41,616 bases of DNA, taken from the NCBI GenBank assembly GCA_017938145.1, contig JAGBCB010000039.1, positions 1 to 41,616 on the forward strand, given 5' to 3'. The position numbers were made by a program, and so were the translations under genes. This DNA is from Lachnospiraceae bacterium (GTDB lineage Bacteria; Bacillota; Clostridia; Lachnospirales; Lachnospiraceae). Under the pieces are notes generated by a model. The model had not been told where the DNA came from and did no database searches. It saw nothing but the letters and a program-made list of their open reading frames with translations. Shown piece by piece: positions 1 through 41,616 of this stretch; within the stretch, counting starts at the first letter, position 1; each line of letters opens with the position of its first letter.

Positions 1-4
1 TCAT
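1..4 (-). CDS. Start codon of a gene running off the left edge
   Basis: An ATG on the minus strand at 4-2 begins a gene that leaves the window. It is preceded by an AGGTGG ribosome binding site (about 15-20) and a good promoter. Only the start codon is visible, so no product can be proposed. Confidence 0.55.
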
Positions 5-14
5 AGCAATCACA

Positions 15-64
15 CCACCTGTTTTTGATACTCTAATTATACCATAAAACCTACAGAATGTCGC
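15..64 (-). promoter_or_regulatory. Promoter and RBS for the gene leaving the left edge
   Basis: Read on the minus strand there is a perfect TATAAT -10 (41-36) and a GCGACA -35 (64-59) separated by exactly 17 bases. The AGGTGG ribosome binding site follows near 20-15. This places a transcription start just after the two terminators that end the upstream operon. Confidence 0.65.
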
Positions 65-102
65 TATTTTAAAGGATTTTTCATAGACAGAACAAGAAAA
101 AT

Positions 103-120
103 CCCGGGCGAAAGCCCGGG
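103..120 (-). terminator. Second of two tandem terminators
   Basis: A 7-bp GC stem (CCCGGGC / GCCCGGG) closes a GAAA-type tetraloop. On the minus strand it is followed by five T. It lies just behind the first terminator and probably backs it up. Confidence 0.7.
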
Positions 121-141
121 ACTTTGTCTACAGTCTGAAAA

Positions 142-167
142 ATCCCTGCCGCAAACCCGGCAGGGAT
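142..167 (-). terminator. Terminator of the DUF2298 operon
   Basis: A 10-bp stem ATCCCTGCCG / CGGCAGGGAT with a short loop is flanked by T runs on both strands. It begins 8 bases beyond the stop codon of the DUF2298 gene and could work in both directions. Confidence 0.85.
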
Positions 168-175
168 TTTTTTCA

Positions 176-2551
176 CTATTTTACTTTCACAATATATGCT
201 CCGTCATTCTTGAATACAATTTCTCCAAGTGTCTGTAACAGTGCATCATTTACTGTATACGCTTTATGTTCTTCATCACCCAGATAAATATAGGTAACAT
301 CATAGGTTTCCAATAGTTCTTTTACTAAAGAAACGTCATCGGAAGTGTAAATTGTTTCTACATCTGCTTTTCTTGCTTCTACCCAGTTGTAATCATCCTT
401 CCAGAGCCACTCATGGGTATGCCAGCCAAGAATGGTCGGTAAGCCGGTTAACGTGGAAATTCTGTTTGCATAAGTATAACTGTTGCCGTGAGCCTCTAAC
501 ATTACCGGGCGTCCCTCGATATTTGCATTAATCCAGTCTACTGCTTCGGAATCATAGATGTTTTCCTTGTCAACAAACGCTGCTGCGTCCAGTCCCTGGA
601 ATCTGTCCTGATTCTTTATATCACCAAACCAGGAATCCACCGACTTTCCAAGGTATCCGACTGTGGTAAACAGAAGAAAACCGGTAAGAATGCCGCAGAT
701 AATCTGCTTTCCGTTCTTAGCCAACAGCACAAACTTTGTAATTACATACCCCATCATCAGACCAAACATAATAAATGCCTGATAGGTAAATTTAAACATG
801 GTATTGGCACGCTTATGACCACCGTATATATCGATGACATAAATAATTTCCGGCATCAGCACCAGACCTGCGGCACAAAGTCCGATGGTAAGAATAAACA
901 ACTCCGGCACGGACAAACGGCCGATAAACTGGAACAATAACGGCATGGAGCCTTTCTTTCTCTTGTATGGTTCCTCGTTTTTCTTTTTGCAAATGGTAGA
1001 CACCAGATAGCAAACAAGTACGGTTACCGGCAGACCCCAAAGTACCGCCAGCTGATACAGCGGTGTATGGTCGGTACAAAGAGCAATACCCTTTGCCATA
1101 GAAACGAATTTCAAATTGAACAGGAAGGATACTATTACACCCATCCCCAAAACAATAGCTGCGTGCAGGGCAGTTAAGATAAGAGTTTCCTTTTCAAATT
1201 TGTGAATAATGGCATTGCTGAATAAAATAACCGCGCCGGATACCACAAAGTAAATCGGGAAGTCCCAATAATTTGTAATCTGGAACAAACCGATGAAGAA
1301 ACCGACCATCACAACAGACGGATGGAAAGTCTCCAATAATCTGGAATACGGTTCAATTTTTGCGCCTGTCTTTACCGCATCCATACGGGCTTTACGGTAC
1401 AACAGCCAGCCGTATAAGATGCCGAGCACCGTCAGCACAAACATGATATTTGTTACGTGGGCATGCAAATCGCCAAGCACAAAGGAATAGGACGGAAATT
1501 CATGGATGGTTTTATCTTCCGTATCCGGATTGTAGCCGATGTAACGGGTTGCATCCGGGAACCAGTAGGAATCCACTTCCATGCCAAGCATATTCTGTAC
1601 TGCAGGAATAATCTTACAGAAAATAGTGTAATGCATATTACCTGCAAAAGTAACGGCGATTCCTGCAAGGGCACCTGCCGTATGGCATACAACTGCTGTA
1701 AAGCCACGGCCGATTTCTGCCACATTTTCATTTCCTGTACGGATTTGTTCTCTCTTCTTTTCGTTTCTTAAGCGTACGGTCATCCGCATCACTTCGTATA
1801 CGATGGAATAAGACATCATGCAGCAAAATGCCATCAGCATCATGAGTCCTAAATTATAACCCGAATTTACGGTAACACCGGATAATTTTGTAACGAAGGT
1901 GGACATATACTGTCCCATATAGTAGTAGTTTAAATTGGTGCCCGATGCCCAGAAATCCTCCGGCGGCATATAATCGGAACGCATCATGGAGGTCATAAAA
2001 CCGTAGTCCATAAATTTTTCCGTACCGTAGGCTTCCGGCTTAAAGCATTTTACGTAGCAGCCAACAACAAAAATAATCAGAAATAAAAGTTCAAAGGTCA
2101 ACGCAAGTACTACTTTTTTTGTAGTATCATTTTCTGCAGGAGCCGTAACCCTTTCCTTCCACTCTTTTACTTTTGGAAGCTTCTTCAATAAAACACAAAA
2201 CGCAACATTCAGTGCAAACACAAGAATCAGAACTATAATGGCATTGGTTCTTGTAAACTTTAAAATATGCATGGAGGATAATGCCCATAACAGCCAGCCG
2301 GACACCGCCAGACCGATTGCCTTGGAAAACATAAAGCCTCCGTCATGAAAACCGGAAAACAAAAGATTTGTCAGCGGCAGGCAGGATACTCCGAGAAGTA
2401 CCAACGTGAACCACCACTGCATTACCTCTGTAAATTCACTTTTTAATAACACACGTCCGATAACCAAAGCGCCAAGGTAGCCGAACATCAGAAAAATGCT
2501 TTGTACCACCGGCATCACGTCAAAGGAGGTTGTGGATTTTTTCTTACTCAT
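176..2551 (-). CDS. DUF2298 polytopic membrane protein (putative GT-C-type glycosyltransferase)
   Basis: This 791-residue protein has about a dozen hydrophobic segments. Residues around 200-225 carry the tyrosine-rich motif TNLNYYYMGQY that typifies the DUF2298 (Chlor_Arch_YYY) family. The hydrophilic C-terminal part (about 660-791) follows the last membrane segments and contains GWHTHEWLW and a YDVTYIYLGDEE stretch, as in the family. By membrane topology and the neighbouring genes it is probably a polyprenyl-phosphate-sugar-using (GT-C fold) transferase in the cytoplasmic membrane. This is an inference, because biochemical roles in the family are poorly defined. A GAGGAG ribosome binding site lies about 11 bases before the ATG. 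It follows the GT2 gene by 16 bases and is the last gene of the operon. Confidence 0.85.
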   Translation of the reverse strand: MSKKKSTTSFDVMPVVQSIFLMFGYLGALVIGRVLLKSEFTEVMQWWFTLVLLGVSCLPLTNLLFSGFHDGGFMFSKAIGLAVSGWLLWALSSMHILKFTRTNAIIVLILVFALNVAFCVLLKKLPKVKEWKERVTAPAENDTTKKVVLALTFELLFLIIFVVGCYVKCFKPEAYGTEKFMDYGFMTSMMRSDYMPPEDFWASGTNLNYYYMGQYMSTFVTKLSGVTVNSGYNLGLMMLMAFCCMMSYSIVYEVMRMTVRLRNEKKREQIRTGNENVAEIGRGFTAVVCHTAGALAGIAVTFAGNMHYTIFCKIIPAVQNMLGMEVDSYWFPDATRYIGYNPDTEDKTIHEFPSYSFVLGDLHAHVTNIMFVLTVLGILYGWLLYRKARMDAVKTGAKIEPYSRLLETFHPSVVMVGFFIGLFQITNYWDFPIYFVVSGAVILFSNAIIHKFEKETLILTALHAAIVLGMGVIVSFLFNLKFVSMAKGIALCTDHTPLYQLAVLWGLPVTVLVCYLVSTICKKKNEEPYKRKKGSMPLLFQFIGRLSVPELFILTIGLCAAGLVLMPEIIYVIDIYGGHKRANTMFKFTYQAFIMFGLMMGYVITKFVLLAKNGKQIICGILTGFLLFTTVGYLGKSVDSWFGDIKNQDRFQGLDAAAFVDKENIYDSEAVDWINANIEGRPVMLEAHGNSYTYANRISTLTGLPTILGWHTHEWLWKDDYNWVEARKADVETIYTSDDVSLVKELLETYDVTYIYLGDEEHKAYTVNDALLQTLGEIVFKNDGAYIVKVK

Positions 2552-2567
2552 ATTTCTTTTGTCTCCT

Positions 2568-3284
2568 CTACTTGGATGCCTTAATAATCTTGTTAATCTG
2601 GATGAAATCCTTTACTGCCTTCTGTCCGATTTTTGCAATCTTCTTTAAGTTAATGGAATTCACACCACCCTGACGCGGACGGAAAGTAATCGGAAGATAC
2701 TTTACCTTGTAGCCCTTCTTAATAAACAGTACTGAAACAACCACATTGGATAAATTGTAATCCTGCGGAATCAGCCCGATTTCTTTGTTTAAGCTTTCTG
2801 CTTTCATCAGGCGGAACGGTGTGTTGGCATCCTGTACGTTTACATGGAAGCAAAGCAGGCAAACAGCCTTTAATACCTTAGTTACCACTACTCTGGAGAA
2901 ACCGTCCTGACGGCCCTTTCTGTGACCGATAACCATGTCGTACTCTTCTCTCATATTCCAGAACTCATCAAACTCGGAAGGCAGTGTCTGACCATCGGAG
3001 TCTGTTTGGAAAATATAATTTGCACCCTTATCGATAGCATAACGGTAGCCGTAAAGAATGGTAGCACCATGACCGCCGTTTTCCTTATGAATCGGTTCTA
3101 ACTGCGGACGGTCTTTTGCCAGTTCCTGCAGTTTGGCATAGGTAGCATCCTTACTGCCGTCATCAATAATAACCAGGCGGCTTTCCTCACCGGTTTTTTC
3201 CACCACCGGATACCAGTCCTTTACTACATCTTCGATATTATCCTGTTCATTGTAGGCAGGAATTACAATATATAACTTGTCCAT
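2568..3284 (-). CDS. Glycosyltransferase family 2, polyprenyl-phosphate sugar synthase type
   Basis: A 238-residue GT-A fold enzyme. It starts LYIVIPAYNEQDNI, has the nucleotide-sugar motif IDDGSKD near residue 41 and the metal-binding DSDG near residue 95. It is soluble or peripheral, with no clear C-terminal membrane segment, like dolichyl/undecaprenyl-phosphate mannose or glucose synthases. It probably charges a lipid phosphate with a sugar that the two flanking large membrane proteins then use; that division of labour is inferred from gene order. The ribosome binding site GGAGGAG is 7 bases before the ATG. It lies 21 bases after the upstream membrane protein gene and 16 before the DUF2298 gene, clearly one operon. 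Confidence 0.85.
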   Translation of the reverse strand: MDKLYIVIPAYNEQDNIEDVVKDWYPVVEKTGEESRLVIIDDGSKDATYAKLQELAKDRPQLEPIHKENGGHGATILYGYRYAIDKGANYIFQTDSDGQTLPSEFDEFWNMREEYDMVIGHRKGRQDGFSRVVVTKVLKAVCLLCFHVNVQDANTPFRLMKAESLNKEIGLIPQDYNLSNVVVSVLFIKKGYKVKYLPITFRPRQGGVNSINLKKIAKIGQKAVKDFIQINKIIKASK

Positions 3285-3305
3285 TTTCTTTCTCCTCCGA
3301 AATTA

Positions 3306-5360
3306 TTACTTTTCTTTTGTTGTATCAAAAATCCGCACCATCCAGTCACCGGTATCGTGTTCAAATACAGCCTCATAAGCTGCTTCGATAACATCTTCAC
3401 GGACATCATACTCCGAGCTTGTACGGCAGTCATGGTCCACAATAATGTAGCGGATATTATGTTCTTCAATCAAAGCATCCAACTGTTCCACAGAAGAAGC
3501 TTCATACATTTTCTTAACTTTGCGTTCTCTGGAATAGGTGTCGTAACCGGCAGACCAGGCATAATACGGCCAGCCGTAATACAGCATTGCACCACCCATC
3601 ACCACATTATTCAAAGAATAATACGGAGTCAGGAAAATATCATCACAGGTGGCATTCTCTGCAATCCAGTTGGTAACGGGATCGTCATAGGAGAAAACCA
3701 GATAATTTTCATTTCTCTTTACCACGGTGGTCAGGTCATATACACCGGTGGCAGTCAGTACAAACAGCAAAACAATTGCCACTGCACGATTCAGCCAATC
3801 CCCTGATTTTAGCAGGTTAGTCAGCACAATAGCCGCAAACATGGAAACCAGCATCAGAGACATCATAATCCACTTATGGTTTACGGTAATGTCTCCGGTC
3901 AGTGCCAGAGTAAACGCCAGAACAAACGGTACCAGGAATACCAAAAGCATATAACGAACCGTTCCTTTTACCATAGTTGCACCCGCAATGGCCACAAACA
4001 GCACAATGCCGGTAAGCTCCACAATAAACAGCACCACACCCCAGGCCGTTTTATTCTCTGCCAGAAAACCAAAGAAATACGCCGGGGAAACCACGGAACC
4101 TTCTACAAACAGATTAGATTGCAGGAAATAAAGGACTAATACGATAACTGCAGTAATTAAATAATCCAGTCGGTAATCGGAAACCGCTGCCATAAAGAAC
4201 AGCATGGCCAGCGTTGCCACCAGGGCGGAACCGTTCCAAAAAGCCAGAGTTCCAAGGAACACACCCATACCTACCGCAAATTTAACATCCTTTATACCAA
4301 AGGCAGTTTTCGTAAAAAACAGTGTTTTTACCTGTGCGATTCTGTCTGCAAAGGTAAGTTTTTCTTCCTTTTGCACTGCCAGAAGCTTTTTGCCCATAGC
4401 TTCCACATACGGAAAAAACAAAAGGATTGCCAGCACAAGCATTGCCAAAGCAAATGCCAGATGGCGCTGATTACAATATACATTTAAGTTCCACAAACCC
4501 CAGTTTTCATTTTGGGTATATCCAAGGAACTCCGTATTCGTTTTTAAAGCATTCCACACGTTGTCCTTTGGCTGTTCTGCCATATAGCGGAACACCGTAA
4601 AAGAACTGCGGAAGGTAAATAACAGGGCAGTCAGATAACCGCACAGTCTGCTCTTTGTCAGGCGCACCACCAGAACAAACAACAGCATATAAGTACCAAT
4701 CATGCCAAACATGCTCGGCAGATTGAAGGCGAAATCCAGGCGCATGCCAAGGAATTCCAAATTACCCACCATAAACTGGAACATAAAGTGATACCGGATA
4801 TCTTCTCCGGCAAAATGGGCATACTGGGTCGGGAAGTTATTACTTACCGAAAAGGAACGAATCATTCCAAGGTGAGGAGCAAAGTCACTGAATACGGAAT
4901 AACCCACATAAATGCTGTTATTCAGGACCTTAAAGGTTAAAAACATTAAGAATCCGGTAAATGCAACCGTCACTATAGTAAACAAAATCGGGCCGTAGGC
5001 CTGTGATTCTTTTTCCATGAAGAAAAACTCTTTTGTTCTGCTTCCGGTTCCGGAAAACATTTCTTTTACGCTTTTTTTCCCTTTGTTAGCAAGAAAAACA
5101 ACCGTAACAAAAGCAATAGCAAGCAACCAGGTCACCAGATTACCCCAAAACAGCGGCTTTTGTGCATTCTGAAACAAATAAGAAAACAAGTATACCGGCC
5201 AGGTTACAGCCAGGGTGCCAATCAGATACCAGGCAGGAAGTTTTACCATAAAAGCGGGAAGCCCTGCTTCCTCCGCAGGCTTTCCTAAGTTTTTAAACAA
5301 CAAGCCGCATATTGCACTGCCGCATAATACACATAAAAGGATATATACTACTCCTAACAT
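3306..5360 (-). CDS. Large polytopic membrane protein, DUF2298-like partner
   Basis: A 684-residue protein with many hydrophobic helices. The first external loop near residues 155-190 reads SDFAPHLGMIRSF and then DIRYHFMFQF. That loop is laid out like the loop of DUF2298 and other GT-C proteins (SD..H....RS, then aromatic YHF.FQF). The C-terminal about 110 residues form a soluble domain including SLNNVVMGGAMLYYGWPYY and RYIIVDHD, parallel to the C-terminal domain of the DUF2298 protein two genes on. I do not recognise a named family with certainty. The role is probably lipid-linked sugar transfer or flipping at the membrane. The start has GGAG 7 bases upstream, and the gene lies 15 bases after the AAA ATPase. 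Confidence 0.75.
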   Translation of the reverse strand: MLGVVYILLCVLCGSAICGLLFKNLGKPAEEAGLPAFMVKLPAWYLIGTLAVTWPVYLFSYLFQNAQKPLFWGNLVTWLLAIAFVTVVFLANKGKKSVKEMFSGTGSRTKEFFFMEKESQAYGPILFTIVTVAFTGFLMFLTFKVLNNSIYVGYSVFSDFAPHLGMIRSFSVSNNFPTQYAHFAGEDIRYHFMFQFMVGNLEFLGMRLDFAFNLPSMFGMIGTYMLLFVLVVRLTKSRLCGYLTALLFTFRSSFTVFRYMAEQPKDNVWNALKTNTEFLGYTQNENWGLWNLNVYCNQRHLAFALAMLVLAILLFFPYVEAMGKKLLAVQKEEKLTFADRIAQVKTLFFTKTAFGIKDVKFAVGMGVFLGTLAFWNGSALVATLAMLFFMAAVSDYRLDYLITAVIVLVLYFLQSNLFVEGSVVSPAYFFGFLAENKTAWGVVLFIVELTGIVLFVAIAGATMVKGTVRYMLLVFLVPFVLAFTLALTGDITVNHKWIMMSLMLVSMFAAIVLTNLLKSGDWLNRAVAIVLLFVLTATGVYDLTTVVKRNENYLVFSYDDPVTNWIAENATCDDIFLTPYYSLNNVVMGGAMLYYGWPYYAWSAGYDTYSRERKVKKMYEASSVEQLDALIEEHNIRYIIVDHDCRTSSEYDVREDVIEAAYEAVFEHDTGDWMVRIFDTTKEK

Positions 5361-5375
5361 TTTATTGCTCCATCC

Positions 5376-7004
5376 TTATTTTTTCTCTTCCAGCCAGGCA
5401 ATATCCTCAGCCTTAATTAACGTCAACTGTTCCACCGAACAGTCTGTCATGGTTACCAGACGGTTGGCCTGGTTTACCACCATGGTTTCAAAGAAATTAC
5501 GGATTCCTCTGGCATTGCCAAAGTTCTCTCGTTCTTTTTGTCCCATGCTCTCCAAATAGTAATAAATGGTATCCTTTAAGCCGTCTTCCAGCTTAAGACC
5601 GGCCTTTGTTGCCATTCCCTCTAAAATGTCCACCAGCTCCTGCGTTGTATAATCAGGGAAATGAATAAAGCGGTTAAAACGGGATACCAGACCGGTATTG
5701 GACTTTAAAAACTGCTTCATTTCTTCAGTATAACCGGCCACAATTACCACCAGATTGTCTCTGTGGTCTTCCATCAGCTTAACCAATGTATCAATGGCCT
5801 CACCGCCGAAGTCGTTGGCACCGCCTCCCGCAAGTGCATAAGCTTCATCAATAAACAACACTCCGCCTACAGCCTTTTCTACTACTTCTTTTACTTTTAA
5901 GGCAGTTTGTCCCACATAACCTGCCACCAGACCGGAGCGGTCGGTTTCCGTCATTTCTCCGTGGGTTAAAATGCCAAGTTCTTTATATATTTTTCCAACC
6001 AGTCTTGCCAGGGTTGTTTTACCGGTACCCGGATTTCCCGTAAATACCATGTGGTAAGACATTTCAATTTCCGGCAGACAGTATTTTTCTCTCATTTTGC
6101 GGACTTTAATCAAATTGACCAGAGAACGGATTTCTGTTTTTACCTCATTTAAGCCCACAAGTCCGTTTAATTCTTCCAACAGCTCTTCCAGATGAGCAGC
6201 ACCGATGGAATCTAAAATGTCTTTATCCTTCTTTTCTTCCTGCTGTTCTAACATTTCCTCCAACGGAAGCATAGGCTCCTGCACTTTAGTTTCTTCGGAA
6301 AGCACAGCCTGGTCCGAATTTGCCTCTACATGCGCCACATGCACCGCAGCCATATGCTTATCTTTATAGAACAGGTGACGGCGCTTATACAAAGCAAAGT
6401 CACCGGCAGCATAAATCAATTCTTCATTACTTTTTTCCAGAACACCATGGCACAGCTTTTTAAAGATATATTTACTGTCTACTGCCTGGGACGGATTCTT
6501 TGCGTTTTCCAAAAACATGCTGATGCGGTCAAAATAAATACCAAGATACTTTGTGGCAATGGCCTCTCTTTTTCCGTCCAGATACGACAGGCACAGCATA
6601 ATATTTAAAACTCCGTCAAAAAACAACCCGGCTGTTCCGGAATCATGCTCCACATCCCGAAGGGAAAGCAGCTGGTACAGAATCGGAGGATTCTTCTGGA
6701 AACGTTCTGCAGCCTCAAACACTTTTGTGTCTTCGGTTTCTTCCGTAAATGACAACTCGTTACGCACAGAAAGGGATGCAATAAAGTCTCTTTCTGTTTT
6801 ATTCATATGCTTGCAGTACACAGCAAAACAAACCAGCAGGGACTGGACATATAATTCCAGAACTTCCTCTGATTTCATGTGCAGAACCTTTTCCGCCTGC
6901 TCCCAATAGCCTTCTGTTTCAAGCAAGGCACAGAAGGACTTTAAAGTGCGGTAGTTCTCATCTGCCATATGATATAATTGTTGGTTGGAATAAGCTGTTG
7001 TCAT
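5376..7004 (-). CDS. AAA+ ATPase of the CbxX/CfxQ (SpoVK-like) family with a long N-terminal domain
   Basis: A 542-residue protein. Residues 1-260 form an alpha-helical region of unknown function, with an acidic/glutamine-rich linker at about 235-265. Residues 275-530 are an AAA+ module: Walker A GNPGTGKT (323-330), the pore-loop region DRSGLVAGYVGQT (355-367), Walker B VLFIDEA (382-388), VAGY sensor region and NTGLVSRF arginine finger (436-443). The family remodels partner complexes, including SpoVK in sporulation and CbbX on Rubisco; the partner here is unknown. The start was set at 7004 rather than the upstream in-frame codon at 7055, because AAGGAGC lies 6-7 bases before this ATG and the extension would overlap an inverted repeat. 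It follows recG in the same operon. Confidence 0.88.
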   Translation of the reverse strand: MTTAYSNQQLYHMADENYRTLKSFCALLETEGYWEQAEKVLHMKSEEVLELYVQSLLVCFAVYCKHMNKTERDFIASLSVRNELSFTEETEDTKVFEAAERFQKNPPILYQLLSLRDVEHDSGTAGLFFDGVLNIMLCLSYLDGKREAIATKYLGIYFDRISMFLENAKNPSQAVDSKYIFKKLCHGVLEKSNEELIYAAGDFALYKRRHLFYKDKHMAAVHVAHVEANSDQAVLSEETKVQEPMLPLEEMLEQQEEKKDKDILDSIGAAHLEELLEELNGLVGLNEVKTEIRSLVNLIKVRKMREKYCLPEIEMSYHMVFTGNPGTGKTTLARLVGKIYKELGILTHGEMTETDRSGLVAGYVGQTALKVKEVVEKAVGGVLFIDEAYALAGGGANDFGGEAIDTLVKLMEDHRDNLVVIVAGYTEEMKQFLKSNTGLVSRFNRFIHFPDYTTQELVDILEGMATKAGLKLEDGLKDTIYYYLESMGQKERENFGNARGIRNFFETMVVNQANRLVTMTDCSVEQLTLIKAEDIAWLEEKK

Positions 7005-7022
7005 GTTATTGCTCCTTAAAGT

Positions 7023-7061
7023 GCCTAACAGGTTAGGCCTGGTTCGTGTCCTCACCTGTTA
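7023..7061 (-). repeat. Alternative hairpins between recG and the AAA ATPase gene
   Basis: GCCTAAC (7023-7029) can pair with GTTAGGC (7032-7038). Alternatively TAACAGGT (7026-7033) can pair with ACCTGTTA (7054-7061). The two pairings exclude each other. They lie in the 58-base gap just before the AAGGAGC ribosome binding site of the ATPase gene. Confidence 0.5.
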
Positions 7062-7062
7062 A

Positions 7063-9108
7063 CTAGATTGTACTATAAGCATCCAAAAAAAGAAAGATAT
7101 CATTTGCTCCATTTTGGTATAAATCGTCCATAATTTGCTTTCTGGCATCCATGCTCAACCGGTTTGCCGCTTCATTTGCTTCTTTTAAGCAATCAGCATC
7201 CTGATAAATGTCGCCGATTTTAAAGGTCATATCGCCGCTCTGGCGGATACCGAACAAGTCCCCAGGACCTCTGAGACGTAAATCCTCGGAGGCGATAAAG
7301 AATCCGTCGTTGGATTTATTTAATATTCCAAGGCGCTCCATAGTTGCTTCATCCCCATTGCCGCTCATGATAATGCAATAGGACTGGGCACTGCCCCGGC
7401 CCACGCGGCCCCTGAGCTGATGCAGCTGGGCAAGACCGAACCGTTCTGCATTTTCTATCATCATAACCGTAGCATTCGGCACGTTGACTCCAACTTCTAC
7501 TACAGTTGTAGAAACAAGTATCTGTATTTCTCCGGAGGCAAAACGCTCCATAATGGTGTTCTTTTCTTCTGCCTTCATTTTTCCGTGCAGAGCCTCTACA
7601 CAAACGGAGGAGCCAAAGCGTTCTTTTAAACGCTCTGTATAATCCGTAACATTCTCCAAATCAGAGGTTTCACTCTCTTCTACCATGGCACAGATAATAT
7701 ACACCTGATGTCCTTCAGCAATCTGCTTTTCCATAAATTTGTAGGCAGTTTCCCGGTATCCGGTGCCTACCACGCAGTTCTTTATCGGCAGACGCTCCGC
7801 CGGAAGCTCTTTGATGACGGAAATGTCCATATCACCGTACAGCATCATGGCAAGGGTTCTTGGAATCGGTGTGGCACTCATAACCAGAATGTGCGGTTCA
7901 AAGCCTTTCCCCGCCAGTTTTTCCCTCTGCTTCACACCAAACCGGTGCTGTTCATCGGTGATAACCAGACCAAGTCTTGCATATTCTGCCTTTTCCTGAA
8001 TCAGGGCATGGGTTCCGATAATAACATCCGTTTCCTGCGCCTGCATTTTGGCGTAGACTTCTCTTTTTTCTTTGGCTGTCATGGAACCAACCAGCAGGGT
8101 GATTCTTACGCCAAAAGGCTCTAAAAGCTTTTTTGCCGAGTCAAAATGCTGCTTTGCCAACACTTCCGTCGGCACCATAAGGCAGCCCTGACAACCGTTT
8201 TTAACCGTTAATAGAAGAGCCAGCATGGCAAGAATGGTTTTACCGGAGCCTACGTCTCCCTGCACCAGGCGAGCCATAACGCCGCCCGAGGCCAAATCTT
8301 TTTTTATTTCCTCCCATACCTTTTTCTGGTCACCGGTAAGCTCGTAAGGAAGGTTTTCTATCAATGCATCACATTCCGGAACATTTCTAAAAACAAACTC
8401 ACTGTTTTTAGTTTCTTTACTGCCTGCCAGTTCCCGAAGAAACACGGAAAACAGAAAAAATTCTTCAAAAACCAGGGACTTTCTTGCCTCCAGCATAGTT
8501 TCCCTGCTCTTTGGAAAATGAATTTCTTCCAGTGTGTTCTTTCTCTTTAACACTCCGTATTCCCTGCGAATGGCCGACGGTATATATTCCGGGAGCTCTC
8601 CCGCCAGGCTAAGGGCCTGTTTCATGGACTTAGACACCATATTGTTGGTGAGGCCTTTCGTTAACGGATACACCGGCTGCAATACATTTTGTAAACGGGC
8701 ATACTCTTCCCTTTTATAAAATTTTGGCTGCTCCATACGGAGCTGATTGCCTTTTCTTGTTATTTTACCCCGGAATATATAACGGTATCCCATACTTAAC
8801 TGTTTTTTTAAATAGGGCTGGTTAAACCAGGTAAGGGCAATACTTCCGGACGGATCTGTGGCCACACAGGTAATAATGTGCATTCTGCCACCGGCTCTTG
8901 TTTCGGAAATTCTGGAAACGGAAGCTTCCACAACACCAATACTGCCCTCCTGCAGGGAAGCAACCGGTGCAGGACCGGAAAAGGTTTCATAATCTCTCGG
9001 ATAATAGGTAAGAAGCTGGCCTACCGTATTTACATTCAGTTTTTCAAATAAGGCTCTGGTTTTATCACCGATACCTTTCACGCTGTCAATACGGTCACTT
9101 ATCTGCAT
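7063..9108 (-). CDS. recG: ATP-dependent DNA helicase RecG
   Basis: This is the branched-DNA helicase that reverses stalled forks and processes recombination intermediates. Its 681 residues match the usual length. The N-terminal wedge domain (about 1-150) carries the OB fold. Helicase motifs include Walker A GDVGSGKT (284-291), DEQH box (385-388), MSATPIPRTLAM, and the C-terminal motifs STTVVEVGVNVPNA and QLHQLRGRVGR. The TRG-like C-terminal part is present (RLRGPGDLFGIRQSGD). The ATG at 9108 has GGAGA about 5 bases upstream. RecG downstream of YloV/FakA is the Bacillus and clostridial gene order. Confidence 0.98.
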   Translation of the reverse strand: MQISDRIDSVKGIGDKTRALFEKLNVNTVGQLLTYYPRDYETFSGPAPVASLQEGSIGVVEASVSRISETRAGGRMHIITCVATDPSGSIALTWFNQPYLKKQLSMGYRYIFRGKITRKGNQLRMEQPKFYKREEYARLQNVLQPVYPLTKGLTNNMVSKSMKQALSLAGELPEYIPSAIRREYGVLKRKNTLEEIHFPKSRETMLEARKSLVFEEFFLFSVFLRELAGSKETKNSEFVFRNVPECDALIENLPYELTGDQKKVWEEIKKDLASGGVMARLVQGDVGSGKTILAMLALLLTVKNGCQGCLMVPTEVLAKQHFDSAKKLLEPFGVRITLLVGSMTAKEKREVYAKMQAQETDVIIGTHALIQEKAEYARLGLVITDEQHRFGVKQREKLAGKGFEPHILVMSATPIPRTLAMMLYGDMDISVIKELPAERLPIKNCVVGTGYRETAYKFMEKQIAEGHQVYIICAMVEESETSDLENVTDYTERLKERFGSSVCVEALHGKMKAEEKNTIMERFASGEIQILVSTTVVEVGVNVPNATVMMIENAERFGLAQLHQLRGRVGRGSAQSYCIIMSGNGDEATMERLGILNKSNDGFFIASEDLRLRGPGDLFGIRQSGDMTFKIGDIYQDADCLKEANEAANRLSMDARKQIMDDLYQNGANDIFLFLDAYSTI

Positions 9109-9157
9109 CTTCTTCTCCTTTCCGAAACATTACATCTTTTTTTGTTACAAAGACAAC

Positions 9158-9202
9158 AAGAGTGTCGTAAAATGACGCCCTGCATCACCTTACGGCACTC
9201 TT
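9158..9202 (-). repeat. Intercistronic hairpin between fakA and recG
   Basis: AAGAGTGTCGTAA (9158-9170) is complementary to TTACGGCACTCTT (9190-9202) apart from one G-T wobble, giving a 13-bp stem with a 19-base loop. No tight T run follows on the minus strand, so it is more likely an attenuating or mRNA-stabilising structure than a strong terminator. Confidence 0.65.
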
Positions 9203-9212
9203 CTAAACTTCA

Positions 9213-10910
9213 TTATTCTACAGAAATCACGTAATAGTAGATTGGCTGGTTGCCGGAGTGTACTTCCACTTCTACCTCCGGATAGCTTTCCGTAATGCGG
9301 GAAGCCAGCGCTTCAGCCTCTTCTTCACTGGTTTCTTCACCGTAATATAAGGTAATCAGTTCAGAATCCTCATCTATCATATTTACCAGAAGTTCATATG
9401 TGGTATCTTCTACAGAGTCACCAACCGCACGGATGGTGGAATCATCAAGACCCATAATGTTGCCCTGCTTGATTTCCATGCCGTCGATGCTGGTATCTCT
9501 TACCGCATAGGTAACCTGACCGGTTTTTACCTTTTTCATTTCTGTTGTCATCAGCTCTGCATTTTCTTCCGATGACTTATCATAAGCAAAGTTGATTAAC
9601 GCTGCAATACCCTGAGGAACTGTCTTGGACGGAATAACCACAACGTTTTTATCTTCTGTTAATGTCTTTGCCTGCTCTGCCGCAAGAATAATATTCTTGT
9701 TGTTCGGAAGAACATAAACAGTATCTGCATTTACCGATTCAATGGCATTTAATACATCTTCGGTACTTGGGTTCATGGTCTGACCGCCTTCAATAATGCT
9801 GTCTACACCTAATCCCATGAAAATTTCATTCATGCCGGCACCGATGGAAACCGCAACAAAGCCTTCGGATTTTCTTGGCTCTGCAATTTTTACCGGTTCT
9901 GCCGCAGGAACTTCTTCTGCAACAGATTCTGCAGCTGCCTGCGCTTCACTGCCGGAAATAACACGTTCATTGTGTTCTTCACGCATATTATCAATTTTCA
10001 TTCTGGTTAAGGAACCGTAGGTTAATGCCATCTGGATTGCCAAACCAGGGTCGTTGGTATGAACATGAACCTTTACAATTTCATCATCGGATACTACTAC
10101 GATGGAGTCACCCAGGGATTCCAAATATGCCTTGAACTCTAACTCGGTATCCATGGTATATTCTTTTTCTAACATGATAATAAATTCGGTACAGTAACCA
10201 AACTTAATGTCTGCGGTGGAAATATCATCGGAAGCTGCACCGGTAGGCTTTTTCACCACAGGCGCCGCTACAGGAATATCAATTTTAACTTCCTTGCCGC
10301 AAAGTGCATCGTATGCACCCTTCATAATTTCCATTAAGCCCTGACCGCCGGAGTCTACTACACCTGCTTCTTTTAATACCGGTAATAATTCCGGTGTATA
10401 GTCAAGAACTTCGTCCATATACTTAATTACTTCATCCATGAAGTATAAAATATCATCGGTTTCTTCTACCAGCTGGCTGGCACGTTCTGCACCGCCCTTT
10501 GCTACGGTAAGAATGGTACCTTCCTTTGGCTTCATAACTGCCTTATATGCAGTTTCTACCGCACGCTGGAATGCTTCCGCAGCAATAGGAACCGTAATTT
10601 CTTTATGTTCGCCAACCACTTTGCAGAAACCGCGGAGCAGCTGGGATAAAATAACGCCGCTGTTACCTCTGGCGCCACGCAGGGAGCCGGAAGAAATAGC
10701 TTTCGCAAGCTCCTTCATGGCAGGGTTTGCCATCTGGCTTACTTCCTTTGCCGCAGACATAATGGTTAATGTCATATTGGTACCGGTGTCACCGTCCGGA
10801 ACCGGGAAAACGTTTAATTCGTTAATATATTCCTTTTTTGCTTCAATACGCTGTGCACCGGCTAAGAATGCCTTGCAAAGCATCTTTGCATCTACTGTAA
10901 TATTTGCCAC
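9213..10910 (-). CDS. fakA: Fatty acid kinase catalytic subunit-like protein FakA (YloV, DAK2 + DegV-like)
   Basis: A 565-residue protein. The N-terminal DAK2/DhaL-type kinase domain (about 1-200) has the nucleotide/Mg motif PDGDTGTNM (38-46) and GARGNSGVILSQLLRGF. The middle region has VHVHTNDPG. The C-terminal part (from about 330) is DegV-like and ends in an Asp/Glu-rich segment. In Gram-positives this protein phosphorylates fatty acids bound to a FakB (DegV) partner; no fakB lies in the window. The gene uses GTG (10910-10908) with AGGAGG 9 bases upstream. It follows the Asp23/YloU gene by 26 bases, the standard yloU-yloV pair. Confidence 0.93.
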   Translation of the reverse strand: MANITVDAKMLCKAFLAGAQRIEAKKEYINELNVFPVPDGDTGTNMTLTIMSAAKEVSQMANPAMKELAKAISSGSLRGARGNSGVILSQLLRGFCKVVGEHKEITVPIAAEAFQRAVETAYKAVMKPKEGTILTVAKGGAERASQLVEETDDILYFMDEVIKYMDEVLDYTPELLPVLKEAGVVDSGGQGLMEIMKGAYDALCGKEVKIDIPVAAPVVKKPTGAASDDISTADIKFGYCTEFIIMLEKEYTMDTELEFKAYLESLGDSIVVVSDDEIVKVHVHTNDPGLAIQMALTYGSLTRMKIDNMREEHNERVISGSEAQAAAESVAEEVPAAEPVKIAEPRKSEGFVAVSIGAGMNEIFMGLGVDSIIEGGQTMNPSTEDVLNAIESVNADTVYVLPNNKNIILAAEQAKTLTEDKNVVVIPSKTVPQGIAALINFAYDKSSEENAELMTTEMKKVKTGQVTYAVRDTSIDGMEIKQGNIMGLDDSTIRAVGDSVEDTTYELLVNMIDEDSELITLYYGEETSEEEAEALASRITESYPEVEVEVHSGNQPIYYYVISVE

Positions 10911-10936
10911 GATAACTATCCTCCTAATCCGTACGG

Positions 10937-11308
10937 TTAATCTATAACGCGGACGCCTTCAACATACACGCTGATCCGCTCTACCGGAAGACCGGCAAAC
11001 TCTTCCACTTTATATTTTACGTTGCTGATAAGATTATCGGTAACCGCAGAGATGCTGACACCGTAGGACACGATGATATGAAGGTCGATGGTTATCTTAT
11101 TATCTTCTGTAATGGTAACTTCCACACCGTGGGTTAAGCTTTCTCTTTTTAAGAGCTTGGCAAAGCCGTCTTTTACACTGATGGTTGCCATTCCGACAAC
11201 ACCAAAGCACTCTACTGCGGAAGAACCTGCATATTTAGCAATAACTTCTTTATCAATCTGGACATTTCCAAGGTTTGTATTCATAATACCACTTGACATA
11301 CTATTCAT
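10937..11308 (-). CDS. Asp23/Gls24 family envelope stress protein (YloU)
   Basis: A 123-residue Asp23 family protein. It has the family's VIAKYAGSSAVECFGVVGM start and the alternating beta pattern ITIDLHIIVSYGVSISAVTDNLISNVKY. These small proteins associate with the cell envelope or its membrane anchors and are linked to alkaline and envelope stress. In Firmicutes they precede YloV/FakA. GGAGGT lies 7 bases before the ATG at 11308. The weak candidate promoter upstream (TTCCTT-17-TAAAAT near 11380) is not convincing. Confidence 0.92.
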   Translation of the reverse strand: MNSMSSGIMNTNLGNVQIDKEVIAKYAGSSAVECFGVVGMATISVKDGFAKLLKRESLTHGVEVTITEDNKITIDLHIIVSYGVSISAVTDNLISNVKYKVEEFAGLPVERISVYVEGVRVID

Positions 11309-11476
11309 AGTAATACCTCCAATCCTGTTATTCCGGGCCTGTGTAATTCCACGGCCGCAGAAATTGTTTCCAACAAAAGGATTTTACCATAACTTCAGCC
11401 GAAAAGGAACCTTTTCTTTAAATTTTTTTCTTTTTCATACATATATTAATACCATCACACCGCCAAGGAGAAGCCC

Positions 11477-11614
11477 ATGAAACGCCTGATTGGCTTTATA
11501 ATGTTCTGGATAGCCGTCGGAATGCTCCTAATGCTTTTTATCCGGCACGGCATCCTGGCCCTCTGCTTAATCTTACTCTTTTTGGTATGCGGATATAACC
11601 TGTTTTGTAAATAA
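11477..11614 (+). CDS. Small membrane protein, 45 residues
   Basis: A short plus-strand gene between two minus-strand genes. An ideal AAGGAG lies 6 bases before the ATG. The product begins MKRLIGFIMFWIAVG and consists of two hydrophobic helices (about 4-21 and 25-40) joined by an FIRHG turn, ending YNLFCK. A stem-loop terminator follows 17 bases after the stop. Small two-helix proteins occur widely near this locus in related genomes, but I cannot assign a function. Confidence that it is expressed rests on the RBS, the amphipathic pattern and the terminator. Confidence 0.75.
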   Translation: MKRLIGFIMFWIAVGMLLMLFIRHGILALCLILLFLVCGYNLFCK

Positions 11615-11631
11615 CTCTTAAACGAAAAATA

Positions 11632-11657
11632 GGGTGTCAGGCAACCGCCGGACACCC
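11632..11657. terminator. Bidirectional terminator between the small gene and rpmB
   Basis: Stem GGGTGTC / GACACCC with inner GGC/GCC pairing. It is followed by GTTTT on the plus strand and by TATTTTT on the minus strand, so it can end both converging genes. Confidence 0.8.
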
Positions 11658-11695
11658 GTTTTAATCAAGCTTATTGCTTAATCCGATTTTTTGCT

Positions 11696-11893
11696 TTAAG
11701 CACGCTCTACCTTACCGGATCTTAAGCAGGATGTACATACATACATCTTCTTAGTACCGCCTTCAGTCTTTACTCTAACAGACTTAACGTTGGACTTCCA
11801 CATCTTATTAGCTCTACCGGAAACCTGGCTTCTGGTAATGCTGATGGTTCTTCCGAATAAAGCACCCTTATCACAAACTGCACATTTAGCCAT
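11696..11893 (-). CDS. rpmB: 50S ribosomal protein L28
   Basis: A 65-residue protein starting MAKCAVCDKGALFG, with a second CTSC pair near the C-terminus. This is the zinc-binding (C+) form of L28. It is a structural protein of the large ribosomal subunit. The start was set at the ATG at 11893, not the upstream in-frame codons, because AAGGAGGTG lies just ahead and the protein then has the normal L28 start. Confidence 0.98.
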   Translation of the reverse strand: MAKCAVCDKGALFGRTISITRSQVSGRANKMWKSNVKSVRVKTEGGTKKMYVCTSCLRSGKVERA

Positions 11894-11946
11894 TTTATTG
11901 CACCTCCTTAGGTAATAATTTAAGGCTATGGCCCACAAACAAAATC

Positions 11947-11975
11947 ATTTTAACAGAAAACCTTTCAGAATGCAA
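11947..11975 (-). promoter_or_regulatory. rpmB promoter
   Basis: TTGCAT (11975-11970) and TAAAAT (11952-11947) are spaced 17 bases apart on the minus strand, about 55 bases before the rpmB start. Confidence 0.6.
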
Positions 11976-11993
11976 GCACAAATTTATATTTTT

Positions 11994-12392
11994 TTATTCT
12001 TCTAAATCTGCTACTACGCTGTCAACCTTTTCCTGCATGTCTTTTTTCTCTGTTTTATCCTTTTTGAAGGAGTCAATCAAGTCAGGAACCATATCAAGAA
12101 CCTTGGTTACGGTATCCTGGTTCTTCACATTCACAAGCTTGGCATGTCCGTCTTTTAATACAACTACAGAACTTGGAGTAATCTTACCGCCGAGACCGCC
12201 GCCGGTACTCATGTCACCGGCCTGCTTCGCCCAGGCACCGGCACCGACACCGAAAGAAACGTCCACAAGCGGAAGAATAATGGTACCGTCTTCAAAACGT
12301 ACCGCATCTCCTACTACCGTCTTTGTAGATAAAAAACCATCCATGCCTTTAAATAAAGCTTCTACTGTACTGTCAAATCTGTTATCTGCCAT
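11994..12392 (-). CDS. gerW: GerW family spore protein (YtfJ)
   Basis: A 132-residue protein of the GerW/YtfJ family. It begins NRFDSTVEALFKGMDGF and has the typical glycine-rich turn FGVGAGAW and TGGGLGGKITPSSVVVLKDG. In Bacillus YtfJ is a sporulation protein needed for germination responses, which supports a spore-forming host. The ATG at 12392 was chosen, with GGAGG 8 bases before it; the in-frame TTG five codons earlier overlaps the ribosome binding site. It follows the DUF2953 gene by 21 bases, as ytfJ follows ytfI. Confidence 0.93.
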   Translation of the reverse strand: MADNRFDSTVEALFKGMDGFLSTKTVVGDAVRFEDGTIILPLVDVSFGVGAGAWAKQAGDMSTGGGLGGKITPSSVVVLKDGHAKLVNVKNQDTVTKVLDMVPDLIDSFKKDKTEKKDMQEKVDSVVADLEE

Positions 12393-12413
12393 TTTTTTGT
12401 CCTCCAAAATATT

Positions 12414-13388
12414 TTATTCTATTTCTTTTATACCTTTAAATTCTTTTATTACCTGTCTGAGTTCCTTGTTTAATGCAACCTTAACCGCAATCACCAAAAG
12501 AGTGAACACCTGGATTCTTCCCTTAATCAGCACGTCACATTCCAGTTGCTTTTCCGTAAAGTTTGGCCGGATTTCCAAAAGCTGTCCTGTCCGTGCATAA
12601 AGAACACTGAGGATTCCGAGAACCTGTCCGGTGGTTGCAGGGTTGTCCGCACCGTAAGCCAAATATCCTTTTATCTTTCTTGGGAGAATATGCTTTAATA
12701 ACCTTCCCAGCTTGCTCCAGACAAACTTCATCGCTGTTTTTGTTTCTGGCTTTCCTAAAATCCGCTGCACCTCATCTTTTTGATGTAACAGTTTTTTGAT
12801 TTTAGCAATTGTTTTACTGATAGTCTCCCGCATTTTTTGAATCTTAGCCTTGATTTTAGCAAAAATGCCGGGCTTTTTTTCTTTGTCCTGTGCCGGCTTC
12901 TCCGTTGTCTCCTCAAAACTTTCCGACTCTTCTGCTACGTTTTCAAAAGAAGCCTCGTCCTCCGGTTCCGCCTTCGGAAGAGTTCCCGGATTTTCCAGCG
13001 GAGCAAAGATTTCTTCCTCAGGAACAGTTTCTATTACATTGCCGGACTTCCCCTTCTTTTTCTTCTTTGCTTTTTTCTGCTTCGGCTTTTTTTCTTTTTT
13101 CTTTTTCGGTGTTTTTTCCTTCTTTGGCTTTTCCGAATCTAATAACGATATTCCAAAAAGCTTTACCTTATAGGACAATTTCTTGAAATATTGTACTATA
13201 ACAACAATTGCCGGCCATAAAAAGCTTACCTTGGCGGTAACCTTAGTCTCTTTTGGATTATGAATAATTCTCACCTTGTAAAAGACCGGAACAAACAATA
13301 CCAGCGCCAATACCAGGAGAATCAGTCCGAGTATTGCCAAAATTGTAATTCCGATAATTTTTAAGATAAGTAAAAATATCTGTATCAT
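12414..13388 (-). CDS. DUF2953 membrane-anchored protein (YtfI-like)
   Basis: A 324-residue protein. There is an N-terminal membrane helix (about 3-35), then a short conserved strand region (FYKVRIIHNPKETKVTAKVSFLW). Next come a very basic Lys-rich stretch (about 88-120), an acidic Glu/Pro stretch (about 120-175) and another basic coiled region. The C-terminal DUF2953 domain (about 215-324) contains YLAYGADNPATTGQVLGIL. DUF2953 proteins sit next to gerW in Bacillus (ytfI-ytfJ), so a sporulation role is likely. The ATG overlaps the stop of the upstream gene (ATGA). Confidence 0.88.
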   Translation of the reverse strand: MIQIFLLILKIIGITILAILGLILLVLALVLFVPVFYKVRIIHNPKETKVTAKVSFLWPAIVVIVQYFKKLSYKVKLFGISLLDSEKPKKEKTPKKKKEKKPKQKKAKKKKKGKSGNVIETVPEEEIFAPLENPGTLPKAEPEDEASFENVAEESESFEETTEKPAQDKEKKPGIFAKIKAKIQKMRETISKTIAKIKKLLHQKDEVQRILGKPETKTAMKFVWSKLGRLLKHILPRKIKGYLAYGADNPATTGQVLGILSVLYARTGQLLEIRPNFTEKQLECDVLIKGRIQVFTLLVIAVKVALNKELRQVIKEFKGIKEIE

Positions 13389-13699
13389 TCTGTTTCAAAA
13401 TACTCCTTGCAACAAAGTCCGTCGGTTGCCCGATAAACATCCTCCAGCATGGAAACCACAAGATTTTCTGCTTCTTCCTTTCCCTTGGCTATTCCGTAAA
13501 CCAAAAGATTTTGCCGTTTGTAATAGGGAAAAAGCAACTCAGCTGTTGGCAGAATATCAAATAAATTGCTGTTGTTAGATGGTCTTGTAATGAGAAAAAA
13601 ACCTAAAACAGTTTTACCGCTCTCCAGTTTTTTCTGCACCTTTTTTACATTCTTTTCAGCCTGACTGCCTATGTATAATTTTTCTGACCAAACAATCAC
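13385..13699 (-). CDS. Conserved unknown protein, 104 residues
   Basis: The product starts MIVWSEKLYIGSQAEKN. It contains VLGFFLITRPSNNSNLFDIL and a YYKRQNLLVYGIAKGKEEAENLV segment, and looks like a soluble alpha/beta domain. GTG at 13699 was chosen because GGAGGTGG lies about 8 bases before it; the in-frame TTG five codons earlier is inside that ribosome binding site. The stop overlaps the DUF2953 start by 4 bases, so the two are translationally coupled and probably work together. No family recognised. Confidence 0.75.
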   Translation of the reverse strand: MIVWSEKLYIGSQAEKNVKKVQKKLESGKTVLGFFLITRPSNNSNLFDILPTAELLFPYYKRQNLLVYGIAKGKEEAENLVVSMLEDVYRATDGLCCKEYFETE

Positions 13700-13759
13700 C
13701 TGTGCCACCTCCAACTGCTGTCTACTGCTATCATAACAGACTTTTTTCGGGAAGTAAAG

Positions 13760-15145
13760 TTATACCTGATAATAGCTGCGAAGTAAATCAACACTGATTT
13801 TCTTTTCTTTTTCATCCCTGCAGCCATCCAGGGCATTTCTAACATAATTCATTACTTCTGTATGGTTGTTAAAGAATACCGGAAGTTCTCTGAGTACTGC
13901 GGCCATAACTGCACGGTTTTGTATTCTGGAACCATTCTCCAAAGCATTCTTAATATCAATCAAAAATGCGTCCTTTACCTTTTGCAAATAACCGTCTTCT
14001 TCCACCGGCCCCTCTTCTTCCAGAGAAGCATACGCACTGCTGGAATTTAAACGCTGTACGGTTAATAAGCGGTGATACACCACAGAAAGCATCAGCTCGT
14101 TTATCTGCTTTTCCAGATTTTCTTTTACATATAACAAAACAGCTTCCAGACCCATAATTTCTTCGGATATTGCTTCCATTTCCGTTTCTACGCCGGCAAA
14201 TAAAACTTCTGCCTCTACCGGTGTTTCGGATAAAAGCGACTTCGTCATTTCCTGCGGACGTGCACTTGCCCGTTCTGCAGAAAGCGTAAAATACTGTTTT
14301 GTAAGCAATACGGTCATAAGGGCATTTGCCACTGCCTGAATGTCGCTCAGGCATTCGGTAGCATTGCGGATATATTCTGTACCTTCCGCCAATGCGTCCT
14401 TACGCTCTGCATATTCTTCCCCGCTAAGTTCTGCAAGAGACTTGCTCTCAAACAACTTCTTTACCTTATCCAGCTTTGCATAGCTCTTTGCCATACCCTT
14501 TGGTGTATACAGACCGGAGGCACTGCGAAGCATGTAATCAAACATCTCCACACTCTTTGGATCGGATTCTTTATAAATAGAAAATGCATTTTCTACCAGC
14601 TCCAGGAACTTACCCTTTGTCATACGTACCGGCAGACAGGATACCATTTCTTTGATATGCTCATTGATAAGAGCCGGCTCCTCTTCCGAAAAAATCCACT
14701 GCAGGATTTCCTTTGCCACCGCATCGTTATCCATAGCAGCCGGTTCTTCTGTTTCTTCAAAAACAGCTTCCAGACGGTTTATCACATACTCATACAAAAT
14801 AAACAAATCGGTATATGCCGTTAATATATCCATTTTTGTAATAATTTTTTCACGAAGCTCCGCCAGTTCTTTAATTGCCTCGTCATATACATCCGGAGAA
14901 AATGCATCCAAAAGAGTTTTCCTCATAATATCGTAAAGCTTTTCTTCCAGTTCCTTTACGGTACGGCCCGGCTTAATCATGCCCTCTTCCTTTGCTTCCA
15001 AAAGCACGGAAAGCTCCATGTTCATGTTATAATAAGACAGCATTCCGTAGGCAGATGCCATACGGTTCATTAACTCCGGCAGTGCCTGTTCCAGGTTTCT
15101 TCCTGCCTTGATATCTCCTGTCAACTGTCGTATTGTTTTATCCAT
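13760..15145 (-). CDS. Unknown alpha-helical protein, 461 residues
   Basis: A soluble, acidic, nearly all-helical protein with no membrane segment or recognisable catalytic motif. It is rich in Glu, Leu and Ala with repeated helical heptads (for example KELEEKLYDIMRKTLLDAF). I do not recognise the family. It follows the two ABC-2 permease genes, and its start codon is served by the ribosome binding site of repeat copy 1 (AAGGAGGATT, 15158-15149). It could be an adaptor for the neighbouring membrane proteins; this is only context. Confidence 0.7.
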   Translation of the reverse strand: MDKTIRQLTGDIKAGRNLEQALPELMNRMASAYGMLSYYNMNMELSVLLEAKEEGMIKPGRTVKELEEKLYDIMRKTLLDAFSPDVYDEAIKELAELREKIITKMDILTAYTDLFILYEYVINRLEAVFEETEEPAAMDNDAVAKEILQWIFSEEEPALINEHIKEMVSCLPVRMTKGKFLELVENAFSIYKESDPKSVEMFDYMLRSASGLYTPKGMAKSYAKLDKVKKLFESKSLAELSGEEYAERKDALAEGTEYIRNATECLSDIQAVANALMTVLLTKQYFTLSAERASARPQEMTKSLLSETPVEAEVLFAGVETEMEAISEEIMGLEAVLLYVKENLEKQINELMLSVVYHRLLTVQRLNSSSAYASLEEEGPVEEDGYLQKVKDAFLIDIKNALENGSRIQNRAVMAAVLRELPVFFNNHTEVMNYVRNALDGCRDEKEKKISVDLLRSYYQV

Positions 15146-15148
15146 TGT

Positions 15149-15212
15149 AATCCTCCTTGTTTTCCGAAGGAAAATGCCCGCCCGCCGATTGCGGGCAGAG
15201 GATTTATCCTCC
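15149..15212 (-). repeat. Structured RBS repeat, copy 1
   Basis: Read on the minus strand the order is: GGAGGAT; AAATCCTC; a GC stem GCCCGC / GCGGGC; a stem TTTTCC-TTC-GGAAAA (15174-15160); then AAGGAGGATT, which is the ribosome binding site of the 461-residue protein. The same 62-64-base layout recurs at 19412-19473 and 33277-33339. It begins 5 bases after the stop of the permease gene, so this copy is inside an operon. Confidence 0.9.
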
Positions 15213-15217
15213 TAAAG

Positions 15218-16324
15218 TCAGTGGTAAAGTTCTGTCATTTTCCGGACAAACCAGCTGTTTGGCACCCAGACCGAAGTTCCCTCCGGCACAAGCAGTCCGT
15301 CCACCACACTGATAAATCCTAAAACTCCGAATATGAGAATCATTGCCAGCATTCCCATCTGATATACGGTATGATTCTTAATTATGTATGCTGCAAAAAG
15401 CATCAAACATACTATAACACAAATGTATACCATAGTGCAAACAAGTAATGAAAGAATTTCGGAAATTTCCATCCGGTTCTTCCAATACAGACACAATAAG
15501 AACATACTTCCAAAGAGAAACGGCACAAAAAGTCCGGCCACCGCACTGCCGGCATATACCGCACTTTGCCGGATTGGAAGAATTTTTATTCTGTCGCCCA
15601 AACGTCCGTGCCTGATTTGACGGAACGGGAGCACCGCATAAACGGAAAGAAATCCCAGCATCAGTGCAAACACCGCATAAATGGCCTGTTGATATATTAC
15701 CGACTGAGACGGTTTCTTTACCTCTTCATTCTTTCTGTTTACATAGGTTACTTCAAAAGAGAATTCTGTGCCACCCTCTGCCAGAACCTGTTCTACATAT
15801 TCCCTGTATTCGTCCGCAGACAAGGTTTCTTCCAAACCTGCCTTCTTTTGATACTTCAACAGCATCTGATACCCTTTTGCCGTACAAATCTCCTGCATCA
15901 TGGTACCGGCAAGTACATCTCCCAGAAGCAGGGCGCTATTGTCCGGTGTTTCATACAGAGTTACCAGATTCTTGGTTTTACCCTTAAGAAGATTATCTGC
16001 AAAGCTCCGCTTAAACACACATACCGCAGAAACCTCACCTCTTTTTAACTGTTCTACCAGTTCATCTTCCCTGCCAAGGACGATTTCATATAAATCCTTC
16101 TGCTGCATCGCATCGATTACCATAGCAGAAAGTTCTGTGCTGCTTTGATCTGCAATTCCCACAGATATTTTGCTTTTTTCTTCCTTTACTTCTTCCATGC
16201 TAAACAACATAAAAGCTAAAATCATCCATCCCGTTATCAGTAAAATAATGGTTTTCTTTCCTGCCAGCAGCAATTTGAAGCTGTACACCATAGTGAGTAC
16301 TGTTTCTCTTATCCAACGCATCAT
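15218..16324 (-). CDS. ABC-2 type permease (second of a pair)
   Basis: A 368-residue protein with the ABC2_membrane_3 plan. It has one N-terminal helix (about 16-36), a soluble external domain (about 45-205) with SVGIADQS, then about five C-terminal helices. The family forms the membrane part of exporters or of YhgE-like systems. The ATG at 16324 overlaps the stop of the upstream permease (ATGA) and has GGAGGT 8 bases before it. No ATPase gene lies beside the pair. Confidence 0.85.
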   Translation of the reverse strand: MMRWIRETVLTMVYSFKLLLAGKKTIILLITGWMILAFMLFSMEEVKEEKSKISVGIADQSSTELSAMVIDAMQQKDLYEIVLGREDELVEQLKRGEVSAVCVFKRSFADNLLKGKTKNLVTLYETPDNSALLLGDVLAGTMMQEICTAKGYQMLLKYQKKAGLEETLSADEYREYVEQVLAEGGTEFSFEVTYVNRKNEEVKKPSQSVIYQQAIYAVFALMLGFLSVYAVLPFRQIRHGRLGDRIKILPIRQSAVYAGSAVAGLFVPFLFGSMFLLCLYWKNRMEISEILSLLVCTMVYICVIVCLMLFAAYIIKNHTVYQMGMLAMILIFGVLGFISVVDGLLVPEGTSVWVPNSWFVRKMTELYH

Positions 16325-17412
16325 GGCAAAATACCTCCCATCACATAGGTGAAGTTACGGTTTGGCATCCAGGCTGCAATTTTCTGAAAGCTGTCCGGTA
16401 AATATGCTTCCGGAATCAGGCTTCCTCCAAAGATTGCCAGACATACCAATACCATGCTGCAAATAAAAAGATACTGCTCACTGTTTTTACAAACACGTCC
16501 TAGTAACAAAAATACTACCAGCCATGGACATAAAAGCAGTATTGCCCCCGGTAGCGTTTCCGGCCCGGACATTCTGCTGCATATCACCGCTAAGGCTCCT
16601 ACAGAAAGCACAAGATACGGAAGTCCTACTGCCGTGAGAATTCCGGCCGACTGCATATTCACCGTCCGCAGCCGGTTCAGCATTCCGCTCTTACGGATGG
16701 AAAGAACCCGTAGTCCCGCCGGCAAAAACAAAAAGATTAAAATAAAATATACTCCCGTAAACTGATAATGCTGTACCAAAGAAAGCGCCGGCTGTTCTTC
16801 AGCCTCCTGGCGTTCCACTAACTGCTTACGAAAAAAATCATCCTTTCCAAGAGCAGTAAAAATCAGGTCCAGGGATATTTCCACATTGGCAGCATCCCGC
16901 TCTTTTGCGGAAAATCCTTCTTCTCTCATCCGGCGATACAGCGCCGTGCAATTTACCTCCACTGCTTCAATATAGGTTTCGTACGCCTCCATCACATGGC
17001 GCATTACCAAAGCCTTGGTTGGATTTTTCATGGAAACTGCCGCCTGAATCGGAAGATTTTCCATATCCAGCATGCTTTGGGCGAAATTTTCAGGAATAAT
17101 CAAATAGGCATCCAGCCTGTTTTCTTCCATTGCTTTCTGTAAATTTGCCCTGCTGTCCTCTATCAGCTCCACGTACTTTAAAAAATCTTCGTTTTCATTA
17201 AAGTATTCCATCAATAAATCAGCATAGGCAGAGGTATCTTCCTTTGCAACACCGAGCATGATTTTTGCCGGTTCCGGCTCTTCTTTTTTCTGTTCCTTTA
17301 CATAGCAAATAGTGCCTATCATAAAAATAATAAGCACTACTAAAAATACGATATTCTGTCTGTTTTTCCACCTTGCTGCTTCTGCCTGCAGCAATATCCG
17401 GACAGTTCTCAT
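16321..17412 (-). CDS. ABC-2 type permease (first of a pair)
   Basis: A 363-residue protein with the same plan as the next gene: helix at about 19-36, external domain with KIMLGVAKEDTSAYADLLMEYF, then a C-terminal group of helices from about 215. The two permeases would form a heterodimer. GGAGGAG lies 8 bases before the ATG. It starts only 4 bases after the rhomboid-like gene. An ATP-binding subunit must be encoded elsewhere, or the pair works without one. Confidence 0.85.
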   Translation of the reverse strand: MRTVRILLQAEAARWKNRQNIVFLVVLIIFMIGTICYVKEQKKEEPEPAKIMLGVAKEDTSAYADLLMEYFNENEDFLKYVELIEDSRANLQKAMEENRLDAYLIIPENFAQSMLDMENLPIQAAVSMKNPTKALVMRHVMEAYETYIEAVEVNCTALYRRMREEGFSAKERDAANVEISLDLIFTALGKDDFFRKQLVERQEAEEQPALSLVQHYQFTGVYFILIFLFLPAGLRVLSIRKSGMLNRLRTVNMQSAGILTAVGLPYLVLSVGALAVICSRMSGPETLPGAILLLCPWLVVFLLLGRVCKNSEQYLFICSMVLVCLAIFGGSLIPEAYLPDSFQKIAAWMPNRNFTYVMGGILP

Positions 17413-17416
17413 GAAA

Positions 17417-18427
17417 TTACTCCTCCGGTTTTATGTTCGCTCCCGGTACAATGCGTCTGACATGTTCATGGGTATATAAGTGGTCCGAACAATATTCAAA
17501 ATTACCTTCGCACTTGGAGCAATAACGGAATTCTAAGTTTTCATCATCCAACTCGGTTCTTCCGCAAATGGAACATTTATGTCTGGTAATTACGGTTCTT
17601 CCCTGATAGGTAGAAGTATTTCCCACCTTTTGGGCCTGATGCACCTTCTGCCGGTACTCCATCTTACGCTTTTGCTCCTTCGGAGAAATTCTGCGGTAAT
17701 CCCTGGTTGCAAAGAAAAATACCAGGAAGTTAAGCAAGGTCGCCACCATCATAATTCTGGAGGAAATGTTGCCCATAATAAAGCTGTAAACCATTAAAAA
17801 TCCGTAGAAAATACCAAGCCATTTTGCTTTAATCGGAATTAAGAACTGAATTCTAAACACCGCCTCCGGACAGCATGCCGCAAAAGCAAGCAGCATGGAC
17901 ATCTTTAACTGGTCGGTACTGATGGAACGGAACCAATAGGTTGGTAACAGTGTTGCTTCTCCGCCGACAGTGGCAGTACCGTATATGGTAAACACCTGTC
18001 TTGCGCCGTCAGGTCCGATTTGCTCAATCAGCTCCGCAAACTGCACTCTGGCCACAAAATACAAGACAAAGCTTCCGATAACCGTAAACAACAGACCGGA
18101 AAAGATATATAAATTATACCGGAATTTTCCCATAACATACTGCAGGTTACATCCGAGAATATAATAACAATACAATACGATTAAAAGCATCAGCATACCG
18201 GAAAAGCCGCTTCCAAGACCTGCTTCCGGCATCAGCACCCAGGTAAACAGTCTCCAGACCTGTCCCTTCAGCACCAGATAAGGATTTAAGTACAAATACT
18301 CCACAACGCCCGGCAGGAACATCTGGAGGAAATAGCCGATACCTGTACATACCACTAAATATAACGGTAAGTTATTCAAAGCATATCTTCCGTATTTTTG
18401 TTCCATTCTCATCAAAAACTTTCCCAT
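17417..18427 (-). CDS. Rhomboid-like membrane protein with C-terminal zinc ribbon
   Basis: A 336-residue protein. About six membrane segments occupy residues 20-250. The loop GQVWRLFTWVLMP is typical of rhomboid and derlin-like folds. The C-terminal about 60 residues contain paired cysteines (CSICG, YCSKC) and a final YCSDH..THEH group, a likely zinc ribbon exposed to the cytoplasm. I do not see the GxSG/His catalytic pair of active rhomboid proteases, so it is more likely a pseudoprotease or chaperone-like member. It follows corA by 34 bases. Confidence 0.75.
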   Translation of the reverse strand: MGKFLMRMEQKYGRYALNNLPLYLVVCTGIGYFLQMFLPGVVEYLYLNPYLVLKGQVWRLFTWVLMPEAGLGSGFSGMLMLLIVLYCYYILGCNLQYVMGKFRYNLYIFSGLLFTVIGSFVLYFVARVQFAELIEQIGPDGARQVFTIYGTATVGGEATLLPTYWFRSISTDQLKMSMLLAFAACCPEAVFRIQFLIPIKAKWLGIFYGFLMVYSFIMGNISSRIMMVATLLNFLVFFFATRDYRRISPKEQKRKMEYRQKVHQAQKVGNTSTYQGRTVITRHKCSICGRTELDDENLEFRYCSKCEGNFEYCSDHLYTHEHVRRIVPGANIKPEE

Positions 18428-18461
18428 AAACTACTACTTCTGCCTTTCTAAATGTCAAACA

Positions 18462-19406
18462 CTAAAATACATCCTTCTTGTGGAAAATCAGAGCCACAAG
18501 ACCGGCAAGTAACAATGCAAACGCAAGGACAATGTAAAATCCGTACGGATTATTATGCCCCGGCAGCGGCACGTTCATACCGTAAAAGCTGGCTATCATG
18601 GTCGGAATCGACATAACGATGGTAACCGTTGCCAAAAATTTCATAACAATATTTAAGTTATTACTGATAACTGAGGCAAAGGTATCCACCATTCCGCTTA
18701 AAATTCCATTGTAAATGTTGGCCATCTCCATCGCCTGTTTATTCTCGATAATTACGTCTTCCAGTAAATCCTCATCATCCGGATAACGCTTCACCTTTTC
18801 ACTCTTCATCATTTTTTCGAAGACACCTTCATTGGCACGCAGGGAGGTTGTAAAGTACACCAAACTCTTTTGCAGTTCCAAAAGCTCAAATAATTCTTTG
18901 TTCTTCTGGGATACATGCAGACGGTCTTCGATAGACTCACTCTGGCGGTTGATGGAACGTAAAAACTGCAAAAACTGAGTTGCAACCCTAAAGAAAATCT
19001 GCAATATAAACCGGGTCTTTTTGTGGGTAGAAAAACCTTTTACCCGACCGGTACGCAGCTGCGCCAATACCGGAGTGTCTACGAGACAAACCGTAATAAT
19101 ATAATCGTCCAAATGTACAATGGCAAGCGGCATGGTAATGTAACGGTCTTTTTCCTGCTTTTCCACAATTTCCTTTTCAATTGCAGGGATGTCGACAATC
19201 ATCAAGGTATAGTCGTCTTCCTTTTCGATACGGGCACGTTCTTCCGCATCCAGTGCAGCCTTCAAAACATCTTCTTCCACACTGCACATACTGGCAATAT
19301 GATGAATTTCCGAAGGAGTGGGGTTCGTCATGGAAATCCAACAGTCTTTTTCTACGGTTTCAATTTGTTCCAGGTTTCCATCAATGGTTTTGAAAATCTC
19401 AATCAT
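18462..19406 (-). CDS. corA: CorA family divalent cation transporter
   Basis: A 314-residue CorA. A large cytoplasmic N-terminal domain (about 1-245) is followed by two C-terminal membrane helices, with the selectivity motif YGMNVPLPG in the loop between them and the basic tail HKKDVF. It imports Mg2+ (possibly Co2+/Ni2+) as a pentamer. The ribosome binding site AAGGAGGATT belongs to repeat copy 2, and a terminator closes the operon upstream, so expression may depend on readthrough or a cryptic promoter. Confidence 0.95.
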   Translation of the reverse strand: MIEIFKTIDGNLEQIETVEKDCWISMTNPTPSEIHHIASMCSVEEDVLKAALDAEERARIEKEDDYTLMIVDIPAIEKEIVEKQEKDRYITMPLAIVHLDDYIITVCLVDTPVLAQLRTGRVKGFSTHKKTRFILQIFFRVATQFLQFLRSINRQSESIEDRLHVSQKNKELFELLELQKSLVYFTTSLRANEGVFEKMMKSEKVKRYPDDEDLLEDVIIENKQAMEMANIYNGILSGMVDTFASVISNNLNIVMKFLATVTIVMSIPTMIASFYGMNVPLPGHNNPYGFYIVLAFALLLAGLVALIFHKKDVF

Positions 19407-19411
19407 AACCC

Positions 19412-19473
19412 AATCCTCCTTTTGTTTTGCGAAGCAAAATGCCCGCCCGCACGCGGGCAGAGGATTTTCCTCC
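19412..19473 (-). repeat. Structured RBS repeat, copy 2
   Basis: It has the same arrangement as copy 1: GGAGGA / TCCTC pair, GC stem GCCCGC / GCGGGC with a 2-base gap, then stem TTTTGC-TTC-GCAAAA (19439-19425) and the corA ribosome binding site. Compared with copies 1 and 3 the C-G pair at the fifth stem position has become G-C on both sides, a compensatory change that preserves the hairpin. Confidence 0.9.
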
Positions 19474-19490
19474 TTGTCTTGTTTAGAATG

Positions 19491-19516
19491 AAAAAGGCAG
19501 ATTGTTCCATCTGCCT
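19491..19516 (-). terminator. Terminator of the citrate synthase/IDH/GntR/CPBP operon
   Basis: Stem AGGCAGAT / ATCTGCCT with a 6-base loop followed by five T on the minus strand. It lies 32 bases after the CPBP stop and only about 20 bases before repeat copy 2. Confidence 0.85.
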
Positions 19517-19548
19517 CTTCTTTTTTTACTATTATAAAATTTCAATGC

Positions 19549-20454
19549 TTATTCGTCAAATGAATTTTCGCTAAACATTTCATTTTCTGCAATATTTTCC
19601 GGTTCTGTTACCATAACCGGTTCTCTTTTGGCTCCCGGATACAATTTAGCAGCCACAAAGAGCAATACTACACCTACTAAAGCCACGCAGCCAGCGCCAA
19701 TCCAAGTTTCTGTAAGTGCCGCCGGCAAAAGGGATAAAACTTCAGCCGAACCGTTTACACAGGCATGCAGTAAAATTGCTGCCCAGATAGAGTGAAAATA
19801 CTCTGCCGTAAAGCCTAAGATGATTCCAAGTGCAAAAGCATACACACCCTGAATCAGATTCATGTGGTAAATACCGAATAAAACCGCCTGAAGTATATTG
19901 GCCGCCATAAACGGCATGATTTTCTGTGCTTTTTTCAATGTTACACCGCGGAACAAGAATTCTTCCGCCAACGGTGCCAAAATCACTGTAACAAACAGGG
20001 ATAACCAGACATTTCCACCAAGCAAAGATTCCATCAGCTCACTATACTGGTCGGTTAAACTCTGCGGCAATATCGGATATACCGCATTTAAACACATGGA
20101 AATCAAAAACTGCAGGGAAAGACCCAAACATGCCATAGCCGCAATCAGTTTTCCGTTTACTACTTCCTTCAGCTTCCAATCGGTGGCAGGCTTATGTTCC
20201 CGGTACCAAAGGGCACCGATAAGCAACGTGCCGGCAGTAGCAATTGCGGTAATTATCATCAGCATATCTACGCTATACATATTTTCCATGAGATACGCTT
20301 CCTGCTCTGCTGCATCCGTTATACCAAGCGTAGCCATTTTCACTGCCATATATGCACCATAGACAAAAGAAAAAATAAAAGAAACCGATACCTGGCACAA
20401 TAATGCTACGATAATCGGCAGGAAACATCCTAAAAATTTTCCTGTTTTTTTCAC
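19549..20454 (-). CDS. CPBP family intramembrane metalloprotease
   Basis: A 301-residue protein with about eight membrane helices. The CPBP (Abi) motifs are EEFLFRGVTLKKAQ (EExxFRG), GIYHMN and HACVNGSAEV. They supply the Glu and His residues of the Rce1-like active site. The substrate is unknown; relatives act in CAAX processing, bacteriocin immunity or anti-sigma cleavage. It starts with GTG (20454) with GGAGG about 10 bases before it, and lies 2 bases after the GntR stop, so it is the last gene of that operon. Confidence 0.9.
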   Translation of the reverse strand: MKKTGKFLGCFLPIIVALLCQVSVSFIFSFVYGAYMAVKMATLGITDAAEQEAYLMENMYSVDMLMIITAIATAGTLLIGALWYREHKPATDWKLKEVVNGKLIAAMACLGLSLQFLISMCLNAVYPILPQSLTDQYSELMESLLGGNVWLSLFVTVILAPLAEEFLFRGVTLKKAQKIMPFMAANILQAVLFGIYHMNLIQGVYAFALGIILGFTAEYFHSIWAAILLHACVNGSAEVLSLLPAALTETWIGAGCVALVGVVLLFVAAKLYPGAKREPVMVTEPENIAENEMFSENSFDE

Positions 20455-20456
20455 CG

Positions 20457-21137
20457 TTACAGGCCCTCCTTATTCATATTTTCAATGGTCTGGATAATAT
20501 GCTCATGGGCCAGCTTTTCCGCCAAATCACCGTCTCTGCTCCGGATTGCTTCCAGAATAGCCAGATGCTCCTCATTGGACTGCAGGGCACGTTCTTCTCT
20601 CTTTAACGATTCCTTACGGATTCGTTCCAGATACTGGTGGAAGGTAGTAAGCTCATGCTCTAAAATTTTACTGCCGGATGCCCGGTAGATGCTTTCGTGG
20701 AATTTATTATCCAACTCCACCAGCTGTTCATAATGCTTTTTCTTTGCATGGAATTTAGAAAGATACACGATTTCTTCAATAGTATCAATTTCCGGTTCCG
20801 AAATATGCTCGCACGCCCATCTGGCAGCCAAGCCCTCCAGATAAGAACGGATTACATAAATATCTCTGGTATCCTTTGAAGAAATTCCGGTAACGTAGGC
20901 TCCCTTGTTCGGGACAATTTTTACCAGGCCCTCCAGTTCCAGCTGACGAAGTGCCTCCCGGACCGGAGTACGGCTAACGCCGCACTCTGCCCCGATTGTC
21001 GCTTCCTTTAATTCTTCATTTTCACTGTATTTTCCGGACAATATGTCCTCTCTAATCCGGTGAAATACTCTTCCACGGAGAGAATATTGGTCGGTTACTT
21101 CCTTTTGGACAGCACTTCTGTCCTTACCCTCTTCCAT
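20457..21137 (-). CDS. GntR family transcriptional regulator, FCD (FadR) subfamily
   Basis: A 226-residue regulator. The N-terminal winged helix (about 15-85) contains LSGKYSENEELKEATIGAEC and VSRTPVREALRQLELEGLV. The C-terminal all-helical FCD domain (about 95-220) has conserved metal/ligand positions including DNKFHESIYRASG and EHLAILEAI. FCD regulators bind organic acids. It lies 39 bases after isocitrate dehydrogenase in the same operon, and a perfect 18-bp palindrome overlaps the operon promoter, so it most likely represses its own operon in response to a TCA-type acid. The inducer is not known. Confidence 0.93.
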   Translation of the reverse strand: MEEGKDRSAVQKEVTDQYSLRGRVFHRIREDILSGKYSENEELKEATIGAECGVSRTPVREALRQLELEGLVKIVPNKGAYVTGISSKDTRDIYVIRSYLEGLAARWACEHISEPEIDTIEEIVYLSKFHAKKKHYEQLVELDNKFHESIYRASGSKILEHELTTFHQYLERIRKESLKREERALQSNEEHLAILEAIRSRDGDLAEKLAHEHIIQTIENMNKEGL

Positions 21138-21176
21138 TATTTTATACCTTTCCTTTTCTAAGATATAACCTTATTC

Positions 21177-22343
21177 TTACAGATTAGCAATTGTCTCCAT
21201 AATATAATCTGCGAATTCCGCACCGGTAACACCTGTGTCACGGCCGGTAATTACATATTTCTTCTCTGTTACAGTACAGATATCGAGAGCCTTGTAAAGC
21301 TTATCTGCCTGCTCGGTATAACCGATGTGGCCAAGAAGCATTGCTGCTGCGCGGATAACGCTGCATGGGTCAGCATATTTATCTCTGCCTTCGGTTACCA
21401 TACGAGGTGCAGAACCGTGGATAGCTTCGAACATAGCATATCTCTTACCGATGTTTGCACTGCCGGCAGTACCTACGCCACCCTGGAACTCTGCTGCTTC
21501 ATCTGTGATGATATCGCCGTACAGGTTTGGAAGTACCAGTACCTGGAAGTCACGTCTTCTCTTTTCATCGATGAGCTTAGCAGTCATAATGTCGATGTAC
21601 CAGTCATCTGCAGTGATGTCCGGATAATCCTTTGCGATTTCACGGAAGGTATCCAGGAACTTACCATCGGTAGTCTTGATGATATTTGCCTTGGTAACTG
21701 CAGTTACTCTTGTCTTCTTATTAGCCTTTGCATATTCAAATGCGGCACGGATAATTCTTTCGCAGCCCTGGCTGGTTACTACGGTAAAGTCTACGCCAAG
21801 GTCTTCTGTTACATGTACACCCTTGCTGCCTACAGCATAAGCACCTTCGGTATTTTCACGGTAGAAGGTCCAGTCAATACCCTGTTCCGGAATACGAACC
21901 GGACGTACGTTTGCAAACAGGTCGAGAGCCTTTCTCATGGCAACGTTTGCACTTTCTACGTTTGGCCATGGATCGCCCTTTCTAGGTGTAGTTGTAGGTC
22001 CCTTTAGAATAACATGGCATTCCTTTAATTCTTCCAATACATCAGCAGGAATGGCTGCGTTTTCTTCCACTCTTCTTTCGATGGTAAGACCGTCGATTAC
22101 CTTAAACTCTACCTTGCCGGACTTTACTTCGTCTGCAAGTAAGTACTCTAAAATTCTCTGAGCCTGTGCTGTGATAGCAGGACCGATGCCGTCACCGCCG
22201 CACACACCAATCTTAATGGTAGGAAGGGCTGCATAATCTAAGAAGTCGCCCTGTGCCTTCATCTCTTCCACTCTCTTTAACTGCTCCTCTAACAACTTAC
22301 CGAATTTCTCTTTTGCCTCTGCAATCTGTGCTGCGTAATCCAT
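21177..22343 (-). CDS. Isocitrate/isopropylmalate dehydrogenase family, probable isocitrate dehydrogenase
   Basis: A 388-residue beta-decarboxylating dehydrogenase. The nucleotide/substrate motifs are GGDGIGPAIT near residue 50, GPTTTPRKG, YRENTEGAYAVGSKG, VTKANIIKTTDG and a conserved D-x-x-x-D metal site in DIITDEAAEFQGGVGTAGSANIG. Pairing with the citrate synthase-like gene favours isocitrate as substrate, yielding 2-oxoglutarate. Cofactor choice cannot be read with confidence. The ATG at 22343 was chosen, with GGAGG 8 bases ahead; the TTG five codons earlier lies in the ribosome binding site. Confidence 0.9.
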   Translation of the reverse strand: MDYAAQIAEAKEKFGKLLEEQLKRVEEMKAQGDFLDYAALPTIKIGVCGGDGIGPAITAQAQRILEYLLADEVKSGKVEFKVIDGLTIERRVEENAAIPADVLEELKECHVILKGPTTTPRKGDPWPNVESANVAMRKALDLFANVRPVRIPEQGIDWTFYRENTEGAYAVGSKGVHVTEDLGVDFTVVTSQGCERIIRAAFEYAKANKKTRVTAVTKANIIKTTDGKFLDTFREIAKDYPDITADDWYIDIMTAKLIDEKRRRDFQVLVLPNLYGDIITDEAAEFQGGVGTAGSANIGKRYAMFEAIHGSAPRMVTEGRDKYADPCSVIRAAAMLLGHIGYTEQADKLYKALDICTVTEKKYVITGRDTGVTGAEFADYIMETIANL

Positions 22344-22403
22344 TGTTTTATCCTCCAAAATAATTTTTTAAGTTAGGTCGATTTAAGCGACCCTTGCAAA
22401 ACC

Positions 22404-23807
22404 TTAGTCGACAATCGGTGGTAAATTGATGCCGTGCTTGCCCTGACGCAGCTGAATCTGCTCAGAAAGCTCCTTATCGGTAATAACAGTAATACGGCCG
22501 CCGTCATACTGCTCGTCTACCCATTCCTTTAATTCCACAACCAAAGGATTGTTCTTATCTAACGCATCGTCTCCCTTTAATTTGAATACGGTGTTCATCC
22601 AGTGAGCGATACCCGCCAGACCGGATGTATTGGAAACAGCTACTAAAACCGGACGGTTTAAGAACTTTTCTGTATCGAAAATGTTATAAATTTCTTCGTT
22701 TTTTAGAAGACCGTCTGCATGGATACCGGCTCTGGTTACGTTAAAGTTTGCACCACAGAACGGTGTTCTGGACGGAAGCTTGTAACCGATTTCTTTTCTG
22801 TAGTACTCTACCAGTTCGGTAATTACAGTAGTATCCATACCGTCTAAGGTACCCTTCAACTGGGCATATTCAAATACCATTGCCTCAAGCGGTGTGTTAC
22901 CTGTACGTTCACCGATACCGAACAGAGAACAGTTAACACCGCCGGCACCGTACAGCCATGCCGTGGTGGAATTGGTAACTGCCTTGTAGAAATCGTTATG
23001 GCCGTGCCACTCTAAAAGCTCTGAAGGAACACCGGCATGTACATTCAGCGCATAGATAATACCCTGTACGGAACGAGGAATAACCGCACCAGGGAAGTTT
23101 ACACCATAGCCCATGGTATCGCAGGCACGGATTCTAACCGGAATGTTGTATTCCATACCTAATTTCATCAGTTCAAAACAGAACGGAATAACAAAGCCGT
23201 GAATATCGGAACGGGTGATATCTTCTAAGTGACATCTTGGGGCAATACCTGTTTCCAGACACTCTCTGACAATGTTTAAATAATGCTCCATAGCCTGGGC
23301 ACGGGTCATCTTCATCTTATAGAAAATGTGGTAGTCGGAACAGCTTACCAGAATACCGGTTTCACGGATACCAATGGATTTTACCAGTTCAAAGTCCTTT
23401 TTACTGGCACGAATCCAGGTACTGCATTCCGGGAAATCATAGCCTCTTTCCATACATTTATATAACGCATCTCTGTCTTTCTTGCTGTAAACAAAAAATT
23501 CACTCTGGCGGATAATACCGTTTGGACCGCCCAGTTTATGCAGGTAATCATAAATGGTTACAATCTGCTCCGGTGTATATGGAGCTCTGGACTGCTGACC
23601 ATCACGGAAGGTAGTATCTGTAATGAAGATATCCTCCGGAAAATTGTGGGGAACAATTCTGTCGTTAAATGCAATCTTTGGAATTTCGTCATACGGGAAC
23701 AGGTTACGGAACACATTTGGTTCTTTTACATCTACTAACGGATAAATTTTTTCATCCAAAAACAGCAGGTTATTTTGCGGATTAATATGTACTTTTCGAT
23801 TCTGCAT
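22404..23807 (-). CDS. Re-type citrate synthase-like enzyme (HMGL/isopropylmalate synthase family)
   Basis: A 467-residue protein of the DRE-TIM (HMGL-like) superfamily. The signature ITDTTFRDGQQ (about 62-72) supplies the catalytic Arg and metal Asp, and EWHGHNDFYKA the metal histidines; GIGERTGNTPLEAMV is also family-typical. In Clostridium kluyveri and other anaerobes this family is the Re-citrate synthase, condensing acetyl-CoA and oxaloacetate. The adjacent isocitrate dehydrogenase supports that role over homocitrate or isopropylmalate synthesis. No aconitase lies in the window. ATG at 23807 was chosen: AAGGGAG precedes it, and the upstream in-frame extension would run over the promoter and operator. 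Confidence 0.85.
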   Translation of the reverse strand: MQNRKVHINPQNNLLFLDEKIYPLVDVKEPNVFRNLFPYDEIPKIAFNDRIVPHNFPEDIFITDTTFRDGQQSRAPYTPEQIVTIYDYLHKLGGPNGIIRQSEFFVYSKKDRDALYKCMERGYDFPECSTWIRASKKDFELVKSIGIRETGILVSCSDYHIFYKMKMTRAQAMEHYLNIVRECLETGIAPRCHLEDITRSDIHGFVIPFCFELMKLGMEYNIPVRIRACDTMGYGVNFPGAVIPRSVQGIIYALNVHAGVPSELLEWHGHNDFYKAVTNSTTAWLYGAGGVNCSLFGIGERTGNTPLEAMVFEYAQLKGTLDGMDTTVITELVEYYRKEIGYKLPSRTPFCGANFNVTRAGIHADGLLKNEEIYNIFDTEKFLNRPVLVAVSNTSGLAGIAHWMNTVFKLKGDDALDKNNPLVVELKEWVDEQYDGGRITVITDKELSEQIQLRQGKHGINLPPIVD

Positions 23808-23843
23808 AATTATGTACTCTCCCTTATATTTTCTCACTTTTGC

Positions 23844-23875
23844 ATAATTGTATACAATTATACTCGTATTGTCAA
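23844..23875 (-). promoter_or_regulatory. Citrate synthase operon promoter with 18-bp palindromic operator
   Basis: TTGACA (23875-23870) and TACAAT (23852-23847) are spaced 17 bases apart on the minus strand. A perfect 18-bp palindrome, ATAATTGTATACAATTAT (23844-23861), covers the -10. Its core TTGTATACAA is the shape typically bound by FCD-type GntR regulators. Confidence 0.88.
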
Positions 23876-23913
23876 CCAGAAAGTTCACAATTTTTCATGT
23901 TTTTTCTAAACTT

Positions 23914-24957
23914 TTATTTTGCCTTTCTCTTAGCTATTACATAATCCGCATATTCCCGCGGAATCAGCCCCTTTTGCATCATGGAATTTAAGTACTCTGC
24001 CACGACGCTTTCTGCTATTTCGGCACGGATTAATTCTCCAAGAACCTCCAACACCTTATCCTTGTATTCCTGGGCAGAATAAATACCATCATAAAACATA
24101 ACCCGGGCAATATATATTTTCTGATAGTAAACACTTTCCTCATCGGTTTTTCCGTCATCCAAAACAAAATTCTCCGGTAAAATTTTCAGCATGTTTTTTA
24201 CCGAACCGGAAGAACACCAAATACCCGGCGCTGCAGAATACATATTTTTTCTGTGCTCGGTGCGGTACGGACTGCTTTCAACAGTATAATACTTTGGAAG
24301 TAACCCGCCAAAAATCATACTAACCACCGATTTATCATTTAACTCCGGATATTCTTCCACCGGCCGCGCTGTCATACCCCTGCGGATATGAACAGCGTCC
24401 GATTCCGAAAGTCTGGACTTAAGCAACCGTGGCTCATCATCCAGAACAAGAAAATACAGATAACTGGCATTCTTCCACATATAAGCAGGTCTTTGCACGA
24501 TTTTTTCTGCAGAACATAGATCAATCAGAACCGGAACATGATGTTTCTTTACTTTATACGCAACAAAAAGTTTCTTCAGCTTCTGCTCGTCATACTGCGC
24601 AAGGGAAATCTCCTTCTCTTCTTTCTCCGGGCTTTCCTTTTTTTCTGATTCCAGCCATTCCAAAGCTCCCGGCTCTTCTTCTGTTCCTTTTTTCTTCCCT
24701 TTTTCTTTCTTTTTATTCTTTTTCATCTTTTCCGGCTGATTAACAGAAACCGTCTTCTGCTCAAAAGATGTGTTGAATAAAATCAGACCATCTACAAACA
24801 TAACTAAAAAAGCCGCAAGACCCATCAGGGCGTTTCCTAAAAAAACAGCAAGCAGGGTAAGTACCACACCTGCTGCCAGAATGCCCATCATCAGATAAAT
24901 CTTGCGCTTTGTTTTTCCGCTTCCGTATTTTAATGTATTAATTAGTTTTTTTGGCAT
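23914..24957 (-). CDS. Unknown membrane-anchored protein, 347 residues
   Basis: There is a basic N-terminus, then two closely spaced membrane helices (about 20-62). A lysine/glutamate-rich linker follows (about 75-115). The cytoplasmic domain (about 120-347) contains LKKLFVAYKVKKHHVPVLIDLC, a YPELNDKSVVSMIFGGLLPKYY segment and an ending EYADYVIAKRKAK. I recognise no named family. It lies 11 bases after nrdG and may be cotranscribed with it, but no functional tie is evident. Confidence 0.7.
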   Translation of the reverse strand: MPKKLINTLKYGSGKTKRKIYLMMGILAAGVVLTLLAVFLGNALMGLAAFLVMFVDGLILFNTSFEQKTVSVNQPEKMKKNKKKEKGKKKGTEEEPGALEWLESEKKESPEKEEKEISLAQYDEQKLKKLFVAYKVKKHHVPVLIDLCSAEKIVQRPAYMWKNASYLYFLVLDDEPRLLKSRLSESDAVHIRRGMTARPVEEYPELNDKSVVSMIFGGLLPKYYTVESSPYRTEHRKNMYSAAPGIWCSSGSVKNMLKILPENFVLDDGKTDEESVYYQKIYIARVMFYDGIYSAQEYKDKVLEVLGELIRAEIAESVVAEYLNSMMQKGLIPREYADYVIAKRKAK

Positions 24958-24968
24958 AACCGTTTCCC

Positions 24969-25499
24969 CTATTTTTGTTCCAAATCATATAAAACAATCT
25001 GTCCTTCCGCCAAAGATTCCTGCACAAGGATTGTCCTCTGATTGGAAGAACCTTTAAACCGCAGGGACAAATTCTTTAATGCTTCCACAAATTCCCCGTC
25101 TACCAGAACCTCCAGGCAGGAGAGAATTTCCCTTGTTTCGGGAAATTCCTCCCACATGCGGCCCATAATATCTTTTTCGAAGTCATACCCGGAAAAAAGC
25201 CAGACCGACTTTTCCGGATATGCTTCCTTTACTCTTTTTAGTAACGCAGATACCGCCGGCTGATTCTGTGGCTCCATTGGCTCTCCGCCGAGCACGGTTA
25301 ACCCCTTTACATAGGAAGGCTCCAGATATTTAATTATCTCTTCTATGGTTTCTTCCGTAAAGGCTTTACCGAAATTAAAATCCCAGGCTTCCTCATTAAA
25401 GCAGCCTTTACAATAATGGGTACAACCGCTGACAAACACGGATACCCGTACTCCCGGCCCGTTCGCCACATCGTATTGCTTGATATCTGCATAATTCAT
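24969..25499 (-). CDS. nrdG: Anaerobic ribonucleotide reductase activating protein NrdG
   Basis: A 176-residue radical SAM enzyme. The cluster motif C-x3-C-x2-C is at residues 26, 30 and 33 (SGCTHYCKGCFN), and the SAM-binding stretch TVLGGEPMEPQNQ follows. It makes the glycyl radical on NrdD. ATG at 25499 was chosen, with AAAGGGAA upstream; this removes 11 residues from the longer frame and gives the usual NrdG start MNYADIKQYDV. It follows nrdD by 48 bases. Confidence 0.97.
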   Translation of the reverse strand: MNYADIKQYDVANGPGVRVSVFVSGCTHYCKGCFNEEAWDFNFGKAFTEETIEEIIKYLEPSYVKGLTVLGGEPMEPQNQPAVSALLKRVKEAYPEKSVWLFSGYDFEKDIMGRMWEEFPETREILSCLEVLVDGEFVEALKNLSLRFKGSSNQRTILVQESLAEGQIVLYDLEQK

Positions 25500-25547
25500 G
25501 ATAGTAATTCCCTTTCTGTCTGCCGAATCCACAGACAGAATTCAGCC

Positions 25548-27674
25548 TTATATATGAAGTACTCTGGAGTTAATCTCTTTTGTCTTGCCCACGTTCCAGA
25601 AATTTTCACCTAAATAACCACAGGTTCTTCTGGTTACGTTCATTTTTGCATGGTCTTTATTGCCGCACTGCGGACATTCCCACTCCAACTGGTCGTTGAT
25701 CTTAATTTCACCGTCATAGCCGCATTCATGGCAGTAGTCGGACTTGGTGTTAAACTCTGCATACTGGATATGATCGTAAATATATTTTACCAGTTCTTCC
25801 AGTGCCTCTAAGTTGTGACGCATATTTGGAATTTCTACATAGGAAATGGCACCACCGGAGGAAATCACCTGGAACTGGGATTCAAAGTCAAACTTATGGA
25901 AAGCATCTATGCGCTCGCGCACATCCACATGATAGGAATTGGTATAGTAACCCTTGTCAGTAATATCCTGGATTTCACCAAAGCGCTGTTTATCAATTCT
26001 TGCAAAGCGGTAACACAGGGACTCTGCCGGTGTACCGTATAAACCGAAATGGATACCGGTAATTTCTTTCCAGCCGTCCGTAGCCTTTCTGAGGCGCTTC
26101 ATCAGCTTCATGGCAAACTGGGTTCCGCCGTCCTCTGTGTGGCTCTTGCCTGTCATCAGCTTGGTTACCTCATACAAACCGATGTAGCCTAAGGAAATGG
26201 TGGAGTAACCGTTATGTAACAGCTTGTCTATCTTCTCACCCTTTTTTAATCTTGCAATGGCTCCGTACTGCCAATGGATTGGGCTGACATCGGACAGGGT
26301 TCCCTCCAGCGCATGGTGTCTGCACATCAGTGCTTCGAAGCAAAGTGCAAGACGTTCCTCTAACAGCTGCCAGAAATACTCCTCATCACCCCTTGCAATA
26401 ATACCAATCTGAGGAAGATTCAAAGAAACTACGCCCTGATTAAAGCGTCCCTCAAACTTATACTTGCCCTTTTCGTCCTTCCATGCGGTTAAAAAGCTTC
26501 TGCAGCCCATACAGGAGAATACATTACCCTCATAATTTTCCCTCATCTTCTTAGCAGAAATATAATCCGGATACATACGCTTTGCAGAACACTTAATAGC
26601 CATCCGGGTCACATAATCGTACTTACCACCCTGTAAGCAGTTGTGCTCATCTAATACATATATTAACTTAGGGAATGCAGGAGTTACATACACACCCTTT
26701 TCGTTTTTAATACCCTCTAAACGCTGGCGAAGGATTTCCTCAACAATCAACGCATTTTCCTCTAAGTATTCATCATCTTTATCCAGATTCAGGAACAGGG
26801 TAACAAACGGAGATTGACCGTTGGTGGTCATCAATGTATTAATCTGGTACTGGATGGTCTGTACACCGGAACGAAGTTCATCTAACAGGCGGTCATCCAC
26901 AAATGCCTTGATAACCTCCTCATCCGCCTTACCTTCAAACTTCTCACGATATCTCTTTTCATATTTTTCCCGGCTGTAGCGCAGATACTTTCCTAAATGG
27001 CGCACATCTACGGATTGTCCGCCGTACTGGGAGCTTGCCACCGCAGCAATAATCTGGGTTACAATGGTACATGCCACCTGGAAGCTCTTCGGACTCTCAA
27101 TTAATTTGCCGTTCATCACCGTACCGTTGTCCAACATATCACCAATGTTAATCAGGCAGCAGTTAAATATTGGCTGCAGGAAATAATCCGCATCGTGGAA
27201 ATGCAGAACGCCCTGGTCATGCGCCTTAGATATTTTCTCCGGCAGTAAAATTCTTCTTGTTAAGTCTTTCGATACTTCGCCCGCAATCAAATCACGCTGT
27301 GTAGATGCAATAACGGCATTCTTATTGGAATTTTCCTCCATAACGTCCTTGTTACTGGCACGGATTAAGCTTAAGATAGACTCATCTGTCGTGTTACTCT
27401 TTCTAACAAGTTCTCTTGTATAACGGTAAATGATGTAGTTCTTGGCAAGGGCAAACTTACCATCCTCCATCAGTTTCATTTCCACAAAATCCTGAATTTC
27501 CTCCACCTGCATGGTTGTCTTCTTTAAGCCTTCCAACGCAAGAATAATCTGGTTGATTCTGGATTCCTCCACTCTTTCGTCTTTGTTTACGGTGGCATTA
27601 GCCTTTACAATGGCACTATATATTTTGTTTCTGTCATAGTCCACGGTACGACCGTCTCTCTTTACCACATTCAT
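25548..27674 (-). CDS. nrdD: Anaerobic ribonucleoside-triphosphate reductase NrdD
   Basis: A 708-residue class III reductase. The N-terminal ATP-cone (about 1-90) senses the dNTP pool. The catalytic barrel occupies the centre. A zinc site near the C-terminus has CHEC and CPQC pairs. The glycyl radical site is RRTCGYLGENFW, with the radical glycine at residue 686. It reduces NTPs to dNTPs under anoxia and fits a strict anaerobe. The ATG at 27674 is preceded by GAGGAA and, further up, AAGGAGG. Transcription is probably under NrdR control. Confidence 0.98.
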   Translation of the reverse strand: MNVVKRDGRTVDYDRNKIYSAIVKANATVNKDERVEESRINQIILALEGLKKTTMQVEEIQDFVEMKLMEDGKFALAKNYIIYRYTRELVRKSNTTDESILSLIRASNKDVMEENSNKNAVIASTQRDLIAGEVSKDLTRRILLPEKISKAHDQGVLHFHDADYFLQPIFNCCLINIGDMLDNGTVMNGKLIESPKSFQVACTIVTQIIAAVASSQYGGQSVDVRHLGKYLRYSREKYEKRYREKFEGKADEEVIKAFVDDRLLDELRSGVQTIQYQINTLMTTNGQSPFVTLFLNLDKDDEYLEENALIVEEILRQRLEGIKNEKGVYVTPAFPKLIYVLDEHNCLQGGKYDYVTRMAIKCSAKRMYPDYISAKKMRENYEGNVFSCMGCRSFLTAWKDEKGKYKFEGRFNQGVVSLNLPQIGIIARGDEEYFWQLLEERLALCFEALMCRHHALEGTLSDVSPIHWQYGAIARLKKGEKIDKLLHNGYSTISLGYIGLYEVTKLMTGKSHTEDGGTQFAMKLMKRLRKATDGWKEITGIHFGLYGTPAESLCYRFARIDKQRFGEIQDITDKGYYTNSYHVDVRERIDAFHKFDFESQFQVISSGGAISYVEIPNMRHNLEALEELVKYIYDHIQYAEFNTKSDYCHECGYDGEIKINDQLEWECPQCGNKDHAKMNVTRRTCGYLGENFWNVGKTKEINSRVLHI

Positions 27675-27736
27675 TTCCTCAAAAAACCTCCTTCTTCCTT
27701 GAGCCCCGGTTCACTTAAATCACGGTTCACCACAAC

Positions 27737-27765
27737 AGTATATATGATTTATCGGCCAATATCAA
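27737..27765 (-). promoter_or_regulatory. nrdD promoter
   Basis: TTGATA (27765-27760) and TATACT (27742-27737) are 17 bases apart on the minus strand, about 65 bases before nrdD. The -35 lies inside the first NrdR-like box. Confidence 0.75.
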
Positions 27766-27817
27766 TATATAGTTTACATTCTGTTTCATTTTTTCTCATC
27801 AGCACTATATCTAGTAC
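27760..27817. promoter_or_regulatory. Two NrdR-like boxes
   Basis: Box 1 (27760-27775) has the core TCAATATATAGT; box 2 (27802-27817) has the core ACTATATCTAGT. Both match the NrdR pattern AC-w-ATAT-n-T-w-GT, and the second is close to palindromic. They lie 42 bases apart, four helical turns, as expected for cooperative NrdR binding. The nrdD -35 overlaps box 1, and box 2 also precedes the divergent HD-GYP promoter. Confidence 0.75.
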
Positions 27818-27840
27818 TTTATTTTTTCAAAATTATATCG

Positions 27841-27846
27841 TATAAT
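27841..27846 (+). promoter_or_regulatory. -10 element of the HD-GYP gene
   Basis: A perfect TATAAT lies 34 bases before the plus-strand ATG at 27880. No good -35 hexamer is present at 17 bases (TTATTT-like only), which suggests an activated or weak promoter. Confidence 0.45.
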
Positions 27847-27879
27847 GTTCATATTACACACAGATAGGAAATAAGCACT

Positions 27880-28953
27880 ATGGCACTCATTCGAATGAAA
27901 ACCCACAATATCAAGAAAGGAATGGTAATAAAAGCCGATGTATATAACCGGGCCGGCGTTATTCTTGTTCCGGCAGGAACCACCGTTACCAGTGAAGTAT
28001 TTGAACTTCTGAGCAAACATTTTATCGAGGAAGTAGTGATTGAATATGTGACGGAACCGGCATCTGTTACAAGCTTTTCTTCCGGAAGACGCCGTATTAA
28101 TGAAAAAAAATTACAGGAAGCAACTATGATTTATAAGGTTGCAGAAGAAACACTGGCAGAAAATTTAAAGGACATCGTACAAAAAGATAAAGAAGTGGAC
28201 ATTCCTGCTCTGCTCGGTCTGTTGCAGTCCGTCATAGACAAAGTAGATGAAGAACTCAGTATTTTTGATATTCTGCATCATATGCAAAAGGACTCCGATA
28301 CCCTCTATGCCCATTCCATCAACGTTTCACTATATGCACAGTTACTGGCACGTTGGGCAAATCTGGTTGCAGAGGAAATCGAACTGGTCTCCCTGTCCGG
28401 ATTACTTCATGACATGGGACATCTGCAATATCCGGAATCCGACACCGAACCTTTTACCCTGCATGACGGCATGGAAAAAAACTGCCACGAGCAACACCCA
28501 ACCCTCGGTTACCGTCTTTTGCAGAACAAATCCATTGATCATCGGATCAAACAGGCAGTCCTTACCCATCACGAACGTTTTGACCAAAGCGGTTTCCCTT
28601 TAGGGGTTTCCTTTGTCAATATCAACCAGATTGCCAGAGTTCTTTCCATTGCAGACAGTTATGTGACACTCATTACGGAAGAAAACGGACATCCCGGAAT
28701 GATTCCGTTTGAAGCTTTAAGACAGCTTCAGGAAACCGATTACAAAAAATTCGATTACAAACTCCTTACCATCTTCGTGGAACATGTTTCTCTTAACTAT
28801 GTACAACACGAAGTACAGCTGACGGACGGGCGTATCGGTACCATCCTGATGATTAATAAAACCGACATTTCCAGACCTTTAGTCCAAATCGGCAACTTTT
28901 TTGTTGATTTAACAAAGCAAAAAGATTTGGCTATCGAAAAAATTTTAATGTAA
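27880..28953 (+). CDS. HD-GYP domain protein, probable cyclic di-nucleotide phosphodiesterase
   Basis: A 357-residue protein. Residues 1-60 form a small N-terminal beta/alpha domain (MKTHNIKKGMVIKADV...). The HD-GYP domain (about 135-280) has H145, HD at 177-178, HP at 206-207, HH at 230-231 and DQSGFP in place of DGSGYP, plus a late IADSYV aspartate. The metal ligands are kept, so c-di-GMP hydrolysis is likely. The HDxGK lysine is His181 and the GYP is GFP, so activity may be altered. The C-terminus (about 290-357) is a small extra domain. AGGAAA precedes the ATG. Confidence 0.85.
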   Translation: MALIRMKTHNIKKGMVIKADVYNRAGVILVPAGTTVTSEVFELLSKHFIEEVVIEYVTEPASVTSFSSGRRRINEKKLQEATMIYKVAEETLAENLKDIVQKDKEVDIPALLGLLQSVIDKVDEELSIFDILHHMQKDSDTLYAHSINVSLYAQLLARWANLVAEEIELVSLSGLLHDMGHLQYPESDTEPFTLHDGMEKNCHEQHPTLGYRLLQNKSIDHRIKQAVLTHHERFDQSGFPLGVSFVNINQIARVLSIADSYVTLITEENGHPGMIPFEALRQLQETDYKKFDYKLLTIFVEHVSLNYVQHEVQLTDGRIGTILMINKTDISRPLVQIGNFFVDLTKQKDLAIEKILM

Positions 28954-29018
28954 TCAGGTAACAAAGACAAACCGTGCCACATAGTATAGGATTGTAAAAC
29001 ATTTTGGAGGTCCTTCAA

Positions 29019-29270
29019 ATGGGATGCTTTTCTAACTGTGGCGGCAGCAGCTGCTGGATCATTATTCTTCTTTTATTATTCTGCGGTAACAACGATGGTT
29101 GCGGCTGCAACAACGGTGGTTTCTTCGGTGGCAACAACTGCAGCTGCCTCTGGATTATCCTCTTACTTCTGTTCTGCGGCTGCGGCGATAACAACAACAG
29201 CGGCTATGTAACAACAGGCAATAACGGTTGTGGTTGCAGCACATGCAATCCTTGCAATACCTGCTGCTAA
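29019..29270 (+). CDS. High-cysteine small protein (HCB-13-like)
   Basis: An 83-residue protein made of Cys, Gly and Asn with two hydrophobic tracts (CWIIILLLLFC at about 12-22, CLWIILLLLFC at about 43-53). It ends CSTCNPCNTCC. Such proteins are annotated in clostridia as chorion class high-cysteine HCB protein 13; their role is not known, and spore-coat or surface deposition is one idea. GGAGG lies 8 bases before the ATG at 29019; the longer in-frame start at 29004 overlaps it. A terminator follows 39 bases after the stop. Confidence 0.85.
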   Translation: MGCFSNCGGSSCWIIILLLLFCGNNDGCGCNNGGFFGGNNCSCLWIILLLLFCGCGDNNNSGYVTTGNNGCGCSTCNPCNTCC

Positions 29271-29309
29271 TTTCCGACAGCTGTTCTGTCATATTTTTGG
29301 CAAAACATC

Positions 29310-29340
29310 AGGGCATCACTTTTTGTGGTGCCCTTTTTCT
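29310..29340 (+). terminator. Terminator of the high-cysteine gene
   Basis: A 10-bp stem AGGGCATCAC / GTGGTGCCCT with a 5-base loop, followed by TTTTCTTT on the plus strand. Confidence 0.9.
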
Positions 29341-29363
29341 TTCGTAAATTTGTCTGATTTCTC

Positions 29364-29392
29364 TTGCATTATGGAAAAAGAAATATTATACT
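29364..29392 (+). promoter_or_regulatory. aroC promoter
   Basis: TTGCAT (29364-29369) and TATACT (29387-29392) lie 17 bases apart, 40 bases before the aroC ATG. Confidence 0.7.
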
Positions 29393-29431
29393 TAAGCCAA
29401 ACACATTATTACGTTAAAGAGGTAAACTAAC

Positions 29432-30610
29432 ATGGCAGGTTCATCCTTTGGAACAATATTTAAAGTAACCACCTTCGGCGAATCCCACGGTATCGGTCTT
29501 GGTGCAGTGTTAGACGGCTGTCCCGCAGGACTTTCCATCAATGAGGAAATCATCCAGCAGTATTTAAACTTACGCAAGCCGGGCCAGACCAAATATTCCA
29601 CCCCACGTAAGGAGCAGGACAAAATCCGCATTCTTTCCGGCGTATTTGAAGGAAAGACCACCGGAACACCAATCCTTCTGTTGGCAGAAAACGAAACACA
29701 GCGCTCCCAGGACTACTCGGAAATTGCTTCCTACTATCGTCCGGGACATGCCGATTATACCTTCGATGAAAAATACGGTTTCCGCGACTACCGGGGCGGC
29801 GGACGTTCCTCCGGCAGAGAAACCTTGGGCCGTGTTGCAGCCGGTGCTGTTGCCATCGAATTTTTAAAGACTCTCGGCATTGAAATTTGTGCTTATACCA
29901 AATCCATCGGTGCCATCTCCTGCCAAAAAAACGACTATATCTCTAATTTAAGTGAGGATAACAGAGAAACCGAAACCGTTCTTTTTGATAAAATTTCTCA
30001 AGAAGGGTTAGAAAAGCTTAAAGCAGACAAGCTTGCAAGCCCGTTATTTATGCCGGATGCCGAAGCTTCGCTTCTGGCAGAAGATGCCCTGGCGGCTTCC
30101 ATGGAAAACAAAGACTCCATGGGTGGCATCATTGAATGTGTGGTTTCCGGTATGCCTGCCGGAATCGGTGAACCGGTTTTTAACAAACTGGATGCAACCC
30201 TTGCCAAGGCCATGCTCTCCATCGGTGCCGTAAAAGGCTTTGAACTGGGGGCCGGTTTTGCCGTAGCTGAAAGCAAAGGCTCCGAAAACAATGACGCATT
30301 TGTACCGGTAAACGGTGAAATCCGCAAAGCAACCAATCACGCAGGCGGAATTTTGGGAGGCATGAGTGACGGAAGCGATATTATCTTCCGCACCGCCATT
30401 AAGCCGACCCCTTCCATTTTCTCGGAACAGTCCACCGTAAACAAAAACGGCGACGCCATCTCCGTAGAAATCAAAGGACGCCACGACCCAATCATCGTAC
30501 CAAGAGCCGTAGTCGTGGTAGAAGCCATGACCGCCCTTACCATCGCGGATGCACTGCTGGTTAATATGCATTCTAAGCTTAATGGTATTCAAGAATTCTA
30601 CCGTAAATAA
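29432..30610 (+). CDS. aroC: Chorismate synthase
   Basis: A 392-residue enzyme that converts EPSP to chorismate, the last shared step toward aromatic amino acids, using reduced FMN. Family signatures are GESHGIGLGAVLDGCPAG near the start, RPGHADYTFDEKYGFRDYRGGGRSSGRET (about residues 102-130) and GGMSDGSDIIFRTAIKPTPS. The AGAGGT ribosome binding site precedes the ATG. It stands alone between two terminators, with its own promoter. Confidence 0.98.
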   Translation: MAGSSFGTIFKVTTFGESHGIGLGAVLDGCPAGLSINEEIIQQYLNLRKPGQTKYSTPRKEQDKIRILSGVFEGKTTGTPILLLAENETQRSQDYSEIASYYRPGHADYTFDEKYGFRDYRGGGRSSGRETLGRVAAGAVAIEFLKTLGIEICAYTKSIGAISCQKNDYISNLSEDNRETETVLFDKISQEGLEKLKADKLASPLFMPDAEASLLAEDALAASMENKDSMGGIIECVVSGMPAGIGEPVFNKLDATLAKAMLSIGAVKGFELGAGFAVAESKGSENNDAFVPVNGEIRKATNHAGGILGGMSDGSDIIFRTAIKPTPSIFSEQSTVNKNGDAISVEIKGRHDPIIVPRAVVVVEAMTALTIADALLVNMHSKLNGIQEFYRK

Positions 30611-30615
30611 CAAAC

Positions 30616-30664
30616 AATACCCGCATACAGAATGTAAGCGCCAAGCGATTCTGTAGCGGGTATT
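30616..30664. terminator. Bidirectional terminator between aroC and ecsC-like gene
   Basis: The outer stem AATACCCGC / GCGGGTATT and inner stem CAGAAT / ATTCTG enclose a 14-base loop. The hairpin is followed by ATTTATTT on the plus strand. It lies between two converging genes and starts 6 bases after the aroC stop. Confidence 0.8.
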
Positions 30665-30666
30665 AT

Positions 30667-31464
30667 TTATTTAAGTCCACTTCTTTTTTGTCTTAAGTAA
30701 AACCTTCTGCGGTATTTCAGTTCCGCATATTCCATAATCTGCTTCATATAAATAGCATCATAGGCACCGCCTACTGCGCCAACCACAGGAATGCCCTGTA
30801 AAAACTTCATATATAAAAGTTCTTTCGACAGACAACCTGCCGCCGATTTAATAGCGTTTTCCATGGTTCTTGCTTTGGCATAGGCACCATAATCCATATA
30901 AAAATTCAGCTCCTCATTGATGCTTTGCAGCTCTTTTCCGTAACTTAAGGCTCCGCGAATCAAAAGCAGAATAAACTTTTTCTCTTCTTCATCATCATAA
31001 TCAAAGCCATAGCTCAGAGCAATTTCATACACGCCCTTTAGCATCAGTCCCGTAAACAGTGCAATATCCGGCAAACCAACACCCAGGACACCAAGCCCCA
31101 CACCGGCAGCACCGGACATCAAAAGATTTCCCGCACCGGCACCCTTGGCTTTTCCGGAAAATACTTTTAATGCTTTCCTTGTTCCATGCACCTTAGCCGC
31201 ATACTCATTAATTTGATACCACTTCTTCATCTGTGATTTATCATAGGTTTTTTCAATAACACCGGTCCCTTTTTCAAAAACCAGCCGGAATGCCTTTCCA
31301 AAAGCGGTATCCAATGTATTTTGCAGCCCTGCAGGGATTTTCTTTTCCAGCAACTGATTCAGCCTGGAATCGGACTTTTCTGCTCTTTTCGCGATATAAG
31401 CGAGTTCCTGGTCCTCTACCTTTTTCCATTCTTTTTCTAATGGTGTCGGATTCGATTTTTTCAA
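30667..31464 (-). CDS. EcsC family protein
   Basis: A 265-residue protein. The conserved central region GNLLMSGAAGVGLGVLGVGLPDIALFTGLMLKGVYEIALSYGFDYD is amphipathic. EcsC proteins are linked to an ABC exporter locus in Bacillus and to membrane stress, but their biochemical role is unknown. I chose TTG at 31464 as start: it is 7 bases after GGAGG and overlaps the upstream stop codon (TTGA), giving translational coupling. A GTG one codon earlier is the alternative; the longer frame to 31584 lies inside the upstream gene. Confidence 0.8.
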   Translation of the reverse strand: MKKSNPTPLEKEWKKVEDQELAYIAKRAEKSDSRLNQLLEKKIPAGLQNTLDTAFGKAFRLVFEKGTGVIEKTYDKSQMKKWYQINEYAAKVHGTRKALKVFSGKAKGAGAGNLLMSGAAGVGLGVLGVGLPDIALFTGLMLKGVYEIALSYGFDYDDEEEKKFILLLIRGALSYGKELQSINEELNFYMDYGAYAKARTMENAIKSAAGCLSKELLYMKFLQGIPVVGAVGGAYDAIYMKQIMEYAELKYRRRFYLRQKRSGLK

Positions 31465-32072
31465 CACATTTCCTCCCCGCCTGCCAACTTTGGCGGCTCT
31501 ATCTCTTTCCACTCTCCCGGTGCAAGCTCCGGGTCTAACACAATATCTCCCATGGAGATTCTTTTTAAATATATGACCAGACATCCCACTGCTTTCATCA
31601 TACGGCGTATTTGACGTTTTCGACCTTCCGTAATGATGATTCTGCCCTTAGTTACCGGATGAAACGGACGGTTGTGGGCATATTTCTCCTGTAACATTTC
31701 CGGCAATTCGCTCATCACATGCCGCAGCTCTGTAAATTCGGTTAACTCCAATTTTGCCGGTGCCGTCAGCTTATCAGAACCAATGACCGCAACCCCCTGC
31801 TCTAACATATGCTTCTTTTCTTCTGTCAGTTCACCCAGCACGAAAAACTCGTAGCATTTTTCTTTTTTATGTTCCGGGCGGGTCATTAACTGATTCCAGG
31901 CTCCGTCATCCGTAATAATTAGCAAACCTTCTGTTTCCAGGTCAAGACGTCCCACCGGAGACAAATTTTCATTATGCAGTTCTTTAAAATAATCCATTAC
32001 CGTAGGATAACGGTCATCCGTCCTTGCGGTAACACAGCCCACGGGCTTGTTGAACATGTAATAATGGTACAT
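31461..32072 (-). CDS. RsuA/RluE-type pseudouridine synthase without S4 domain
   Basis: A 203-residue enzyme that isomerises uridine in rRNA. The catalytic motif GRLDLETEGLLIITDDG is near residue 42 and the ending motif GRKRQIRRMMKAVG near residue 150. It begins directly with the FNKPVGCVTAR strand of the catalytic domain, so the usual N-terminal S4 RNA-binding domain is absent. The start directly abuts the stop of the upstream gene, and the stop overlaps the EcsC start. Confidence 0.92.
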   Translation of the reverse strand: MYHYYMFNKPVGCVTARTDDRYPTVMDYFKELHNENLSPVGRLDLETEGLLIITDDGAWNQLMTRPEHKKEKCYEFFVLGELTEEKKHMLEQGVAVIGSDKLTAPAKLELTEFTELRHVMSELPEMLQEKYAHNRPFHPVTKGRIIITEGRKRQIRRMMKAVGCLVIYLKRISMGDIVLDPELAPGEWKEIEPPKLAGGEEMC

Positions 32073-32459
32073 TTAATCCTCTATTGTCTCAATTACAATA
32101 TTTAACTTACCGTCCGGAAATTCCAGTCTTCCCTGCAGATTTGCTGTTTCTAACCATTTTAATGCCGGGCTGTCAGTGATAATGGTCGGTGTTGTAGTGC
32201 TGTTGGTTTTTGCATTGTTTTCAATAAACATTCTGCAGTTGTTCCCTTCACAATCCACACCGTCAATCATGTATCTGGCAGAAAGGGTTCCGTTTCCCTC
32301 CAGGTCTGTCTTCTGAGTATCTACGCCTCCCTGTAAAATAGTCCCCTTAAAATACGGACCGTCGCAGGTGCCTTCAAAAGGCAGCATTTTTACCACTCTG
32401 TTACCGGAGGTTACCTCCAGCCATCCTGTCAAATTTACATAAACCCGTAATACTTCCAT
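32073..32459 (-). CDS. DUF3237-like beta-barrel protein
   Basis: A 128-residue, beta-rich protein whose pattern (GPYFKGTILQGGVDTQ, then GNGTLSARYMIDGVDCEGNNCRMFIENNA) fits DUF3237, a small barrel of unknown activity. No signal peptide is seen. GGGGTG lies before the ATG. It abuts the pseudouridine synthase start with no spacing, and follows the hydrolase gene by 46 bases. Confidence 0.7.
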   Translation of the reverse strand: MEVLRVYVNLTGWLEVTSGNRVVKMLPFEGTCDGPYFKGTILQGGVDTQKTDLEGNGTLSARYMIDGVDCEGNNCRMFIENNAKTNSTTTPTIITDSPALKWLETANLQGRLEFPDGKLNIVIETIED

Positions 32460-32505
32460 AATCTTACACCCCTTACTTTTTATTATCTCGTTCCTATGGA
32501 ACGGA

Positions 32506-33273
32506 CTATTCCCTTCCTAAGCAGTCATGGATAAAATATAATCCCATGGCCTCCATACGACGGTTGCCTTCCTTGGTAAACCCATGATTTTCGTCTAAAA
32601 ATGTTTCCAATCTGGCATCTTTATAAAATGTCTTTGCCTTATAGCTGTAGTGAATCGGAACAATATTATCCGCCGTGCCATGCATAAACAATACCGGGTT
32701 TTCAAAGGAACCTAAGTGCTCCCAAATCACATAGTCTTTGGAAACCTCAAAGAACTGATGACCAAGCGGTACGCCCCAGAACGCGAAGTCACCTTCCATA
32801 TGCTCCGGCTTTGGAAAACGCGTCTCCTGATTGTCCAGCATACAAAATGCCGGGAATAAAAGAATCAAACCTCGGATTCTGTCCTTTAACTTTTCTGCGG
32901 TCATAGCAGAAACCAAACCGCCCATGCTGCTGCCGAGCAGGAAAACTTTTGTTTCATCAATCCAGTCCCAACTTGTCACCTCATCGATAACAGAAATCAA
33001 ATCCTCCATTTCAGTGAAATGATTCATCTGCCTGGTGGAAAAACCGCTGGTCTCATCCTTTCGCCCGCCACCGCAAAAGCCGTGGCAAACGCCACAGATT
33101 CCCGCTCCGGCATAATACTTGGCGGAGGTTCTGAAATCACGCTTAAAGCCATCGAAACCATGGCTGAAAATGACTACAGGACATTTTTCTCCTTCCTGCA
33201 TGTTGTCCGGCTTATAATAAAAACAATCACTGATTCTTCCGTGATGTGGTATCTTGAATTCTTTTTTGTGCAT
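32506..33273 (-). CDS. Alpha/beta hydrolase (dienelactone hydrolase/BAAT type)
   Basis: A 255-residue hydrolase. The nucleophile elbow is LGSSMGGL, the oxyanion region FSHGFDGF, the acid MHGTADNIVP, and the histidine DENHGF near the C-terminus. The substrate is unknown; esterase or acyl-transferase roles fit the fold. ATG at 33273 was chosen because the SD AAGGAGG of repeat copy 3 directly precedes it, and the longer frame would run through that repeat. No signal peptide. Confidence 0.88.
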   Translation of the reverse strand: MHKKEFKIPHHGRISDCFYYKPDNMQEGEKCPVVIFSHGFDGFKRDFRTSAKYYAGAGICGVCHGFCGGGRKDETSGFSTRQMNHFTEMEDLISVIDEVTSWDWIDETKVFLLGSSMGGLVSAMTAEKLKDRIRGLILLFPAFCMLDNQETRFPKPEHMEGDFAFWGVPLGHQFFEVSKDYVIWEHLGSFENPVLFMHGTADNIVPIHYSYKAKTFYKDARLETFLDENHGFTKEGNRRMEAMGLYFIHDCLGRE

Positions 33274-33276
33274 GTT

Positions 33277-33339
33277 AATCCTCCTTGTTTTCCGAAGGAA
33301 AATGACCACCACCCTACTGTGGGCAGAGGATTTACCTCC
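33277..33339 (-). repeat. Structured RBS repeat, copy 3
   Basis: It has the same parts as the other copies: GGAGG / CCTC pair, a weaker stem CCAC / GTGG where the other copies have CCGC / GCGG, then TTTTCC-TTC-GGAAAA (33302-33288) and the AAGGAGGATT ribosome binding site of the hydrolase. A further hairpin, TGACGTC / GATGTCA, precedes it at 33345-33361. Confidence 0.9.
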
Positions 33340-33402
33340 ATTTCTGACGTCCCGGATGTCACTTTATTGCTTTGCATCAATAAATTATTTTTAATTAACT
33401 AC

Positions 33403-33408
33403 AGTATA
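33403..33408 (-). promoter_or_regulatory. Candidate -10 of the hydrolase operon
   Basis: TATACT on the minus strand, about 130 bases before the hydrolase ATG. The -35 at 17-18 bases is poor (TGTAAA-like). The leader between here and 33339 holds a separate 7-bp hairpin at 33345-33361. Confidence 0.35.
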
Positions 33409-33493
33409 CTACAATTTTTTCAAATTTTACATAGGGAAATTCAAATTTTAATAAATTTCCAATCGAATACTAATCAAACGATACTCCGAAAGC

Positions 33494-33535
33494 AAAAAAA
33501 GGCGTTTCCGGCATCTCACCGAAAACGCTCTTTTT
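33494..33535 (-). terminator. Terminator of the sigma factor gene
   Basis: Stem GCGTTTTCGG / CCGGAAACGC (33528-33502) is followed by seven T on the minus strand, 10 bases after the stop. Confidence 0.88.
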
Positions 33536-33538
33536 GAC

Positions 33539-35170
33539 TTACTTTTTTTCTGCACTCTTCATAGCCGCCGTGTCATGCCCACAGGTTTTCATAGCGGCTT
33601 TTGTATTTTCCCTGACATAAAAGGCCAGCGGTCCTTCTATCTCCGGAATCGCCAGTTCTCCGGAATCCACCGCAAATCCACCAAACAAACCGATGGAGCG
33701 GAACAATAAGGTCTGAAATACGATTCGCTCTATCTCCGCAGCTACCTGGTTTGGTGCATGCTGCTTCATGATGCTGCAAGCGCATGCATACATTCTCTCA
33801 TAAAGCTCTGTCATCTGCCCGGACAAAGAGTCCAGAATCCGACATAGTGCATCCTCTTCTTCCTTCGTGAAAATAAGGAATTCCGGTTCTATGGTTCCCG
33901 TCACCGTATCGTAAATCTTTTTGCGGAACAATTCCATGTCTAATCCGGTAAAATAGCGATTCTTCTCCGGAAGCACACTAAAATCTGCCGCCATTGCGTA
34001 ATAACTTTCATCGATACCGGAATAGCCGGCAAAGGTGTAGCAACCATACTTTCCTTCGTACTCATTTTCCACCGTACCATAATTGGTTCCGGCTGCTCCC
34101 TGATAAATCTCTCCCTTCCTGGCAAGCTCCGGATATTTCTCAGAAAAGTGCCGGTTGCCAAGAAGAATAATCGGCCAGAGAAGTCCCCATAAAAGACGTT
34201 CTTCGGAAAGTACCGCACAACATTTATTGATAGTGCGGATATCTGCCAGTTTTTTCTTTAAGTCCACTAAAACTTCTTTCATGGCAGGTACCGCAAACTT
34301 CTTTGCCTCCCGCTGAAACTCCTTTGTATAATCGTCGGTAAAGATTAAAAGGTTCGTCTGATACTTCTCGTGGGAATTCTTCTTTATCAAGTGATATTTC
34401 TCCAAAAGCGCCAGCTCATCTTCCAAATAAACGGAAGCCACTCCTAATTCAATCGCCAGTTCCCGAACTGACATCGGAGTATAATAGGCCGACAGCAAAA
34501 TCTGCCCCGGCAGCTTTCTCTTGAACATATTGTGATATTCCCGGTTGAAATTATCTGCAAAAATTGTTACAAACTCAAATGGTTCCGGTTTAAAACTCTT
34601 TTCTCCAAATTCTCTCTCCATACTGATACCTTCCTTCAAAATCTTTCTTGTTTTAAACAAATAGTACTTTACCATTTCAAGAGAAATACCAACCTTCTTT
34701 GCAATCTCTGCACAGGATAGTTCCTCAAAGTAATATGCCACCGTACATTCCCTATGCTCCTTAGATAACAAGGCAATTTCCCGGTGAAGCTTTGCCACAT
34801 TTTCTTTAAGCTCCAGCTCCTCCGCCAGTTCTTCTGCAAAATCATCTTCCGATGCAAACCGGTCGTAACCGCTGCCCTCCAATGAAGAATCCGTACTTCC
34901 CTCCTGTTGCAGCGCAGCCACGTGGACTTCCTGTTGCTGCCTTTCTCTCTTACGAAGAAACTTGCGGTACGTATTGGCAGCAATGCCCCAGACATACCCG
35001 TAAAACGCCTCCGGAGTCTTTAGTTTGTCCGCACTTTGTAAAATGGCCACCATAATGTCATTGGTTAAATCCTCCGCATCTTCTTTGCCCGATACTCTGG
35101 ATAATGCATAAGCAAAAATGGTTTTTAAATTTTCTTCGATGAACTGCATCACATCCGGCTGCTGTAACAT
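33539..35170 (-). CDS. ECF-like sigma-70 factor with a 350-residue C-terminal extension
   Basis: A 543-residue protein. Residues 5-80 fit sigma region 2 (YALSRVSGKEDAEDLTNDIM, then WGIAANTYRKFLRKRER). Residues about 128-180 fit region 4 with its helix-turn-helix LSCAEIAKKVGISLEMVKYYLFKTRKIL. Residues 190-543 form a large domain I do not recognise: PVSVRELAIELGVASVYLEDELALLEKY looks like a second winged helix, then a mixed region with FTGLDMELFRKKIYDTVTGTIEPEF. It may sense a ligand or bind other factors. ATG at 35170 was chosen because GGAGAG lies 8 bases ahead; the ATG at 35185 has no RBS. Confidence 0.82.
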   Translation of the reverse strand: MLQQPDVMQFIEENLKTIFAYALSRVSGKEDAEDLTNDIMVAILQSADKLKTPEAFYGYVWGIAANTYRKFLRKRERQQQEVHVAALQQEGSTDSSLEGSGYDRFASEDDFAEELAEELELKENVAKLHREIALLSKEHRECTVAYYFEELSCAEIAKKVGISLEMVKYYLFKTRKILKEGISMEREFGEKSFKPEPFEFVTIFADNFNREYHNMFKRKLPGQILLSAYYTPMSVRELAIELGVASVYLEDELALLEKYHLIKKNSHEKYQTNLLIFTDDYTKEFQREAKKFAVPAMKEVLVDLKKKLADIRTINKCCAVLSEERLLWGLLWPIILLGNRHFSEKYPELARKGEIYQGAAGTNYGTVENEYEGKYGCYTFAGYSGIDESYYAMAADFSVLPEKNRYFTGLDMELFRKKIYDTVTGTIEPEFLIFTKEEEDALCRILDSLSGQMTELYERMYACACSIMKQHAPNQVAAEIERIVFQTLLFRSIGLFGGFAVDSGELAIPEIEGPLAFYVRENTKAAMKTCGHDTAAMKSAEKK

Positions 35171-35263
35171 AACTTTTCTCTCCATGGTAATTGTTTTTTG
35201 AAAGCTTTCACCAATATAGTACCAACTATTATAACACAGTTAATGCTAATTTTATATTTTTTC

Positions 35264-35290
35264 AAAAAAAGAGCAGGAGTCCTCCTGCCC
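35264..35290 (-). terminator. Terminator of mntP
   Basis: Stem GGGCAGGAG / CTCCTGCTC with one G-T pair, followed by seven T on the minus strand, 17 bases after the mntP stop. Confidence 0.88.
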
Positions 35291-35307
35291 TCATAAATCC
35301 ATATTGT

Positions 35308-35892
35308 TTAGATAATACCTGTAATGAAAATTTCCAAACCAATCAAAATCAAAATCACACCACCAAAGATGGATGCTTTGTTTGCCAGCTTAGTACCAAA
35401 TTTCTTGCCGATTGCAATACCTGCATAGCAAATGAAGAACGTTACCACCGCAATGATTGCCGTACAGACAATTGCCATTGCCAAACCATATTCCGCAATG
35501 GTAAAGCCAACGGAAAGCGCATCGATGGAAGTAGCAACACCCTGTACTAACAAAGCAGAAAGACATATTGCCTTGCACTCTTCCTCTTCTTCCTTTTTTT
35601 GCAGTCCTTCCATAAGCATCTTACCACCGATATATACAAGAAGTATCAATGCAATGAACGGAATAAACTTTTCAAACGCCTGAAACTTTTCAACTATGGT
35701 ATGTACGCAAATCCAGCCAATCATCGGCATTGCCGCCTGAAACAATGCAAATATTCCGGCCACTCCACACATTTTCTTTTTCTTCATGCAGGTTTCATTC
35801 AATCCATTTGCTAATGACACCGAAAAGGCATCCATGGCAAGTCCTACGCCCAGTAAGACGCTGTTAAAGAAAAACACAAAATTCCATTCCAT
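35308..35892 (-). CDS. mntP: MntP family manganese efflux pump
   Basis: A 194-residue membrane protein with six helices in two inverted repeats. The family motifs are LAMDAFSVSLANG near residue 20 and the partner SIDALSVGFTIAEYG near residue 115, each bringing an Asp into the membrane. The central cytoplasmic loop is glutamate-rich (KKEEEEEC). It exports Mn2+. The identification is strengthened by the manganese riboswitch immediately upstream. AGGAG lies about 13 bases before the ATG. Confidence 0.95.
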   Translation of the reverse strand: MEWNFVFFFNSVLLGVGLAMDAFSVSLANGLNETCMKKKKMCGVAGIFALFQAAMPMIGWICVHTIVEKFQAFEKFIPFIALILLVYIGGKMLMEGLQKKEEEEECKAICLSALLVQGVATSIDALSVGFTIAEYGLAMAIVCTAIIAVVTFFICYAGIAIGKKFGTKLANKASIFGGVILILIGLEIFITGII

Positions 35893-35941
35893 AACTTATT
35901 TTTTTCTCCTCTGTACAATCATTGTATGTTTTATTCTTTAT

Positions 35942-35964
35942 AAATAGGACTGCTCCGCCTATTT
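35942..35964 (-). repeat. Hairpin between riboswitch terminator and mntP
   Basis: AAATAGG / CCTATTT is a 7-bp stem with a 9-base loop, 7 bases beyond the intrinsic terminator of the riboswitch. It lacks a strong T run and may be a secondary structure of the mntP leader. Confidence 0.5.
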
Positions 35965-35970
35965 CAGCAA

Positions 35971-36006
35971 AAGAAAACCAAGTACAGCCAAAGCCATACT
36001 TGGTTA
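35971..36006 (-). terminator. Riboswitch expression-platform terminator
   Basis: Stem AACCAAGTA / TACTTGGTT (36006-35976) is followed by TTCTTTT on the minus strand. It lies between the aptamer and mntP and would be suppressed when Mn2+ is bound. Confidence 0.85.
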
Positions 36007-36017
36007 CCAATTATAAA

Positions 36018-36140
36018 TAAACAGACTCCATGCATAGCTTTACAGATATACATGAGTCTCGCGATTTAAAACAAGCCAGACCTTACGGCCAGTATGTTGA
36101 CTTGCTACGTCAATGCGCTCGCTACTCCCTCACGGGTTTT
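36018..36140 (-). ncRNA. yybP-ykoY manganese riboswitch aptamer
   Basis: On the minus strand the aptamer has the family's GGGAGTAGC near its 5' end, a GTCAACATACTGGCC segment and a GCGAGACTCATG stretch pairing with CATGGAGTCT. These are hallmark parts of the Mn2+ riboswitch family; E. coli alx and mntP share the TCAACATACT stretch. It lies directly upstream of mntP, the expected target. Confidence 0.93.
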
Positions 36141-36153
36141 CAGTTCGAAGAGA

Positions 36154-36182
36154 ATTATCGCATAATTTTTCTCAATTGTCAA
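36154..36182 (-). promoter_or_regulatory. mntP promoter
   Basis: A perfect TTGACA (36182-36177) and GATAAT (36159-36154), 17 bases apart on the minus strand, place the transcript start just before the riboswitch. Confidence 0.88.
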
Positions 36183-36185
36183 TGA

Positions 36186-36914
36186 TTACCGCATATAATT
36201 GGAGTATTTCTCTATGAAGTCCGTATACTCTTCCTTTTCCGTCATCCACACAATTACATAATACTCTGTAATTCCAAGTCTGGAATAAGCCTCATACCGG
36301 TGGTTTCCGTCATTTAGCTCAAATCCGTCCATACCATAGTGTACAATTAATGGCGGAAGGTCTGGTTCTCTTTTGATAACTTCCATCAGTTCCAAAACTT
36401 TCCGTTCGAAAGGCTCTGCCGGAATCTGCCACTTCATGCCCTCCTCCGGTCCGCAGTCCCGTGAAAATAAGTTAAGCGGAAGTTTTACCGGGCCAAGGAA
36501 ATAACGGTCAAATAATTTCAATCCGTCGGAAAACTCCTTATTATGTCCATCCGACAAAAGGTAGCTGTGAATCCATTCTTCCAGTTTACCGTTCCGTGCA
36601 TAGTTTACAGCAGATGACAGGGTACATTTATAATCCATAATAAACACCTCTTTCTTTGAATAGGCAATCTTTTTGATTGTTTCATGAGAGAGGCAATATT
36701 CCTCCGCCAGCTGCCCGATGGTAACGCCGTTGCGGAACTTCAACTGAATATCCAAATTCCGCTTTTGCAGATACTGCCGGTAGCCGGAGGCTTCTCCCCA
36801 GTCCTTTTTCTTTTTCTCTTGGGAAGGTATGTATACTAACTTTCCTGACACGTATTTTTGAATTTGTTTCAATAAACGCTCTGGAAAAATGTCTTTACCG
36901 TTTTCGTATTTCAC
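36186..36914 (-). CDS. CD3324-like regulator fused to a ParB/Srx-like domain
   Basis: A 242-residue protein. Residues 1-90 match the CD3324/Mor-like type: MKYENGKDIFPERLLKQIQKYV, SGYRQYLQKRNLDIQLKFRNG and the HTH region IGQLAEEYCLSHETIKKIAYS. Residues 93-242 are a second unit containing NDGNHRYEAYSRLG (about 201), the DGxHR pattern of ParB/sulfiredoxin folds. GTG at 36914 was chosen, with GAGGTG 6 bases ahead and the standard family start. An internal ATG at 36638 (residue 93) has its own GAGGTG 6 bases ahead and would give a 150-residue ParB-like protein alone. Confidence 0.75.
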   Translation of the reverse strand: MKYENGKDIFPERLLKQIQKYVSGKLVYIPSQEKKKKDWGEASGYRQYLQKRNLDIQLKFRNGVTIGQLAEEYCLSHETIKKIAYSKKEVFIMDYKCTLSSAVNYARNGKLEEWIHSYLLSDGHNKEFSDGLKLFDRYFLGPVKLPLNLFSRDCGPEEGMKWQIPAEPFERKVLELMEVIKREPDLPPLIVHYGMDGFELNDGNHRYEAYSRLGITEYYVIVWMTEKEEYTDFIEKYSNYMR

Positions 36915-36950
36915 TTCTATCACCTCTCTAAAGTTTCCTCAGAACATGTT

Positions 36951-36962
36951 TTGTGGCCACAA
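36951..36962. promoter_or_regulatory. Palindrome in the leader of the CD3324 fusion gene
   Basis: TTGTGGCCACAA is a perfect 12-bp palindrome, 36 bases before the GTG start, with AACATGTT beside it. A TATACT -10 candidate lies upstream near 36990. It could be an operator for the encoded HTH protein; this is inference. Confidence 0.4.
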
Positions 36963-37041
36963 TGTTTGCCCTGAACAATTTAGAGTATACAATAAAGGAG
37001 ACGAAAAGAAAATTCTCAAATTGAGTTAAAGCGTTTTTGAC

Positions 37042-37917
37042 CTAATCTTCCTCTTCAAAAGCACTCTCATGCTTCTTAAAAAACTCATAATACGCCCGCA
37101 CATTAGAAAGCTCCGTCCACCGTTTCACACATGCCTTTTCGCCGGACAAATCGTATATCTTTGCATCCCGCATAGCAAGAAAAAACGGGGAATGGGTGGC
37201 AATCACAAACTGGCATCCGAAGAATCTCACCGAATCCTCCAAAAATTTTACCAGTTCCATTTGCCGCTCCGGAGACAGACTATTTTCCGGCTCGTCAAGC
37301 AAATACAAACCATTTTCTTGAATTTTGTTGGTAAAGTACATGAGCGCACTTTCGCCGTTGGAGCGTTCCCTGATGTTACTGCCAAGATAATCCCTGACAT
37401 ACCGGGATTTTGTTTTCCGTCTGGCGGCCGTCACGCGTTTTAATTGCTCATAATCATCCAAAGAATGCAGTTGAAACCGTGGTGCAAACGGGTCTGTCAG
37501 TCTGCGATATTCTTCCAATAATTCTTCCCTGGAATTATCAATGCCTTCATTCAGGCTTCGTAGGTTCAGCATAAAATCAAACACATCATCACTGGTGATA
37601 ATACGACTGTCCTTTGGAATCTCCCGCTCTGACACATACTGACAAAGCCCGGTGTATCCTTCAAAAAAGACAGACCGGTTGTACAATGCGTCCCGCTGCA
37701 AGCCAAGCTTTTCTGCCATCACATTTAATGCCGTGGTTTTACCGGAACCGTTTCCGCCATACAGAATGGTCACCGGCTCGAAATTCAGGCATTTTAACTG
37801 ATGCTCTGACAAAATTTTGAACGGATAATAGGTATCATAGCATGTTTTCTTTTGTTTTAAGATATAGTCAAATTCCTCATCTGCGTCGGGAAATTCGAAC
37901 TGGGAAAGGTATAGCAT
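37042..37917 (-). CDS. Stand-alone ABC/SMC-type AAA ATPase (COG3910-like)
   Basis: A 291-residue ATPase. Walker A is GGNGSGKT (54-61), the signature-like SNGESALMYF (about 186-195), Walker B LYLLDEPE (204-211) and the H-loop ATHSPF (240-245). No nuclease or TOPRIM domain is attached. Such proteins resemble the ATPase part of OLD/RloC and RecF-type machines and may power a separate effector. ATG at 37917 was chosen, with GGAG 7 bases ahead. It follows the Fic gene by 37 bases and is probably cotranscribed with it. Confidence 0.82.
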   Translation of the reverse strand: MLYLSQFEFPDADEEFDYILKQKKTCYDTYYPFKILSEHQLKCLNFEPVTILYGGNGSGKTTALNVMAEKLGLQRDALYNRSVFFEGYTGLCQYVSEREIPKDSRIITSDDVFDFMLNLRSLNEGIDNSREELLEEYRRLTDPFAPRFQLHSLDDYEQLKRVTAARRKTKSRYVRDYLGSNIRERSNGESALMYFTNKIQENGLYLLDEPENSLSPERQMELVKFLEDSVRFFGCQFVIATHSPFFLAMRDAKIYDLSGEKACVKRWTELSNVRAYYEFFKKHESAFEEED

Positions 37918-37954
37918 TGGCATTCTCCGTAATATATGTCCATTTGAAAATAAA

Positions 37955-38845
37955 TTAATAGTCAATCCTAAAATAATCCAAATATGCTTTATACTTATCC
38001 TGCGCCGTTAGACAGGTATCTTTCAGATAGCCTTTCTCGTTGTTCCACTCTTTCAGCCCACGATAATAGAACATTTTCAAATCATCTTCAATGATGAATG
38101 GAACGATATTATATTTCAGACATTCCTTAAACATAATCAGTCTTCCCACACGACCGTTGCCATCCTGGAACGGATGAATACGTTCAAACTGCACATGGAA
38201 GTCCAGAATATCTTCAATAGTTTTTTCGTCTTTTCTATTGTACTCTGCCAGCAGAGCTTTCATTTTATCGGCAACTTCTTCCGGAAGTGCGGTATCCATT
38301 CCGCCCACTTCATTCGGCATCTTTTTATAAGCTCCTACAGCAAACCAATCTTTTCTGGAATCACTGGTTCCATTCTTTAAAACCAGATGAAGTTCCTTGA
38401 TAAACTTCTCTGTCAGTGGCGCCTTTGCATTATCAATAATCATATCAATACAGAGGAAGTGATTTGCAGTTTCAATCAAATCGTCCACATTCAGCACTTC
38501 TTTTTCTACACCGATGGTGTTGGTTTCAAAGATATATCTGGTCTGATCGTGGGTCAGCCGGCTGCCTTCCATATGATTGGAATTATAAGTTAATTCAATC
38601 TGTGTTTTATGGTAAATTCCACCGGAGTACCTGCTTGATTTTTGCTCCTGCAAAATATCCAGCAAAGTAACCGGCCGCTCTTTCTTTTTATTAGAACGCT
38701 CCGGTTTTTCTGCATTTTCAGGAATGTTCCAGGTCTTTCCGGTAAGAACTGCACCGTTCACTCGTCCATGAGCACAGTAATTCCTGACACTACGTTCCGA
38801 AACTCCCCATTTTTCTGCTATTTCAGTAACCGAAAGGTATCCCAT
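37955..38845 (-). CDS. Fic family protein with N-terminal HTH and inhibitory helix
   Basis: A 296-residue protein. Residues 1-45 form a MerR-like HTH (SVTEIAEKWGVSERSVRNYCAHGRV). An inhibitory motif [ST]xxxE[GN] is at 89-94 (SNHMEG). The Fic catalytic motif HPFQDGNGRVGR is at 224-235. Fic enzymes transfer AMP (or other NMP groups) to hydroxyls on target proteins, and the inhibitory helix holds the enzyme in check. The target is unknown. The ATG at 38845 has GGAGG 7 bases ahead. Promoter and palindrome upstream suggest that the HTH controls its own gene. Confidence 0.93.
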   Translation of the reverse strand: MGYLSVTEIAEKWGVSERSVRNYCAHGRVNGAVLTGKTWNIPENAEKPERSNKKKERPVTLLDILQEQKSSRYSGGIYHKTQIELTYNSNHMEGSRLTHDQTRYIFETNTIGVEKEVLNVDDLIETANHFLCIDMIIDNAKAPLTEKFIKELHLVLKNGTSDSRKDWFAVGAYKKMPNEVGGMDTALPEEVADKMKALLAEYNRKDEKTIEDILDFHVQFERIHPFQDGNGRVGRLIMFKECLKYNIVPFIIEDDLKMFYYRGLKEWNNEKGYLKDTCLTAQDKYKAYLDYFRIDY

Positions 38846-38890
38846 CTGCACTCCTCCGTTATAGAACTAATTTCATATCACACTTAACTA

Positions 38891-38926
38891 TGATATAGTA
38901 TATCACATTATCGGCAATAAATGCAA
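38891..38926 (-). promoter_or_regulatory. Fic gene promoter with palindromic operator
   Basis: TTGCAT (38926-38921) and TATACT (38902-38897) are 18 bases apart on the minus strand. TGATATAGTATATCA (38891-38905), a 15-bp palindrome around one central base, covers the -10. A further ATATCA half-site lies near 38875-38880. Confidence 0.75.
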
Positions 38927-39002
38927 TATATCTCGCATGTGTGCAATCACATTTTTGCCGTTTCCGGCATTTTTGATTTACTTGCCTTTTTATGCTTTAT
39001 TT

Positions 39003-39455
39003 TTATATCTCTGCCAGCATTTTTTCCGGGTTCTCTGCCGCCTTGACCTTACCAAATGCCTTGGTAATTACTCCATCTTCATCAATCAGATAAGTGGTAC
39101 GAACCACACCCATAGTAATCTTTCCGTACATGTTCTTTTCCTGCCACACATCATAGGCTTTAATTGCCGCAAGCTCCACATCGGAAAGCAAAGTAAACGG
39201 CAGACCGAACTTTTCTTCAAACTTCTTGTGGGATGCCACACTGTCCTTGCTGATACCTATTACAACAGCACCTTTTTCCGTAAACTGCGGATACAGTTTT
39301 GCAAAGCCGCAGGCCTGCTTGGAGCAACCGGAAGTGTTATCCTTTGGGTAAAAATACAATACCACCTTCTTGCCCTTATAATCCTCTAATGTATGAACGG
39401 CTCCGTTCTGGTCCGGCAGAGAAAATGCCGGCGCTTTTGTTCCAACTTCTAACAT
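39003..39455 (-). CDS. bcp: Thioredoxin-dependent peroxiredoxin, BCP type
   Basis: A 150-residue peroxidase that reduces H2O2 and organic peroxides. Peroxidatic Cys44 and nearby Cys49 are in PKDNTSGCSKQACGF. The usual Pro two residues before the active Cys is Ser here (NTSGC instead of NTPGC). The thioredoxin fold is complete (VVLYFYP, TYLIDEDG). Length is normal for the family. Confidence 0.96.
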   Translation of the reverse strand: MLEVGTKAPAFSLPDQNGAVHTLEDYKGKKVVLYFYPKDNTSGCSKQACGFAKLYPQFTEKGAVVIGISKDSVASHKKFEEKFGLPFTLLSDVELAAIKAYDVWQEKNMYGKITMGVVRTTYLIDEDGVITKAFGKVKAAENPEKMLAEI

Positions 39456-39486
39456 TGTTTTACGTCTCCTTCTTTAAAACTTCACA

Positions 39487-39981
39487 CTACTTCTTACAAA
39501 ACTCTACTAAAGACTGAATTACCTCTTTCTTCGCATTATCTGCACCATGGAAGGTTTTTATGATATATAAATCTTCTTCTGTCTTTTCCGGCTTCTTTTC
39601 GATGGACTTCTTTAACATTTTCATCATAGTACGCATGATAAAATTCACCTTTTCCGGACGGTAACCGCCTTCAAAGTAGAAGAACCGTTCTGCATTAAAT
39701 CCGTTGTCCGCAATAATTTTATTTGCCACTTCCGGGACGGCTGGTGCCATACCCACCGCAAACAGCACCGCATTCTTTGCATGCAGTTTTACAAACTTAT
39801 CATATCCCATCACTTTTCCGGCACACATCCAGCCGCCGAAAATCACCTGGTCATACTCTGCAACATTTACTGATTTTGCATTCTTTAATGCAACACTTTC
39901 ACACTGTAATTCTTCTGCAATCCATGCCGCATACTGGGCTGTGAAGCCTGTGCCGCTTTCATATAGTACAATTCGTTTCAT
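39487..39981 (-). CDS. Flavodoxin-domain protein
   Basis: A 164-residue FMN-binding protein. It starts with the phosphate-binding loop ESGTGFTAQYA and contains VIFGGWMCAGKVMGYD and GMAPAV, fitting the Flavodoxin_5 type. It probably carries electrons or reduces a small substrate. GGGAGG lies before the ATG. It follows the HD gene by 32 bases and precedes bcp, possibly an oxidative-stress group. Confidence 0.88.
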   Translation of the reverse strand: MKRIVLYESGTGFTAQYAAWIAEELQCESVALKNAKSVNVAEYDQVIFGGWMCAGKVMGYDKFVKLHAKNAVLFAVGMAPAVPEVANKIIADNGFNAERFFYFEGGYRPEKVNFIMRTMMKMLKKSIEKKPEKTEEDLYIIKTFHGADNAKKEVIQSLVEFCKK

Positions 39982-40013
39982 AACAAACCTCCCGTATCTG
40001 TTTTATGTATTTC

Positions 40014-40601
40014 TTATGGCCGGAACGTATCTTTTTCCACCGCCACATATAAATCCATGCCCATTTTCTTTTCAAAGTGTTTCCGAAGCGCCATATTACT
40101 ATCCCATTTCTGCTGCGAATAATGCCCATATCTCCTGCGAACATCATTCATACGGTCTTCCATATTCATGACACCTTCACTGCCCGACATAGCATCACAC
40201 AATTGAATCAGCTTATCATATTCGTCCAGCACCGTATTCTTCAACATAGTTTCAATCAATTCCAACTCTTCTTCGGTTGTATAAAACTTGCCGACATAAT
40301 CCTTCGTTGTTCCGTCAGAAAAGGAATGTGTCATGCAAATCCGAGCCACCTCATCATATCCCAAGGACATCATATACGAATAACCATCTGAAACATGTCC
40401 CAAATGGCGGGTACCGAATTTTCTTCCGATATCATGCAATAATCCGAGTATATACGCTTTATTCTCGTCCATATCTTCGCAGTAAGAAGCTATCTTTCCT
40501 GCACAATGAGCCGCGGTTCGACTATGATTTCCCCAGGGACCGGGATTACACTGTTCTGCTTCTTTTAGTAATTTTTCTGCCTGTTCTTTTGTTGGAAACA
40601 T
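40014..40601 (-). CDS. HD domain phosphohydrolase
   Basis: A 195-residue protein. The metal site is H26 (NHSRTAAHCAGKIA) with HD in LLHDIGRKFGTRHLGH, and a later H/D in MTHSFSD. HD proteins cleave phosphomonoesters or nucleotides; the substrate cannot be told from the sequence. Confidence 0.85.
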   Translation of the reverse strand: MFPTKEQAEKLLKEAEQCNPGPWGNHSRTAAHCAGKIASYCEDMDENKAYILGLLHDIGRKFGTRHLGHVSDGYSYMMSLGYDEVARICMTHSFSDGTTKDYVGKFYTTEEELELIETMLKNTVLDEYDKLIQLCDAMSGSEGVMNMEDRMNDVRRRYGHYSQQKWDSNMALRKHFEKKMGMDLYVAVEKDTFRP

Positions 40602-40634
40602 AGCTTACCCCATTCCAGCATCTGCACACAGATA

Positions 40635-41324
40635 CTATCTTCTTTCTAACAAATTATTTTTACTTCCTAAATTATACGGACAGATATCACGACACTTATG
40701 ACAGGAAATCCTCCAGTCCTGCTTCTCTTTATCTTCACCAAAAGCATAATCCCAGCAGGCACCCTGATTAATTTCCGGTTTTTCCAGCGCATTCACCGGG
40801 CAGGCTTCCACACACAGGTTACAGTTTGTACAAACCGGTTCCTTCAACGAATCCGGCTCCAGTTCGACATCTACCAACACTGCACCAAGCCAAACCATAC
40901 TGCCAAACTCCGGCGTAATGAGTAGAGAGTGTCTGCCGATAGTTCCGAGCCCTGCCGCCTGAGCCGCATGTTTTTGGGAAATAATGGACCGCCAGCGATT
41001 AGTACTGCCATCCCATTCACTTTCATTGGTAGGAATCGGTACTGCCAGTATGTCTTCCTGCTCCAGACGAATGCACAAATCAAGAGCAATTGCGTCCAGT
41101 TTTGGAGTAAGTGAGTTACGAATTCTTGTATAGACCGCAGATGTATTACACTTCAGCGCGCCCACCGGAAACCGGCAGGCGAAGGAAATTACCGACTTAC
41201 ACTGTGGAAACACATCCAACGGATGATATCCTTTCGGTGCCTCTAAAAAACGCTCAATACTCGCAATGCCGCATAAATCGGCACCAAGGGAATATGCAAG
41301 TTCTTTGATTTGTTCTTTTGTCAT
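40635..41324 (-). CDS. QueG-like double-cluster ferredoxin-type protein
   Basis: A 229-residue protein. The C-terminal region carries two 4Fe-4S sites (CTNCNLCVEACP and CHKCRDICPYNLG), preceded by a QueG-like N-terminal domain starting LAYSLGADLCGIASIERF. QueG, the epoxyqueuosine reductase of the last step of queuosine synthesis, is usually about 350-380 residues, so this lacks the C-terminal HEAT repeats. It may be a short QueG relative or another cobalamin/iron-sulfur reductase. Confidence 0.82.
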   Translation of the reverse strand: MTKEQIKELAYSLGADLCGIASIERFLEAPKGYHPLDVFPQCKSVISFACRFPVGALKCNTSAVYTRIRNSLTPKLDAIALDLCIRLEQEDILAVPIPTNESEWDGSTNRWRSIISQKHAAQAAGLGTIGRHSLLITPEFGSMVWLGAVLVDVELEPDSLKEPVCTNCNLCVEACPVNALEKPEINQGACWDYAFGEDKEKQDWRISCHKCRDICPYNLGSKNNLLERR

Positions 41325-41357
41325 ATTTTTATACCTTCTTCATTAAAAGATATTTTA

Positions 41358-41387
41358 ATTATATCATAACATGGGGTTATTAAGCAA
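41358..41387 (-). promoter_or_regulatory. Promoter of the QueG-like gene
   Basis: TTGCTT (41387-41382) and TATAAT (41363-41358) are 18 bases apart on the minus strand, about 34 bases before the ATG. Confidence 0.7.
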
Positions 41388-41397
41388 GAAAAATATT

Positions 41398-41411
41398 CGA
41401 AAGTTTGTTCG
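41398..41411. promoter_or_regulatory. LexA-like box between divergent promoters
   Basis: CGAAAGTTTGTTCG differs from the Gram-positive LexA pattern CGAAC-N4-GTTCG at one base. It lies between the two divergent -35 regions, 7 bases before the plus-strand -35. Whether LexA binds is inference. Confidence 0.35.
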
Positions 41412-41418
41412 ATTTTCA

Positions 41419-41447
41419 TTGAACTAATTGCCGCAATGTGTTATAAT
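41419..41447 (+). promoter_or_regulatory. Promoter of the gene at the right edge
   Basis: TTGAAC (41419-41424) and a perfect TATAAT (41442-41447) are 17 bases apart. The ATG lies about 150 bases downstream, an unusually long leader that could hold an RNA control element. Confidence 0.8.
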
Positions 41448-41598
41448 ATGTATATGGTGCGGTCGCCCCTTGAGAAAGGCCTTAAATAAATTTCAAATTT
41501 CTATCTATGTAAAAGTAACTTCTATTCTACTGGAACTTAGTCATGCACTGATGTATCCTTAAATCAGATTACCTGTCTGTGTAGATTGGAGGTACATC

Positions 41599-41616
41599 AT
41601 GAGCAAAAATCCCAAA
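41599..41616 (+). CDS. Start of a gene at the right edge (partial)
   Basis: ATG with TTGGAGGT ahead; the visible residues are MSKNPK. Too short to identify. Confidence 0.7.

What the first reader, a model, noticed from the sequence alone, without database searches (positions are those of the whole stretch)
15149..33339. Three-copy repeat that supplies the ribosome binding site inside a structured leader
Nearly identical 62-64-base elements at 15149-15212, 19412-19473 and 33277-33339 lie directly before three unrelated start codons. Each has, in transcription order, GGAGG, AAATCCTC, a GC stem, a TTTTCC-TTC-GGAAAA type stem and the true AAGGAGG RBS. The CCTC segment can pair either with the first GGAGG or with the real RBS, so the element could switch translation. 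In copy 2 the CC/GG stem is GC/GC, a paired change that argues for RNA-level selection, and the middle stem CCGC/GCGG is CCAC/GTGG in copy 3. Its function and spread are unknown to me. It may be a mobile RBS-hairpin unit or a family of regulatory leaders.
Basis: partly seen in the sequence, partly recalled or inferred. Interest (0 to 1): 0.8.

Follow-up and report, generated by a model that had tools for sequence, protein, structure and literature searches.

The report
Hairpin element inserting at ribosome-binding sites
A hairpin-forming DNA element of about 50 bases has been inserted repeatedly at the ribosome-binding sites of unrelated genes in bacteria of the family Lachnospiraceae, bringing its own ribosome-binding site and a sequence that can cover it.

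Summary
The three copies are real and belong to a family. A covariance model finds 57 matches (E<=1e-3) in 4 of 4 genomes of the genus, and matches in 17 of 299 genomes sampled from the family. Of 102 matches examined, 94 have a start codon within 17 nt; five more are inner units of tandem arrays. Relatives show empty sites with one Shine-Dalgarno sequence (SD) at all three window sites and three others, so it is an insertion of about 50 bp at the SD. The helix pairing its anti-SD with its own SD shows compensatory changes far above shuffles; pairing with the upstream GGAGG is only weakly supported. At two shared sites it is more conserved than flanking DNA. No Rfam family matches. Y1 transposases, the one enzyme family tested, show no association. 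Downstream genes are diverse and often housekeeping (gyrA, gyrB, infA, metG, proS, rimM), so a strict off switch or a one-metabolite riboswitch is unlikely. Best reading: a mobile structured RBS cassette that probably tunes translation. Its means of spread, its signal, and whether selection acts on RNA or DNA hairpins are open.

The parts
15148..15214 (-). Copy 1: whole element with upstream SD, between an ABC-2 transporter gene (stop at 15218) and the 461-aa gene 13760-15145
   Evidence: R1 89.7 bits (seed sequence); empty in G001, G002, G003
15208..15212 (-). Copy 1 SD1 (upstream GGAGG)
   Evidence: sequence
15198..15204 (-). Copy 1 anti-SD AATCCTC (5' arm of helix P1)
   Evidence: covariation of P1
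15175..15197 (-). Copy 1 hairpin H1 (TGCCCGC ... GCGGGCA)
15160..15174 (-). Copy 1 hairpin H2 (TTTTCC-TTC-GGAAAA)
15149..15156 (-). Copy 1 SD2 GGAGGATT (3' arm of P1 is GAGGATT, 15149-15155), before ATG at 15145
19411..19476 (-). Copy 2: whole element with upstream SD, before the CorA gene 18462-19406
   Evidence: empty in G001, G002, G003
19469..19473 (-). Copy 2 SD1
19460..19466 (-). Copy 2 anti-SD AATCCTC
19415..19419 (-). Copy 2 SD2 (GGAGG, preceded by two extra A)
33276..33342 (-). Copy 3: whole element with upstream SD, before the alpha/beta hydrolase gene 32506-33273
   Evidence: empty in G001
33335..33339 (-). Copy 3 SD1
33326..33332 (-). Copy 3 anti-SD AATCCTC
33280..33284 (-). Copy 3 SD2 (GGAGG) before ATG at 33273

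Best explanation
It is a small dispersed insertion element, a mobile structured RBS cassette, that inserts at Shine-Dalgarno sequences in the sense direction. Unit: anti-SD (AAUCCUC), hairpin H1, hairpin H2, CAAGGAGGAUU. After insertion an SD remains upstream and the SD at the end of the element serves the gene at normal spacing. The RNA can close a three-way junction in which the anti-SD covers that SD (helix P1). Inferred: closing P1 lowers initiation, and the upstream SD can take the anti-SD away and keep the gene on, so the element is a leaky modulator and not an off switch. Inferred: repeated insertion into SDs, or slippage between them, makes the tandem arrays, in which each anti-SD can pair with the SD on either side. 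Shown: insertion at SDs, sense orientation, covarying P1, H1 and H2, turnover between species, arrays, better conservation at two shared sites. Not shown: any effect on translation, the signal, the means of spread.
For: 57 matches in 4 of 4 congeners. Start codon behind 94 of 102 matches; with ORF>=100 aa 90 of 102, against 508 of 1873 random same-strand places and 5 of 102 on the opposite strand. Empty orthologous sites with one SD: site 1 and site 2 in three congeners each, site 3 in one, gyrA in two, rimM in one, a mutT-like gene in one. P1: 562 Watson-Crick pairs against 530.2 +/- 3.2, 0 of 5000 shuffles; whole structure 127 double-change cells against 30.4 +/- 4.2, 0 of 500. Conservation: fabK element 65/66 against flanks 522/601, mutT-like 63/66 against 499/600, pooled p = 2.7e-5. 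Tandem arrays of 2 to at least 5 units.
Against: Energy folding gives the P1 core a mean probability of only 0.06, above 0.5 in 3 of 86 copies. No enzyme or parent element was found. Genes are diverse, so no common signal is visible. Few sites are known to be shared between species. G-U against A-C cells (23 against 13, p = 0.066) do not show RNA pairing rather than DNA pairing. R1 contains the SD, so copies without one are under-detected. No expression data.
Confidence: 0.5

Rival explanations
1. A DNA-level mobile hairpin in the style of REP or IS200/IS605 ends: AATCCTC is a guide that pairs, as single-stranded DNA, with the target GGAGGAT and with the element's own right end AAGGAGGATT. The pairing is kept for mobility; effects on translation are incidental.
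For: Fixed orientation and target; both SDs complementary to one guide; P1 co-varies strongly, SD1 weakly, as expected if SD1 is host DNA; P1 is not the favoured RNA fold; G-U cells are few, 23 of 1639 counted; a copy with guide ATTCTC sits at gyrA in G002, where the empty G003 site reads GGAGAATT.
Against: Y1_Tnp was found in 5 of 8 copy-bearing genomes searched but not in G002, G064 and G069, and in 3 of 4 genomes without R1 matches. No hairpin ends were seen at the 10 of 18 Y1 loci that I scanned. All 28 matches of the right-end pattern in G000-G003 are already R1 copies, so no larger parent shows. Conservation above coding DNA at two shared sites suggests a function in place. Analogy to IS200/IS605 guides is from recall.
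Confidence: 0.27
2. A plain dispersed repeat without function in the host, copied by template switching between SDs; paired changes arise by hairpin-templated repair.
For: Most compared sites are occupied in one congener only; rearranged copies exist (L210, L211, L213, L214, L216, L217, L218, L220); copies are related, so cells are not independent events (caveat).
Against: P1 arms are separated by two hairpins, which simple hairpin repair does not readily explain; elements at two shared sites are more conserved than coding flanks; nearly all matches are in front of start codons in one orientation.
Confidence: 0.13
3. A classical metabolite riboswitch or protein-binding leader family inherited vertically with a regulon.
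For: Junction with SD in the closing helix, covariation, conserved loops; a FlxA-like gene carries it in four loci, and an HTH gene in three.
Against: Downstream genes share no pathway; empty orthologous sites; tandem arrays up to at least five units; no Rfam match; metG already has a T-box upstream of the element.
Confidence: 0.06

Closest known systems
TAACTGA direct repeats of Beggiatoaceae, Bacteroidetes and Cyanobacteria (PMC4679880; passages seen)
   Same: Short repeats, often in tandem, placed directly before start codons in sense orientation, no common gene function, suggested role in translation.
   Different: Heptamers with little SD character, mostly without a canonical SD; ours is a structured unit of about 50 nt with its own SD and anti-SD.
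MRSC-65-2 mobile/repeat hairpin motif (PMC11109978; passages and section 13 seen)
   Same: Many copies per genome, strong covariation, possibly relevant as DNA.
   Different: One long stem with a UYCCGG repeat, diverse phyla, sometimes near a transposase; not described as tied to SDs.
dauA motif, a riboswitch candidate with the SD in a three-stem junction (PMC11109978; passage seen)
   Same: Three-stem junction that includes the SD.
   Different: One gene association in Streptomyces; not dispersed over unrelated genes.
REP/REPIN and IS200/IS605-type ends mobilised by Y1 transposases (recalled; Y1_Tnp tested)
   Same: Small hairpin elements, fixed orientation to a short target, guide-like pairing.
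   Different: Target here is the SD; no association with Y1 transposases found.
MITEs, ERIC, BOX, Correia-type repeats (recalled)
   Same: Short non-coding dispersed insertions.
   Different: Not recalled as inserting at SDs or as bringing an SD and its cover; no autonomous partner found here.

Membership tests
Known Rfam RNA families | Score above a family's gathering threshold | tested here: not met
   No match in the window; one sub-threshold chance match, 13.4 bits against 52; in 14 loci only two TwoAYGGAY and one T-box, none overlapping the element
Metabolite riboswitch | Expression platform: SD sequestered by a covarying helix | tested here: met
   P1 covariation
Metabolite riboswitch | Downstream genes linked to one ligand | tested here: not met
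   Diverse genes
Metabolite riboswitch | Ligand binding | not testable with these tools
   needs biochemistry
REP/REPIN or IS200/IS605 derivative | Y1 transposase in the genomes that carry it | tested here: not met
   5 of 8 copy-bearing genomes have PF01797, G002, G064 and G069 do not; 3 of 4 genomes without R1 matches have it; some genomes are incomplete
REP/REPIN or IS200/IS605 derivative | Fixed orientation next to a short target paired by a guide | tested here: inconclusive
   Geometry fits but pairing as DNA is not shown
MITE | Terminal inverted repeats | tested here: met
   AATCCTC / GAGGATT, P1 93.7% of cells paired
MITE | Target site duplication | tested here: inconclusive
   SD on both sides in occupied, one SD in empty sites; duplication and import of an SD are not told apart
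MITE | Autonomous partner with the same ends | tested here: not met
   28 of 28 right-end matches in G000-G003 are short copies; longer or diverged ends not excluded
RNA thermometer | Temperature-dependent opening of the SD helix | not testable with these tools
   needs probing

The most novel reading that the evidence does not exclude
An RBS-homing element: a mobile module whose anti-SD guide finds Shine-Dalgarno sequences by base pairing, takes over the RBS, and in tandem arrays forms a chain of alternating SD and anti-SD in which every anti-SD can pair left or right, a multi-state translation control tuned by unit number.
Probability: 0.25. Interest if true: 0.9.

Novelty: new variant of a known kind. 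Interest (0 to 1): 0.72.

Why it matters
If right, the translation start sites of many housekeeping genes in a gut family are being rewritten by a small module that carries both an SD and its cover. This would be a way for translational control to spread between unrelated genes, and its tandem arrays could tune expression. One copy lies on the megaplasmid of Lachnospira eligens ATCC 27750, a named collection strain, so the idea can be tested in a real host as well as in reporters.

Tried and rejected
Rejected or led nowhere. A known Rfam RNA. Y1/RAYT mobilisation as a simple answer. A larger parent element with the same right end. A single regulon. The viral scans gave one contig with the element, L377, and one no match. 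The three phage-collection records are unannotated faecal contigs; the one read, L380, has the element before a gene that I take from recall to be lgt, so it is no evidence of phage carriage. L347 and L223 look like false or decayed matches. The G-U against A-C test was inconclusive. Literature: eight searches of an open-access PMC library; of the papers listed I opened three in part, and neither listings nor passages describe this element. Subscription papers and preprints are not covered.

Rows dropped. A6 was made from 85 of the 104 sources that searches had searched (L060, L166-L224, L261-L304). Left out: duplicates (L188, L201, L269, L275, L276, L279, L280), variants with long inserts (L214, L215, L217, L218, L220, L294, L295, L298) and weak ones (L221-L224). 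One search added nine matches back (L201, L214, L215, L217, L218, L220, L294, L295, L298) to make 102. One search used 87 and one search used 86 of the 93 rows. L200 and L201 (G001 C8) have identical flanks and may be one locus assembled twice; both are in the 57. Corrections: my notes 2, 5 and 6 give rougher numbers (per-genome counts; 'all copies', '0-7 nt', '6 of 8'; 74/89 for GGAGG followed by ATT); the counts in this report replace them (63 of 84).
Full report
OBSERVATION. The three copies are present on the minus strand at 15148-15214, 19411-19476 and 33276-33342. They lie before the start codons at 15145 (461-aa protein without a Pfam match), 19406 (CorA family) and 33273 (alpha/beta hydrolase).

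FAMILY. A covariance model, R1, was built from six copies with only hairpins H1 and H2 as structure. At E<=1e-3 it matches 11 places in G000, 15 in G001, 19 in G002 and 12 in G003, 57 in all, in 4 of 4 genomes of the genus (counted from the list; E-values are rough). In 299 genomes sampled from the family, 17 have a match at E<=1e-3, by the tool's tally 16 of 298 genera. In 391 genomes of the class, 4 have one: G000, G135, G516 and G681 (stricter filters). The G681 match (L347) looks false; the G516 copy (L346) lies before an HTH gene that by eye is the one behind L272 and L274. So in this sample it is essentially a Lachnospiraceae element. It is also in L060, a contig of an uncultured Lachnospiraceae, and on the megaplasmid of Lachnospira eligens ATCC 27750.

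POSITION. Of 102 matches examined, 94 have a start codon of an ORF of at least 40 aa (or open to the end of the locus) within 17 nt of the element's end. Of the other eight, five are units followed by another unit (or by N) in an array, L290 is followed by a degenerate unit and then an ATG, and L193 and L215 have no such ORF. With a limit of 100 aa it is 90 of 102, against 508 of 1873 random places on the same strand of the same loci and 5 of 102 on the opposite strand. The distance from SD2 to the start has a median of 6.5 nt. Of 86 rows, 21 lie within 30 nt of the end of an upstream open frame, 19 at 31-150, 20 further, and 26 have no such end within 400 nt. R1 includes the SD, so copies without one are under-detected.

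INSERTION. Syntenic stretches of the window sites were fetched from the congeners. Site 1: G001, G003 and G002 are empty, intergenic lengths 27, 49 and 25 against 72. Site 2: the same three are empty, 102, 44 and 46 against 142. Site 3: G001 is empty, 201 against 265; no ortholog of the downstream gene was found in the stretches taken from G002 and G003. gyrA is occupied in G002 and empty in G000 and G003, 78 against 24 and 28. rimM is occupied in G003 and empty in G002. A mutT-like gene is occupied in G002 and in G239 of another genus, and empty in G003. fabK is occupied in G000 and G001; G003 has a different hairpin repeat there. At the empty sites there is one SD-like sequence near the start; occupied sites have SD2 there and usually another SD upstream of the element. 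In 93 aligned copies the upstream part has GGAGG in 55, GGAG in 14, GAGG in 9 and none of these in 15. Whether the extra SD is a duplication of the target or comes with the element is open. For import: GGAGG of SD2 is followed by ATT in 63 of 84 copies but in 15 of 70 other RBSs, some of which are missed copies. For duplication: at site 2 and gyrA, SD2 resembles the relatives' resident SD.

TANDEM ARRAYS. Units follow head to tail at about 49-55 nt and share SDs: two at L172/L188, L206, L207, L285, L303, L304 and L380, three at L262, L286, L302 and L377, at least five at L289 around a run of N. There the 'first GGAGG' of a unit is the SD of the unit before.

STRUCTURE. On 93 aligned copies (A6) 92.9% of cells pair, with 127 double-change cells against 30.4 +/- 4.2 in shuffles (0 of 500) and 4-14 in slid structures. 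H1 and H2 were in the model, so their counts lean towards it; P1 was not. P1 has 562 Watson-Crick pairs against 530.2 +/- 3.2 (0 of 5000 shuffles), and 147 against 122.9 +/- 3.7 (0 of 5000) in the 25 rows with an unusual anti-SD. Changed pairs include AATTCTC/GAGAATT, AAGCCTC/GAGGCTT, ATTCCTC/GAGGAAT and ATGCCTC/GAGGCAT. SD1:anti-SD stems sum to 387 against 379.9 +/- 3.4 (68 of 2000 reach it), 102 against 97.8 +/- 2.9 (200 of 2000) in those 25 rows. At one base SD1 follows the anti-SD (Fisher p = 0.017). Copies are related, so these are not probabilities of independent events. Energy folding disagrees with covariation: mean probability of the P1 core 0.06, SD1:anti-SD 0.52, SD2 unpaired 0.24, SD2 with the H2 arm 0.41 (86 rows). 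A helix that co-varies but is not the favoured fold suits either the second state of a switch or a pairing used at the DNA level. G-U cells 23, A-C cells 13 (p = 0.066) do not decide.

SELECTION. At fabK (G000 against G001) the element is 65/66 identical and the flanking 300+300 nt 522/601. At the mutT-like gene (G002 against G239) it is 63/66 against 499/600. Pooled Fisher p = 2.7e-5. These two sites were chosen because they are shared.

GENES. By NCBIfam above a curated cut-off: eno, rimM, proS, gyrB, infA, metG, cmk, asd, thrS, ATP synthase epsilon, pyrE, hslO, thioredoxin, flgL. Best match but below the equivalog cut-off: fabK, gyrA (fragment at a locus end), peptide deformylase (72-aa frame), FlgD, MutT. 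By Pfam: FlxA-like proteins at four loci, a T2SS F protein, a response regulator, PmbA/TldD. These are 30 protein queries (29 different proteins) of the 94 downstream frames, picked by me from frames that I could recognise, so 'often housekeeping' is a statement about them. The metG copy lies between a T-box and the start codon (L217). Genes such as gyrA, infA and metG must be translated (general knowledge), so the element cannot be a strict off switch.

MECHANISM. Shown: insertion at SDs, sense orientation, an SD with a covarying cover, arrays, turnover, conservation at two shared sites. Inferred: closing P1 lowers initiation; SD1 captures the anti-SD early in transcription and keeps the gene on; arrays shift between registers. 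The main rival is a DNA-level guide like that of IS200/IS605 ends. The enzyme expected for it is not associated, at the 10 of 18 Y1 loci scanned only two isolated AAATCCTCT words turned up, and no parent element was seen.

NOVELTY. No Rfam family matches. Eight searches of open-access full text listed no paper that appears to describe it. Nearest in print among what I saw: TAACTGA repeats before start codons, dauA and MRSC-65-2. SD-targeted insertion, an own SD with a covarying cover and tandem arrays together are not in those passages.

Noticed in passing
L217, L218, L220 inside H2; L176 upstream of the rimM copy; L353 before fabK; G001 C24:13746-13822, C82:47783: A second dispersed hairpin repeat (about ACAGAAAAC...GTTTTCTGATTGTCA) sits inside some copies, beside others, and at the fabK site of G003 in place of the element.
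   Followed up: partly
L210, L211, L213, L214, L216: Copies with an extra hairpin between the anti-SD and H1, so the junction has more branches.
   Followed up: no
L378 19161-20069 (NC_012780.1): In Lachnospira eligens the annotated patatin reading frame runs through the element and ends in residues encoded by it, just before the flavodoxin gene.
   Followed up: partly
L217 2001-2444 (-): A T-box leader lies upstream of the element before metG, so two leader structures follow each other on one transcript.
   Followed up: no
L262 2804-2971 and L289 3563-3726: TwoAYGGAY RNAs lie near two genes of G064 that have tandem arrays of the element.
   Followed up: no
window 33539-35185 (-): A 548-aa protein with sigma-70 region 2 and 4 matches only in its first 190 residues; the rest has no Pfam match.
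   Followed up: no
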